From NCBI GenBank assembly GCA_012845835.1, contig JABAKD010000014.1, forward strand, positions 2,286,501-2,350,500: a stretch of DNA of 64,000 nt, read 5' to 3'. Each line of letters starts with the position of its first letter. Positions within the stretch are counted from its first letter, which is position 1. Source of the stretch: Undaria pinnatifida (lineage: Eukaryota; Sar; Phaeophyceae; Laminariales; Alariaceae). Positions 1 to 64,000 of the stretch are shown here, in pieces. The position numbers were made by a program, and so were the translations under genes. Under the pieces are notes generated by a model, which was not told where the DNA came from, made no database searches, and saw only the letters and a program-made list of their open reading frames with translations.

Positions 1-975
1 CCTGCCTCCTCTTGTGGCCCTTGTTGTTGGTCTTGCTTCCCTGTCAGCTGGCATCTCTTGCCGCGCGACCGTCAACACCTCTACCATGACCTCATTGCTG
101 TGCTGGCGGAGCGCCATCCAATCGGCCTCGTTGACTGTTAGGGTCGCCCGACATGCCGGACACCGTAGATCGGCTTCCGTTCTGACTCGGAGTGCGGCGT
201 AGCACGGGAGGTCAGTCGATGGGAGCAGCTCTCTGAATATACCAAAGGAGAGGCCAATGCCTCATAGCATACACAGCAGTCTTCCGGCGGTTCCTCCCTA
301 ATCTGGTTTTCTGTAGGCGTCGGCGATGGTGTCCGTGGCGGAGACGGAGGAAGTTCGGGCGTCGGTATGGGTGCCGGACCCCTTCCCTCCGCCGTCCGTG
401 TAGGCGCCGTCCTGACCACTGTCTTCAATGGTGTTTCGAGCGAAAGGACCACACTCGGTGTCAAAATAGGTGTCGCTGTCGAGGGATGGCCAGTTGTGCG
501 CAGCTGCGGTGGCGGCAGTGAGGGTAACGGGCTTGGCGAAGGAAGAGGTAGCTGACGGCACTTGCGGTGTCGTCGAAGGGGTTGAGGCGGGCACCGATAT
601 CGCTAGGGAGGGCTGTATCGACGATTGAGACTCCCCCCTTGATGCAGGCTGTGGTGGGCGTGACTCGAAGATCGGTGCCTGTGCAGGCCCTGATGTCTGG
701 AGTGGTGTGTCTCCCATTAGCGGCGCACCTTCTAGGACGGGTGTGCTTGAACTCCCAAGTGGAAATCGTGGATCTCCCGTTAGCGGCGCACCTTCTATGA
801 CGGGTGTGCTCGAATCCCCTAGTGTAAGCAGTGCAGTTTGGGATGGTACCAATTCCGTTACAAGCGGGTGTGATGCACCAGGCGTGTCCGGAGGTTGTTT
901 CGGCAACGACTGTGCTGGTTGGGAATGTGTTGCGGACGACTCCATCCGTGCCATCGTTGGCTGGTGAGGCGACAC
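1..975 (-). pseudogene. Pro/Ser/Thr-rich frame followed by a frameshifted RING-finger remnant
   Basis: On the minus strand a 225-residue Pro/Ser/Thr-rich frame (975-298) is followed in another frame (464-138) by EDCCVCYEA and SCSHRL. A third frame, running to the window edge, carries LPCYAALRV and LRCPACRATL. Read across the shifts, these have the spacing of a C3HC4 RING: CxxC, CxH, then C and CPxC. RING domains bind zinc and usually act in ubiquitin transfer. At least two frame changes within about 300 bp point to a decayed gene or part of a degraded retroelement. An unseen intron is possible. The left end is cut by the window. Confidence 0.35.
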
Positions 976-999
976 TCCGCGAAATAGCCCAGTGAAAAG

Positions 1000-3800
1000 C
1001 TGCCTCCCCCTTCCCCCGTCCGATGGTCGCGCGCTGATGGTGGCAGCTTAACGGGTGCGCGCGCTCGTCCTGAAGGAGATGAGGCCCTCCGCAGGTGTAC
1101 TGTTCGTGGCCCGTCGCCCTTCACCTGCGGCCGTTCCCGGAGATGTGGACGATCCTAGTCACGGCGTTGCCCCGTCGGAACCTCTTTCCGGTGCGATACC
1201 ACTGTTGGGTTGGCAATCACCTCTTCCCGCCCATGCCCTACGTCTCTCTCTAGGGGACGGATTATCCTCTCGAGGTGTACTCTCTTGAACAGGGTCAACT
1301 TCCATCTGATCGATTCTTTCTTGACGTCGCCCCCCACATGTTTCTCTCTCGGCGGGGGTGGGGGGGGGGCGTTCTAGAGACCCGGGAACCCGCTGTCGCG
1401 CCCGGTGGTAGCGGGAGAGAAGACCCATACCCTATTCCTCCATGAGCTCCGCCACCGCCGAGCGTCGTCCGACACTCCTGCTGACCGCTAGGAGTTGTTT
1501 GGCCCCGCAAGGGTCCCATTCAGACAAGGCTTCCGCCGGCAAGACGAGCGTCTTGAGGCGTCGCTCTGGAGTGCCGAAAATTCGGTGCTGCGCCTAATGG
1601 CCGAAAGTGGGGAGACATTGCCTCACTCTGATTGCCACCGTCTGCGATGGTCGCGTGGTACCCCTCCTGACTGCGCGTAGGCGCGTAGGCGTAGACACCC
1701 CAGCCACCCCCCTCCGGAAGGAATTACTTATTGCGCATCGAGCATATTGATACCCGTGACTTGAGTCCTGAAAACCCGGTGTCGCGCCCGGTGGTATGGG
1801 GAGAGGATTGCTTGCTCTCCTACTAGTCCTCGTAGATGTTCCCGCCCCTAAAAGACCCCCCCGAACAAAGCTGTTCGCTCCACGACGTGCATCCTGGGAA
1901 CAGAAACTCGAGTCACGAAACCTTAGTCCCGTGTCCGATGGCATACTATGGACACCGTCGCTGGAAGGGAAAGCGTGATGACCCTGCTGGGTCCTCTCAG
2001 GTGTGGACCCGCATAAAATCCTTGGCTGGGCAGAGCTTCCGGCTGCACAACGGGCATTTTGAGGTGCGGGAACTGCTTCATTCATTAACAGAGGGGAGTG
2101 GAAAGGTCCATCGCTCGTCCTCCCGTTCTTCGTGGGTGATACCTCGCCTCCTCAACCTCTCCTGACACAAGAAGAGATCCAACCCCTCCTCCTACCCAAA
2201 CCAACGCGTCCAGTGACACAAGTATGACGGCGACGCCGTGTCCTACGTTGCGAACTATGGATGTGCACACCTTCAACCTCCATTGGCAAAAGGGCTCCGT
2301 CTCCGTGCAGTCCCTCTCCCAGCACGTTGACAAGTGCGAGGAAGGCAATGTCACCCACCAAGCCCATTTACCACTTGGGGGCCTGATACCAACTGCGCAC
2401 CGGCCACCCTCGCCAATGCTTTGTTGCTCCACGCTCGGGCATTATCTATATTCTCGGAAAGGGTAGGCACATTCTCGGATGGGCGTGGGCTACGGCTTTG
2501 GACGGCTGGATTGTCTGCGAGGCACCAAGGCCCTCTGGCTCCGTGTGTTTTCGGTAAAAGTGAACCGAAGCCGCTGGTGCGAGCGCACCGGTGTTCCTGC
2601 GGGAGGGGAGATGGACCGCTGCCGGCGCCCTAAGATTCCCGGTAGGAGCGAAGCCGGAGTGATTATGGTATTCCCTCCACAGGGCGATGGCGAGCGGTGC
2701 CTCGGCCGCGTTATCGGTCGTGGCGAGGGCCGATCACATAATGCTGCCCTATCCCTCCGAGTCCCAATGATACGGGGCGATGAGGGAGAGTTCCCACCCG
2801 TCTTGGTAGCGACCGACGTGACGTTAATTGCTCGGGCACGCTTGATGCGACACCTGGGCCTTGTGTCGCTGCATTCATACTCTCGCGTTCCACACCGGCG
2901 GGACCTGCGATGGACGCCTTCCTACTGTCGCGGACGCCCGATCCCTCTCTTGCTGCGCTCCACTTGACGCTTGATGCTGCAACCCCCCTATCGTCCTCGC
3001 GTGCATCTATGCCGGGGTAGTCGTCCACCTCCCACGCCCCACCGGCCGTGGCATCATCGCTCGGTCCACTGCAGCTGGCGATGGAGAACGGCGTCTCTGC
3101 CGTAACGGCAGTCGAGGCGAGGGTCGATCGCCTGATGCTGCCCTATTTTGCGGAGCTCCGTTGGTGTGGGGAGACGGGGGAACGTTCCTATCACTCGTCG
3201 CCATCGGTCGGCGCGACGAGGGCTGCTGAACCCCTTCTGGTGTAACACCTGGTACTCTTGTCTCTGTGTTAGCCCTTGCCGGGAGAGTCGTCCGTCTCGC
3301 GCGCTCCAACGCTAGCCGTCCCTCCGTTATACATCTCCCGTCTTCCCTAGGCGTCTGGTTCCCCTCCTGTTGAGCCCCACTCGGCGTTTGATACCGGAGG
3401 ACCCCTCTAGCAAGGGCCAACCCCCCTGTCCGGGCTCGTGTCCATGCCGGGGCCGTCGTCTGCTGTACGTCCCTTACCGGCAGTGGCACTATCGCCGGTA
3501 ATGCACTTGTCGACGCACCCGCTGTAAAATCTGTGGCCCCTGCTATGGTTCTTCTTCCTTGCTGCCCGAGACAACCGGTTTGCGACTGCTCCCCGTTTGC
3601 TGTCTGTTGTTGTAACCCACCCGGTTCGGGGACTGTTCCCATGACCCTAGACTGCATCCATGCCGGGAGGGTCCGCCCCCGTCCTCCCCCAGCTGGCAAT
3701 GGGCATAGTGATTGGAATGTTGCCGTAACTGCTGGTCGTGCTGCAGTTTCTATGGTGCGGGTAACCGATCTCATGTTGGGTCCGGGCATCCGTCGGCGTC
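1000..3800 (-). other. degenerate GC-rich coding-like tract, internally repeated
   Basis: The minus strand has successive Pro/Arg/Thr-rich open frames, the longest 3789-3007 (260 codons), none matching a family I know. Internal repeats show decay: a block near 3040-3200 recurs near 2655-2810, and CTGTCGCGCCCGGTGGTA-like sequence at 1391 recurs near 1780. A short CPLCSRKLCPAKDFMRVH reading near 2010-2060 looks like a zinc knuckle but is bounded by stops. It may be a degraded retroelement continuous with the RING remnant. Confidence 0.25.
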
Positions 3801-3839
3801 GCCATAGGGGGGAAATGGCCCTATATCCCGCCTGGCCTG

Positions 3840-5300
3840 TGTGATCGTCCTGCTAGCCACGAAGGTAAGGTACTCCATCCCTCTTGCCCTGCTGACAGTA
3901 GTTCCCCCGACGGACCCCATACGTTGGGCGGTAACGCATCGTCTTCCTCCTGCTCTTGAAGGCCTATTCCCCTTTGAGCTCCCGTAGCCGTGCTTGCAGA
4001 CACTCTAACATTCTCTGGACGCATAGATGCAGGTGTGCCTTCCCCCTCCCCTCAAATAGTGTGTTCTTGGTGGTTGCCCTCTCCTGGCATTATGGGCACC
4101 CCCGCGTCTGCGAGGGTGCCCACACTTTCGCAACCCTAAACCACCCTCCCTACGGTGAGGGTTAAACAACACCCTTATGCTTTTCCGTGACAATGGTGGG
4201 TGTAGCTTCGAGTCCCTGTTATTCTTCGGATTTTGATGTATGGAGAGGTTGACAAAACAAAACTTGGCAAGACATTATTTCCGAATTGGCGTCATATTTA
4301 AGTTCCAAAACAAACAATATTTACGGTAAAAAAAATCCCCATGGTACTGCGGTAGGTATCACAGTAGTGCCTCTATTCGTTGAATTTTCGGTTGATACAC
4401 GTACATAGATGGATATTGACGTGGCAAGCGGACGCATGACTATAACCAGGAGTATGTAGTAGTGAATACGATTACTGCCCCCCAAAACGCCACACAGCAG
4501 CATTGCGAGTGGCTGCGTCCCCGGGGCTTCGAGGGTGGTTTTATACAAGTTCGGGCAAACCGACATGCTTTGTACTCTCGTGCAAGTAATACAGGTACGT
4601 ACGAGTAAGACCACACACAGCAATGCTCTATTACACCCAACATGCGTCTGTCTGTGACATATTTTATGGCATGCGGGGGGGGGGGGTGTACCAAAAAACA
4701 GGGAAAAATACATTTTCGACACAAAGAACAAGGGGAAAAATAATCGTTCCTCCTGTTGTTAAGGTACGCCACGCGAAAAGGTCGTAGTAAGTAGACAGTG
4801 TTCTCGGAAGAAACCAGTGAGTGGCATGCATTCGTCCCGGTATCGCATCGTTTAAAACTTTGGTGCTTTTTTTCCCCAAGAAGACTCTTTGGAGAAATAT
4901 AGGCGGTGTGCTTTGTTGTTGCTGTGGTCCCTGACTCCGTTGCTGTGGTCGTTTGCCGGTCAAGTGCAAGCGGTCGTGTTGGTACGAAACTGACAAAATA
5001 AGTTTGCATTGTTTCGTGCTTGACGTGCTCCTGGCTGCTGATTGCTGATTGATAATATTCTATACAAGTAGTGAGTTTTTTGTCTTTTTTTGGCACATTT
5101 CTACTTTCCAGCTTCTGGACATACAAGCCGTGATCACAGGTGTCGTCCCCTCCCCCCCCCCCCGGTTATAGCCTTCAATTTGTTTTGCGCATAGATAGGG
5201 TTCAGCACCCACTGATCGTCGACTTTTCATCGAGAGTGTTGCTAGCTCACGCTCTCGCGCTTCCCGCAAGTCAATTAGTGCACAAGAAAAAGTCCCACGA
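3840..5300. other. no gene recognised
   Basis: This holds mixed-composition DNA with open frames up to 228 codons that resemble nothing known and have no splice support. A short perfect hairpin (arms TGGGCACCC) lies at 4093-4121. There are G and C runs at 4674-4686 and 5151-5164. Confidence 0.3.
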
Positions 5301-5311
5301 AAAATTATACG

Positions 5312-5395
5312 AGTACGCACTCGGGTGGATTCGAACTCACCAAATTGACCTATACCAGGCTCGAGGATAACCTGATACGCCACAGGGGCAGTGAG
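5312..5395 (-). repeat. tRNA-like SINE head
   Basis: The minus strand has a box A-like TGGCGTATCAGGTTATC and, about 40 bp on, a box B-like GAGTTCGAATCCACC. These are the spacing and motifs of an internal RNA polymerase III promoter. No complete acceptor or T stem can be folded, so a SINE head or tRNA relic is more likely than a working tRNA. Confidence 0.4.
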
Positions 5396-5404
5396 TGATA
5401 TAGA

Positions 5405-5570
5405 GCCGGTCGCCCCGGTGGTCTAGTGGGGTTACACTGCGATTTTAATGCTAGCGTTCGTTGGTCCTTGAGTTAAATAACCACCGCGTTGTGAGCTTGC
5501 AAAGACGAGTATTGACCTGAAATTCGTCGAACTCACGGCTGACATCCTTGATTTTTTTTTATAAAATGAG
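5405..5570 (+). repeat. tRNA-derived SINE, near full length
   Basis: A head GTCGCCCCGGTGGTCTAGTG (box A-like) and GGTCCTTGAGTT (weak box B) is followed by a body with GAGCTTGCAAAGACGAGTAT, then AATTCGTCGAACTCACGGC, ending in a T run at 5552. The body recurs at 40865-40925, 43250-43325, 47925-47990 and 48440-48520 in Aquarius introns, and in variant form at 10680-10760 and 11290-11370. The head recurs at 18950-19036. Confidence 0.55.
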
Positions 5571-6019
5571 AAAAAAAGGATCAACTAACTGCTGAAATCG
5601 CCTAGAAGCGTGGGTAGGTACAAATCGATGCGAATCGACGAGGAGGGAAGAAAATGCTGACTTCTTCTCGCGATAAAAATTAGGGCATGTACCGTAGTGG
5701 GGAGGGGGGGGAGAGCCCGCTATATGAGCCCGGATCCGAGCTATACTACTGGGAGTGCGCGAGTAGTGCGAACATCATCACAATAAATAGGATGTGGAGA
5801 AGAAAATGGTGAAGTGTATTACTGCTGCTGTCATAATACGATACCCAAGCAAGTTGCACCGATCGGCTCGATCTGGACCGACTGCTGTATATATTATGCA
5901 ATTGGCCCATGTACAACTTCTTCTCTTTTCACAGGCAAGTGTGAGATGATAGTCATTGAACTTGCTGAACTTCTTACTGAGTGGTGGTTCCTCTATCCAC
6001 AAACCCCGGCCGAGCCGAT

Positions 6020-7150
6020 CGCTCGAAGGTTGGGTTACACTGTGCGGGGTGGTATCGAGGCAGCGGATCAAAAGAAATGTCCGCGTACCGCGGGGTTGGG
6101 ATTTATGAATAAAAATTCACCAGTAGCGCGACTTGCCCCATTGTTTTCTAGTTGGAAATACCTTGAAGGATTTCTGAACCGGGGTTGGGCCCTGTTCTGT
6201 GGTGATGGCGTTGTATACGAACCTCAGCTAGCTAAGGCCTCCACAGCGTGCGGTGTGGTGTCGACCTGGGAGAAGTCGGTATTCGTCCCCGGTTTGTTGG
6301 AGTTGATGGGGTATGGGAGGGTTTCTGGAACGGCGGTGGAGCCCTATCCTAATCGGGTGCGTCGGAACGCCCCCCTCCCGTTTGCTGGTCTATCTCCTCC
6401 CCGGACGTCCCTGGCTCTACGAGCTGCACAGCCACTCAACGATAAGCCAATGTGAGTACTAGATTACTGTCGAACCATCGTGCGGAGCTGTGTCGACCCG
6501 CGGGAGAAATCGGTTACCGTCCCCGGTTTGTCAGGATTTCTGAAACGGGCACAGGACTCTATATCCTCCCATGGTGGCGTTGCCCTTATTATATGTCCGA
6601 GCCCCAGCCAGTCAGCGGTAAGCGAATATGCTTGGGGTTCCGCGTCGTGCGGAGTGGTGTCGACACGGGAGGTCATTGCTATTGTTCCCGCGTTTTTGGA
6701 GCTGTAGAGATTCGGGGGATTCATGAACCGGGGATGGGACCCTATCTTTCCCGTGTGCGACGAAAATGCCTCCATTGATGGGCCTCTATCCGCCTAGGAG
6801 GGCGCTGTGGAGCTCGAACCAATCAGCGATTAGCCAACAGGATTGGGGTTTTCTCACCGTGCAGGGTGGTAAAGCTCCGTTTGCTTCCCCGGTTGATCTA
6901 AGTTTTAGAGATAGATGTGGAACGACCTCTGGACCGGGGATGGGACCCTATATCCTCCCGAGGTGGAACTGGCTCAGCATACGAACCATGGCCAATCAGA
7001 AAATTTACCGGTGGGGTTAGGATTTCCACACCGTGCGGGGAGGTATCAACCCGGATGACATCCGGGTTTGTCCCCGGGTTGTCGGAGTTGTAGATGTGTG
7101 GATGGCTGCCGATCCCGGCATGTGACCGTATCGTTCCCGGGTGATGCCTA
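6020..7150 (+). repeat. degenerate tandem satellite, about 170-215 bp units
   Basis: About six diverged units share a core of CACCGTGCGGGGTGGTATCGA, TCGTCCCCGGTTTGTCGGAG, ACCGGGGATGGGACCCTAT and CCAATCAGCGATTAGCCAA. Units begin near 6025, 6245, 6478, 6640, 6850 and 7020. One isolated related unit lies in AQR intron 5 (36062-36260). Open frames through the array are interrupted and resemble no family. Confidence 0.65.
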
Positions 7151-7214
7151 TAAAGAATCATTCGGGTTTAAGGAGTACTGAAACCCTGTTTATTTTTTAA
7201 TATGATAATAGGGG

Positions 7215-7622
7215 GGTTAACAGAGTTTTCTGAAAAATGGGAACGGAGCCTAAAATGAGAACGGACGGTTTTTTTTAGAAAGCAAACCAATTGTGTAAAA
7301 TTAAAAAAAAAAAAAAAATGACAGTCCTGTGGGGCTGTACAGCAGCCTTCGAATGAGCTGTCGCTCAGGCTGGAAGTCCTCGGCATCGCCTCGGTAGCCA
7401 GCATCTAGAGAAATCACCATAGAGCCAGCGTATATCGATTTTTGCGCCCACCCGGAGGCATGAGATGGAGCATGACCGTTCTGACGAGCTCCTCTCACAG
7501 GGCTGGCCAAGGGGTTTCGCAGGATCATTTCGGTTCTCTGATACACCACATGGTTCTTCTGGAGATAACGCTTGGTTCTCATTTTAGGCTCCGTTCCCAT
7601 TTTTCTGAAAACTCTGTTGGTT
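7215..7622. mobile_element. MITE-like element with 44-bp terminal inverted repeats
   Basis: The sequence from AACAGAGTTTTCTGAAAAAT at 7217 recurs as its reverse complement at 7577-7621 with one mismatch over about 44 bp. About 310 bp lie between the arms, with no coding capacity. The right arm is followed by a tandem GGTTGTAGAGTAA repeat. The superfamily is not clear. Confidence 0.6.
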
Positions 7623-7660
7623 GTAGAGTAAGCAATATAGGGTGGTTGTAGAGTAAATCG

Positions 7661-9535
7661 AGAGTGTATAACGCCTTCCAGGTCCGATAGGAACAATGCC
7701 TGCGATGTAATTGGAAACCTTTGTTTATTACACTATGTAAGTATGCCCACCACGAATTTCTGAGAAAATTCTTGGCGGAAATTTCCGGCAACATTCTTTC
7801 ATAACTGCTGTGACAGCAGAAATCAATGCGCCTTCTTCGTAGATCGGGGTGTTGTGTCCTAAAAACTGGGGGACAGACGGCATTCGTCTTGTGTGTGAGC
7901 AGTCCTCGAGATGCATTTTGGAGTAGTGCCACCGTGTGCGCACGCACGTGCGCGCACCCTCACAGAACTTCACCCGTGCTGCTGTCCGGCAGCCTTTCAC
8001 ACGTGGTTGCCATCTGCCGCTAGGACGCGGCTACGCACGATTGTAACACGGAAAACGCGAGACACATACATGATGATGAGTAAAACAAGGGCGGGCGTGT
8101 GGCGACACACACAACCAAAGACAAGAGCACGGATGTGTATGGCGACAAACGCGAAGAAGACACAGCAGCTGCAGCTAGCTGCTGTGGTAGTAGTAGCCCA
8201 CCACAGCACAGCCGAGAGAGGGCCCTCCCGGCCTAGCTATGGTGGCGCAGCCGCATCTACCTCGTGTCCGTGCCCTACAGGGCTGGGTGGTGATTGATGT
8301 AGAGCGTTCGGAGGGGGAGGTGATATCGTTGTGTGGGGCGGGTGGGGTGTGGGGGGCAATCAATGAAAACTGGCTTGCTGCTTGCAGGATACAGGATCAA
8401 CTTCAACCAAAAAGCCCCCCTCGCAAGATTTATAACCCCCTGTCTTGCGGTTTGGGATCGTTCGAGTTTAATGAGTGTATAGCGCCTTCCAGGTCCGATA
8501 GGAACAATGCCTGCAATGTAACTGGAAAACTTTTTTTTCCATCACTATATAAGTATGCCCACCACGAATTTCTGGGAAAATTCTTGGCGGAAATTTCCGG
8601 CAACATTCTTGCATAACTGCTGTGACAGCAGAAATCAATGCGCCTTCTTCGTAGATCGGGATGCTGTGTCCTAAAACTGGGGGACAGACGGCATGCATCT
8701 TGTGTGGGCAATCCTCGAGATGCATTGGGCATTGGAGTAGTGTCACCGTGTGCGCACGCACGTGCGCGGCCCCTCACAGAACTTCACCCGTGCTGCTGTC
8801 CGGCAGCCTTTCACACGTGGTTGCCATCTGCCGCTAGGACGCGGCGGCGCACGATTGTCACGGAAAACGCGAGACACATTCGTACATGATGATGAGTAAA
8901 ACAAGGGCGGGCGTGTGGCGACACACACAACCGAAGACAAGAGCACGGATGTGTATGTCGACAAACGCGAAGACACAGCAGCAGCAGCTGTAGTAGTAGT
9001 AGCCCACCAGACTGATTGTACGATAGCCCCCCCCAAAACCAGCGATATTCTTTTTTTTTCTTTAACGAACGTTTCATGGCTGTGATCGACACGAGGAAGG
9101 GTTCTGTTGAAAAAAAAGTCTCTACATATTTTCTTATTGGCAAAGGACTATCGAACGATGGCGTCGGGGTGCCAAGGGGCACCGTATTTCAGTAGGTACG
9201 GCCGGGAGCTGGTTTTAAACCGGCGATTTCGTTAAAGAAAAACTGGGGGGGCTACCGTAGAACGACTCACCACAGCACAGCCGAGAGAGGGCCCTCCCGG
9301 CCTGGCTATGGTGGCGCAGCCTCATCTACCTCGTGTCCGTGCTCTACAGGGCTGGGTGGTGATTGATGGAGAGCGTTTGGAGGGGGAGGTGATATCGTTG
9401 TGTGGGGCCGGTGGGGTGGGTGAGGCAATCAATGAAAACTGGCTTGCTGCTTGCAGGATTAAGGATCAACTTCAACCAAGGAGCCCCCCTCGCAGGATTT
9501 ATAACCCCCTGCTGTAATGCGGTTTGGGATCGTTC
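7661..9535 (+). repeat. direct duplication of about 0.8 kb, second copy split by a MITE
   Basis: The block 7661-8465 recurs at 8473-9535 in the same order: GCCTTCCAGGTCCGATAGGA, then CTGTGACAGCAGAAATCAATG, then GCCGAGAGAGGGCCCTCCC, then GGCTTGCTGCTTGCAGGAT. The second copy is broken by an insertion at 9010-9267. Open frames in both copies are short and unlike known proteins. Confidence 0.8.
9010..9267 (+). mobile_element. MITE, TAGCCCCCC-ended family, with CACCA target duplication
   Basis: This 258-bp element interrupts the duplicated block, whose other copy (8200-8215) is the empty site. CACCA flanks both ends (9005-9009 and 9268-9272). Its ends, ACTGATTGTACGATAGCCCC and the complement of GGGGCTACCGTAGAACGACT, are imperfect inverted repeats. 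The interior carries AACGTTTCATGGCTG and ACCGGCGATTTCGTTAAAG, as in the other copies. Confidence 0.75.
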
Positions 9536-9539
9536 GGGT

Positions 9540-10300
9540 TTAATTTTAATTTGTGTATGAATCATCCTGGCCAATGAGCGATCAGACAAAAATGACATGT
9601 TTTTAGTTTCGTCTATAAAAACTCGAGTCTGGAATTAATTCTCAGCTCTCAAAATCGTAAGCGCTGTAGTCGCGTACAGTATGTACGAGAAGTGAGCGAT
9701 CTACACAGCTAGCAACAAGCAGCAGCATTGCAATAGCATTCGAGGGGTTGAATGACGAAGGCAGCCATACCACCGTGTTTCGCGCCTGCAACAACGTTAT
9801 CACGTCTCTCCACGATCAGGCAACACACAGGCAGTCGATCTGGGAGGCTCGGATCAAGATGATACTATGATGTCATGCATTAAGTATTGCAGAAGTTGGC
9901 TCAGTGCGCCTCTCAGTGGCTACGAAGAGAACATGCAGCGAACATGGTCAGTCCTCTTACTGGCCCCGGATGCTTGATTGAGTTAAAATATCATAAGAAA
10001 CGCGCTCGACACGTTTCGTCGCCAGACTGAAGGGTCAGTCGGCGTGTGCTCGGATTTATTCGATCGAAATCTGATGAATGAATGAAGTTCGGGATCGGAT
10101 TCACTTAAAAAACGGTAGCTATTAATAGTAGTACATTGCTATGGTTGTTACTCTACATAACATATCGAACTCTTGGCATTACCTTACATACTGTACGCGC
10201 AGACTATGACAGTTTATCGGTGACTTTTTTTACTCCACCAATGTATTGAATAGAATAATTCGAAGTGCTGCCCTGCCCTATCCGAAGCATGGGTGCCAGT
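9540..10300. other. no gene recognised
   Basis: This is unique-looking AT-balanced DNA without a long open frame, a repeat related to the rest of the window, or a recognisable domain. Confidence 0.3.
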
Positions 10301-10317
10301 GAATGCCATTTCGTTCT

Positions 10318-10556
10318 ACAGTAGTAGCCCCAACTTTTCTTTAGCGAGATCGCCGGTTTTGACACCCAGTTCCCGGCCGTATCTCCTGAAATATGTTGAC
10401 CCTTGCCACCACCCCGAGGCTATCGTTCAATTAGTCCTTCGCACACAAGAAAAGAAGGTCAACGTAGTTTTTTCATAGCATCCTTCCTCGTGTCGAGCAG
10501 CCATGAACCGTTCTTTAAAGAAGATCGCTGGCTTGGGGGGGAGTTATCGTAGAACC
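10318..10556 (-). mobile_element. MITE, TAGCCCCCC-ended family, reverse copy
   Basis: This is the reverse-complement copy of the element at 9010, running from AGTAGCCCCAACTTTTC to GGGGGGGAGTTATCGTAG, with the shared interior ATGAACCGTTCTTTAAAGAAG. Confidence 0.7.
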
Positions 10557-10670
10557 AGCCCAATAATAGTACTGATAGCACGGTGAAGGCGCACTGGCGT
10601 TTTTTTGCCTTACTACTGAGGGTGGTGCCTTCAGGAGTTCCAGTTATTATAAAAATGAAAATACACTCCA

Positions 10671-11620
10671 GCTGTGAGATCGAAGATTTTGTCGAAACTC
10701 GTCTTTGCAAGCTGTGTGTGATACTCCGATCGCGCGTATTACGGGTTGTGTATCCTCATTAAGGATGTAGGTCGGCGACTCCCCTTGCAACTACAACAGT
10801 GTAGCTATCAGGGCCAACAGGGTGCTGTTAGTAAGTATTGCGCGGATACTATAAAACCCGTTTTTGAGGGGGATAAAATCTGACTGCTGTGGCAAGAAAT
10901 GCATCAGTTTATCAAGTGAATCCTGTAAGTCGAATAACCGGTGAGGGGAGGGCGGAGTTGTTAAGGACGTCGGGGGGGAGGGGGTCATGTCGCATAGATG
11001 TAGGGGTTTGCTATACGCGTGGTGCTAGGTCTAGGCGATGGTGCGGGTGGTGGGGAAGGAGGGGGCGTTGGGGGGGGGGGGGGGGGGGTTAAATGCAGCA
11101 GCGGCATGGCTGGATATAGAAAGATAATGAGGTGATATCAAGTGCGTGGAAGTGTTTATTACTCCGGCAGATTTCGATGTTAGGTGGGGCGTTTGAGCAA
11201 GGGGGAGCGGGAAAAAAAAAAAGGCTGGGGGGGGGGGGGGGGGGGGGGGGGAGGGTTTTCAAGAGGTTTAGGTCACATATAATATAAATACTTCAGCCGT
11301 GAAACCGAAGATTAGGTCGAAACTAATCTTTGCAAGCTTGTGTGTTATACTCCGATCGCGCGTATTACGCATATATATATGTAGGGGCTTGCTGTACGCG
11401 TAGTGCTAGGTCTAGACGATCGTGCGGGTGGTGGGGAAGGAGGGGGCGTTGGGGGGGGGGAGGGCGGGGGGGGTGAATGAAAGCTACGTCATGGATGGCT
11501 AGAAATATAATGACGTGATATCAATTGCGTATCAGTGTTTATTACTCTGGCCGATTACGATTGTAGGTGGGGCGTTTGAGCAAAAAGGTGGGGAGAAAAA
11601 ATATGATTATTTATATTATA
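10671..11620 (+). repeat. tandem duplication with long G runs
   Basis: A block with TTTGCAAGCTGTGTGTGATA, CTCCGATCGCGCGTATTACG, GTGCTAGGTCTAGGCGATGG, a G run and GTGTTTATTACTCCGGCAGA recurs from about 11290 to 11600. The TTTGCAAGC portion is related to the SINE body. G runs reach about 25 nt at 11227-11251. Confidence 0.65.
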
Positions 11621-11771
11621 CCTTCATGGTTCAAAAATTGATTTTGAGCAAAACCGAAAGCTTAATTAATCCGATTAACAAACCCGTCGGCCCAGGGATA
11701 TATGTACCATACGACGAGAAGTATTTTTTTTCAAGACAAGAGCAACGATACTTTCCGACGATTGCAGGATA

Positions 11772-11855
11772 ACGCCTTTGTACGACTGGAAACCCTTTTG
11801 GCGATAGATATACTTGAAGTTAGTATAGGGAGGGATTTGGGGGCTCTAAAGCCTC
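11772..11855 (+). mobile_element. short MITE, TTAAC-CCCTTTA family
   Basis: A forward copy with AACGCCTTTGTACGACTGGA, TTAGTATAGGGAGGGATTTG and GGGGGCTCTAAAG. Confidence 0.55.
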
Positions 11856-12059
11856 GTCGTCGTTCAGAAAATGTTCTTCTTTTTGCCCTTTTTTACAAGG
11901 AAGGGCTACCTCTGTTGTACCACGCGTCCGGCATGTGCGGGTAAAGGTAAGGAGTCATCCCACGGTACAGGTACAGGTTGCGCTTGTAGGGGAGGGGCAC
12001 ACTGTAGTGGTACTCCGAGTGGGGGAGGCGTGTTTGGTCGGTGTTGGGAAGCTTTTTTT

Positions 12060-12380
12060 TTTTTTTTTTTATCCTCCGGCGGATGGGGAAAAATAAAGCT
12101 TTAGCTCACCACACTTCCGCGTATTTTCATACGCGTCGTGTGTCGACTCAGTTGCTTTCGCAGCCCAACGCTAGCTGGCGCACCTTTCGAGTCCCATTGT
12201 AGGTATAGCGTAAGCTGTCCCTATCATTGGTCCTCGTTACAACCCCGGCAGCGCAAGCTGCCGTTGTATACGGGTGCGTGTGTATGTCGACCCGGCCTGG
12301 GAAGCGTGCCCCTCATGGGTTCCGGTGCCCTTGTGTGGTCTCTCCTCATGGCTCGCGGATAGACTCGAAAGCTTATACAT
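12060..12380 (+). repeat. dispersed repeat with tRNA-like segment
   Basis: The shared core CTCCGGCGGATGGGG, AATAAAGCTTTAGCTCACC and TATTTTCATACGCGTCGTGTG is followed by a stretch with box A- and box B-like sequence (ACTCAGTTGC and TTTCGAGTCCC). Related copies lie at 51225-51370 (reverse), 59795-60120 (forward) and 60720-60815 (reverse). It may be a second tRNA-derived SINE family. Confidence 0.5.
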
Positions 12381-12399
12381 TATTTTCTCTACATTGAAC

Positions 12400-13460
12400 T
12401 CTTAAAGACAGACAAAACAGGCCTAGGCACACGGTAGCGCAAGGTAGAGCAGGTAGAGCAGGCAGAGCAGGTAGTGAAATGCGGGGCGTCCTGCTTTTTG
12501 TCCCATCATCGTCACCTAGTCCTACATTATGGCCCATCTATAATGGCCTTGACGTGAATATGACATCTACTGTCACGTGGTTTCACCTCAACCATGACAT
12601 GGTTTCACGTCGAATCTATAAACTATCTTTCTACGACGGAGGGCACTCCATTACACTAGGCCACCCTGAATAGTCGTAGATGCAAATCACCTGCAAACCA
12701 AAGGATGTCAACAAAACATCCAGAATTGGAAAGGGGATCGAAGATGCGGCTATTCAAAACAAACGAAGATGAGGCTATAGACTAGATTCCCCCACACACA
12801 CCTCGTGATTATTATGAGGCTTAAACGCCCCATTGCAAGATATACAACCCTCGTATGATTTCTGACCGGTTGAAAACTCCAGTGTTGTTGACCTTTCGGT
12901 GAGTTGTGATAACCTTTCGAGTATGTTTGTTTTAGGACCAAAACGACGCACCGAAAAAATGTCGGTCGGGTTTTGCGCGAACGAATGTCTTCGAAGCAGT
13001 CATGGCATTTGCGGGGTGGGATACTGAGCTCCTCACCACGTCAGGAGCTCAGGAAACTTCTTAGAACCCGCCGCACTCCTAGCGTGGGGTACCCCCTTTT
13101 TTTTCACCTGCCGGTGCTGGGCCACTCGCACGCGTGACTCTGCACCTCGACGACAAGCCACGTTATTAGACGATTTGTTTTGGAGCATCGTAGTCAGCCA
13201 TCCTATGTTGTTGGGAATTCATATCGTATCGAATGGTTGAAATACGGCACGACAGCAGGCCTAAGACAGCAAGGAGCTGCCCGGTCACTCGCTCGAGTGA
13301 CTACGAGCCATAGCTTTGGGTCTGGGCATCAAATAAATTCAATTGTGCATTCTCCGCATTCCAGCGCTCTAGTTTTTTTAGCAGCACAACGAAAACGCGA
13401 CGTACCTGGTACTCTGCTACGTTAACTAGCTGTCGAAATGTTCATTTTTTCAACAGTGTG
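12400..13460. other. no gene; dispersed repeat at 12950-13330
   Basis: A block with GTCGGGTTTTGCGCGAACGA and GAGCTCCTCACCACG-like sequence recurs at 60870-61015 next to the tRNA-like family, so the two may form one composite element. The rest shows no recognisable feature. Confidence 0.35.
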
Positions 13461-13469
13461 GAGGAATAA

Positions 13470-13765
13470 GTAATTTTAACGGCCGCCTTAACCCCTTTTG
13501 AGCCCCCAAACCCCTCCCTAATAACTATCTTATTTCCAAGTAGTTTTTCTCCCAGAAACGTTTTTTTCCAGTTGTTGTTGTAGAAAGAGGCATTCATAAA
13601 AAAGCAAAAAAAAAAAAAAAAATGGCACAGCAAGTCTTCTTTATTTTTTCAACAGGAGGAAGGCCGCCTTCACCCCCCTTAGAGCCCCCAAGCCCCTCCC
13701 TATACTATTTCCAAGTAGTTTTGTCCCCAAAAACGGGTTTCCAGTTGCAAAGAGGCGTTAAAAAA
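13470..13765 (-). mobile_element. two short MITEs, TTAAC-CCCTTTA family
   Basis: Two reverse copies (about 13486-13580 and 13668-13762) of a 90-bp element have CCCCTTTAGAGCCCCCAAA at one end and GGAAACCCG to GGCGTTAA at the other. The two ends are inverted relative to each other: TTAACCCCTTTAGAG against TTAACGCCTTTACAA. Confidence 0.65.
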
Positions 13766-14348
13766 TGGCACACATCTGTAGCAAGAGTTTGGTTTTTTTG
13801 ACCGTGGGGGAAGAAGTAAGTAACGGCCCCGCCACAGGCGTAGAAGTCAGCTTTGTCAGCTGATGATGATAATACGAGCCGTTTCCTAACGAACGCAAAA
13901 AAATCACGAATTTTGACAGAATGAATGTATGTCGCGATTCGTGACTTACTTTTTATTATTCTGAAATGTCGAACGTTTAAAAAAATAATCACGTTTTCTG
14001 TCGAAACATTTGACATCCTGAAAAAATGTCACGTTGTCAAAAAAAAAAGCTCTTTGTGTCAGAAATCCTTACATCAATTGTTATGGGAAAATGCCCAAAC
14101 GACTCAAAAGTCCGGATTACTGACAAAAACATCACGACTCGTGAAAATGTCACTTGTTTTTGACAGGATTCCTGACATTTGTGGTGTGTTCGTTACCTGG
14201 TATTAATAGGAACGCCCCCGACTCTTTGATTTCTCTCTCCCTTCTGGTTCAACATGGCGGTGTGCCCTGAATGGTATGAGTGGTGTACACCCTCCGCTAT
14301 ACCTGCCTCCTACGACTTGCTCGCCGGGCTGGCTTGCTGTGCCCTTTT

Positions 14349-14436
14349 TTAACGCCTCTTTACAACTGGAAACCTGTTGTCGGGGACAAAACTACTTGGA
14401 AATAGTATAGGGAGGGGTTTGGGGGCTCTATTCGTA
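14349..14436 (+). mobile_element. short MITE, TTAAC-CCCTTTA family, 3' end lost
   Basis: A forward copy beginning TTAACGCCTCTTTACAACTG and running to GGGGGCTCTA; the expected AAGGGGTTAA end is replaced by other sequence. Confidence 0.6.
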
Positions 14437-14439
14437 CAG

Positions 14440-14830
14440 GCTCTTTTCATAATTACGCAAAAATTAAAGATGACACACGCGGCAAAACTCCCCCCACCTC
14501 GTCTACTACATCCTCACATACAACGCCATCAAATCCCTCAAGAGGCCGAGAAACACATGTACGAGCACGCGAATCTGCGGAAGTGATAGCTCTCGCGCCT
14601 GTCGATTCCGCCATTCGCTGCAGTGTTCTGTACCCTTTTCCCGTCTTCCGTTCTTCGATTATGGTTTTCTGCGCTGTAGCACTTTCCCTGAGGCTTTGCA
14701 GCCTCGCAGGGTAGAGGTATGGGAGTAAGTGGGTTGTGAAGAGCGGCATCTTCGAGTCATGTTCTAGACCGTGGGACCGGTGCTTCCCCGAATCATCCAT
14801 ATTTATGCATATTCGGCTCATCAGGGTGGG
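14440..14830 (-). other. 122-codon open frame, unknown
   Basis: A minus-strand frame from 14821 to 14453 reads KTIIEERKTGKGYRTLQRM and SRPLEGFDGVVCEDVVDEVG. It is not recognised and has no splice or neighbour support. It could be a fragment of a decayed gene. Confidence 0.2.
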
Positions 14831-14839
14831 CTAGTGTTA

Positions 14840-15105
14840 TGGTATTCCCCTGGGAGCCCAGCAAGGCGTAAGATATTATATATGGCTGGATATAAACGGG
14901 TTTCACAAGCCTTTGAAGGCATGTGCGTATAGGGAAAAGGGGATGATGATTTTGCCTCGAGGAATCGCACGCTTTTCAGTTCGTCCGTGGCGTGTGTGGA
15001 CCTAATACACGAGCTAATCTAGTACAAGCGAGTGACCAAGGTGGAACCTGCCGAGTAGAGAAATCGGCAAACGGTGGCCTGTGTTTGTAACATCTCCTTA
15101 ATATC
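14840..15105 (+). repeat. dispersed repeat, copy 1
   Basis: It shares CGGGTTTCACAAGCCTTTGA, GGGGATGATGATTTTGCCTC, AGTGACCAAGGTGGAACCTG and GGTGGCCTGTGTTTGTAACA with 20055-20345. No inverted ends or coding capacity were seen. Confidence 0.6.
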
Positions 15106-15119
15106 AATATACACGCACA

Positions 15120-15560
15120 CATACACACCCACATTCGACGCAAAAAAAATGCACGACGAAAACTCTCGCCACAAGACACAACGCGACGAGACAAGACGGG
15201 AAGACACGAAGTGATGAAAAGAAAAACAGCTCGCTCGAACGGATCCGAGAACCGAATCAAACCAGTTCGACTTCGAAGAACAAAGGCAAAACGCATCGAA
15301 CACAAATGGCACCGAACCCAAACGCAACGGACCCAACGACTTAAACCGAGAAGCTTAACAGCAAAACAAATGCAACGCAACACATAACGAAACGAATCGG
15401 ACCTAAACGAAGCGAATCAAACCGAATCCGAACGAAACAAAAAGCAGAACACCAGAAAATAAGCAGAGAAAAATGCGACCCAAGGGAACGAAACGAAACG
15501 AAACAAACCGAATCGAAACGAAAATGATGAGACGAAACAAAACGAAACCGACGCGAACAT
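15120..15560. repeat. low-complexity AACGAAACGAA-rich tract
   Basis: The sequence is dominated by degenerate ACGAA/CGAAA repeats, densest at 15370-15560. Open frames here are translations of the repeat. Confidence 0.6.
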
Positions 15561-15825
15561 ATATTTCGATCGACGGCTCACGCAGGAAAAGCCCGCATCT
15601 GCGGGGCTTCCTCCGATGGAAACCCTTCGTCAACATTCAAAATCGAAAAGTCAAAACGCCAAGCTTCATCCCACGTATTGCTCAAATCACCCCCCCCCCT
15701 CCCGTATCTTCGGAGCGTACCGAAGGAGAAACGGAAGGCGAGCTATGCACAGTGGAACCGACAACCCCTCAAGGCTACCCCCCCACACCCCTCCCTGCCG
15801 CCCTCCGCTCTCCGTAGGATGCAGC

Positions 15826-15975
15826 TCATGATTCACGGAAAAACTCACGGCGCTTCGCGTTTACTGCAAGCAACATCTGCCTGGTCGGTGAAAACCCGAC
15901 GTGCTCCCGGCATAGTAGGGATGCGAGGGTCTAAGGTCTTAAATACTGCGGCTAAGCAATAAATGCATACAACCC
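15826..15975 (+). repeat. C-tailed repeat family B, partial copy
   Basis: It carries GCCTGGTCGGTGAAAACCCG, GTAGGGATGCGAGGGTCTA and a C run after ATGCATACAA. Fuller copies lie at 16145-16375 and 55510-55735. Confidence 0.6.
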
Positions 15976-16144
15976 CCCCCTCCTACCCCCCTCCTTGCAA
16001 TTCCTGCTATTTTTATTCATATATTTTCTCCCGCGTAGCCTCTCGTATTTCTGTCCTCCCCAAGTCACCCCCCCCTCACCTCCCCCCCCCCCCCCCCCCC
16101 CCCTTTCCTTCGAAGTTCATTCAAAGCTGACATTTAATGTGCAA

Positions 16145-16375
16145 GAAAGTACGCACAAGGTGAGGAAGTCCGCCTCACAAGCGGCTCTTAGTAGGATGTA
16201 GCTCACCGTTCATGCGGTTCGCCGAATACCTCACGGCGCCTCGCGCTTGGTGCGTGCGATGTCTGCCTGGCCGGCGAACACCCGACGTGCTCCGTCCCGG
16301 CAATGTGGGGATGCGAGGGTATACGGTCTTCAAGACTACGGCTATGCATGAATATCGAGTACCCCCCCCCCCCCC
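16145..16375 (+). repeat. C-tailed repeat family B
   Basis: The order is CACAAGGTGAGGAAGTCCGC, GTTCATGCGGTTCGCCGAAT, CTCACGGCGCCTCGCGCTTG, GTCTGCCTGGCCGGCGAA and GGGGATGCGAGGGTATACGG, then ATGCATGAATATCGAGTAC and a C run. Other copies lie at 17452-17575, 45786-45975 (reverse), 47588-47700 (reverse) and 55510-55735. Confidence 0.7.
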
Positions 16376-16439
16376 CCCCCCCGGCCGAGACCCTCCCCAC
16401 CCCCCCCCTCGGTGATGGGGAGGGCAAAAACGCGTTTGA

Positions 16440-16830
16440 CACGATACGATATCATGTCGAAAACTCGATATTGCTTTGTGTCAAAAAAATCGGGACGACA
16501 TTTCGAAGTGCGCTAATTCGATATAGCGAAAAACATAGGTTCATTACCATATATCGAAATTACCGACATACATCGGATTTCGATACTTCGCCATATCGAA
16601 GCAATCGATACGATGTATCGAACTACGTCGAAAAAATCAGTGCGCTACATCGAAGTTGGATACTTCGATCTATCTCAAAAATCCATACGAGGTACGAAAT
16701 ACTGCTTGTATCAAACTTCAATATGTCGATTATCGAAATAATGGATACGACATTTCGATATTATATTTCAAAACTGTCGATAACATATATCGATACACTG
16801 AATTTTTCCAATACATCCAAAAAAAGAAGC
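16440..16830. repeat. cryptically simple TCGATA/ATCGAA-rich tract
   Basis: Dense degenerate TCGATA, TATCGAA and TTTCGA words lie just downstream of the methyltransferase stop codon. No gene is seen. A similar tract occupies AQR intron 8 (41185-41410). Confidence 0.55.
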
Positions 16831-16869
16831 GATACGACATATCCATCAATATTAACAAAACAGCGATCG

Positions 16870-17215
16870 TCATCTCGCCGCCTCCCCGCCTGCCCCCACC
16901 GATACCGCCTCCGCGCTTGCATCCAACTCTACCAGCGCCGACGCTCCATCATCCCCCACCGCCCCTTTTTGCTCTGCCGCGTCCCCCCCCTTTATCCCTC
17001 CGCCCCCGCCTCCCCTGTCTCCCATATCAGCGGCACCCTGGTTTTCATCTTCAGGGCTGGGGGTGATAGTGGCTGGGGGGGTTCCCTTCTCCTGCTCGGC
17101 GTCGTCAATTTTTTTTGCGGAAATTGATGACCGTTCTGCCGAATTGACCGCGGAAAATTCTTCGGGTTCCGGCGCGAGTTCTGCGGCCACCACGTAGTCG
17201 AAACCCACCTCCACC
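16870..17215 (-). CDS. methyltransferase exon 8 and stop
   Basis: Acceptor CCTTGCAG. It encodes [20 protein letters not shown], a strand typical of methyltransferase C-termini, followed by a Glu/Ala/Gly-rich tail ending GGEAAR and TGA. Confidence 0.82.
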
Positions 17216-20200
17216 CTGCAAGGTGTTTCAGGTTTCGATGGTAGGCAGGCAGGTAGGGATGAGGAAGGGGGGGAGGGGTTGATGATATGGCTAGCACGAC
17301 CATTTCCATGAAAAATAGAAGTATACAACGTACACTACGTTGCCTAAGGAACAACTTAAGCGAGAGGGAGAGAACTACAGCGGGAGAGAGGCATAGACTG
17401 TAGAGAAAGGAAAGGACGCAGAACCTATCATATCTTGATCCCCCCCCCCCCTCGGTGCAAGCAATGTCTGCCTGGTTGGTGAAAACCCGACGTGTTCCGT
17501 CCCGGCAAAGTAGGGATGCGAGGGTCTATGGTCATACGACTACGGCCATGCACAAACTGAGTACACCCCCGCCCCCTTCCCCTCCTCCTTCCCTCCACCT
17601 ATCCTGTATCATCCCCCCCCACTCCCTTCTCTCCTGAATTCGCACCTCCCTCCTCTCCTCTCGCCTTCCCCCCCACCCCCCCACCCCCCCTTTCCAAACT
17701 GATTACACCCCCCCTGGGCTGAGGGAAGATATTGGAATGGAAACGTATCCGCACGGCCCAATGGACTACGCGAAAGGCTGAAACTGCGATTTCGTGTAGG
17801 GGATCTGGATCTACCAGAAAGAAGAAAGAGATATACCAGTAGTCGGGAGGAGGACGTGGCTACGAATATGTGCCAGTGTGGCACAACAATAGAGAGTAGG
17901 ACTTACACAATAGGAGGATGTGAAATATACAAGGAAGAACGAGATGCGTCAGAGATGAGGAAATTGGACGTGTGCGACATGGAAGAGTTTGGTCGACTAG
18001 AGAGCAGCGAGAAAACGATCGCTATCCTAGGAGATAGATGGTGATCGCAGACGGCGAAACAGAACGGGGATAGGATAAGCAAACAGTTTCTATGTAGTAT
18101 ATGGAAGAAGCGTAATGAGCGCCCAAATGTTGGAGTTGTCTCTAATAGGAGTAGGAACGGTGCTCCGTCTCGAAAGGGATGCGTGGTCAATGCTCAAAGG
18201 ACTGAGGCAAGCAACAAATGTGTACGCCCCCCCCCCCCCTCTCCCCTTCCCTACCTTACTATAACCCACCCTACCCTACCCTGCCCTAACATCCCCTTCT
18301 CCCTTTGCCGGCGAGCTCCTTTTTTACCCGCCCGTCTAGATCTGAGATGTGCTTGCCCAGTGCCGCGGCTAGCTTAGGGTCCGTCACTGCAATTATCGGC
18401 AGCCTACCCTACGCTACCTTATCTTACCCTATACCCTACTCTACCCTACCGTACCGCACCCTGCCGTACACCGTACCGTACCCGATCCTACCCTACCCTA
18501 CCCCATCCCGCCGTATCCTCGCCTTCCTCCTTGCCGGCGAGAAACCTCTTGATCCGTCCGTCTAAATCTGAGATGTGCTTCTCCAGTGCCGCGGCTAGCT
18601 CGGGGTCTGTCACCGCGATTATCGGCAGCCTATTCTACGCTACTTTACCCTTCTTCTTTTCTTTTTCTTTTTTGTCCCATTTATTATCCTCGCACTACTC
18701 TCGCCCTCCCTCCCAGTAGCAACCCAGATCCGGGGTCACATAGCGGGCCCTCCTCCCCCTTCCCCACCACGGCGGTACGTGCCTTCATTTTCATCTTCAT
18801 TTTCATCATTTTTATCGTGAAAAGAACGCAGCATTTTCTTCCCTCGTCGACTCGCGTCGAATTGTGCGTACCCACGCTGCTAGGCGCTTTCAGCAGTTAA
18901 TGCTTTTTTTTGCGTTTTTGCAAATAAAGTGAAATCTCAACACGGTGGGGATCGAACTCACGGTGGGGATCGAACTCAAGCACCAAACGCTAGCAGTATT
19001 CAAGGGCAACCACTAGACCACCGGGGCGACCGGCGTTATAACCAACACCCAGCCCTATACCCTACCCGATCATGTCCTACCCTAAGCTACCTTACCGTAC
19101 CCTACACCCTCTACCCTACCGTACCCTACGGTACCGTACCCTACCCCGCCGTATCCTCACCTTCCCCCCTTGCCGGCGAGCTCGTTTTTGACCCGTCCGT
19201 CCAAATCTGAGATGTGCTTTTCCAGGGCCGCGGCTAGTTTAGGATCCGTCACTGCAATAATGGGCAGCTTGCGAGATGCAACGTCAAGCTAAAGAAAAAG
19301 AACAATGACGCCGAGTGGGTGGTGGGGAGGGCGGCAATCGAATGACTTCACACATCGGACAGATCACGATCTACAGCAGATGAACCCCTCTACAACCGAA
19401 AAAAAACGTTTTTGGTGACACTACTACTTGGGTTTAGTATAGGGAGGGGTTTGGGGGCTCCAAACGGGTTAAGGAGTTCAAACATCGGACAGATCACGAT
19501 TTAGATGAATGACTTCACAGATAGGGCAGATCACGATCTACCTGTAGATTAACTCCTTTACATCAGGAAACCCGTTTTGGTGGACAAAACTACTTGGTTT
19601 TAGTATAGGGAGGGGTTTAGGGGCTCTAAAGGGGCTAAGGAGTCCAAACATCGCACAAATCATGATTTAGATGAATGACTTCACAGATTGGACAGATCAC
19701 GATCTAGATGAACCGCTTTACAATTGAAAACCCGTTTTTGGGGACTAAATTACTTAAATTTAGTATAGGGAGGGGTTTAGGGGCTCTAAAGGGTTAATGT
19801 GTTCAAACATCGGACAGATCACAATCTAGATGAATGACTTCACAGATAGGACATATCACGATTTAGATTATCGCCTTTACAACTGGAGACCTCTTTTTGG
19901 GGACAAAATTGCTTGCATTTAGTATAGAGAGGGGTTTGGGGGCTCTAAAGGGTTAAGGAGTTCAAACATCGGTCAGATCACGATCTAGATTAATGAGTTC
20001 ACAGATCGGACAGATCACGACATCTAGATCATCTAGATCGTACACCTGTCGGCATGGTGCTATGATATTGTCCTGGGAGACATAACACGGGATATATCTA
20101 GGATACGGAAGTGGTATACAACGGGTTTCACATGCCTTTGAAGGCGTAGGCGTGTAGAGAGAAGGGGGATGATAAAATTTGCTTCATGAATTTGCCGCGC

Positions 20201-23200
20201 GTTTAGCGCTCAGTTCTATCCGTGGCCAGTAGTGGGATTATTACAAGAGCTTCTATAATACAAGTGAGTGACCAACGTGGAACCTGCCTAATAGCAAAGA
20301 GGTCTCCAAGGGGGTGGCCTGTGTCTGTAAACAGCCCCTATCTAGTAATACATAGCGTCGACGGCAAGACTATCTCACAACACCGGCATAATATGCGGTA
20401 CGGGATCTTACAGGCAAAACCCAGTATACGTATGCTAGATCATTCAGATCACACTTTTCCCACCCGGCAACATGATCTATAGGCCACACAGATGATCATA
20501 TAGACTAGGGATCCGTCAGAATCCGCCTTACGGTAGCCCCTTTTTACGAGACCCTGCCTAGTGCGGTGGGGCGGAGAGTTCCCATACATACCAACGCTCT
20601 TTGTCATATTACATCTGGCACTTTGGGGAGAACATGATTCGTTTTCTAGCAATCTACATGGCGTTTTTCAAGCGGGAGACAGTGCAGTAGCCCCTATTAA
20701 GGGATATAGGGTCCCTCATCGAGTGTTGCGTCCACCACAAGGGCCTAATGCCCTAAACGCGAGGAAATGGTGTGCAGAAATTCCTGAGTCTCCCATGTTT
20801 TTCGCTTATTTTTATAATACGGTACAGGTCCCTCTATAGAGCCGGTTGAGTAATGCCGGTTGTCGGCTGTAGTGCCTGTGAAATCGCTTGACACTTGGCA
20901 CACATGGGAACAACCAGTAGGGGCAGTATGCCGAGTAATGCCGGTTGCCGCTATAGTGCCGTTTTTTCCGGTTGGCACATACCGGCCCTATAGAGGGACC
21001 ACTGCCGTATTACCTGACGCTTGACGGTATGCTGCGCGTACAAGACGGACGTCTTCCTTGCTGAGACGAACGACGACGACAACAACAACAACAACACACG
21101 CATGATACCTGTCGCTTGACGGTGTGCTGCGCGTACAGCACGGGCATCTTCCTAGCCGAGACAACCACCATACCGGCCTTCCCCATTTGCCGAGTTATCC
21201 ACTCCAAGGGGTACTCCCTGCGGCAGCACAACAAACGGTGAAAAACAAAACTAAGCAAAAGCAAAAAATCTGGGATAAAAGATGTCTACTGCTGCAGTTA
21301 TAGTTACTATACACTCCAAGGGGTACATTCCCTGCCGCGGCACAGCTCACAAAAACAGATCGCACAAAATAAAACAGAAGAGGGGGGGGAAGACGAAAAC
21401 GGAAAAAAAAAAAGTAGCCGTGACTCCTACCAAAATACTCTGAGACGCAGATGAACTTTGACGGTGCGCGGCTACTGATTTATGTATACATAGTCAAACG
21501 CAGTTGTTTACACGTGTATCCGTGCCAAAGTACGACCAAAAACACGGTGAAACACGCGTAATTGCTTATTACCAGAGTACGTACAAAGTTTGACGGTACG
21601 CGGCTTAAGTCATTTCGACGGTACCCGATTTGAAGAGAAACCCACTCTAAGAGGTATTCCCTGCAGCGCCAAAGAGGCAAAAACACAACACGACACAAAA
21701 AGTCTGCTTCGCGAGTTGGTTCGAGCCGACCCCAAGTGAATTTTCGTGTGAAAAAACAAATACTTGCAGAAGAAAGCGCGTACGCAGCGTGCGCATCCTA
21801 TGCGCAAATCCGATGGGGGTCAACGAAGAAACAAAAATCTTGCGATAGAAATGACGGCATGCGCCGTCGTGGCGGGGGGCGAGTTAGTAGTGCCTGCTAT
21901 GTGACCCGTGACCTGTGATACGAAAAGAGAAGGGAGCTGGAGCCAAAAAAAAAGCAAAAACACGATGTAGACGGGATGGGGAAAAACAATAAAAGAAAAC
22001 CTGACCCACCGGTACGGACGGTGACCAGCGAGAAGAATACAGGAGTCACGGAGACGCGCCGCCTCACACACCAGTTCCGCCGCACCGCCTGCCAGAGCCG
22101 TGGAAAACCAACCGTGGCCGCCACCACCACGCCAGCAAAGAAAAAACGCATCAGACCAAGACGTGAAAAATCGTGCAGTTTACCCAGGTTTTATTAGTGG
22201 CACAAAGAAGAGTGATTGACCTACCTGGTATATCCTCCATGAGGACCCGAGCAACCCGCAGCACGCACGACCCATCAAACATCAAACGGTGTTCGCAAAG
22301 ATGAATTTCAACTACCTTCTCGATCTCGCCGCAAGGTGTCTTTTTCAGTTTTACATGAAAACAAGTACGTCCTTGTACAGAAAAAAAGGCAAAATATCAA
22401 CATGCGCAGGGTGAGACAGAACCAACACTACCATGATACTGCTGTAGTCAAACAATTGAGCCCCCCCCCAAAAAAAATAAAGTTAGAAGAAGCAAAACCA
22501 AAACATGCGTGGGATCAGCAGAGAGCAACAAAATTAATTTTTCAAGAGTAGTCTCGACACAAGGGACAGAGGCCTCGGCGTGCGCTACACTATAACACTT
22601 CGGCAAGTGGATGGCACTGTTACTCAACCGACGAGCATAAACCAAGATACCCGAAGCCGCTGCAGCTCTAGCAAAAGCTGCTGCAGCATTAGCCCTTTCA
22701 GCACCGCAGTCCCGACAGGGGGACACAACACTTGGAATTAGACTACGAAACAAAAATGGGAGTTGGAAAAGGGTTAAAACAATGTGTCAAATATTGAGGA
22801 AGACTAATGTTAGTCTGTCGGTAATACATTAGTTCACACATCGAACAGATCAGATCCCTCTTGATTTAGAACATGTCTTCCAGGGCAGATATGTCCCTGG
22901 TCTATATATGATCTGCATGACCTATAGATCATGTTGTTGGGTAAGAGCCGTGTGATCTGAACGATCTAGCACATGGTTCTTGGGTTGGATATGTACTGTT
23001 CAGATCCGGGATCTAGTATGTTCTGGATATCTACTACAGATATAGGGTCTACATCATCTAGATCGTGATCTGCTCGATGTGGGAGTCGTATGATCTGTAT
23101 GATCTAGGACATGTTTCCTGGGTTGTCATGTTGCCGGGGTAAGAGTCGGATGATCTGAACGATCCAGCACATGTTTCCTGGGTTGGACGTGTATTGCCAG

Positions 23201-25737
23201 TGCACAGATGCCGCACGACATAACACGACGACAGATGCAGGGTCTAGGTCATCTAAATCGTGATCTGTCTGATCTGTGATATACTTACAGCCAGCCGTCA
23301 AGTCTAACCAATCCACAGGCCCAGCTGTAGGGCAGAACCATCCTGATTTTTTTTTTTCTTTCTTTTCATTTTACCTGGGTGATCTGGCAGCGGCTGCATG
23401 CCGACCAGGTACAGTCTTCCCCCGGGAGCGACATGCCTCTTCAAACGCTCGAAAACTTGGTCCTGAAAAACATCAGGTTCGTACAGCAGTCGTGTTAGGG
23501 CCGTGTCTTGCAACACGACGATACAGTTACGCCAAATTTATTTCGACAAAGGAAACAGCCAAGCGATAAAGCACGGGCCAATACTATCACGACCCGTTTG
23601 TTGGGCCACGTCCCTCCCTTCCCCCCCAAGCTATCTCTCTCCCCCATTTATCCCTTATTTTTACTTTTTACCTGAAAGTAGGGGGCGAAACCGTCGATGG
23701 CCCCGACTAAATAATCCGCCAGCACGGTGTCAAAAACCTGTCCTTCCAAGAAGCGCTCGTCCCGCCAATTCCCGATGACGATTTCGTCTGGGGGCTTCAC
23801 CGTGAATCCGATCTGCCGCGGCCGACAAAGCCGAAATCCGTCCACAAACAGACGTGAGGACAAAGCATAAGGCACACAAGCACAACGAAAAAGGAAAATA
23901 TACAAAGGCGAAAAATGATACAGCAGTATAGCCTACACAGGTACAAAAATAATTTGCGCATTCCGAGAAAATTCCTACACGCTCCCAATAAACGTCCGCC
24001 TCAAATCGATCTGCCTCGGCAAAATTCGTCCTAAGGAGTAAGGTGTTATCTTGGCGTTTTATAGGCTATACGGTAATAGGTACTACAGTAACCGTACCTC
24101 TTTTCGTGTGGTGTCCGCAAACTGTGTGTCTGCTGTGACGGCGGTAAAGCCATCCGTGTCCAAAGTATTTATCCACTTCAACGAGTGGGTGCCTGTGCCA
24201 GCATCCAGAAACCGCCCCCTGACGACGTCGCAACACCAATCAAGCACATCACCATCGCACGACCATGGAGGCACGGTAAAAAACATAACAGGGGGGTAGG
24301 TAGGTAGGTAGGTAGGTAGGTAGGTAGGTAGGTAGGTAGGTAGGTAGGTAGGTAGGTAGGTAGGTAGGTAGGTAGGTAGGTAGGTAGGTAGGTAGGTAGG
24401 TAGGTAGATAGGTAGGTAGGTAGGTAGGTAGGTAGGTAGGTAGGTAGGTAGGTAGGTAGGTAGGTAGGTAGGTAGGTAGGTAGGTAGGTAAGTAGGTAGG
24501 TAAGTAGGTAGGTAGGCAGGTAGGTAGGTAGGTAGGTAGGTAGGTAGGTTTGAAGGTAGGTAGGTAGGAAGGTAGGTAGGAAGGTAGGTAGGAAGGTAGG
24601 TATGTAGGTAGGTAGGTAGGTAGGTAGGTAGGTAGGTAGGTAGGTAGGTAGGCCGGTAGGTAGGTAGGTAGGTAGGTACGCAGGGAGGGAGGGAGGGGAG
24701 AGGGAGGGAGGGAGTGGAGGGAAGCAGGGAGGGGGAGAAGCGAGCATGAGGGCGAAGGTCAGGTCATCGAAAAATACAACACGGGAGAGGAGAGGGGTAA
24801 CACGGATCGGCGGACGTATGATCACCATTTTTCTTAATTCGTACAGAATTTCCATCCCTCTGGTTCGGTTTTGATTCTGACTTTTGTAGGAGTGTGGTAA
24901 GTTTTTCTCTTAGTCACGTACTATAACACGAAAAACAAGCCAACCTAAATAAATCCAAGCTACACTAAACCAACCAAACTGCACTAAACTAAACTAAACT
25001 AAAACCTAAAACCTGCTGTTGCTGTTGCGGCTGCTGCGCGGCCTCCACGCTGCTGCCGCATAACCGAAATGAAATGAAATGAAATAAACCACACTAACCT
25101 AAAAACTGAACTATACACTAAGCTAAGCTTAAATTGAACGTGCACACAACAAAACAACACAAAACAAAGCGAAACAAAACTCAACTCAACCCAACCCAAC
25201 CCAACCCAACCCAACTAAACTATAAACTACCAGGTACTGTACTAACACCGAACACTAAACAACTAAACTAAACTCGACTGGACTAGCCAACCTAGATTAC
25301 ACTAAACTGAACTGGACTAATTAAACTTGAAAAAAAATAAACCTAGAACTGAACTAAACACTGAACAGCACTAATCTAAACTAAACTAAAAAGCAAAACA
25401 AATCAATATCAATATCAATACAAGCAACGAAAAAGATCAACCCAACAAAACAGAACAAACCACCACAGCAAACCAACACCAAAAAACAAAACCAGTTAAA
25501 AACATGCCCAACGAAAACACGCAAAAAAAAAACTCACCAAGGTTTCTTGGCTGCCTTCTGCATGCCCTCGATGGACCGGAAAAGCGCATCCTCCGTGGTT
25601 GCCGCCATCCTGAACTTTGGGAAGCCCTTCAAACCCCCGAACCCCCAGAAGAACGCTACCTTCGCGACCCTAAACACTGCCCTGTTCTCCTCGCGGCGGT
25701 ATGCTGCGCGTCCGCTTACGGGCGTCTGCGTCAACAT
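16870..25737 (-). CDS. SAM-dependent methyltransferase-like protein, 8 exons, 403 aa
   Basis: Eight minus-strand exons with GT-AG borders keep one frame: 25737-25538, 24218-24098, 23812-23672, 23462-23375, 22088-22010, 21217-21109, 19288-19161 and 17215-16870 (TGA). The protein carries a class I methyltransferase motif I ([14 protein letters not shown], residues 70-83), a motif IV-like stretch ([16 protein letters not shown], about 131-146) and a post-IV strand ([10 protein letters not shown], about 165-174). Later come [16 protein letters not shown] and a C-terminal strand [10 protein letters not shown], then an acidic low-complexity tail of about 100 residues. These support SAM binding; the substrate is unknown. 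The start is uncertain: ATG at 25737 is chosen, but an upstream exon, or the later Met at [10 protein letters not shown], is possible. The gene is divergent from AQR, about 3.8 kb away. Confidence 0.85.
17452..17575 (+). repeat. C-tailed repeat family B, partial, in methyltransferase intron 7
   Basis: It has GCAATGTCTGCCTGGTTGGT, GTAGGGATGCGAGGGTCTA and CATGCACAAACTGAGTACAC before a C-rich stretch. Confidence 0.6.
17985..18240 (+). repeat. C-tailed repeat family A, full copy
   Basis: About 250 bp with CGATCGCTATCCTAGGAGAT, GGAAGAAGCGTAATGAGCGC, GGTGCTCCGTCTCGAAAGGG and GCAACAAATGTGTACGC before a C run. The near-full partner is 53405-53660; partial copies lie at 35150-35200, 35555-35845, 31955-32015 (reverse) and 25828-25885 (reverse). 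Confidence 0.65.
18245..18520 (+). repeat. TACCC/CCCTA low-complexity tracts around exon-7 echoes
   Basis: Degenerate (TACCC)n-like runs at 18245-18300, 18400-18520 and 19040-19150 flank the three related copies of methyltransferase exon 7. The motif is not the TTAGGG telomere repeat. Confidence 0.6.
18292..18408 (-). pseudogene. echo b of methyltransferase exon 7
   Basis: The minus strand reads [20 protein letters not shown] and [13 protein letters not shown] in an open frame. It differs from exon 7 (19161-19288) at eleven codons over the shared part, nine of them synonymous by my count. The first seven codons, the acceptor and the donor GT are missing, so it cannot replace exon 7 as it stands. 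Confidence 0.8.
18519..18631 (-). pseudogene. echo a of methyltransferase exon 7
   Basis: The minus strand reads [20 protein letters not shown] and [18 protein letters not shown]. Of fifteen codon differences from exon 7, eleven are synonymous by my count. The donor GT has become GC (GAAGGCGAGG). AG lies just before the GCTGCC start, in a phase that would fit after exon 7 rather than after exon 6. Confidence 0.8.
18930..19036 (-). repeat. tRNA-like SINE head with duplicated box B
   Basis: The minus strand reads GCCCCGGTGGTCTAGTGG, GCTAGCGTTTGGTGCTTGAG, then GTTCGATCCCCACCGTG twice in tandem, and then T-rich sequence. Box A and box B are recognisable but the acceptor and T stems do not pair, so it is not called as a functional tRNA. 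Confidence 0.5.
19161..19288 (-). CDS. methyltransferase exon 7
   Basis: Acceptor TTCTTTAG, donor GGAAG|GTGAGG, phase 2 end. It encodes [17 protein letters not shown] and [17 protein letters not shown]. Two downstream echoes differ from it mostly at synonymous sites. Confidence 0.88.
19320..20045 (+). repeat. satellite of about 160-bp units, each carrying a TTAAC MITE
   Basis: Four to five units alternate CATCGGACAGATCACGAT-type linkers with a copy of the 90-bp MITE (near 19380-19468, 19543-19640, 19708-19797 and 19867-19956). Each has TAGTATAGGGAGGGGTTT and GGCTCTAAAGGG-type ends. The array fills part of methyltransferase intron 6. Related GATCTAGATCGTGATCTG words recur in intron 4 (22830-23280). 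Confidence 0.7.
20055..20345 (+). repeat. dispersed repeat, copy 2
   Basis: The diverged partner of 14840-15105, located in methyltransferase intron 6 and followed there by unique sequence up to the MITE at 20815. Confidence 0.6.
20815..21012 (+). mobile_element. MITE with about 30-bp inverted repeats (GGTCCCTCTATAG family)
   Basis: The left end TAATACGGTACAGGTCCCTC and the reverse complement of the right end, TAATACGGCAGTGGTCCCTC, continue to match to about 30 bp. The 198-bp element lies in methyltransferase intron 6 and directly abuts the echoed tail of exon 6. A related element is at 48861-49175. Confidence 0.75.
21019..21075 (-). pseudogene. echo of methyltransferase exon 6 tail and donor
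   Basis: The minus strand reads GTCTCAGCAAGGAAGACGTC, then TACGCGCAGCATACCGTCAA and GCGTCAG|GTAATA, matching the end of exon 6 (...CACCGTCAAGCGACAG|GTATCA) with few changes. The decoy donor GT is intact. Confidence 0.85.
21109..21217 (-). CDS. methyltransferase exon 6
   Basis: Acceptor GCCGCAG, donor CGACAG|GTATCA. It encodes [19 protein letters not shown] and [17 protein letters not shown]. Its head is echoed twice upstream and its tail once downstream. Confidence 0.9.
21301..21345 (-). pseudogene. echo of methyltransferase exon 6 head, copy 1
   Basis: Minus strand GCCGCGGCAG|GGAATGTACCCCTTGGAG against the real GTGCTGCCGCAG|GGAGTACCCCTTGGAG. The decoy acceptor AG is intact; a 2-base insertion shifts the frame. 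Confidence 0.8.
21630..21690 (-). pseudogene. echo of methyltransferase exon 6 head, copy 2
   Basis: Minus strand GGCGCTGCAG|GGAATACCTCTTAGAG continues as TGGGTTTCTCTTCAAATCGG, matching the real exon for about 40 bp in frame ([13 protein letters not shown]). The acceptor AG is intact. Confidence 0.85.
22010..22088 (-). CDS. methyltransferase exon 5
   Basis: Acceptor TCTGGCAG, donor TACCG|GTGGGT. It encodes [20 protein letters not shown]. The entry and exit phases match exons 4 and 6. Confidence 0.88.
22830..23280 (+). repeat. degenerate tandem repeat, GATCTAGA/ACATGTTCCTGGGTTG units
   Basis: About four units of 90-110 bp carry GATCTGAACGATCTAGCACA, TGTTTCCTGGGTTGGA and CATCTAGATCGTGATCTG. 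They lie in methyltransferase intron 4 and share words with the satellite at 19320. Confidence 0.55.
23375..23462 (-). CDS. methyltransferase exon 4
   Basis: Acceptor TTTTTCAG, donor CACCCAG|GTAAAA, phase 1 end. It encodes [20 protein letters not shown], the strand after motif IV. Confidence 0.9.
23672..23812 (-). CDS. methyltransferase exon 3
   Basis: Acceptor CGCGGCAG, donor TTTCAG|GTAAAA, 47 codons, phase 0. It encodes [16 protein letters not shown] and [20 protein letters not shown] (motif IV-like). Confidence 0.9.
24098..24218 (-). CDS. methyltransferase exon 2, SAM-binding motif I
   Basis: Acceptor GTCGTCAG, donor AAAGAG|GTACGG. It encodes [19 protein letters not shown], with the D-x-G-x-G nucleotide loop of class I methyltransferases. 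Confidence 0.9.
24293..24680 (+). repeat. (GGTA)n microsatellite, about 385 bp
   Basis: Nearly pure GGTA with scattered variants (GATA, AGTA, GGAA), followed by GGGA-rich sequence to 24735, in methyltransferase intron 1. The long antisense frame reading YLPTYLPT is a translation of the repeat. Confidence 0.95.
24930..25500. repeat. CTAAA/CCAAC low-complexity tract
   Basis: Degenerate AAACTAAACTAAAC and AACCCAACCCAACCC runs fill the rest of methyltransferase intron 1 upstream of the SSR. No gene is visible. Confidence 0.6.
25538..25737 (-). CDS. methyltransferase exon 1 (residues 1-66, start uncertain)
   Basis: Donor CCTTG|GTGAGT at 25538/25537 ends in phase 2 and joins exon 2 to give KKPW-GRFLDAG. 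The segment reads [20 protein letters not shown], then [24 protein letters not shown] just inside the chosen ATG could instead be an acceptor from an unseen exon. A diverged copy of this exon head lies at 25915-26010. Confidence 0.65.
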
Positions 25738-25827
25738 GGCACCGTGGGGGTGGTGGGGGCGGTGGTGGAGGGGGGTTGGGGGTTGGGGAGCGGGAGGCCG
25801 GGGGGGGGGGGGGCGGCAACGCGAACT

Positions 25828-25885
25828 CATTTTATTGCTTGCCTTGTCATTTTTGACCGCGCATCCCTTTCGAGATGGAGGGGGC
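25828..25885 (-). repeat. C-tailed repeat family A, partial, beside methyltransferase exon 1
   Basis: The minus strand reads CTCGAAAGGGATGCGCGGTC, GACAAGGCAAGCAATAAAAT, then a C-rich run at 25815-25799, and then exon 1. Confidence 0.6.
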
Positions 25886-25908
25886 GAGTAGATGGAGGGG
25901 GCGAGTAG

Positions 25909-26010
25909 ATGGAGCGGGGGTGGAGGGACGAACTCTACCTTTGCTACCCTAAAAACTGCCCTATTCTCCCCGCGGCGACGGACAACTGCGTCAAGATGAT
26001 GGCCCGGGGG
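25909..26010 (-). pseudogene. echo of methyltransferase exon 1 head
   Basis: Minus strand CATCTTGACGCAG, then GGGGAGAATAGGGCAGTTTT and AGGGTAGCAAAGGTAGAGTTC, matches exon 1 (CATGTTGACGCAG, then GAGGAGAACAGGGCAGTGTT and AGGGTCGCGAAGGTAGCGTTC). A family A element and a G/C run separate the two copies. Confidence 0.8.
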
Positions 26011-26369
26011 GGGGGGGTGGGGGGTTACTTGGGAGGGTTGTGGGAGGGGGTGGGGGGGGGGAGTATGGGGCGGGGCGGGGGGTTGAGTAGGACGGAGGGG
26101 GGCGAATGGCGGGGCGCGGGGGCAGTGGAGATAGGGCAGGGGTGGGCAGGAGGGGCAAGGAAAGGAGAATGGATGGGGGAGGGGGACGGAGGGTGGGAGC
26201 GGGGGGAGGGTGGAAGGGGGGAGGGAGGGGGGGGTATAAATGGAGGATGAAGGGGGAGATGGATGAGGTCGGGGGGGCGGCGGAGATGGTGGTGGTGGTG
26301 CCCCAGCCATCGAATGCGGCATGGCAGCTCGCCAGCTCTCCGTGTCATACTTACCCCCTTTCTACCGGT

Positions 26370-27345
26370 GTACCATTACAAGTTGATATTCCCAAGACCC
26401 GCATCCACCATTTGGGAGCTTTGGCCCTTGTACCTCGGTATCCCATTTTGCCACCACAGCATAGAGCAGCTACAAAACACGGCAAGCCGCGTAAATAGTG
26501 ATTCGCCAGCGGTCCGTGAGCAATGCTTCCGTTGCTTGCGGTGTTGCAAAATCTACATTGCCCACGATTTAGGAGCTTGTGCCTCGGTTCCTCTGGAAAC
26601 CATACGAGTAACGCAACTTGGTATATGCCCATGTATGATACGGTATTAGAGCCACTTCAGCTACGGAATTGGTCTGGTGCAGAATATGGTAAGCCAAGTA
26701 GTGGTTCGCCAGCGATCCGCGGGTCATCCTTGAGGTACCCCAATATCCACCTTGTCCACTAACTAGGAGCTTGTACCCCGGTACCTCCGGAACCCATAAT
26801 AAACGAGTAACGCAATATGGTGCACACATGTCATACCAGGTATCTGGCACCAGTATCTGGTACCAGGTACATACTCTAACATGGTACGCCGCAATATGTT
26901 TCGCCAACGGTTCGAGGATCATGGTTTCATTGTTTTCGGTGTTGCAGTATCCATATTGCCCACGACAGATAGGAGCTTGTGCCCCGGCACCCCCGGGCCT
27001 CGAAACGCTATATGGTATGATACGGTGTAATAGAACCTACCCCAGCTACACAATATGGTAAAAACCGCATGGTTGTTCGCCAGCGGTCCGTGGATCATGC
27101 TCCCATGGTTTACGGTGATGCAACATCCACATTGCCCAAGCTTTAGAAACTCATTTGTGCCCCGGTATGATACATCCGGAACCCGAAACACCATACCAGG
27201 TATGGTATGGTCTTAGAACTTACCCTGGCTACACAACATGGTGCAGTCTTGGAGCCTACCCCGGCAACACAATGTGGTAAGCCGCATGCTGGTTCGCCGG
27301 CGGTACGTGGATCATGCTTTCACGCTTTCGCAGTTCGGTGGTGCA
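26370..27345 (+). repeat. degenerate tandem satellite, about 180-200 bp units
   Basis: Five or so units share TGGTTCGCCAGCGGTCCGTG, ATCCACATTGCCCACGA, TAGGAGCTTGTGCCCCGGTA, ATGATACGGT and CCCCAGCTACACAATATGGT. Units begin near 26500, 26700, 26905, 27075 and 27290. It lies between the two divergent genes. Confidence 0.65.
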
Positions 27346-27479
27346 TACTCCTGGTACATACTCGCAGAACACTCACAAGGAGTGCAAAGCGGTGCACAGC
27401 AGCAACGCCTAGCTTCTGGATAGGCGGGAGCTATGGACTATGAACACGTATCTATATGAGCCTATGAGTCTACTGCTGT

Positions 27480-29300
27480 ACATAACGCTGGCACGCCACA
27501 GCATGCAGTTCTTGCACGGCGGCAGGCTACCAACAGCGGCAGAGTTCAGCTCGTAGGGGCCTGGGGGGGTGGGGGGGAAACCAAAAACTCGGAACGCACT
27601 CAAAGAAGGCATAAACGATACATAATCAGCATACCGGTACGATAGACTCCACTTATACCTCGTAGCTACGAATGCCAGCAACGCATTCTACAAGTCCCAC
27701 CAGCACGAGAGGCTTTGGAGTTACTCTGGCTCAGAATGGCGTGCTGCATTGCAAAGGGTCGCTTGTCTATAACACGCAATAATGGTGCCACAGAGGCTTT
27801 GGGTCATGAGAGCCCACATACACAAGCGCTTCTAAAGTCATTTCATAGCAGAGCACTACGGGGACCTGCTGAAAGATTCGATATGCTTGCCTCTACTCGT
27901 TAGCCTCCGTACCTAAGTTTCGACACGTGGCATGCGAACCGACAAACAACATGGTCAGGGCTCTGGACTATATGCCGCACCTGGACCATCCAAAGGCTCT
28001 TCAGTCGCTCTGTGTTCTCTGATATTTGCCTGCAGCTGGCTGAAATGCCCTCCGTTGCATCGTTGGGATCATATTTGCTGTCCTAATGAAAAACGCCACC
28101 AAGATCGCTACGAACTCCCCGAGGCAGTTTGTTCCCCTTTCCACAGCAGCAAGCTCGAGACTCGAGGGAGTCCACGAGGTATATCAATCAAAGCACGGGA
28201 AGCGTCGTTCCCGATTGATTGCTTGCATTCGTCGCGGGGGCCGATTGCTATACGGAAGAACGTTCGGCGGTGCGTACATCAATCGATCGTTGGTCGAACC
28301 CAGGGTCTATTACAGGCCGCATAGGCTGCGTGCGAGCTGTCAGAGAGGACACAACAGATATTGCACACGTCGGTGGTGGGAGCTTGAGCTTTAGGAAAAG
28401 GAAGACGCCGGGCTAACTCCCTGGATCAATCCAGGTTGGTTGTTGGGGATGAGGTCAGGGGTTGCGGATCACAACGTGGATAAACGAGGCCGACAACCAA
28501 CTCCCTCTTATTTGACGATGCTTTCAAAAGCGTGGGGACCTTGTTACAGCACCAGCGGCGTATCATATGGGCGCGCAACAAGAGTCACCTTGTACTCCGA
28601 GCAAATCTTGTGGGACACCAACCCTGCGAAACATAGGCTACGGCATTCTATACCGGGTAGGCTTTATGGTGTATCGCTCGCCCCTGAGCACGAATTCTAA
28701 ATCTAAATATCATAGCGTCTCTAAAACAGGGAGCGTGACGGTTTACTTGTAGGCCTGTTCTTGCCCATGGGCCGACCCTGCCGTGGGTCCAGGGCCTAGG
28801 GTAGTCTACGGTCTACTAGTATACCTAGTAGGGATTAGGGATCCCTGAGAGGCAACCTGCAGTCCCCTGCGAGTATCAGGTGCTTCTTTGCTGCCGAGTT
28901 TGTCGGTTGTGTTCATGTCATACAAAGGCTTCCCCCCCTTGTTGATCAACCCTGGGCGGCCGTCTCCAGCGTGGTGGTCGCTTGCTGTTCGCTTGCTGTC
29001 GGATCGCCTACTGCGCACTGCTTGTAAGTCGGCTCGGTGCTCTGCTTTGGGGGAGCATTGTGCCCTGCTTTGTATAATACCAGCTAAAACAAGCCTGAGT
29101 CTGTAAACTAGACTACGTTACTGCCTGGCATGGCATGTAAAAAGGCGTTGTTTTTCCTTCCTTAAAGCTAAACGGCAACTATCCTGCAAGCGAGCCATCA
29201 ACAAGGTGGACAGAGCACTGATGTCAGCTGCTGCATTACACTCCATAACGCAACCACAGCCACAATCACAATCACGGTCACAACCACCACCAGGACAACA
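27480..29300. other. intergenic, no gene recognised
   Basis: Several open frames of 60-130 codons in mixed frames resemble no family. The stretch should contain the promoters of both divergent genes, but I see no convincing TATA box or initiator. (CA)-rich sequence at 29250-29310 and an A-rich leader at 29460-29519 precede the AQR start. Confidence 0.3.
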
Positions 29301-29519
29301 ACACCTGGAATCCAGTATCCGAAATCCGTGCATTCATCCACTCGTATAATGCGAGCTCATGTTTTCCTGCGGCCACGACGCCAAACATGCTACAGAAACC
29401 GCGTCGAACCAACAACCACGTGTTGTCTGCTCTGCCGCTTTTTCCCGCCCCGCCCTCAACCCGAAACATTACAAACACAAAAACACAAACAATCGAACGA
29501 AAACAAAAGCAGAAAACAG

Positions 29520-30665
29520 ATGGCTGGACCAACACCACCAGCGTCGCCGTCCGGACGCGGTCGCGGTAAAGGCCGCAAGGACGAGAGAGGGGCATCTCCG
29601 GCTCGAGGGCGTGGGCGCGGTGGGCGCGGGGGCGCCGGGTCCCCAAGCACTGGCGGCCGGGGCAAAAGTGACGTTTCCTCGAGGCGTTCTTCCAGGGGGA
29701 CTGGGGCGGGGAGCGACGCGGCGCCGGCTGCGGCCTCCGACGCTTCTGATACTGCGGACGTGGAGGCGGCGGCGGCGGCGGACCCGGTAACCGACGCTGC
29801 TACTCCGGCCGCTACCGCCGCCGCTGCTGCTGCCCCAGCTGGTGGTGACGCCACGCCAGCTGCTGCTGATGCTAACGCTTCGCAAGCAGCGTTAACGGAG
29901 GGCGGTACCGCTACCCCTGATGATGTTGCGCCTGGCGGCGCCGACGCCACGGCTGCCGCTTCATCCGCTGCTAGCACTACCGCCGACGCTACCGTTACCG
30001 CAACCCCTGACGCCCCTGCCGTGGCAGAAGGAGAGACTACACCGACAAGCACAAGCGCGGACACGCCAACACCGACACCGACTTCACCTAGCGTTGGCGA
30101 CGCGCGCGGCCGATCCACCAGATCCAGCAACAGAAGGGGCCGCGGCGGGAGCCAAGGCCGCTCCCCCGGCCGGGTGAAATCCCCCGATCGCGGGGGGCGA
30201 GGCCGTGGAGCAAGTGGTGGTAGTGGGGGCGGGGGTAGAGATGGTGGGGGTGGGGGTAGGGGTCGGGGTGAGGGTCGGACCGCGCGAGGTGGAGTTGGAG
30301 CGGGTAGGGGACGAGGAAACACCGGGAAGGCGGGGAGAGGAAAGTCGCCGATTAGGGGTGGCCCAAGGATGGGGGGGGGGGTGAGGTCTGGGGGACCGGG
30401 GATGGGACCGGGGGGGCCGGGGATGGGACCGGGGGGGGCGGGGATGGGACCGGGGGGGGCGGGCATGGGACCGGGGGGAGCCGGGATGGGGCCGGGGGGG
30501 GCGGGAAAGGGGGTAGGGGCGGGGGCAGCTGGAGTGAAGCGCAAGCGAGCGGGTGGGCTGGTGACGATAACGGAAATTAAGGAAGATGAGCTGATGGCGG
30601 TGGCGAACGCAAACTGGGCCCGCGGGTCGAAAGCCGCTTCGAACGGGACGTTCAAGCCTAACCTG
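29520..30665 (+). CDS. AQR: AQR exon 1 (residues 1-382)
   Basis: Starts ATGGCTGG after an A-rich leader and ends CCTAACCTG before GTGAGT. Almost all of it is low complexity: GRG/RGG-rich, then Ala/Thr/Asp-rich, then RGG, then GPGMGPGG(A/P)GM repeats. Family-like sequence begins only near residue 350 ([18 protein letters not shown]). A 399-residue antisense frame over the same bases is a shadow of the GC-rich composition. Confidence 0.85.
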
Positions 30666-33600
30666 GTGAGTTGCTTGCGCTTTTCCCCTCTGTTTCAGTT
30701 AGGGTCTCCCTGTGTTGCAGGTTGAGTAGTGTCTGTGCCGGTATAATGCCGGTGAAACCGCATTGCACGACTTTAGCCTGCTATGCTAGTACCAGTATCG
30801 GTACGTACCGTCCCCTATGGTGCCGGTATCCGGTATACTGCCGGTAATGTTGGCTGGTACATATTATACCGTTACTATGAGGGGGGGCACTGTACCTGCC
30901 ATTACACTGTTGGAAAAGCGAAGACGTCGGCTGGACGGCACTCTTGCCCCTTGGCGGACAGTACCTCCCCGTACTAAATCGAGTATGTTATGTTGAGTGG
31001 AGCCTTGGCGGGCCGAAACTAGACGTCACCCGCAGCCTTTGATGTAAAGAGTGAAGAGATAGAGGAGTTTACTGTAGTTTAAGAGGCGTGTTTGTGTATG
31101 GTTTAATGGTTTGGTGGGTGTTCGTGAGTGGATGGGTGGGTGGGTAGGTGGTTGGTTGAGCGAGTTGGTCGGCAGACGGGTTGGTGGGTAGGTGGGTGGG
31201 TGGGTGGCTCGTTTGGTTGCTGAGTATATGTGGATGGGGTCGAGAGGTGGGTGGATGGGTTGGTATGTGAGAGAGTCGGTTGGATGAGTGGCGAGGCAGG
31301 GTGGGTGAGTGAGTGGTCGGGACGGAAGAGTGCCACGCGTTTTGTGCATGACGAGCCGGTGTTGTTGCAGTGTCGCTTGGAGAGTCGAATAGTGCTACAT
31401 CAGGGCGGACGCGCAGCAGCAGGGTGTAGAACTAATACGGGTGGAACAGTGGTCCTAGAGACGGACGGACGGTACCTTGGTGAGTTTTATCTTTGTCGAT
31501 CTTTTCGTCCGGAGTCCCGCCCTCCATGTGTGAGAGTCAGAGTTCCCACCGTATCTCCGGGAGCAAATGACATTTAATTTATGTTTGTTTCTCGGTCTCT
31601 TTTTCTCTCTATGTGGCAAAAGGGTTAGCAAAAAAAAAAAAAAAACGCCCTGTTCTCCTCGCCCCAACCCCCCCCTCCCAGGTATCAGGTCTAGATAAAA
31701 TGGCAGTGTGAAAAACGCCTCATCCCCCCTCCCCCCCTCCCAGGTGTCGACCATCTACCGGAAGGAGCTAAGGTCGTGCATGCCCACCCCCGGTGCCCGC
31801 GCCGGACCCGAGGCCAGCTCTCGCCTGCAGCTTCTGGAGTTCAGCGCCTACTTGGAAAATTACCTATGGCCCAACTTCGACCCCGAGCGTTCGTCGACGG
31901 AGCACCTCATGAGCACGGTGAGTGGGAGGGAGGGAGGGAGGGAGGAGGGGGGAGTACGCATGCGTTGGTTGCCTTAGTCGTTTGGCCATTGACCATGCAT
32001 CCCTTTCGAGACAGCAGAAAGAGCGGGGGGGGGGGGGGAGGAAGGAGGCGGAGGGCGGGAGGGAGGGAGGGCAGGGGGGTGGGTGGGGGGAGGGAGGCGG
32101 AGGGCGGGAGGGAGGAGAGGGCTTGTAGTAGGAGTGGGGGGAAGAGATGTGCCATTATAATGAGGAGGCGAGAGAAAGAGAGGGAGAGAGGGGCGAAGAG
32201 GAGGGGAGGGGGGTGGGGCATAATCGAGGGAGGGGGAAAGAGACGGGTCGCCCTGTAACTTTCACTGTCGCCCGCGACGTCTACGTCATTTTCCGCCCCA
32301 CCCCCTCGCTCTGTCACCGGAAGGAAAAGCACGGTATGGATAATGCTGCCGCCGGAAAGCCTTGTCCTTCACCTACCCCCCCCCTGATCCCCGCCCTTGC
32401 CCCCATCCGCGCCCTTGTCCTCTATCCCCACCCTTGTCTGCTATCCCCGTCCTTGTCCCCTATCCCCGCCCTTGTCCGCTCTCCCCATCTTTGCCCCCTA
32501 TCCCCGCCCATATCCGCTATCACCGCCGCCGTCCCGTACCCCCCCCCTCCCTGCAGATGCTCCTGATAAATTCCAAGTTCCATGAGGGCGTCAGCGTATG
32601 GGAGTCGCTGGGAATTTCGGAGGGGCGTCTGGGTAACCTACCGGACACCTCCACCGGCCCCGCCTCCGCCTCTTTGAATGGGAACCCCCAAACGTCTTCG
32701 GAGGCTGCTGGCGCAGTTGTACCGGCTGCTACAGTCGGGGGTAAGGAAATGGGTAAGGGCAAGGGTAAGCGCGGCGGAAAGCCTTCCAAGACCGGGGAGG
32801 AGCAGTTCTCGGCTTTCTTCGAAAGTGCCCTGGGTTTAGCGATGGGGCATTGGCCTAAGGTTAGCATGGGTGGGGGCGAGGGGAAGGGGAAGGGTGGGGG
32901 GGCAAGGGGCGGGGGCGACAAGAAGGGGAGGGAGGAGGAGGAGAAGGGGGGCGGCAAGGCTGCTATGGAGGTGGGTGAAGAGGAAGACAAGGAGGAGGAC
33001 GAGGAGGACGAGGAAAAGGAGGGGGAGGAGGGGGGGGACGGTGACGATGAGATGGCGAAGTCGGCCGATGGGCCCGGCGAGGCAGGGGGCGACAACGACG
33101 CTGCCGCTCCTGAAGAAGAAAGAGGAGAAGGGGCAGGGCAGAAAGACGAAGGGTCGGAACCGCCGCCGACAAAGGTCGCTCGCAAGGGCAAGAGGAACGA
33201 TAAGTCTCGCAGGTCTTCTGGGGGTAAGGGGAACAAGGGGGGGAGGAACGACAAGAAAGCGAAGGGTAGCAAGCGGGAGTTGCGGAAGAGGGCACCGAGG
33301 CGTGCCGGGTGGGAGGGGTTGTCTATGCACGAGCGCATCGCTTACGTCATGTTCTTGGTGAACGTTTTCCACGTGAGTTCTGCCCCGCCCCCTGTGTCTG
33401 TTGTGGTTACCCTTTGTTCTCGACCTTGACCTCTAACCGGTTTTTTGTGTCTAATTATCGTATCGAAAGTTTTATGGTATGTCGAAATATGGAACTTCGA
33501 TGTATTGTGTTGTGCTCAGGGTTAGGGTGTGTTGTGTTTAGATATTTTTGTGCTTAGGTTTTGTTGTGATGTGGCGCGGTTGTGCTGTGCTATTGTTTCC

Positions 33601-36600
33601 CCCGCTTGCCACCCACCTCTGCGCCGCACTGCCCCCATCCCAACCCCCAAACCCTGCCCCACCCCCACCCGCTATCCCTGCTTCACTCGATAACCCCAAC
33701 CCCCCCCAACCCTACCCTTGCCCTACCACCCCCCCCCCCACCAAAGTCTCTAGAGGAGCCCGTTGTCCGCAGCAACGTTCTCCGGCTGGCCTACCTGCCC
33801 CTCTGGGCAGCCCTGCAGCCTGGCCGCCTCGCGCTGGAGCTGAGGCCGTACCCGCAGCTCAAGCGTCACTGGCAACACCTCAAGGTAATTTTCGTTCGTC
33901 TGTTATTATCTCAAGGTAACGTCCGTGTGTTTTTTTGCCGGTACACGTGTTACCTCGAGGTAATTTTCGCCCTGTGTTATCTGAAGGTAAGCTTGGGGTG
34001 TTACCTCAAGGTAACCTTTGGGTGCTACCTCAAGGTGATGATGTTCGTTTGTCTGCCTCGTCAAGGTAACGTGTCGTTGGTGTGTTACCTAAAAATAACG
34101 CTGGTGTGTTACCTCAAGGCAATGTTCGTGTGTTAGCTCAAGGTATTGTTCGTGTGTTACCGTAAGGTAATGTGTTACCGTAAGGTGATGTGTTACCGTA
34201 AGGTAATGTGTTACCGTAAGGTAATGTGTTACCGTAAGTTAACCTTCGCATGTTACCCTCATGGTAACCTTTGGGTGCTTGGTACCCCAAAGGCAATATT
34301 CGCTCTTCTGTTACCTCGAGTAAACGTAATGCTGGTGTGTTGGCTCAAAGCAAAGTTGGTGTTGTTCCTCAAGATTGCGCCCGTGTGTTACCTCGAAGTA
34401 ACCTTGGTATGTTACCTCAAGGTTTCTTTCGTGTTTTACCTCAAGGTAACCTTTGTTACGTAAAGGCATCCTTCGTGTTTTTTCGGCCATGTCGTCTTGT
34501 CGTGGCGGCGGCAGCGGTGGCTCGTCGTTTTTTCGTGTGGTCTCTCTTTGTGTTGGCTTCGGTTATATTCTGTTTTGCTTAGTCTGTCTTTTGCCGCCTT
34601 CTTGTTTATTTTTTCATGCAACGGGTGTATTTTTTCTCCTTTGTCTGTGTTTTGTTGATGTTTTCTTGGCTTTTATGTATTTATCTTGTGTGTCCGTTAT
34701 AGCTGCGACGTGACTGCTGTGTGGGTGTTTTTTGTTGCTTCGCCTCTGTTACCGCTGCCTTCTCCGAGCCTTCCTCCCCGTCGCATTCTCTCCTCACTGT
34801 GTCCCCCACCCCCGTCTTACCTTGCGAAACGCTTCGTCTGCATGTACGTCTACATTGTACCTACCAGGTGTATCAGTAGTGCACCTGGTATTCCCGCACC
34901 AGTCATCTATTTTTGTCTCTCGTTATTATTATGAAAAAAGGTATGACAGCAGCCGTCGACGCATAGCCAACTAACCGGGGGGGGGTTATGTTCAGATCGC
35001 CCGCAACAAAACGGCCTTCACGTCGTAGTAGTGGGAAGGGTTACACCCAAGTGGTAAATCGCTATTCCCACCCCTTCCTCCCCTATCGTATCCCCCTCCT
35101 CATTGCGTCCCCTACCCCCCCCCCCCCCCCCCGCCTTCCAATTTTTTATGTGATATATGGAAGAAACGTAATGAGCGCCCAAATGTTGTAGGTGTCTGAG
35201 ACGCGTGTTAAGATAGAGGTATAATGGCACTGTTGGAATATTTTTTGTAGAATACATGGCGGGGCTCGTTAACCCTCCTTGAGCCAAAATCGTCGGAAAA
35301 GTCGTTCTTGTTTTTGGTGAAAAAAAAAGGGTTTTTTTTATACCTAGGCCAGGGGTTTTGCTAAAACAAAAAATCTGTCAGTTTGATGAAATAGAAAATG
35401 TCTTCACCCCTTTAGAGCCCTCAAACACCTCCATATACTAAATCCAAGTAATTTTTCCCCGAAAACGGGTTTCCGGTTGTAACGGGGTTAAGCGAAGAAC
35501 CTCAGAAAAAAAAAATAAAGGATGCACCTCTACTGCTGTAGCATGTGTCCTTTGGTTGGAGGAGGAACGGTGCTCCGTGTCGAAAGGGATGCATGGTCAA
35601 TAGTTCAATGACTAAGGCGACGCACAAATGAGTAACCCCCCCCCCCCCAAGTGGCGGCCACAGACGGCCAAGGAGGAAGAGACAAGATTAGCGAAAAGTG
35701 TTATCTAGTATATGGAAGAAGCGTAATGAGCGCCCAAAGGCTGGAGGTGTCTCTACTAGGAGTAGGAACGGTGCTCCGTCTCGAAAGGGATGCGTGGTCA
35801 GTGGCCAAACGACCAAGGCAACCAACGAATGAGAACCCCTCCCCCCCCGGCCTCCCCGTTGCGAAACGCCTCCACAAGGCGGACCTGGGACGACGGAAGG
35901 AAAGCGATCCCGGCATGGAGCGCTACGAGTCTGAGTTCTTGCCGTCACTGGTCCGGATGTTCCTGTCGTCGGTCGAGTCGTTCTCCTCTGGTGGTGAGAT
36001 AACACATATCATAAGCATGCAACGTCGTTGTGACACCATCCTGTTGACAATAATGCCAGTTAGCTCTCCGGGAAGTCACCGACCTATTGGGTTTTCCACA
36101 CCACGCGGGAGGGTGTCGACCCGGGGAATCGCCGTTTTCGTCCCCGGGTGCGGCAAAACCTCGATGGCCCTTATGGCTGGAACATTCCTATTCAGCGCCA
36201 ACCTTCTAGAAAAGAGCCAGCGCCCTTTGGCGAGGATTTAATCGGCCAATCACAATCAGCGGCCCGAATCGTTTCAAAATTTGCAAGTCAGCAGCAAGGC
36301 GGGCTTGATGGCTTTCAGGACTTCCTTGGGATTGTCGAAAATGCTCAGCACGCCACGGCCACGGCTCGGCGTGGCACGAGACCCGGTGCTCTGCTGATTA
36401 TGCCACCCGCGCTCTCTCTGCCAATAGGGCTAGACGGGGCTGAAACGCTTTTGAGTCGCGAGACCATGATGACAGACAGACAGACGGACAGACAGACAGA
36501 CAAACAGACAGGCAGGCGTGTTTTCTGTTGTATTAGTAGGGATGTATTGTATACCTGTTATTGATTTATGTCTAATGTTTTATGTTTTTTATATACAGTT

Positions 36601-39600
36601 TTAGCTAGATTTAGTTGATATTTAGATCGGATCGTAGTCCATATGTTTAATACTTCGTATTTGATATTTGATAACAGGTACCGATTATTTGGTATTTGTT
36701 AGTGTCCTAGCGCATACCACGGCGCGCAAGGCTTAGCAGGCGGTGCATTCAACGATCGATACGCGCGCCGCCGCCGCCAACTTTCTTGTGTTTTTTTTGT
36801 TCGTGTTTTGTTCGTTTTATATAGATATATTAATTTTTTTCCTCGCTTACTTTTCGTTGTATGTTGTTTGATGCGTCATATTAGGAGGCGACGGTGACGC
36901 CAAGAGCAACCAGGGCATGGACAGCGAGGAGGGGGGGGAGGGGGAGGGGAAGGAGCCCCCCCTCGGCCTGCTGGACTTTTGCGAACGGTTCATGGAGTTC
37001 TTGATCGACCTCCTGTGCCAGCTACCCACCAGGTACATTTTCACTACACATCGACGACAAAATGCATGTCGCTGGCGCGTTTTTGAAGGCGCGTGATGCA
37101 CCGGCAAAATAGGTAGATAGATTAATTGTTGCTACGTATCTGTTTTTACTGTTGATTTCGACTAAAGGTGCGATCCTCGGGTTCATAGATTTTATAGCTT
37201 GTATAGTCTGTCCGGGAAAAATGTATTAGGTTTATCCCGATTCGCTTAGGAATCAATTCCGAGAGGCTGACGTACCCGTGGTCCTAACCGGAACACCGTT
37301 GGATAGAACGTTTCCAGGTAGAGGTTTCGATCGATCGGAGCACCTTTTTTTTTTCTGGTTTTCTCGCGAACCGCGAGAAAAACGCGATTTCGTCCAGATT
37401 TTGCGAGGGTTTCCATACGAAGTTTTATTTGGTCGAGTGTGGGGTCTTTTATTTTATTATTTTTTTTTTTTTTCTTAACACCAGTTTTAGACAGATCTCG
37501 CCGAGGCGGTCACGACAACCTAGCCGATGTCTGGCTTCTTCAGTTCGTACTTGTCGAGAAAAGAGCATGAAAGATCTTCCACACAGAGCCCAGTGTAAAG
37601 TTTTTCGGGGAGTATTGGAACGATAGATCGTGAAAAATGTCGTCGGGTTCGGGCGAATTGGACCTAATCCCGGGACCGTGTTATTTGTTTTTCGAAGAAA
37701 TAAATATTTAAGCAAGATATGGCCCGCCGAAGTTTCCGCTGGTGTACGCACCCATGCACCACCCGCACCACCACCGCAACGCCGCCGGGCGGCGGTGTTG
37801 GTTGGTATTTCTTGGTGTTTCTCTGTTGGTGGCGGTAATGATCTAGCGCATCTGCATGTGATGACGGGGCGACAGTGTACGATTGCGGAGTGTTTTTGTC
37901 AAATTCGAGGCGATTATGTGTCGTTTCGGGGTAATTTCGGGGTAATTATTGCCAAAATGTGGCCAATTTCGCTTTTTGTTTTTTTTACAGCGGGTTTCGA
38001 TTCCTCTCGACCCCGCGATTTGCGCCAACTTTGTTTCTCGTGTCGACTCTCAAAATTGAGCGAGAACCAGCGGGGGTCGGCTAATCCTCTTTGCGCGACG
38101 CAAAATAAATAAATAATAACGTGCACGACGTGTACCGCCTCCAGAACCACACACCCAGAAACCCTTTTCGACACTTGAAACAGCAGCGCAAACACCACAG
38201 CATAAGACCATCGCACCAGGCCACACAGCACGCGCAAAAGCAGACAACACAGCAGACCACATAGCAGAAACGCAGACCACACAGCAGGCGTGTCCCTGAT
38301 TGATTTTGCCGGGAGAATTGTCGTGCATTCAGAGAGTAGCAGCAGTGCCGTCGATGTAGAGACGATGCGTACACGTATATGGGCAATTATGCGGCAGGCG
38401 GTACTTGTAGGTGTGTTTGCCCTCTCACTCGAATTTTACTCGCGACGTAATTTATTGCTGTGTAGTGCCGACATGATGAGGCACTCGAAAATAGTCGTGC
38501 TCGCGTACTCGCTAGCGCGTACGACGCGTACGAGGAGTAGAATCGTAGCCGTACGTTGAAGGAAGGGGGCAGCATCACCCGCACTCGGACTCGTACGTGT
38601 GGTCTCTTCTCTGAGAGCAAGAGAGTTGAAAATCTAAATCTACGAGATGCCAACAGCAGGAGTAATAAAACAGTAAAAATGAGTAGATACTGGTCACAAA
38701 GGATCTCTTATCGCTTGGCTCTAATTTATTTTTAAGCTCTCTAATTGTTGCGGGGAGTATGATCCAGTCCATCATTGTTGTACTACTGTTGAGCCCAGCA
38801 GCAACAGCTGCTTAGCAGCAGCATCAAGCAGCAGCCAGCAAGGCATTGCAAGCCGTCAAGCCATCACTGCCCCCATCACCACCTGGTGGTCCACCATCAT
38901 CCCCACGGTCGGTACGACGATCAATCCCGCCTAGGAGCGGTGTATACGCGACCCGTGCCGTGTAGTATCTATCTTGGCCTGTGCCTGTTTGTGTTCCTGC
39001 GCTGCGTTACACCGCCGCCTGCCGCCGCCGCCGCCGTCTTTTTTTCTAAAAGAAAGCTGGCATGGTCTGTCTCTGAAACGAAACATGTCAACCCGAAAAG
39101 CATCCATCTCATCGGGGTTCTGAGATTTTTAAAGATTGGCCTTGGACTGACCGCACATCACCGAGGCAGCCGGGTGTGTGACGTGAAACCAGACACATGC
39201 GGAGACGGCACTTGCTCGTGTCGTATGCGATGTATGGACAGAGCAGTCACAGCGCACAGAAAAAAAAATCCGTATGTACGCGACATGCTGTAGAATAAAA
39301 GTAAACGAAATGATGGGGATGGGCAAATTTTGAAAAAATAAGGCTTGACGACGTGATTCTCCCGGCAAAATCCATCAGGGACTTGCCTGCTGTGTGGTCT
39401 GCGTGTCTGCTGCGTAGTCTGCTGTGTTGTCTGTTTTTGCGCGTGATGTGTGGCCTGGTGCGATGGTCTTACGCTGTACAGGTGTTTGCGCTGCTGTTTC
39501 AAGTGTCGACATGGTTTTCTGGGTGTGTGGTTCTGGAGGCGGTTCGAGTCGTGCATGTTATTATTTGCAAGTGCGTCGTGCAAAGAGGGGTTTCCAGCGG

Positions 39601-42600
39601 GGGTCACGCCTTGATGAAATTTGCCCGGACGGAACATGCGTATTTTTTTTGTATGTATACACGTTCGCGTGTTTTCTTTTGCATGTATGCTGCTGCTTGT
39701 GCGCTTTTTCCTTGTGTGTACGTGCCTTAGACGTCGGCGGGGTTTGCATTATTCGCCGGCAGGCGTTTTTTCTTTGTATCTCTGGAGGATATACCAGTAT
39801 AAACACCGTCCGTATCGTATGTACGAGATGTAATGTTTTCGCATGCTATTTTTTATTGCATCATGGTGCTTTTTTTTCTCGCGTATTTGACGCGTTACGC
39901 CCCGGGGGCGGTTAACACACGCCACGCATCGGGAGGTTTCCACGCATGCATCGGCAGGCGTTTTCCGTACGTGGTTCTTAAAGATATATTATATACTTCG
40001 AACTCTTTACAGCACGTAAGTATGAAAAACCTTGGGATTTTTTTTTGCATATATGCGTTGTGTAGCATCTTTTTTTTGCATGTCTAACGCGTTGGGGGGG
40101 TTCCACAAATGCGTCTGCAGGCGTTTCCTGTGCGTGGTTCTGGAGGATATGCGCGTGTTGGAGAGGTGCACGCTGTCCCCCCTCGCCGCACACCCCAAGG
40201 CGAGGCTCTTCCGCCAGCTGCTGGAGATGTTCCGCTTCTATCTGGTGAGAAGGGGGTTCGGGGCGGGAGGTTGGGCTTGGGTTTCGTTTTGGTGTGGTGG
40301 TTGCTTGGTTTGGTTTGGTTTGGCTTGGTTTGGTTTGGGATGGTTTGAGGTTTTCGTTCTGGTGGATTTCGGATTGGTTTTGTCAGGTTTGGTTTTGGTT
40401 GGATTTCGGTTGATTTGGTTTGGTTTTGATGTTTTGTTCGGTTTTGGTTGGGTTCGTTTTGAATGGTATGGCTTAAGTCTGGTTTGGTTTTATTGGATTG
40501 GGCTGTTTTGTTTTGTTTTGCCATTTTGTTTGGTGTTGTTTGTTTGTTGAATTTCTTTTTCTTTTGTCATTATTTGATTGTAGTTCGTGTTCCCAATGGT
40601 TTGGGTCGGGTCGGTTCGGTCTTGCTTTCTGTTACGTTATGTTGTGCTCTTGCCTTGAAAACGGCAACAGCTACGGCAGTGCCTTATGCTCGCGTGGTCT
40701 TTCATCTCTGCTGCAACGTGCACGCATCATTCTGGACGATGCTAGCTATTCTGGCAGTGCGTACCTGGTGTCATACAACCGGCTGGATCACGCTTTTGAC
40801 ACTCGCAAACATGCAATTATCTCTACAAACAACTAGAGATTATTATGGAATAGTATTTTATAAGTAATTTTCAAGGACGTCAGCCGTGAGTTTGACGAAT
40901 TTCAGGTCAATACTCATTATTTCGCTTTTTGTGTTCTCTTCTCCACCGTACTGGCATGGTTGCCTTTGCGATCGGTTGGCGTCGTCGGGCGGTTGCTTCC
41001 TTTCGCGAGAGCAGGGCTTCGAGATCAACGACCAGACGGGGCGGCCTCTGACCGACAAGGACATGATGGAGAGGCATCACTCGCGCATGCACGTCTTGCA
41101 GAAGGTGGTTTTCGAGCACTACAGGAAGGCCTTGCCGGACTTCCCCTTCGTCAGCTCCGTCGCCGCCGGGAAGGTGATTTGTTTTGATTTCGGACATTCG
41201 ATATTTGATATTTTGATATTTTGGTATTATATATTTGATAGTTGATACTTCGGTATTCGAATTGATAATTGATATATTGATACCAGGACGGTCAATGTTA
41301 CGATGTTTGACCTTTTATCTTCGATACCTGGTATTTTATGTTCGATGCTCGATGGTCGGTATTCGATATTCGACTTCGATGTTCGATATTCGATATTCGA
41401 GGCCCCGACTAGCTGGGGTCTCGGTGACAGTTTGATTTCAACATTCGGTATTTGCGCGATTCGTTTTTCAATCAGGTGGTGTGTTTTGTTTTATTTCCCT
41501 TACACACTCCCTCCCCCGCCCGCCCCCCCTCCCCCGCCGCCCCCCTCCCCCGCCGTCCCTCCTATTTCTTTTTCTCAGCGCGACTTCTTGTCTAAAACCT
41601 TGGCGACATTGCCAGTGGCGATCTTGAAGGATTTGGCCCAGAGGATGGTGCTCGTCCGAAGAGACTCGGACGCCGAGATTGTCGACGCCGCCGAAGGTAT
41701 TACACCAGAAGCACCCGTTTTCGTTTCATCACATTTTACTTTTGCTGTTAGCGCGTTTGCGAGATAGATACCAACTTTTGGTTGTGTCGGAGTCAGGTAA
41801 GAAAATATCTGGGATATTCTGGGGTCGAATCACTTATCGCAGGACTGATCGGGCCAGGTTGTGACCCGGCCCGGCCCCGTGGTATTAGAAAAACCTGCCG
41901 ACCCGACTTGGCTCGACCCGCGAATTGTTTTTTTTTCACTGTTTGACCCGACCCGCGGGGGAGGTCATGCATGACCCGTGAAAAGCCATGTACAACATGG
42001 AATAAATTGTATGGAAACTGTCTAACGTCACTATCCAACGCCAACCTACGCCATGAAAATATCAGTGAAAAATATTAGGGTAGAAATATTTGTTAGGCCG
42101 TTTCTTATAGCATTGGATTCTCATCTTCGATTCCGCCAGAATCCGATTCGGCAAAATTCGGGCGGAGAAGAAAGCCCGACCTTTCTTATAGCGAACGGAT
42201 TTTGTCAGACGGATTTCAGCAGGACTGTCAATTTTTTTTTAAAACAGCGCGCGCAAAACCCAACACCACACAGCAGCAGCAGCAGCACACAGCAGACCGA
42301 TACAGACATACAGACGCAGCGCAGAGGCAGCAGACCACACGCAGCAGACCACACGCCGCCTCTTGACAGCCCTTGACATATCATCGTCCTCTGTGTCGGG
42401 CTCTAGCTCGTCTTCGTAGTCTTGTAAGATGAGGTCCCAGGTGGCGACACTACGCTGCTGCTGCAGATGGAAGGCAGCTAGCGTGGTGGCAAAGACAGCA
42501 GAAACGTCGACACCAGCTTTTTCTCTCGCTGTCGCGGCCATTTGATGGTGCACCACGCGTCCCGAGGGCAAGCCAAGTTCGTAGGCTAGCCCACGGGCGA

Positions 42601-45600
42601 CGCCCAGCAGCCCTAACAGCGCCGGCACTGCAGCACGCATGTGGGGTAGCCCGATGTGTGTGTGTGTGTGTGCGCGCGCGCGGCGCAACCAGAGAGTTTC
42701 AAATAATCCGAGACAGAAATCCGGGTTGGGCAGCGTCTCGGATTTTGGTCAGGAATCCGAGTGGCCGCAACTCGAAAAGCTGAAATCGGATTTTTCCGAA
42801 TTGGATTGTGCCAAAATCCGTGTCTATAAGAAGGCGGAAATGGGCCCGAATCGGATTCTGGCGGAATCGAAGATGAGAATCCAATGCTAAAAGAAACGGC
42901 CTTACTCCATTTTTTTTATAATTATAACATTTTTTTTTTCGCGGGTTGGTTGGCCTTGGGTAGTTTATACATCGTTCGACGGTTTCACTGCTATTGTACC
43001 TGGTACACTATTTTTTTTCTTTCCCAACCCAAAGTAGTTTGGAAATCGCAAACACCCTACTAAGCGCTGGTATTATTTTTTCGCCCGATAGGATTGCCTC
43101 GTATTTTTTTTCCAACCCTACGAGAGAATTTTGGAAGTCGCAAACACCTTACCAGGCATTATTTATCTCCGCCCGATGATATCTCTTCTTTTTTTTTGGT
43201 CGCTGGAAATGCCCCCCCAAAAGGGTCGTCATGCGTATTGTTATAAAAAATATTTCAAGGACGTCAGCCGTGAGTTCGACGAATTTCAGGTCAATACTCA
43301 TCTTTGCAAGCTGCGTTGTTGGTACTTGTAATATACTATATAATATGGGTGAGTTTTTATTGGGAGGGATCCTATTTTTTGTTCTGGTATTTTTACTTGT
43401 AGGTGGGGGATTTTGAGCTAGATCTAACATCACACCTATTTTATAAATTTGTTTACTGTAGTTTCCACTATACTTGTCTGTCATATGGATTTTTTACAAC
43501 CATAGAACTAACGCTGACCCTAACCCTAACCCATGAGTGATTCTTACTACGATAGCCCCCCCCCCCCCCCCCCCCCCCCCCCAAACCATCGGTTTTCTTT
43601 GACGGACGTTTCATGGCTGCTCGACACGAGAAACGATACTATAGCAAGAAAAAATAACTTCACACTTTCTCTCGTTTGCAAAGGGCTACAGATTGACGAC
43701 GTCGGGTTGGCAAGGGGGCACCATACTTTAGGAGATATCGCCGGGAGCTGGTTTCAAAACCGGCGATTTCGTTGAAGAAAAGTTCCATGAGTGATTCTTA
43801 CTACGATAGCCCCCCCCCCCCCCCCCCCCCCCGCCCCAAACCAGCGATTTTCTTTGAAGGACGTTTCATGGCTGCTCGACACGAGAAACGATGCTATAAC
43901 AAGAAAAAATAACTTCACACTTTCTCTTGTTTGCAAGGGGCTACAGATTGATGACGTCGGGTTGGCAAGGGGCACCATACTTTAGGAGATAATCGGCGGG
44001 AGATGGTTTCAAAACCGGCGATTTCGTTGAAGAAAAGTTGGGGGGGGCTACCGCAGTAAGACTCCCATCCGAAATACTGTACCGGTCGAAGCGCCTCCCG
44101 AATGACGTCATAGTGACGTACGTCATTTGGGGAACTCTATGCTGTAGTTGAGTGGATACCCGCGGCCATGTGAGTTCAGTTTGCACATTTGACCGTTTCA
44201 CTTGTGCGCCTTCTTCCGTATCATGCGTTTTTAGGCGGGAAAGCGTAGTATTTCCCCGACGAATTTTGATTTCACTTGGTTTTTCGGATCTTCCTAGGGC
44301 TCCAGCACCTTTGTGTGGCCACAGACTCTAGATTTTTTGACAAGAGTTAATGTGAGAAAACAACAACAACGTCACTGGGGCGAAATTGAAGAAAAATACG
44401 ATATTGATTGTGCGTCACTGCCAACAAGGGTTATTACGCTGCTCGTAATATAATATGTTTCTTTTCAGTGGCTGCCAATAGGGTTAACCCTGTTACAACT
44501 GGAAACCCGTTTTTGGGGACAAAATTACTTGGATTTAGTATGGGGAGGGGTTCGGGGGCTCTAAAAGGGGTTAATACACTGCACGTACTAGAATATGTAT
44601 CTTTTCAGTGGCTTGTGGGTTTTCCACCGGAATAGGCGCTCGCGACCCCGTGGGCCACTAATCTAAAAACCAGCAGCCTGTATGTTGGACAAGGGATGCA
44701 AAGCAAGATGCGGACTGATCAGGAAGGCATTGATGTCAGCAAGAAGGAGCGAACACAAACCCATCGTGCATCGCTGGATGTGGAAGGGTCTCCTTTCACC
44801 GAAACGCTTGGGGGGAGATATGTCTGCTGCTGTACGTCGTAGCCTAAGGTGGCATTGCTTTGTTTTACACGCTTACAAAGCATTTTTTTTTGCCCTCCAA
44901 AACACAACAATGGACTAATTTGTTACTGGGGTGTTCGCCACCACACCCCAGTGACACATATCAGCATGCCTATGTTTTCACGAATAGTTTTTTGTAGGTG
45001 ATGTTGGGCCTTTCCCCCCATCGCTGATTGGTTGATTTCCTAAAGAGTATTTTTCCCAGAGAACGACCATGGGACATATTTTTTCCAAATTCTACGTCTA
45101 AAATTTAGCCAGTCCCAGGCCTAGCTGTAGTACCAGGTACCAGATACTATGAACACAAGGGTACAATGTTAGTAATGCCCTTCGGAGGCAAATAAAAGGG
45201 GCCCACGCCGAAAACCTGGTACGTAGTGCCCATGGTGTGTGTCAAGCCGTGTATTTTGAAAGCTGTCCCACAGCAAGCACCCCAAATGGGGCTGGCGTAA
45301 TGAAGTAAGAATTCATGCGCCGCTCTCCCCGTATACATATCGGGTACGTCGACAGTAGCAGAGCGGCAAATGCCACTGCAGAGCAGGAGCAGCAGCAGCA
45401 GCACGGCGAAGATAGATAAGCTTTGCACGCCCGACCCCAAAAAGTGCAAGCTAGCCGGAAGCTAACGGAAAAGGAACTTGCCACCTAGCCACCACCGAGT
45501 AGAAACCTAACCGATTATTGTTCATTCATACGCGTAGGGTAGCTTTAGCGTGGGCCCCTTCAAAGGTGGTGACTCACGACGCCCAAAACTGACACCGTCT

Positions 45601-48600
45601 CCTGACATGTTGGACATGTTGGCCGTGCAGGGGCGGTGGGAAACGCCATGGGGGCGGGGGCGGGTCTGGTGGACAACAAGAATTTCCTGATGGAAGTGCT
45701 GCTCAACCACTTCGCAGACAGGGACAGTCAAATACAGCAGGTATGTGGGAATTTCCGGTGACGCCGTTGGGGAAGGGGGGGGGGTTGTACTCAGTTTGTG
45801 CATGGCCGTAGTCGTATGACCATAGACCCTCGCATCCCTACTATGCCAGGACGGAGCACATCGGGTTTTCACCAACCAGGCAGACTTTGCTTGCTCCGAG
45901 CGCGAAGCGCCGTGAGGTGTTCGGCGAGTCGTGCACGCTCGTAAGACGGACTTCGGCACCTTGTGCCTACTTTCTTGATTATAGATGACGGCGCCAATGA
46001 GTTACTTTGTTTTCTGGTGTGGCCACTCCAGAGACAGCAATGGGTATTACTATGTAACTGCCTCGTGGGGGGCTTACCATGTACGGCGTTAGGGTTCTCC
46101 GCCCCGTACTAATAACAATGGTCTAACTCGATATCCATCATGGTGACCGCCAAAAAAAAACACGAAAACGGTACCCTGGTTGTCTAGCTCACGCAGTGAT
46201 TGACATGTTTTACAGCGTCGTTGCCTACCAACGCCAACCCCAATATACATACCAGGTATAGTGTTTTACAGCGCCGGTGCCAACCGAGGCCAACTATTAT
46301 ATGTATATTTTAAGGGGGAGGGGGGGGGGGGGGTTGTTAGTTTCAGTCGAGGGGACGGGGTTCTCCAGTCTCTCCCGGCTTTGTTGGGGGGGAGGGGGGG
46401 GGGGGGGGGGGGGCTACGGCAGAGGTGTGCCTAGATTTTCTGACCCCCCGCGTATCAACAATCCATGACCTGGATATGTATTGAGCACTTATCACGCCCT
46501 CCCTTCCCCGTCTACTTCGAAGTGTGACTCCCCACACACCTCCTGATACGATCAGTACCCCCCCCCGCCCCCTCTGGTATTCGCTTACCTTGAATGTTGT
46601 TGGCATGATGGCGTTGTCGGGTGAACGAGCTGCCGCTGTACCCTAACGAAGATGTCCAGTGGGACGAGAACCTTGCGCTCCCCCCCCCCCCTCCTCCTAC
46701 AACTCTCCCCCCCCCACTCTACCCCGGCCTTGAATGTTGTAGGCAGTATCATTGTTATGGTTTGTGTAATGCTATGTCAGGTGGATGAGCTGCCGCTGTA
46801 CCCTAACGAAGCCTTCTTGTGGGACTATAACCCCCCCCCCCCCTCCTCCTACCCCTTCCCCCCTCTTCGTAACACCCCCCCCCCCCCCCCCCCCCGACCC
46901 TGACGTGGAACGTTGTATTTGCTGTCAAAGCATGGCGATTGAGCGAGCTCCCTTGGTACCCTCACGAAGCTCTTCTGTGGGACGAGAACCCTGTTCCCCC
47001 CCCCCCCCCCCCCCACCTCCTTCCTCCCCCCTGTATAACCCCCTCTCTCTCTACCCTACCCTTTCGTTGTGGGCGTGGTGGCGATGGCACGGCAGGTGAA
47101 CGAGCTGCCGCTGTACCCTAATGAAGCTCTCCTGTGGGACGAGAACCTTGTGCCTTTGGGTCAGTACTACGGGGGGAAGGTGATGGCGCTGCCCAAGCTC
47201 AACCTTCAGTTCCTCACCAGCCACGACTACCTGCTCAGGTGAACCACACGCACGCTGCCCGTGATGATATTTTTGTAACATGGTGTACGCTCCGGGTTCC
47301 CGCGTTAGTGCGGTTCCCGTTAGTGCGGGGTCCCGCGATAGTGCGGTTACCGTAGTGTCGAGTCCCAGTTTAGTGCGGTTACCGTTAGGGCGGGGTCCCA
47401 GTTTAGTGTGGTTACCGTTAGGGCGGGGTCCCAGTTCAGTGCGGTTACCGTTTGTGCGGGGTCCCAGTTTAGTGCGGTGCGCTCGGTCAGTATTTCGGGG
47501 GGCATGCGGCGGGAGCTTCAATCTCTTCCGGTTGGGGGATGGAAATATTGGGAGGTTGGGGGGTGGGGGGGTGGGGGGGTGGGGGGGGGTGTACTCGATA
47601 TTCATGCATGACCGTAGTCGTATGACCATAGGGTTAGACCCTCGCATCCCCACTGTGTCGGGACGGAGCATGCCGGGTTTCACCGACCAGGCAGTGTTGG
47701 GGGGGGGGGGGGGGGGGGGCTGCTCGCATTAACACTATAAATATATTAATAACTGCATGTATCATCATTACAGGACCATACTGCAATGGATACTGCACTG
47801 AACTTTTTTGGTTGTTGACGTTCACCCTGGCAAACATACATACCACCTACAGCAGGAGTCGTGTACGTTCAAAGGATAATACGTGTGTACAAAAACGAAC
47901 GATCGGTGTACCACGCAGCTTACAGAGATGAGTGTCGACCCCCGAAAAATTATCGAACTCACGACTGACGTATTTTAAGCATAGCTTTATAAAATGCCAA
48001 GCAATGCGGGGATAGCAACGCAGGGATGGATGGATGCTGGTATGTAGCAATGCGGAGATGGGTACGGCTACGCAGCAACGCTGAGATGGAGTTGACCCGA
48101 TTTTCCCTTTTGTGTTCCGGTTGGTGTTGGCAGGAGCTTCAATCTGTTCCGATTGGAGTCGGCCTACGAGATCCGCGGTGACCTGGTCGACGCCATCCGC
48201 CGCACCAACCCCCGGCGGGACCCTTCCAAGGGGGGGGCGACGCGATTCGAGGGCTGGGCTAGGATGGCGACGCCTATTGCGGGGGTTTCCATCACAGAGG
48301 TCAAGAAGCCTAACCTTGGGGAGAAAGTTCCTGCTGAGGTATGTATACCTGGTATGTAAGATGTATGATATGTGGGTTGAAAAGGAGGAGTCCTGCTCGT
48401 ATATGTTCAAATAGTACATGTTGTAAAACAGGCGGCCGGTTTATCACGCAGCTTGCAAACATGGGTGTCGACCCTAATTTTATCGTACTAGCAGCGCAGC
48501 TGACGTATTTGAAATAGTTAAGTGAAGAATGTGAAACGGAAAAAAAAAAAAGAGGTGAACAAGAACAAAAAAAAGAGAGGGAAAACAACAAACAATTGAA

Positions 48601-51600
48601 AAATGTAAGATGGGGAAATAATTAGATGGGTGCGTATGCTTTTTTTTTTTTTTTTTTCTTCGGTTCGGTTTCCGTTACAAAAAAGTTTTCGGGATTGGTT
48701 GTCCTTTTTTTCGGTTCGGTTTCCGTTACAAAAAAGTTTTGTTAGTGGTTGTCCTTTTTTTTTTAGTTTTAGTGCTTATTTGCCGGTTTTGGGGGCTGGC
48801 ATTGCGGAGGTCAAGCAGCATGATCTGAGGGAGAAAGTTCCTGCCGAGGTATGCTTGCAATTTTGGAGCAGTGGTCCCTCTATAGCGCTGGTGTGCGCCT
48901 GCCGGAACACCCGCATTGCAGCAGCGGCCGGCACTACTCTGCGTGCTGACCCTACCGGTTGTTTCCCCTATAGCGGCAACCGGCACTACCCCGCAAACTG
49001 ACACGACTGTTCTTTTCCACCTGTGTCAAGCGATTCCACAGGCATTCTAGCGGGTAGCCGGCACTATTCCGCATACTGATACCACTGGTGTTTTCTATCT
49101 GTGCCGAGCGATTTCACAGGCACTCTAGCGGGGAACCGGCACCACTCAACCGGCTGTAAAGAGGGACCTCTACTGCTGTACTTCGAAGTATATGAATAGA
49201 AACAGCAGAACGTAGAGGGAAAAAGGAAGAAGTAAAATAGTTGGGTCGGGGCTGATTCTTGTTTTGTTATGCTTTTGGTGTGAAGAGTTTTGTGTGGAGA
49301 CGGGCACGTGTATTTTGAGTGTGTTCGATTGTTTCCATGTGGCGTTGCCTTGGTTGTCCTTGGCTTGTTTTGCGTTGGCTTTAGCTTGGCGTGTTGGTGT
49401 TTGTACTCTGTTTTTTTTTCGTTTGTCGTGTTGGTGTTTGTACTCTGTTTTTTTTTCGTTTGTGTTCGTTTTTGGCCTTGCCTTTGTCTTCACTTTCTGG
49501 TAGCTGTTATTGCCATGGTTTTGCTGTGTTTCTGTTTTTTGTTTTTGTTGGCTTTGCCTTGCCTTGCCTTGCCTTGCCTTGCCTTGCCTTGCCTTGCCTT
49601 GGGTTGCCTTGCCTTGTTTGTCTCTTTCTCTCCATTTGTTTATTTTTCGTTTTATTTCTCTCAGTTATCTTTCTCTTTCTCTTTCTCTGCTTGTCAGACC
49701 GATGACAATGGAAAGCCGATAGTTTGACCAAAAAAAATCCAAACTTTTCTTGGGGTTATTTGCTAAAGATTAATGGGGTAACGTCGCTATGGGAGAAGAA
49801 CTTTTTTTTTTCTAGCTCTTTTTTTGGTCATATGCGGTCTCACGTTATTTTTGTGTTTTTTCCATCAAGCCTTGATCAACATTGTCCAACAAAGACGATT
49901 GACCTTCGATCTCGAGATGGAGGCAACCCATGGTCACTGCTCTTCGCTCCGGACAAGTCACATGAGTGTGGGTGACAGCGCTGAAGAGTTTATCACGATC
50001 CATGCCCTAGGGCGGGAGAGGTTGCTTGTGCTATCCTGTGGTCTTCCGTCACATCCTCTCAAAATTCTGTTTTTCGCCCGCTGGGATACAATAGAGAGTT
50101 TTTGTCTCAGTTTTCTACACACCAGCTGCCAAGTGTGCTTTAAACAGAAGCCTGATCGACGCCCGCCACAAATCACTGGCCGTAGAGTGAGCGCTGTACA
50201 CCGAGGGGGGGTCGGAGCCCCTGACGAGCTCGCCACGTTCAGAGTTCGCGACGCTGTCGTTGATTTCGTCGAACGAAGTGTGTGGAGAACACAAAATTGC
50301 GCCGCATCTAATCCAAATCTCTGCTTGAGAATTTCTCAAGCAGATGTTGGCCAAGATCGCCGCGAGAAATCGTTTTTTTCAGGAATTCTGGAAAATGTCA
50401 AAAAACAATTGTTCAAAATTCGGCCCATAGGCGACCGTTGAGGGAATGTTTGGCTGGGATCTTCGGGAATTTGAAACTTTTGGCCTTCCATTGTCACCGG
50501 TCTCAGGCTGATTCTACGTTCCCCCCCCCCAAAATCAGCGATTTTCTTAAACGAACGTTTTATGGCTGCTCGACACAAGGAAGGATACTACTGAAGAAAA
50601 GTATTAATGTAATTTCTTGTGTGCAAAGGTCTAACGATCGACGACGTCGGGGTGTCGCGGGACACCGTTTTGCAGGAGATACGACCGGGAGCTGGTTTTG
50701 AAACCGGCGATTTCGTTGAAGGAAAGTTGGGGGGGATACTGCTGTAGGACGACTCCTCCTCACTCATCCTTTTCCTTTTCCCCGCCCTTTTTATTTCGCT
50801 TCGAAAAACCGCTTGTCTCCTTTTTCTTTTCTTCTTTTTTAATGCTCTTCCCCTAAGGTTCTGGCCGAGGTGTCGCTTAATTTGGCCCACTTCGACAAAA
50901 TGCACATGAGGGAGGAGTGGGACTCCCTCAGGGAGCACGACGTCGTCTTCCTCATCTCGATCCAGTCCCCCCACGTGAGTCGCCCCGTTTTTACAACTTC
51001 GAGATGTGTCCTATAAACAACGCGATTGTTCTTAGTTAATCACAGCAGATAATTATCTCTCTTTTTTTTTTTCAAGAGACCGTGTTTTCTTATTTTATTT
51101 ACGAATTAAGATTTACGAATTAAGATTTGTTTTTAAATACCCCATCCAACCTTTACTAAACCCTTTTTTGGCCGCCCTTTGCAAAACCCTTTTTGCCACT
51201 TCCAACGTGATGTGACACTTATTTCCAAGTCGTTTGTCCGCAACAAAGTACGAATTGTTATGTTTGTTTCCATGCTTAAATCGACACACGACGCGTATGA
51301 AAATACGTGGAAGTGTGGTGAGCTAAAGCTTTATTTTTTACCCATCCGCCGGAGGATAAAAAAAGAAAAAAAAAAAAAAATCCATGTGCATGGGGGAGGA
51401 TTCAAACTCCCCTCGTGGAGCTCGACGCCGTCCTCCTTGTCTCGATCCAGTCCCCCCGTGTGAGTCGCCTACCCTCTTCCGTGCCCGTCAAAACCCTAAT
51501 GCATGTTTTGTTTTCTTATTAGCCCAGGCGATAAATTGGGTATTGAAGACTAGGATGAAACATTGAGCGGTGTTTTCCTCGCAGGTTTGGTTGGCGATTG

Positions 51601-54600
51601 TGTGTCAAGACGGTCCCGCTCTGTTTCTGCGTCGGACACAGGCTACTAATGGCATGGTGAAGTTGAACCCATTTGTTTTTCCTTCCGAGGGTGGCGGCTT
51701 GAAGAGGTGCATGCCTAGCCCAAAGACTGGCTTGTCAACAGAGTAAAGCTGAAAAGCGTAACGCGATGAACAGAAGCATGGCTCAGAGATATATATATAT
51801 ATACTTGTATATACATCAAAAACATCAACATTGAAAAAAATATTCCTGGTATGGTTTTGTTCCGACGATCTTGGGTTATAACCCCTTTAGAGCCCCCCAA
51901 AATCCCTCCCTATACTAAATTCAAGTAAATTTGTTTCCAAAAAGGGTTTCGAGTAGTGAAGGCGTTAAGGAACCTCCCCCCATTAGAGCCCCCCAAAATC
52001 CCTCCCTATACTAATTTCAAGTAAATTTGCCCCTAGAAAAGGTTTCGAGTAGTGAAGGCGTCAAGGAACCACCCCCCTTTAGAGCCCCCCAAAATCCCTC
52101 CCTATACTAACTTCAAGTAAATTTGCCCCTAGAAAAGGTTTCGAGTAGTGAAGGCGTCAAGGAACCACCCCCCATTAGAGCCCCCCAAAATCCCTCCCTA
52201 TACTAACTTCAAGTAAATTTGCCCCTAGAAAAGGTTTCGAGAAGTGAAGGCGTCAAGGAACCACCCCCCTTTAGAGCCCCCAAATCCCTCCCTATACTAA
52301 CTTCAAGTAAATTTGCCCCCAAAAAGGGTTTCGAGTAGTGAAGGATTAAGGAACCACCCCCCTTTAGAGCCCCCAAATCCCTCCCTATGCTAACTTGAAG
52401 TAAATTTGCCCTCAAAAAGGGTTTCGAGCAGTGAAGGCGTTAAGGAACCACCTGGTCATCCCGACAAAAAACAGCCTAAAAGTGCTACTGACGTATGCTA
52501 TGATACGGCAGATGTATGTACACCGTTTTTTTTTTCTGGGGCGCCTCGCTTGGAGAGGCCTGCCTGTACATGAACGGGAACGAAAAATCGAGTTTGATGA
52601 CATGACAAAACTGAAAGAGCATCCCGATCAAAAACTAAGAGAAGTTTATGGCCTGGGCTTTACGAGGCGTTCGGACTGGAAAACGGCAACGAAGTTTCGA
52701 CGATTTTGGGTCAAGGAGGAAGCCCGTCATTCAGAAAATGAAAAAAGCCAAAAAAAGGTATACCTTAGTACCTCTATCGTAGCACGCGTCGGAATGGTTC
52801 CCGGAATGGTCCCCGGAATAGTCCCCAACTCTTTCATCCCTTTAAAAAAAAAACAAGTAGCTTGTCTTCCGCATTCCGCAATAAAAGTATGATAGTTTGT
52901 CCGCGGAACAGAGGTGCGTCCGCGTGAACGTGGGTTGAGCCGTTTTCGTCGTGCTTCACTTGCCCACCCACAGCCAAGAACCTTGACCTTTTTTTTTGTT
53001 GTTCTTGCTTTATGGGCGTGCTCCGGCGTCGACACCCCTACCCCCCCCCGAAACACCCTCCAACCCCGCAGCCAACGCCAACCCCCAACCTGCCAACGCC
53101 CACTCCCCAAACCCCTACCTCCCAACCCCCCACCCCCTACCTCCAACTCCGCAAAGCCCAACCTCCCACTCCTTAAACTCCCACCCCCACCCCCAACCCC
53201 CTAACCCCTATCCCCTACCCCCAAATCCCCTACCCCCAAACCCCCTACCCCTAACCCCACAAGGCTCAACTCCCCACTCCCCTACCTCCAGCCACCCAAA
53301 GTCCAACCCCCTACTCCTCAAACTCCCATTCCCGACCCCGACCCCCTAACCCCTATCCCCTACCCCCCAACCCCCTACCCCTAACCCCACAAAGCTCAAC
53401 CCCCCACTCCCGTAGACTAGCGAGTAGCGAGAAAACGATCGCTATCCTAGGAGATAGATGGTGGCGGCTGACGGCGGAGCAGGACGGGGATGGGATAAGC
53501 AAACGATTTCTATGTAGTACCTGGTATATGGAAGAGGCGTAATGAGCGCCCCGAAGTGTTGGAGGTGTATCTATTAGGAGTAGGAACGGTGCTCCGTCTC
53601 CAAGGGGATGTGGGATCAATGGTCGAATGACTAAGGCAAGCAACAAATGAGTACGCCCCCCCTTAACATGCCCCCCTTAACATGCCCCCCCCCCCCCCCC
53701 TACGGTGCTCCGTCTCGAAAGAGATGCGTGGTCATCAGTCAAATGACTACGGCAAGCAACCAATGAGTACCCCCCCCCCCCCCCCCCCCCCCCCCGCCCC
53801 CCTCCCCTATCCCCATTCGCTCAACCCTCCAACCCCCAACCCCGCGTCCCCTTCCCCCGTTCTGCCTCCCGCCTGGTAATTTTGTTTACGCCGCGTGGTT
53901 GGATGCCTTGAGCAGGACGCCGAGGGCACCGGCATCCTCAACCTGCAGCAGCAGTGGCAGCAGCAAGCGGAGCAACAACAGCAGCAGATGCAGCAACAAC
54001 AGCACCATATGCAACACCCGCAGATGCAACACCCGCAGATGCCACACCCGCAGATGCAACACCCGCAGATGCAACACCCGCAGATGCAACACCCGCAGAT
54101 GCAACACCCGCAGATGCACATGCAATACAACGGACCGCCGCCGATAAACGGAAACCTCCAGCACCAACCTTTCCCGAACGGGCAGCAGAATAATGGCAAT
54201 AACAACGCTGGCCGAGGGTTTTCACAGGGAGGGAGGGGGCGCGGAGGCGGGCGTGGCGGGGGGAGGGGGGGGGAGAGGGGGAGGGGAGGCGACAGAACGG
54301 TGAAGGACGAGGAGGACCCTCTTTTCCCTGCAAGGTTGGTTGGGTTTGGTGCTGCCGTGCTTTTTCTGGGTTGTTGTTGGTGTTGTTGTTGGTGTTGTTG
54401 TTGGTGTTGGTGTTGGTGTTGGTGTTGGTGTTGGTGTTGGCGTTGGCGTTGTTGCTGTTGTTGTTTTTGTTTTTGTTATTGCTTGCTGCTGTTGCGGGTA
54501 CGTTTTTTTGGGGGGGGGGGTTGTCGCCGTCGGTGTTGTTGCTGTCGTTGTCGCTGCTGATGTTGCCCTCATCGTTGCTGCTGCCGTCGTTTTTTTTGCC

Positions 54601-57600
54601 GCTCTCGTTGTTTTTGGGATGTTTTAGTCGTTGTCGTCGTCGGTCGTTGCTGTTGCTGTCGGTGCCAATTTCGACGCCGAATGTTAACGCCATGGTTGCT
54701 TTATTGTTGTTTTGGTGGAGGACAGTGTTTGGGAAAAGTACGGAGAACGATCGTCACATTGTTTTTTGTGGTGGAGGGCGGGTTTTGAGAAAAGCACGAA
54801 GAACGATCGTCACACTGTTCTCCTTCATTTTATTTTTTGAACTGCTTTGGCCAGATACGGGGTGGTCGCTGTGCGTGGAGCCGAGGTGTACGAGCTGGCG
54901 GACGAGGAGGGCCACTTGCTCAACGACCCCGCTACACAGAAGGAGAGAGTGAGTCTTACCACTGGACGCGTGGTACGATACAGGTAGCACTTTTTGTTTT
55001 TGGTCTTATTTTTTTTTTATGGGTGATCCCTCCCTAAACTAACTTCAAGTAAATTTGTCCCCAAGAAGGTTTCGAGTAGTGAATGCATAACCCTTGAGAG
55101 CCCCAAAATCCCTCCCTATACTGAATTCAAGTAAATTCGTCCCCAAAAGGCTTTATAGGTGTGAAGGCGTTAAGGAGTACCCGTTATTCGGAAAAACAAT
55201 GGCTTTCTATCGTACCACGCGTCCTTTGAAAAAAAAAAATGGTTTGGGGGTGGGGTATATAGAGCTCCTCCTCGTAGTCTTTTTTTTTTTTTTTTTTTTG
55301 CGGTCGCCATGATGGTTATCGAGTTAGATCATATTGTGCGGGGTGGAGAACCCTAACTCCGCACAAGCGGAATGATCGCATCACGTATTAATAGTGTGAA
55401 TATGGTAAGGCACCCACGAGGCCGTTACATATTAATAGCAATACCCATTGCGGTCTCTGGAGTGGCCGCACCAGAAAACAAATTATAACTCATTGGCGCT
55501 GTCGTCCGTAAGCAAGAAAGTAGGCACAAGGTGCCGAAGTCCGTTTCGTTTTACGAGCGGTTCTTGGAAGGATGCGGTCTACCCTTCATGCGACTCGCCG
55601 AACACCTCACGGCGCTTAGCGCTTGGAGCAAGCAATGTCTGCCTGGTTGGTGAAAGCCCGGCGTGCTCCGTCCCGGCACAGTAGGGATGCGAGGGTCTAT
55701 GGTCATGCGACTACGGCCATGCACAAACTGAGGACACCCCCTCTTATTCTAAATCTAAGTAGTTTGTTCCCGTGTCGGGCGTGCGGCGCTAAAAAGGTCA
55801 CAGTAACCCAAATGGTCGGAAAACCATCGTTGTTTCTGAAATATGTGTATGTGTGCTTTTTGTAGACCTAGGCCATGCAAGGAATTTTATTGATCGGGTT
55901 AAGCGAAGCGTTCGTTTTTCCTCCCCAAAAAACAAACACAGGGGGGATGAGGTAGGTCCTCCTCCTGGTGACCGTAGCTTGCATCCAGGGGACGAGCACC
56001 ACGTGTTGCGACGCTTCTCACTTTTATTCCAAATGCCCGAGGGCTTTTTTCTTGGGTCATGATCCGACCCGCTGGTTCCGACCAGGAGGTTTTTGCAATC
56101 TCGGTGGGTCGAGTCCGGCCACGGGCCAGGAGGTTTTTTAAGTCTCACGGCTTGGCTTAGGAGGGATTCAGTGCTCATGGGTCGGGTCGGGTCGGTTCAC
56201 GCTGAGAAGCCCTGAAATGTGTTTGCCGTTTTCTGTTTTTTTTTTGTTGAGCCTTGGGGCGGAAACAAACGCGCCGGTGCTGGGGAACAAGCGAAGCCCC
56301 TCTGGTTGAGGGTGGGGATCAAACGATTTTGTTGGATTTTTCATTTTTGTGCTGGTATAACTTTTCGTTGTATTATTTTTTCGCACGCTTTTGCTTTACA
56401 CAAATTGGATTGTTTCGCCTTCTGTTTTTGAATCAGCTGTGCACAGGAAAACGTGCCGCCGGTGCGTGAGCAACTCGCGCGCCCTACGGCGGAGATTGGA
56501 TCACACCAATTCGAAACTGTGCCCATTCACATGTATTTTTATAAATTTGTATTCATGTTTGTCTCACTTTTTTCAAAGAAACACAAATCGTTTTCTGTTT
56601 TGAGTCGTTTTTTCTCAGATAAACGCGCCACCGGTGGGCAACTAGCGCAAGCTCCGGCGTGGGCTGGACCAAATCATTCGAACTTGTCCTTTTTTATGTA
56701 TTTTTATGAATCTTTTGTCTCACTTTTTACTAAAATGTATGCTTGGTATATTTTTCTATTTTGGATAGTTTTTGCTCAGAAAACGCGCCGTCGGCGGGGA
56801 ACACGCGCACCCCCCTCCGGCCGAGGCTGTGGGCCGATTTTGTTGGCAGTTGTTCATTTTCAGTCGTTTTGAGTCATTATTGGTCATCGTTGTTCTTGTA
56901 TTATCTACTTTTGGTCAATTTTAAGCAATTTTGTCGTTTTTGTTCATTGTCATTCGCTGATGTTCGTTTTTGTTCGTTTTTACACGTGTTATTTCAATTT
57001 TGTTCATTCTCTAACTTTTGTTTTTTACTGCCATGATGCGTGCTTGTCATTGCACAGAAGAACGCGCCACCGGTGGGCAACAAGCGCACCCTCCGGCTGC
57101 GGCTGGACCCTGCCCAGTACCACGCGGACATGAGGGCAGCGGACATGGTCTACGAAACCGTCAACCTTTTGGTGCGGCGCAACGCCAAGGAGAACAACTT
57201 CAAGGGCATCCTGGAGACCATTCGGTGGGTTTTATGAATGTCACCCTCCGAAGCGTTGTGTCGCGGTATACGTAATTGTATCGACGTTACGTAACACGTT
57301 ACTGCTGTTGATGTTCATACTTACGAGTATGTTTTTTTTCTTTCTGCCTTGTTATTTATTTTATTATTTTGCCGACCCAAACCCCAACCCCACCCCGGCC
57401 CTCTGACCACCTACTGCCTCAGGGACCTGATGGAAACCCCAGCGATGGGGCAAGCCGTGCCGCCTCAACCCTCCCCCGCCGCCCCACCCCTCCCCACCCC
57501 ACCCTATCCCCACCCCCACCCTATCCCCACCCCAACCCCCCTCCCCAACCCCTAGCTACCTACCGCCTCAGGGATCTGATGGAACATGCCAGCCCCCTAC

Positions 57601-59693
57601 CTAATCCTCTTTTCCCCCGCCCCACCCTCACGTCCACCAAGCCATGCCGCCTCAACCCCCTCCTCCCTCCCCCCTCCCCCTCCCCACCCGCACCGTCACC
57701 CCCACCCCATCCCCACCCCAACCCCTTCCCACCCCCAACTCCCAATGCCCAACCCCCACCCCTAACCACCTACAGCGTCAAGGACCTGATGGAACAGAAA
57801 CCCCAACCCCCTACCTAACCCCCCCGCCCCACCCTCACGCCCACTCCCACCCCTGTCTGCCTACCTCCTCAGCGACCTGATGAACACTTCAGCGGTGGGG
57901 CAAGCCATGCCGCCCTGGCTGCACGATGTGTTCCTGGGGTATGGTGACCCTGCGGGGGCTCATTACCGAAACTTGCCCGAGCAGCTGGTGGAGGATGTGG
58001 ACTTTGGGGACACTCTGCTCGACACGGTCCACGTTAGGGAGGTGCGCGTTTCTCTTTTTTCTTGGTCATTTGGCGTTGGGGCTTCATCCCCTTATGCCCC
58101 TACTACCCAGACCTGCTCTTTTCTCTTCCCTGACCACCCCTCTCCCCTCTTGCCTGCCTGGTCACGCCTGTTCCCTGCTTCACCTACCCCGGCCTCTTGT
58201 CCCCTGCCCCCTACCAAATATCTGCACCTTCACCTCTGTCCCCTGCCTCATCACCCGTATCGCGTGCGACACCCCTCTATCCCCCTCCACCTGGCTACCC
58301 CTTTTCCCTGATATCTCTATCTGCCTCATCTCCCTCCCCTATTCCCTGCCACATACACGCTTGTCCCGTATCTAATCACCTCTGTCCCCTGCATAAACGC
58401 CCCTGCCCCCTGCCCCATCACCCCTAACCCATACTCCATAACGCCTGCCTTGAACGATATCGCCAACGGCAACATCCAGGGTCCCTACCTAATCACCCCC
58501 ATCCCCTAACCTAATAACTACAGTATTCCAAAACGCCTGTTTTGAACTCCATCCGCTGTAGCGTCTATTTCATACCCAGATATTGTGGGACTGCCCCTGG
58601 CAGGTTCTCTCTGTGCCATTATGGTGTGGAGGACACATCGAGGTGGGTCGGTACCTCGGGTCAGCGCGGAGCGGAGTCTGAGACTTCTGATGACCTTGGA
58701 GTTGTGTCAAAATGAGGCGGTACTATGTAGGGGAAAGGGACCTCGTATTCACAAGATCCCTATCGTCTAACTCGTCAACGCTAACGCGCCACCGCTATAT
58801 ATGTCCCAAATCCCCTACCTAATCACTGTTTCGTAACACCTGTTGTCAGCGATATCTCGAAGGACTACCTAGTTCCCCCTATCCCCTCCCGTACCTCATC
58901 ACCCCTATCCTCCACCCCCTATCTCCTACCCAATCACTTCCAGCTATCTCATATCTCTACCTCATCACCCTTATTCCCTATTCCCCACCTCAAAACCCCT
59001 GTCTCCTATCCCCTACCTAATCATCCCCATCCCCTATCCCCTACCTCATCACCGCTATCCCCTATCTCTTACCTCATCACCGCTATCCCCTATCCCCTAC
59101 GTCATCACCACTATCCCCTATGCGTATCCCCTATCTCTACCTCATCGCCCTTATCCCCTATCCCCTACCTCAAAACCCCTGTCCCCTATCCCCTACCTAA
59201 CCACCCCTATTCCCTATCCCGTACCTCATCACCCCTATCCTCTATCCCCTACCTATTCACCCCTGTCCCTTATCCCCTATTTCATCACCCCTATCCCCTA
59301 CCTTATCACCCCTATCCCCTATCCCCTACCTCATCACCCCCATCCCCTATTCCCTACCTCATCACCCCTATTCCCTATTCCTAATCACTACCACGTATTC
59401 CTTATCCCCTGCTCTCAATTATATCGTCAATGGCCACCTAGTACCCTCCCCACTATTCCCTATTACCTCCCTAATCGCCCCTATATCCCCTATCCCCTAC
59501 CTATCCCCCACCTCATCACCCCTGTCCCCTATTCCATAACGCCTGCTTTGGACGATGGCAACCATTGCAGGGTTTCCCGGGGGCGGCGTTCAAGTTCGCT
59601 GACGAGTCCGGGAAGGCTCTTTCACCCGATGAGGTTTCGCCGCCGTTCAGGCTTTCTTTTTCGTCAGAACTTCCGGTGGCGGGCGCGGAACCG
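29520..59693 (+). CDS. AQR: Aquarius/IBP160 homologue (intron-binding spliceosomal helicase), 5' part, 18 exons
   Basis: The product is recognised from collinear blocks of the Aquarius N-terminal half, including [74 protein letters not shown] and [17 protein letters not shown]. Aquarius is a nuclear SF1 (Upf1-like) RNA helicase that binds intron RNA upstream of the branch site within the spliceosome. Eighteen exons with GT-AG borders join in one frame to give 1495 residues. The modelled part ends where the family enters its RecA helicase domains, so the catalytic half lies right of the window. The start at 29520 follows an A-rich leader; the frame stays open to 29328 but that part is unlike the family. 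Three low-complexity regions roughly double the usual length of this half: residues 1-365 (RGG, Ala, GPGMGPGG repeats), about 510-680 (Lys/acidic) and 1172-1310 (Gln, HPQMQ repeats, RGG). Identity is firm. Exon edges rest on phase and homology. Confidence 0.93.
31100..31330 (+). repeat. GGTGGGTGGGT-rich low-complexity tract in AQR intron 1
   Basis: Degenerate GGTGGGT/GGTTGGT repeats. The antisense frames rich in THPPTHPP are translations of it. Confidence 0.7.
31744..31917 (+). CDS. AQR: AQR exon 2 (residues 383-440)
   Basis: Acceptor CCCTCCCAG, donor ACG|GTGAGT, phase 0 at both ends, 58 codons. It encodes [15 protein letters not shown], one of the most conserved N-terminal Aquarius blocks. 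A weaker copy of the acceptor and exon head lies at 31643-31705. Confidence 0.95.
31955..32015 (-). repeat. C-tailed repeat family A, partial, 40 bp after the exon 2 donor
   Basis: Plus strand GCGTTGGTTGCCTTAGTCGT, then GCATCCCTTTCGAGACAG: the reverse complement of the family A 3' module, followed by long G-rich runs. Confidence 0.6.
32365..32550 (+). repeat. pyrimidine minisatellite upstream of the exon 3 acceptor
   Basis: About eight imperfect units of CCTATCCCCGCCCTTGTCC lead directly to CCCTGCAG, forming a very long polypyrimidine tract. Confidence 0.7.
32557..33372 (+). CDS. AQR: AQR exon 3 (residues 441-712)
   Basis: Acceptor CCCTGCAG, donor CAC|GTGAGT, 272 codons, phase 0. Family sequence at both ends ([13 protein letters not shown] and [16 protein letters not shown]) brackets a long Gly/Lys then Glu/Asp-rich insertion that ends in a basic stretch. 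Confidence 0.9.
33747..33884 (+). CDS. AQR: AQR exon 4 (residues 713-758)
   Basis: Acceptor CACCAAAG, donor CTCAAG|GTAATT, 46 codons, phase 0. It encodes [20 protein letters not shown], matching the family block after HCFN. The last bases plus the donor are repeated about twenty times downstream. Confidence 0.95.
33885..34475 (+). repeat. tandem array of the exon 4 donor (CTCAAG|GTAA), about 20 copies
   Basis: Units of about 16-30 bp read (T)TACCTCAAGGTAAC followed by a T-rich spacer such as TTCGTGTG. They repeat the last bases of exon 4 and its 5' splice site. A sub-array (34157-34240) has five GTGTTACCGTAAGGTAAT units. Many copies keep AAGGTAA. Confidence 0.85.
35404..35490 (-). mobile_element. 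short MITE, TTAAC-CCCTTTA family, AQR intron 4
   Basis: A reverse copy with CCCCTTTAGAGCCCTC, ACTAAATCCAAGTAA, GGGTTTCCGG and GGGGTTAA. Confidence 0.65.
35555..35845 (+). repeat. C-tailed repeat family A, one and a half copies, before AQR exon 5
   Basis: Two copies of GGTGCTCCG(T)(G/C)TCGAAAGGGATGC end near 35633 and 35832, each followed by a C run. The second lies about 45 bp before the exon 5 acceptor. Confidence 0.65.
35879..35993 (+). CDS. AQR: AQR exon 5 (residues 759-797)
   Basis: Acceptor CCACAAG, phase 0 start, phase 1 end. The donor is a tandem GTGGTGAG: using the first GT (35991) or the second (35994) adds or removes one Gly without changing frame. It encodes [20 protein letters not shown], matching the family helix before CERFIE. 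Confidence 0.88.
36062..36260 (+). repeat. isolated unit of the 6020-7150 satellite, AQR intron 5
   Basis: It has TTTTCCACACCACGCGGGAG, GGTGTCGACCCGGGGAATCG and TTCGTCCCCGGGTGCG, matching the satellite core. Confidence 0.55.
36466..36516 (+). repeat. (ACAG)n microsatellite, AQR intron 5
   Basis: About twelve ACAG/ACGG/GCAG tetramers; the rest of the intron has no recognised feature. Confidence 0.85.
36885..37032 (+). CDS. AQR: AQR exon 6 (residues 797-846)
   Basis: Acceptor CATATTAG, donor ACCAG|GTACAT, ends in phase 2. It encodes [21 protein letters not shown], equivalent to the CERFIELMIDLEALLPTR region of the family, after an acidic/Gly insertion. Confidence 0.93.
38079..39595. mobile_element. 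Mutator-like (MULE) or foldback element, about 245-bp inverted repeats
   Basis: The first about 245 bp (38079-38325) recur inverted at 39352-39595, for example AACAGCAGCGCAAACACC against its complement. AGCGGGGGTC flanks both ends (38069-38078 and 39596-39605), a 10-bp target duplication. Long inverted repeats with a 9-11 bp duplication are typical of Mutator-like elements. The 1-kb core has no transposase-like frame, so the copy is non-autonomous. It lies inside AQR intron 6. Confidence 0.75.
39741..39793 (+). pseudogene. echo of AQR exon 7 head, copy 1
   Basis: TTCGCCGGCAG|GCGTTTTTTCTTTGTAT continues as CTCTGGAGGATAT, against the real GTCTGCAG|GCGTTTCCTGTGCGTGG and TTCTGGAGGATAT. The acceptor AG is intact. 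Confidence 0.82.
39937..39990 (+). pseudogene. echo of AQR exon 7 head, copy 2
   Basis: TTCCACGCATGCATCGGCAG|GCGTTTTCCGTACGTGGTTC against the real TTCCACAAATGCGTCTGCAG|GCGTTTCCTGTGCGTGGTTC. The match extends about 20 bp upstream of the acceptor. Confidence 0.85.
40121..40244 (+). CDS. AQR: AQR exon 7 (residues 846-887)
   Basis: Acceptor GTCTGCAG, donor TATCTG|GTGAGA. It encodes [20 protein letters not shown] and [14 protein letters not shown], equivalent to RRWFNTILDDSHLL and LFSQLLDMLKFY. Two decoy copies of its head lie upstream at 39741 and 39937. Confidence 0.95.
40865..40925 (-). repeat. SINE body fragment, AQR intron 7
   Basis: AAGGACGTCAGCCGTGAGTT and TGACGAATTTCAGGTCAATA form the reverse of the SINE body at 5520-5560, ending 90 bp before exon 8. 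Confidence 0.65.
41015..41173 (+). CDS. AQR: AQR exon 8 (residues 888-940)
   Basis: Acceptor GAGAGCAG, donor GGGAAG|GTGATT, 53 codons, phase 0. It encodes [18 protein letters not shown], near-identical to the Aquarius [14 protein letters not shown] block. Confidence 0.97.
41185..41410. repeat. cryptically simple TTCGATATT tract, AQR intron 8
   Basis: Degenerate TTCGATATTCGATATT and TTGATATTTTG words. No other feature. Confidence 0.7.
41579..41696 (+). CDS. AQR: AQR exon 9 (residues 941-980)
   Basis: Acceptor TTTCTCAG, donor GAAG|GTATTA, phase 0 start, phase 1 end. It encodes [20 protein letters not shown], the weakly conserved helices after SSVAAGK. Confidence 0.88.
42096..42901. mobile_element. 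PIF/Harbinger-type element, 806 bp, 56-bp inverted repeats, TTA target duplication
   Basis: The left end GGCCGTTTCTTATAGCATTG recurs inverted at the right end with one mismatch over about 56 bp. TTA flanks both ends (42093-42095 and 42902-42904). Termini starting GGCC with a 3-bp TWA duplication are hallmarks of PIF/Harbinger. A minus-strand frame (42688-42239) lies inside. The copy is in AQR intron 9 and looks non-autonomous. Confidence 0.82.
42239..42688 (-). CDS. 149-codon open frame inside the Harbinger-type element
   Basis: The minus-strand frame reads [39 protein letters not shown] and [12 protein letters not shown], then a basic SRAVKRRR stretch. No DDE triad or other transposase motif is visible. 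It may be a remnant of an accessory or N-terminal transposase segment, or a chance frame; the acidic then basic ending looks coding-like. Start and function are uncertain. Confidence 0.3.
   Translation of the reverse strand: MRRARAHTHTHIGLPHMRAAVPALLGLLGVARGLAYELGLPSGRVVHHQMAATAREKAGVDVSAVFATTLAAFHLQQQRSVATWDLILQDYEDELEPDTEDDDMSRAVKRRRVVCCVWSAASALRLYVCIGLLCAAAAAVWCWVLRALF
43250..43325 (-). repeat. SINE body fragment, AQR intron 9
   Basis: TTTCAAGGACGTCAGCCGTG, AGTTCGACGAATTTCAGGTC and CATCTTTGCAAGCTGCG form the reverse of the body at 5505-5560. Confidence 0.7.
43540..44064 (+). mobile_element. two tandem MITE copies, TAGCCCCCC-ended family, in AQR intron 9
   Basis: Two head-to-tail copies (43537-43785 and 43787-44064) share GAGTGATTCTTACTACGATAG, a long C run, TTTCATGGCTGCTCGACACG, GACGACGTCGGGTTGGCAAG and CCGGCGATTTCGTTGAAG. 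The right copy ends GGGGGGGCTACCGCAGTAAG, inverted relative to the left end. Confidence 0.75.
44482..44574 (+). mobile_element. short MITE, TTAAC-CCCTTTA family, both TTAA ends intact
   Basis: It runs from TTAACCCTGTTACAACTGG through TTAGTATGGGGAGGGGTT to CTCTAAAAGGGGTTAA. With TTAA at both edges and CCC-type termini it fits a piggyBac-like MITE, though no transposase copy is present. Confidence 0.7.
45147..45449 (-). CDS. candidate small secreted protein nested in AQR intron 9 (unproven)
   Basis: A 100-codon minus-strand frame starts [20 protein letters not shown], a strong signal-peptide-like stretch with a plausible cleavage after GICRSA. It continues [20 protein letters not shown] and [20 protein letters not shown]. 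No family is recognised and there is no expression or splice evidence. A chance frame is quite possible. Confidence 0.22.
   Translation of the reverse strand: MHFLGSGVQSLSIFAVLLLLLLLCSGICRSATVDVPDMYTGRAAHEFLLHYASPIWGACCGTAFKIHGLTHTMGTTYQVFGVGPFYLPPKGITNIVPLCS
45631..45740 (+). CDS. AQR: AQR exon 10 (residues 980-1016)
   Basis: Acceptor GCCGTGCAG, donor CAGCAG|GTATGT. It encodes [19 protein letters not shown], equivalent to [20 protein letters not shown]. Phase 1 in and phase 0 out agree with its neighbours. Confidence 0.93.
45786..45975 (-). repeat. C-tailed repeat family B, nearly full, 46 bp after the exon 10 donor
   Basis: A reverse copy: GTACTCAGTTTGTGCATGGC, CGTAGTCGTATGACCATAGA, ATCCCTACTATGCCAGGACG, AGCGCGAAGCGCCGTGAGG and CGGACTTCGGCACCTTGTGC. 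A G run separates it from the donor. Confidence 0.7.
46621..46674 (+). pseudogene. echo of AQR exon 11 head, copy 1
   Basis: GTGAACGAGCTGCCGCTGTA and CCCTAACGAAG, then TGGGACGAGAACCTT, is nearly identical to exon 11. The acceptor has changed from CAG to CGG, so it is dead. Confidence 0.9.
46781..46832 (+). pseudogene. echo of AQR exon 11 head, copy 2
   Basis: CTATGTCAG|GTGGATGAGCTGCCGCT with CCCTAACGAAGCCTTCTTGT, reading [17 protein letters not shown]. The acceptor is intact; a C run replaces the rest of the exon. Confidence 0.9.
46938..46996 (+). pseudogene. echo of AQR exon 11 head, copy 3
   Basis: GAGCGAGCTCCCTTGGTACC and TCACGAAGCTCTTCTGTGGG, then ACGAGAACCCTGTT. The acceptor is lost (GCGATT) and a frameshift is present. 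Confidence 0.85.
47096..47238 (+). CDS. AQR: AQR exon 11 (residues 1017-1064)
   Basis: Acceptor CACGGCAG, donor CTCAG|GTGAAC, ends in phase 2. It encodes [19 protein letters not shown] and [17 protein letters not shown], both highly conserved in Aquarius. Three echoes of its first 50 bases lie upstream. Confidence 0.97.
47290..47490 (+). repeat. minisatellite GTGCGGTTACCGTTAGGGCGGGGTCCCAGTTTA, AQR intron 11
   Basis: About five units of roughly 30-35 bp share GTGCGGTTACCGTTAG, GCGGGGTCCCAGTTTA. Confidence 0.75.
47512..47540 (+). pseudogene. echo of AQR exon 12 head (short)
   Basis: GGAGCTTCAATCTCTTCCGG against the real GGAGCTTCAATCTGTTCCGA. About 27 bp match; the acceptor has become GCGG. 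Confidence 0.7.
47588..47700 (-). repeat. C-tailed repeat family B, partial, AQR intron 11
   Basis: A reverse copy between two long G runs: ATGCATGACCGTAGTCGTAT, CCCTCGCATCCCCACTGTGT and ACCGACCAGGCAG. Confidence 0.65.
47925..47990 (+). repeat. SINE body fragment, AQR intron 11
   Basis: CGCAGCTTACAGAGATGAGT, ATCGAACTCACGACTGACGT; a related fragment is at 48440-48520 in intron 12. Confidence 0.55.
48134..48338 (+). CDS. AQR: AQR exon 12 (residues 1064-1132)
   Basis: Acceptor GTTGGCAG, donor GCTGAG|GTATGT. It encodes [28 protein letters not shown] and [12 protein letters not shown], matching the family in order. Its tail is echoed at 48790 and its head at 47512. Confidence 0.97.
48790..48848 (+). 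pseudogene. echo of AQR exon 12 tail and donor
   Basis: GGAGGTCAAGCAGCATGATC and GGGAGAAAGTTCCTGCCGAG|GTATGC against the real AGAGGTCAAGAAGCCTAACC and GGGAGAAAGTTCCTGCTGAG|GTATGT. The donor GT is intact. Confidence 0.88.
48861..49175 (+). mobile_element. MITE (GGTCCCTCTATAG family) in AQR intron 12
   Basis: It starts GCAGTGGTCCCTCTATAGCG and ends AAGAGGGACCTCTACTGCTG, so the ends are inverted. The interior has two tandem GAGCGATTTCACAGGCACTC-type units. It lies just downstream of the exon 12 tail echo, as the 20815 copy lies beside an exon 6 tail echo. Confidence 0.7.
49552..49620 (+). repeat. (CCTTG)n microsatellite, AQR intron 12
   Basis: Eleven or so CCTTG units with one variant, within T-rich intron sequence. 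Confidence 0.9.
50512..50752 (+). mobile_element. MITE, TAGCCCCCC-ended family, in AQR intron 12
   Basis: It shares AATCAGCGATTTTCTTAAACG, TTTATGGCTGCTCGACACA, ACGACGTCGGGGTGTCGCGG and AACCGGCGATTTCGTTGAAG with the other copies. It ends about 105 bp before the exon 13 acceptor. Confidence 0.7.
50858..50974 (+). CDS. AQR: AQR exon 13 (residues 1133-1171)
   Basis: Acceptor CCCCTAAG, donor CCCCAC|GTGAGT, 39 codons, phase 0. It encodes [18 protein letters not shown], equivalent to DEWEGLRKHDVCFLITV. Its tail plus donor is echoed at 51381-51475. Confidence 0.95.
51381..51475 (+). pseudogene. echo of AQR exon 13 tail and donor
   Basis: ATGTGCATGGGGGAGGATTC, GACGCCGTCCTCCTTGTCTC and GATCCAGTCCCCCCGTGTGA against the real ATGCACATGAGGGAGGAGTG, GACGTCGTCTTCCTCATCTC and GATCCAGTCCCCCCACGTGA. 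The match runs past the donor into GTCGCC. Confidence 0.88.
51878..52443 (-). repeat. tandem array of six TTAAC-family MITEs, about 94-bp period, AQR intron 13
   Basis: Six units each run from ACCCCCCTTTAGAGCCCCC through CCTCCCTATACTAACTTCAA to TTCGAGTAGTGAAGGCGT, starting near 51881, 51976, 52071, 52166, 52263 and 52355. The dispersed 90-bp MITE has become a satellite here. Confidence 0.85.
53035..53405 (+). repeat. CCCCTAACCCC/CCCCAAACC low-complexity tract, AQR intron 13
   Basis: Degenerate C-rich repeats such as CCCCTACCCCCAAA. The frames rich in Pro/Asn/Thr are translations of it. They are too irregular to be telomeric. Confidence 0.7.
53405..53780 (+). repeat. C-tailed repeat family A, full plus partial copy, before AQR exon 14
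   Basis: GACTAGCGAGTAGCGAGAA, CGATCGCTATCCTAGGAGAT, GGAACGGTGCTCCGTCTC and CAACAAATGAGTACG then a C run (53405-53660). A second 3' module follows at 53700-53770 with a C run of more than 30 nt. It ends about 110 bp before the exon 14 acceptor. Confidence 0.7.
53916..54334 (+). CDS. AQR: AQR exon 14 (residues 1172-1311), low-complexity insertion
   Basis: Acceptor TGAGCAG, donor GCAAG|GTTGGT, phase 0 start and phase 2 end. It encodes a Gln-rich stretch, about seven tandem HPQMQ-type pentapeptides (a 15-bp DNA repeat at 53995-54120), a polar linker and an RGG region. Human Aquarius has no comparable insertion at this point, so this is lineage-specific or shared only with relatives. Confidence 0.85.
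54360..54600 (+). repeat. GTTGTTGGTGTTG low-complexity tract, AQR intron 14
   Basis: Degenerate GTTGTT/GTTGGT repeats. The Val/Leu- or Asn/Thr-rich frames on either strand are repeat translations. No other feature is seen in this intron. Confidence 0.75.
54855..54948 (+). CDS. AQR: AQR exon 15 (residues 1311-1342)
   Basis: Acceptor TGGCCAG, donor GAGAGA|GTGAGT. It encodes [20 protein letters not shown], equivalent to VGLVYVRGCEIQGMLDDKG of the family. Confidence 0.93.
55025..55172 (-). mobile_element. one partial and one full TTAAC-family MITE, AQR intron 15
   Basis: The partial copy is 55025-55073 (CTCCCTAAACTAACTTCAAG). The fuller copy is 55088-55172 (ACCCTTGAGAGCCCCAAAAT to GTGAAGGCGTTAAGG). 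Confidence 0.65.
55510..55735 (+). repeat. C-tailed repeat family B, full copy, AQR intron 15
   Basis: GGCACAAGGTGCCGAAGTCC, ACGAGCGGTTCTTGGAAGG, CATGCGACTCGCCGAACACC, GCTTGGAGCAAGCAATGTCT and CCATGCACAAACTGAGGACA. Confidence 0.75.
56265..56834 (+). pseudogene. four echoes of AQR exon 16 head (56265, 56440, 56611, 56770)
   Basis: Each copy resembles AAGAACGCGCCACCGGTGGG and CAACAAGCGCACCCTCCGGC. They read AACGCGCCGGTGCTGGGGAA, AACGTGCCGCCGGTGCGTGA, AACGCGCCACCGGTGGGCAA and AACGCGCCGTCGGCGGGGAA. The last three retain GCACAG or CTCAG just upstream. Spacing is about 170 bp, and intron sequence such as GTATTTTTATAAATTTGTAT is repeated with them, so the unit includes intron plus about 50 bp of exon. 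Confidence 0.9.
57058..57224 (+). CDS. AQR: AQR exon 16 (residues 1343-1398)
   Basis: Acceptor TTGCACAG, donor ATTCG|GTGGGT, ends in phase 2. It encodes [34 protein letters not shown] and ILETIR, near-identical to the family block. Four echoes of its head lie upstream. Confidence 0.97.
57411..57802 (+). pseudogene. three echoes of AQR exon 17 head (57411, 57562, 57765)
   Basis: CTGCCTCAG|GGACCTGATGG, CCGCCTCAG|GGATCTGATGG and CAGCGTCAA|GGACCTGATGG against the real CTCCTCAG|CGACCTGATGAAC. The first extends through CAGCGATGGGGCAAGC and CGTGCCGCCT. Two of three keep the acceptor AG. Confidence 0.88.
57873..58041 (+). CDS. AQR: AQR exon 17 (residues 1398-1454)
   Basis: Acceptor CTCCTCAG, donor AGGGAG|GTGCGC. 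It encodes [15 protein letters not shown] and [16 protein letters not shown], matching NLMN...PDWLHDIILGYGDPSSAHY. Three echoes of its head lie upstream. Confidence 0.97.
58434..58487 (+). pseudogene. echo of the AQR exon 18 acceptor region
   Basis: CCATAACGCCTGCCTTGAAC, GGCAACATCCAG|GGTCCC against the real CCATAACGCCTGCTTTGGAC, GGCAACCATTGCAG|GGTTTC. Weaker copies lie near 58527-58565, 58826-58860 and 59395-59450. The repeated part is mostly intronic. Confidence 0.65.
58840..59560 (+). repeat. minisatellite CCCCTATCCCCTACCTCATCA, AQR intron 17
   Basis: About twenty-five imperfect units of 20-30 bp form a pyrimidine-rich tract that runs to the exon 18 acceptor. Confidence 0.85.
59571..59693 (+). 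CDS. AQR: AQR exon 18 (residues 1455-1495), last exon seen
   Basis: Acceptor CATTGCAG, donor GAACCG|GTGAGA, 41 codons, phase 0. It encodes [11 protein letters not shown] and [12 protein letters not shown], equivalent to SFPGHNVKV and PPFRITFPV. The following helicase exons are not visible in the window, apart from a doubtful candidate at 60319. Confidence 0.93.
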
Positions 59694-59794
59694 GTGAGAT
59701 ATAATTTTACTGTTTTCGTGTTTTTTTTTCTTTTTTTAATGTATTAGTGTAGTTTATCACTTCTTGTATTACTTTTTTTTTTCTTGTTATTGTC

Positions 59795-60120
59795 CTCCGG
59801 CGGATAAGGAAGAAAAAAAAATAAAGCTTAAGCTCACCCCATCTCCACATATTTTCATACACGTCGTGTGGCTGTTTAGCTCAATTGCACTCGCAATCCA
59901 GCGCTATTGATAGTTGGCATATTCGGTTCCTGTGGCAGTGACAGCGCGAGCTGTCCCTACCGGCGGTCACCGTTACCACTACAGCAGCCCAAGCTGCCGT
60001 GGTATATGGCTGCGTGAGTATGTCGACCCGACTTGATCCCCGGGGACCGTGCGGTGGCGACCAACCACCCGGAAAGTCGTCTCTTCGGGTATTGTAGGAC
60101 GTGCGCAAGTCCACCCACTT
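59795..60120 (+). repeat. dispersed repeat with tRNA-like segment, second forward copy
   Basis: CTCCGGCGGATAAGGAAG, AATAAAGCTTAAGCTCACC and TTTTCATACACGTCGTGTGG, then TTTAGCTCAATTGCAC and TTCGGTTCCTG (box A- and box B-like). It starts about 100 bp after the exon 18 donor. Confidence 0.5.
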
Positions 60121-60318
60121 AAGAAGTCCCCCCGGCCACGAGAAAACAGCCTTTCAGCCCAAATATATGGGTCGACGGTCTAGTTGTGACCCGCCAAGGC
60201 GTCTCTGCACTACTTATACTAGTTTTAGTGTGTGGAGTTAGTTCCTTGACGGCTGTCCGTCAACGGGCAAGGGTGCCGTCAACCCCCGACATTTTTTTTT
60301 TTTTCAGCCAGACTCTGT

Positions 60319-60390
60319 CCAGCGACGGTCCACCGTACCCGCTCGGGCCACCCGTTCGGGCGTTGGTCCTCGAAGAAGATATTCTACTGT
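60319..60390 (+). other. possible AQR exon 19 fragment or exon echo
   Basis: After TTTTTTTTTTTTTCAG, one frame reads SSDGPPYPLGPPVRALVLEE then stop. The PPYPLGPPVR part loosely resembles the GPYPYNQPKRN segment that precedes the Aquarius helicase core. The phase does not follow exon 18 and no donor is visible, so it is either an echo of a later exon head or a coincidence. Confidence 0.25.
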
Positions 60391-60719
60391 AGAATGATCT
60401 TGTTTTGGTTAGTCTGAAGTGTTATTAATTGTGCGGAGAGGATGTTTGTACTGTAAAGCTCAGGTGTTTCGCCAGGTGTTTCGCCGCTGTGGTTTCCCGA
60501 ACACGTTGGGTGAGTTTGAGTAGGGCGTTTTGAGTTTTCCCACGGTAGGTATATGGCACTTTTTTGGGCCAAACGTTTCGGACCGGCTGCGCTCAAGTGT
60601 GAGACTATCGGCTAGTATGGTATAACGGGGACCGCGGGTAGGGACAGCTCGCGCTATCCCTATCGCGGGAACCGAAGGACACGCCAGAAAACCAGCTGGG
60701 TTGCGAATGTAATTCAATT

Positions 60720-61290
60720 AAGATCGACACACGACGTGTATGAAAACATCGTGGAAGTGTGGTGAGCTTGAGCTTTATTTTTCCTCATTCGCCAGAGGAT
60801 TAAAACAAAAGAGAACAAAAAAAAAATGGTGGGTATACTCGTTTTAGCACTATTAATAGCGCAAGGAAATGTTGGTCGGGTTGCGCGAAAGAACGCCTTC
60901 CAAGTCATGTTTCGGGTGACATGGTGAGCTCCTCCATGTTATAGGAGCTCAGCTCAGATATTTCTTAGAATCTGCTGCGCTCCTATCGCGGGATGATTCG
61001 TTTGCGAGATACGTACCAACACTTAGTTGGGGAGGAAAACATATGATATCATAGTACAAGGCTCCCTTTTGGAATGGGGTTGGCTTGGAATGCTGGCGGT
61101 GTCGGAAAGTTGAGGAGGGTGGCAAACGGCTTGTAAAAGCTACGGAACGAATAATTAGCCACCGCGCAAGTAGCCCGGCAAGTGTAAGCCCGTACGAGTT
61201 TGTTTGATTGTTTGTGTCAATGGTGCAAGGTTCCCTCCTCCGGGATGGGGTTGACTTGATATCCCGGCGGCGTCGCGAGCCGAAGAAGGG
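60720..61290. repeat. composite repeat (reverse tRNA-like family plus 12950-13330 relative) and a tandem duplicate
   Basis: CGACACACGACGTGTATGAA to AGCTTTATTTTTCC is the reverse family copy. TTGGTCGGGTTGCGCGAAAG to CTCCTATCGCGGG matches 12957-13090. Then CAAGGCTCCCTTTTGGAATG (61050) and CAAGGTTCCCTCCTCCGGGA (61226) begin two related blocks of about 175 bp. Confidence 0.5.
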
Positions 61291-61299
61291 GTAACGTTA

Positions 61300-62100
61300 G
61301 AGACTTTGCAATTATTTGTACATGCGAGTTACCACCGTTTTTTCTGTTGCTGCTTGCTTCGTATAGTACCTGGTGTACGAGGTCCGACGATGTGCGTTAG
61401 ATCGCTGCATTGGGCGTGAAAATGTCGCCGTGGTTTCGGGCTCCTGCTATCTATGCACAGGCGAGAGCTTGGAGCACGGCAGTACAGCTGCTGCTGTACT
61501 GCTGTTGTACTGCTGTACACTGATTTTGTGGCTGCGAGGCTGAGTGGCTGCCTTTGCGAAAAATCAATCCACCGCTCTTGATCGTTTAATGTGCCTATGA
61601 CCGCACACATACTCCACTCACGTACAGAACCACACACATGCACACAGAAGCACCTTCCGTGGCTGTCACAAAGGGTTGCTGCTGCTGCTGCTGTTACTGC
61701 TGCGTCGCAGCGGATAGGAGAGATGGAAACATGTTTGAACGGATGGTGTTGTACAGCGGGCGGGAGAGCGGAGCGAATTAAAAAATGCGAGAGCGGAGCG
61801 GGTTATTAACAAATATATATGTTATAATGGTGGGGTTTTCCACAGCACCCACTCGGCTCAGCGAGGCGGACCTCACCCCCTTGAATATAGAGCCAGCTCG
61901 GCGACTTCAAATGCTCAGAGCACGCGCCACGGAGCTCGGCCGAGATAGACATACGTCGTAACGTACCGACGGAGACTCCTCGCTCGCCCCCCAGCCGAAA
62001 AACACGCCAAAAAAAACTCGGCCGCCGGCGACCAACATACCAGACGAAAATATACATGTACGCTACGATGGAGGTGCACTACGTTTCTTCTGAGGTTGCT
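61300..62100. other. no gene recognised
   Basis: Short open frames only; CTGCTGCTGCTG runs at 61677-61697. Nothing supports an exon of the downstream AQR gene. Confidence 0.3.
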
Positions 62101-62109
62101 CACATTTGG

Positions 62110-62280
62110 AACTTGACCCTCCCGATACCAATTTTCAAGTAAATTTGTCCCCAAGAAAGGTTTCCAGCTGTAAAGGCGTTAAGAAACCACCCCCCTTTTA
62201 GAGCCCCCAAATCCCTCCCTGTACTAACTTCAAGTAATTTTGTCCCCAAAAAAGGTTTCCAGTCGTACAGGCGTTAATAA
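62110..62280 (-). mobile_element. one partial and one full TTAAC-family MITE
   Basis: 62110-62182 (ACCAATTTTCAAGTAAATTT to TGTAAAGGCGTTAAG) and 62185-62277 (CCCCCTTTTAGAGCCCCC to CGTACAGGCGTTAA). Confidence 0.65.
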
Positions 62281-62637
62281 TCCTCCCGAAAACTGATTTT
62301 GGAGAGAAGTGAAGCTGCCACCGGATGATAAATTCCCATGTCCTATTAATAGTTATAACTGGAGGGGGGGGGGAGGAAAGACGCCTGTGGCCACCGCTTG
62401 CCCAGAAAAGGACGATGAGGAGATGTAAAACCTCTTTTACGAGTTGAGCTATTAGGTAGGTGCACGAGGAGAATCAACATGCCCCGAAACCTTATTTTGG
62501 AGGAAAGTAAACACTGCCACCGGATGAAAAAGGCCATGTGGCCTAGTTGGGTACAAGTACACGACGACGAGAATCACACATGCAACAACAACGAAAAAAT
62601 GTCCTATTATTTTTTTTTTTTCCGACGATTTTGGGTG

Positions 62638-62724
62638 TACCCCTTTAGAGCCCCCAAACCCCTCCCTATACTAACTTTAAGTAATTTTGTCCCCAAAAAG
62701 GGTTTTCAGTTCTAAAGGGGTTAA
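62638..62724 (-). mobile_element. TTAAC-family MITE
   Basis: A reverse copy from ACCCCTTTAGAGCCCCCAAA to GTTCTAAAGGGGTTAAGG. Confidence 0.7.
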
Positions 62725-63195
62725 GGAGCCCCTAAAATAGTCGTTCAGAAACCATTTTCGCCAAAAAAAGGTATACCTCTATCGTAGCACGTGCCGTTTT
62801 TTCTTTTATTGTACGCTTTATATTATTCCAGGTATGCTTTTTTACATTCGCACATTGAGACCGACGAACGTAGTGACCCGAGACCGACGCAGCCCAACCC
62901 ACGTGAGGTGGTTAGAAATTAAAAAATAAAATGTTTTGGTTTAACGCAATTCTAACCTGGCTTACGGGGGTTGCGGGTTGGGTTGGCCTTGGGGTCGTGT
63001 CGGTTCGTCGGTTTCAATACTATACAGTACCTGGTATATGCCTGGCGTTTTTTTTTTTTTTTCTTCAGGTTTTGTTGAATCGCGCAAATACCCTACAGGT
63101 AACGCGGCGGCAAACACGCTTCGTAGTGCGGTGCTTGATGTTGCGTGGGGTGGAATTACTACTACTGTAGTGCAGTACCTGGTAGTTGTTTTGTT

Positions 63196-64000
63196 TTGTG
63201 TTGTGTTGTGTTGTGTTGTGTTGTGTTGTGTTGTGTTGTGTTGTGTTGTGTTGTGTTGTGTTGTGTTGTGTTGTGTTGTGTTGTGTTGTGTTGTGTCGTG
63301 TCGTGTCGTGTCGTGTCGTGTCGTGTCGTGTCGTGTCGTGTCGTGTCGTGTCGTGTCGTGTCGTGTCGTGTCGTGTGGCGTTGCGTTGCGTTGCGTTGCG
63401 TTGCGCTGCGTTGCGTTGCGTTGCGTTGCGTTGCGTTGCGTTGCGTTGCGTTGCGTTGCGTTGCGTCGGGTCGGGTCGGGTCGGGTCGGGTCGGGTCGGG
63501 TCGGGTCGGGTCGGGTCGGGTCGGGTCGGGTCGGGTCGGGTCGGGTCGGGTCGGGTCGGGTCGGGTCGGGTCGGGTCGGGTCGGGTCGGGTCGGGTCGGG
63601 TCGGGTCGGGTCGGGTCGGGTCGGGTCGGGTCGGGTCGGGTCGGGTCGGGTCGGGTCGGGTCGGGTCGGGTCGGGTCGGGTCGGGTCGGGTTGGGTTGGG
63701 TTGGGTTGGGTTGGGTTGGGCTGTGCTGTGCTGTGCTGTGCTGTGCTGTGCTGTGCTGTGCTGTGCTGTGCTGTGTTGTGTTGTGTTGTGTTGTGTTGTG
63801 TTGTGTTGTGTTGTGTTGTGTTGTGTTGTGTTGTGTTGTGTTGTGTTGTGTTGTGTTGTGTTGTGTTGTGTTGTGTTGTGTTGTGTTGTGTTGTGTTGTG
63901 TTGTGTTGTGTTGTGTTGTGTTGTGTTGTGTTGTGTTGTGTTGTTGTGCTGTGTTGTGTTGTGTTGTGTTGTGTTGTGTTGTGTTGTGTTGTGTTGTTGT
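63196..64000 (+). repeat. pentanucleotide satellite in successive motif blocks
   Basis: Blocks of TTGTG (63196-63295), TCGTG (63296-63375), TTGCG (63381-63465), TCGGG (63466-63690, 45 units), TTGGG (63691-63720), CTGTG (63721-63775) and TTGTG again follow one another with no change of 5-bp register until a slip at about 63941. The array runs off the window. Confidence 0.97.

Follow-up and report, generated by a model that had tools for sequence, protein, structure and literature searches.

Diverged copies of exon edges in introns of AQR and five other Undaria pinnatifida genes, probably formed by local direct duplication of non-coding DNA

The window, the whole stretch of 64,000 nucleotides that was analysed (C20:2286501-2350500), comes from a genome of 511,146,479 bases in 68 contigs with about 50% GC. 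It holds the 5′ part of the gene for Aquarius (AQR; Table 1), whose 18 modelled exons join to a translation of 1495 aa without a stop and are separated by introns of 374-3934 bp, every one of them with GT-AG ends. Conserved pieces of this translation match solved Aquarius structures (4pj3, E 1.6e-87), and the helicase half of the protein is expected 3′ of the modelled exons. Exon 3 carries a long insertion of low complexity (32600-33240) that is acidic and lysine-rich, exon 14 combines an MQHPQ repeat (54009-54118; a 15-bp DNA repeat in 7 copies, 97%) with an RGG stretch, and intron 6 contains a 236-bp inverted repeat (88%) with arms at 38086-38318 and 39356-39588.

The neighbour of AQR on the minus strand is a putative methyltransferase-like gene, its match to PF13489 scoring 23.9 bits against a cut-off of 27 (E 4e-5). 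Its exons were located by reading translations; Pfam scans of the raw six-frame translations of 16-29 kb gave no match, probably because the exons are short. A copy of the head of its exon 7 lies upstream at 21308-21326 (edge test, p 1.5e-7), with another near 21650 found by eye, and a copy of the exon 7 tail with the donor lies downstream at 21011-21067 (57 bp, 86%). These copies bear out what an earlier sequence-only reading of this DNA had reported for introns 6 and 7 of the gene. The same claim for intron 5 fell below the threshold of the edge test, with the start of exon 6 uncertain, and the repeat reported beside exon 1 is seen by eye in translation only. The other exon listed for this gene can be read either as terminal (TGA) or as continuing to a donor.

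Such copies of exon edges, here called echoes, are frequent in the introns of AQR. We compared the first 40 (head), last 40 (tail) and middle 40 bases of each AQR exon with the upstream and downstream introns, using a 1500 bp flank at both gene ends and obtaining p-values from dinucleotide-shuffled introns (Gumbel fit to 50-100 shuffles in all edge tests; 15-25 shuffles for the copy-rate profiles and random 40-mers given below). On the expected side, that is upstream for heads and downstream for tails, 7 of 36 edges had a copy at p<1e-3 (heads of E7, E11, E12, E16 and E17, tails of E12 and E13). None of the 72 wrong-side and mid-exon controls reached this level, and two of them, the E3 tail against its upstream intron and the E11 middle against its downstream intron, reached p<0.01.

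Echoes had been claimed for ten AQR introns, and the edge test places copies of the adjoining exon edges in seven of these at p<1e-3, namely introns 6, 10, 11, 12, 13, 15 and 16. Intron 4 also stands, with a short edge: its donor-centred query (p 1e-6) includes about 8 exonic bases, and the minisatellite at the start of this intron takes in the last bases of exon 4. The claim did not hold for intron 1, where junction-centred queries found no supported edge copy (p 0.4 and 0.02), nor for intron 17, where the repeat match to such a query consists of intron sequence only, without an exon edge. Intron 6 has a second, acceptor-centred copy near 39924 (junction-centred query, p 4e-9), 4 copies of the exon 16 head were counted in intron 15, and the first of the two exon 17 head copies in Table 1 retains its AG.

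Table 1. Genes, exons and exon-edge copies located in the window
Feature	Position	Strand	Evidence or remark
AQR (Aquarius), 5′ part, 18 exons	29520..59693	+	spliced alignment, open frame, PDB match 4pj3
Minisatellite of ~24 bp at intron 4 start, with last bases of exon 4 and donor (CAAG/GTAA, slash at junction)	33885..34463	+	
Exon 7 head copy in intron 6	39514..39539	+	p 1.6e-4
Array at intron 10 end and exon 11 head, four ~160-bp units	46596..47153	+	
Exon 12 head copy in intron 11	47513..47535	+	p 1.2e-6
Exon 12 tail and donor copy in intron 12	48791..48853	+	63 bp, 79%; p 3e-7
Exon 13 tail and donor copy in intron 13	51389..51469	+	81 bp, 81%; p 6e-11
Exon 16 head copy in intron 15	56616..56670	+	55 bp, 85%; p 1e-11
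Copies of intron 16 end and exon 17 head	57376..57464, 57734-57794	+	76%, 81%; p 2e-12
Methyltransferase-like gene, exon 7	21109..21217	-	
Methyltransferase-like gene, exon	19160-19288	-	diverged copies downstream, 18491-18634 and 18289-18408

The array at the end of intron 10 displays the anatomy of an echo most fully. Each unit consists of the stretch before the acceptor and about 58 bp of the exon 11 head, and runs of C separate the units. Only the last unit (47066-47153) continues into the true exon 11, which starts at 47096; the first unit is 77-82% identical to the other three, and the intronic copies still align to human AQR across 19-25 residues. A genome search, which skips common words, returned no further match for the first unit. 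A dispersed mobile element as the source of this unit is not supported, that word-skipping search having reported local matches only.

The pattern extends well beyond this locus. Our sample comprised AQR, PRPF8 (modelled with 46 exons), RPB1, EEF2, a POLR3A-like and an EFTUD2-like gene, with 302 edges and 150 introns on five contigs; all gene models are predictions, and those outside AQR come from spliced alignment to human proteins. A POLR1A-like gene (C29), modelled alongside RPB1, was left out before counting for its poor model, and exons shorter than 55 bp were omitted, with the gene split at that point (two in the POLR3A-like gene and one each in RPB1 and EEF2). Pooled over the six genes, 41/302 edges (17/151 heads, 24/151 tails) had a copy on the expected side at p<1e-3, compared with 0/302 wrong-side controls (Fisher 2e-13) and 5/302 mid-exon controls (Fisher 1e-8); all five mid-exon matches fall in exons that are also echoed at the edge on the same side. 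PRPF8 contributed 17/90 expected-side, 0/90 wrong-side and 2/90 mid-exon matches, and RPB1, EEF2 and the POLR3A-like and EFTUD2-like genes together 17/176, 0/176 and 3/176. The 41 echoes include two that are very short, SNU_4 with 13 bp and EEF2_9 with 17 bp. The sequence-only reading had proposed self-alignment of edges and internal exon segments as a refutation test, and in these six genes edges were matched far more often; its statement that the polarity never reverses also holds in this sample at p<1e-3. It had further singled out the intron-binding factor Aquarius as a notable host; PRPF8 and the POLR3A-like gene show the same echoes, and the identity of the host looks like coincidence. 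Its observation of echoes is confirmed in part.

Echoes occupy 38/150 introns, with marked differences between genes (PRPF8 17/45, RPB1 4/31, EFTUD2-like 2/20), noted at C35:10403001-10463000. Across the 150 introns we found no association of echoes with base composition (GC 0.484 in echo introns and 0.483 in the others, p 0.91) or with G4 motifs (14/38 echo introns vs 41/112 others, p 1.0), and neither was retained as a candidate driver. Echo introns are longer (medians 1068 vs 670 bp, p 6e-4), as expected because a longer intron offers a larger target and duplications add length.

With 71-92% identity to the true edge, the extended copies are not a recent assembly duplication, in agreement with the sequence-only reading. 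They lie at a median distance of 238 bp (range 32-2255), which was taken as an upper bound for the length of the duplicated unit in assessing exon depth. The exonic part has a median of 44 bp and reaches 108-146 bp in 4/41 copies; these depths come from local alignments, which shorten the copies and bias the values downward, and in 4/41 cases the alignment had settled on intronic sequence instead. Copies extending at least 60 bp into the exon number 12/41, where uniform breakpoints predict 25, and 0/5000 simulations were as shallow as the observed set. Many alignments cross the junction from exon into intron, for example at PRPF8 exons 5, 13 and 17; in one set of extended alignments 10/17 were excluded, the query having matched itself. 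Homology of the intron flank was found at p<0.01 in 17/40 echoes and was non-significant in 23/40, so that a strictly tandem structure can be stated for some echoes only; the intronic parts of old copies may have diverged. Mismatches between copy and exon fall at codon positions 1, 2 and 3 in 22/232, 14/226 and 35/227 cases, and the splice dinucleotide is retained in 20/30 copies that reach the edge, both of which are compatible with copies that evolve neutrally next to an exon under constraint. The predicted structures of the modelled genes use one intact exon, and the AQR frame is open.

The frequency of copies around splice junctions has to be read against that of the surrounding DNA. In 131 introns of at least 350 bp, 40-mers were scored for copies in the adjacent or same intron. 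Well inside introns 18-21% of them have a local copy, and in the intron bases adjoining the junctions 12-15%. The outermost 40 exon bases reach 16% at donors and 12% at acceptors, and the rate drops to 3-4% at an exon depth of 40-80 bp and to 0-2% at 80-120 bp. From the exon interior to the edge the counts are 0/88, 5/121 and 21/131 on the donor side, followed outward in the intron by 19, 25, 23, 24 and 26 of 131; on the acceptor side they are 2/89, 4/124 and 15/131, followed by 16, 19, 26, 24 and 27 of 131. The shape of the profile was unchanged with 57 introns, and non-adjacent introns yielded only 0-5 matches of 88-131. Random intronic 40-mers have same-intron copies in direct orientation in 60 and inverted orientation in 13 of 300 cases. 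The corresponding counts are 76 and 7 of 300 in six random 5-kb stretches, which are unannotated and in which mobile elements may raise the copy rate, and 24 and 6 of 200 in the first 16.8 kb of the window. Coding sequence gave 1 direct and 0 inverted copies among 200 random 40-mers. Splice junctions are not duplication hotspots, because copy rates are equal or higher inside introns and high in random stretches. Local direct duplication, seen in introns and random stretches alike, looks like a property of non-coding DNA generally, and exon edges appear to sit on the shoulder of this landscape, where duplicated units overrun the exon ends. As the true edge evolves slowly, echoes should remain recognisable for longer than pairs of intronic copies, and edges are probably duplicated less often in reality than intron interiors.

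We therefore favour, with a probability of about 0.82, the explanation that local direct (tandem) duplication of non-coding DNA, with units that sometimes straddle splice junctions, gave rise to the echoes. Duplication would act locally and in direct orientation on stretches some tens to hundreds of bases long, and a unit straddling a junction would copy a few tens of exon bases together with the splice site. Only the copy still attached to the remainder of the exon would then go on coding. The polarity follows logically and needs no separate rule: given tandem duplication and the need for one intact exon, spare head copies end up upstream and spare tail copies downstream. Copies reaching more than about 60 bp into the exon are rare, perhaps because an exon piece of more than about 50 bp that retains its splice site may be taken up as a pseudo-exon, so that such copies would be removed; duplications confined to exons or spanning them entirely would change the protein and be eliminated by selection, and the remaining copies would decay neutrally. 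At the DNA level, slippage, template switching and unequal exchange are candidate mechanisms. A uniform process leaves the difference between PRPF8 and the EFTUD2-like gene unexplained. The earlier interpretation, that junction-spanning segments undergo repeated local tandem duplication, is thus supported in part: the process is recurrent, local and of one polarity, and a special role of junctions finds no support, intronic rates being the same or higher.

A process linked to splicing or transcription, such as R-loops or lariat intermediates, that preferentially duplicates junctions would account for the excess of edge copies over mid-exon copies. We regard it as unlikely, for the profile has no peak at the junction (18-21% deep in introns, 12-16% at exon edges) and 76/300 random 40-mers in the unannotated stretches have direct copies as well. 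Retention of the copies as functional decoys that regulate splicing, or as alternative exon ends, seems less probable still, even though AG or GT is often preserved and the intron 10 copies match the human protein. The retained fraction of splice dinucleotides does not exceed what we roughly estimate for neutral copies, about 80% at about 10% divergence. Synonymous change confined to the true exon would by itself give a codon bias of approximately the size seen (36/458 at positions 1 and 2, 35/227 at position 3), and the echo rate is not above the intron background.

The complete absence of wrong-side matches argues strongly against frequent ectopic insertion and against whole-exon duplication. 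Inserted copies should also have reached the far intron, which is nearly as near because the exons are short. Decayed tandem duplications of whole exons, as in mutually exclusive exons, of which only the edges remain, could have left the four deepest copies; they would, however, also have put head copies downstream, and mid-exon copies are rare, which makes this origin very improbable. Least probable of all is an artefact of assembly or haplotype. False duplications can occur in draft assemblies and we found no specific support for them here, whereas the copies differ from each other as well as from the true edge and the pattern recurs on five contigs. Local direct duplication of non-coding DNA thus remains our preferred explanation.

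Growth of introns by minisatellites is a known phenomenon, to which the 24-bp minisatellite at the start of AQR intron 4 corresponds; most echoes differ from it in being low-copy, long in unit and diverged. The closest parallel is sequence or exon stuttering on chicken dot chromosomes, described in 2026 (PMC12954441). Introns there contain local direct repeats that are imperfect and measure tens to hundreds of bases, some taking in the lateral part of an exon with its donor or acceptor while the exon itself stays intact. Intergenic DNA is affected too, the median is 4 copies with an exon part of 36 bp, and 190/236 stuttering introns lie on the GC-rich dot chromosomes, where they make up 190/5,572 introns. 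In birds the phenomenon is associated with GC-rich sequence or G4 and with extensive variation of intron length between individuals (PMC12954441). The echoes resemble chicken stuttering in the local direct copies found within introns (60 direct and 13 inverted of 300; median echo distance 238 bp), in the involvement of intergenic DNA, in the lateral exon fragments with splice site in the adjacent intron beside an intact exon (41/302), in their strictly local origin (0-5 matches of 88-131 in non-adjacent introns) and in the median exon part (44 bp here, 36 bp in chicken). They differ in being spread over 38/150 introns on five contigs with a median of 1 detectable copy, although the screens used different thresholds and the rates are not directly comparable, and in showing no association with the GC content or G4 motifs of the introns.

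In a potato RdRp gene, a tandem duplication over the 3′ end of an intron and the 5′ end of the next exon created an intron (PMC4974935); this was one recent event that altered the exon-intron structure, whereas here many diverged copies leave the predicted structure intact. A review (PMC3443670) presents a model in which tandem duplication of an exonic AGGT segment gives new introns. It shares with our data the supply of splice signals by local tandem duplication and differs in that our copies lie in existing introns. The suggestion that the habit was undescribed does not stand, since chicken stuttering (PMC12954441) and the junction-crossing duplication in potato (PMC4974935) came earlier. 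For algae, none of the titles listed in literature searches that covered few subscription journals describes exon-edge echoes, and the accessible part of a 2025 paper on Ectocarpus transposons (PMC12477816) makes no mention of them.

What is new here is the spread of echoes over five contigs of a genome distant from birds, with no detectable link to GC or G4. They add a second, distant lineage with exon-edge echoes, in genes as well as in random stretches, and their occurrence without the GC or G4 context proposed for birds narrows the mechanism. Because the exon partners are under selection while the copies decay, the source and the ancestral state of each echo can be read. Echoes also provide a natural setting in which to test how the spliceosome passes over decoy junctions nearly identical to the true ones, and local duplication becomes a candidate cause of long introns. 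More tentatively, and with the odds somewhat against it, stuttering could be more than a peculiarity of bird dot chromosomes, namely a way in which non-coding DNA grows throughout the genome, whatever its GC content, in a distant eukaryotic lineage, probably the brown algae. It would build long introns and continually create spare splice sites, and selection would limit the copied exon part to about 60 bp, a ceiling that might be read as a footprint of exon definition.

The window contains other repeats as well. A dispersed element of about 80-96 bp (CCCCTTTAGAGCCCCCCAAAATCCCTCCC...), present in both orientations and in places tandem, forms a satellite- or MITE-like family; it occurs at 51882-52452 (6 copies) and 19340-20020 (about 4 copies), with further sites near 11770, 13675, 14350, 35400, 44490, 55026, 62117 and 62640. 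A 255-bp tandem pair (94%) with a run of 27 C occupies 43531-44039 and has relatives at 9008-9268, 10311-10560 and 50504-50755, and a GTTGT-like pentanucleotide array of 163 copies at 63185-63997 reaches the end of the window.
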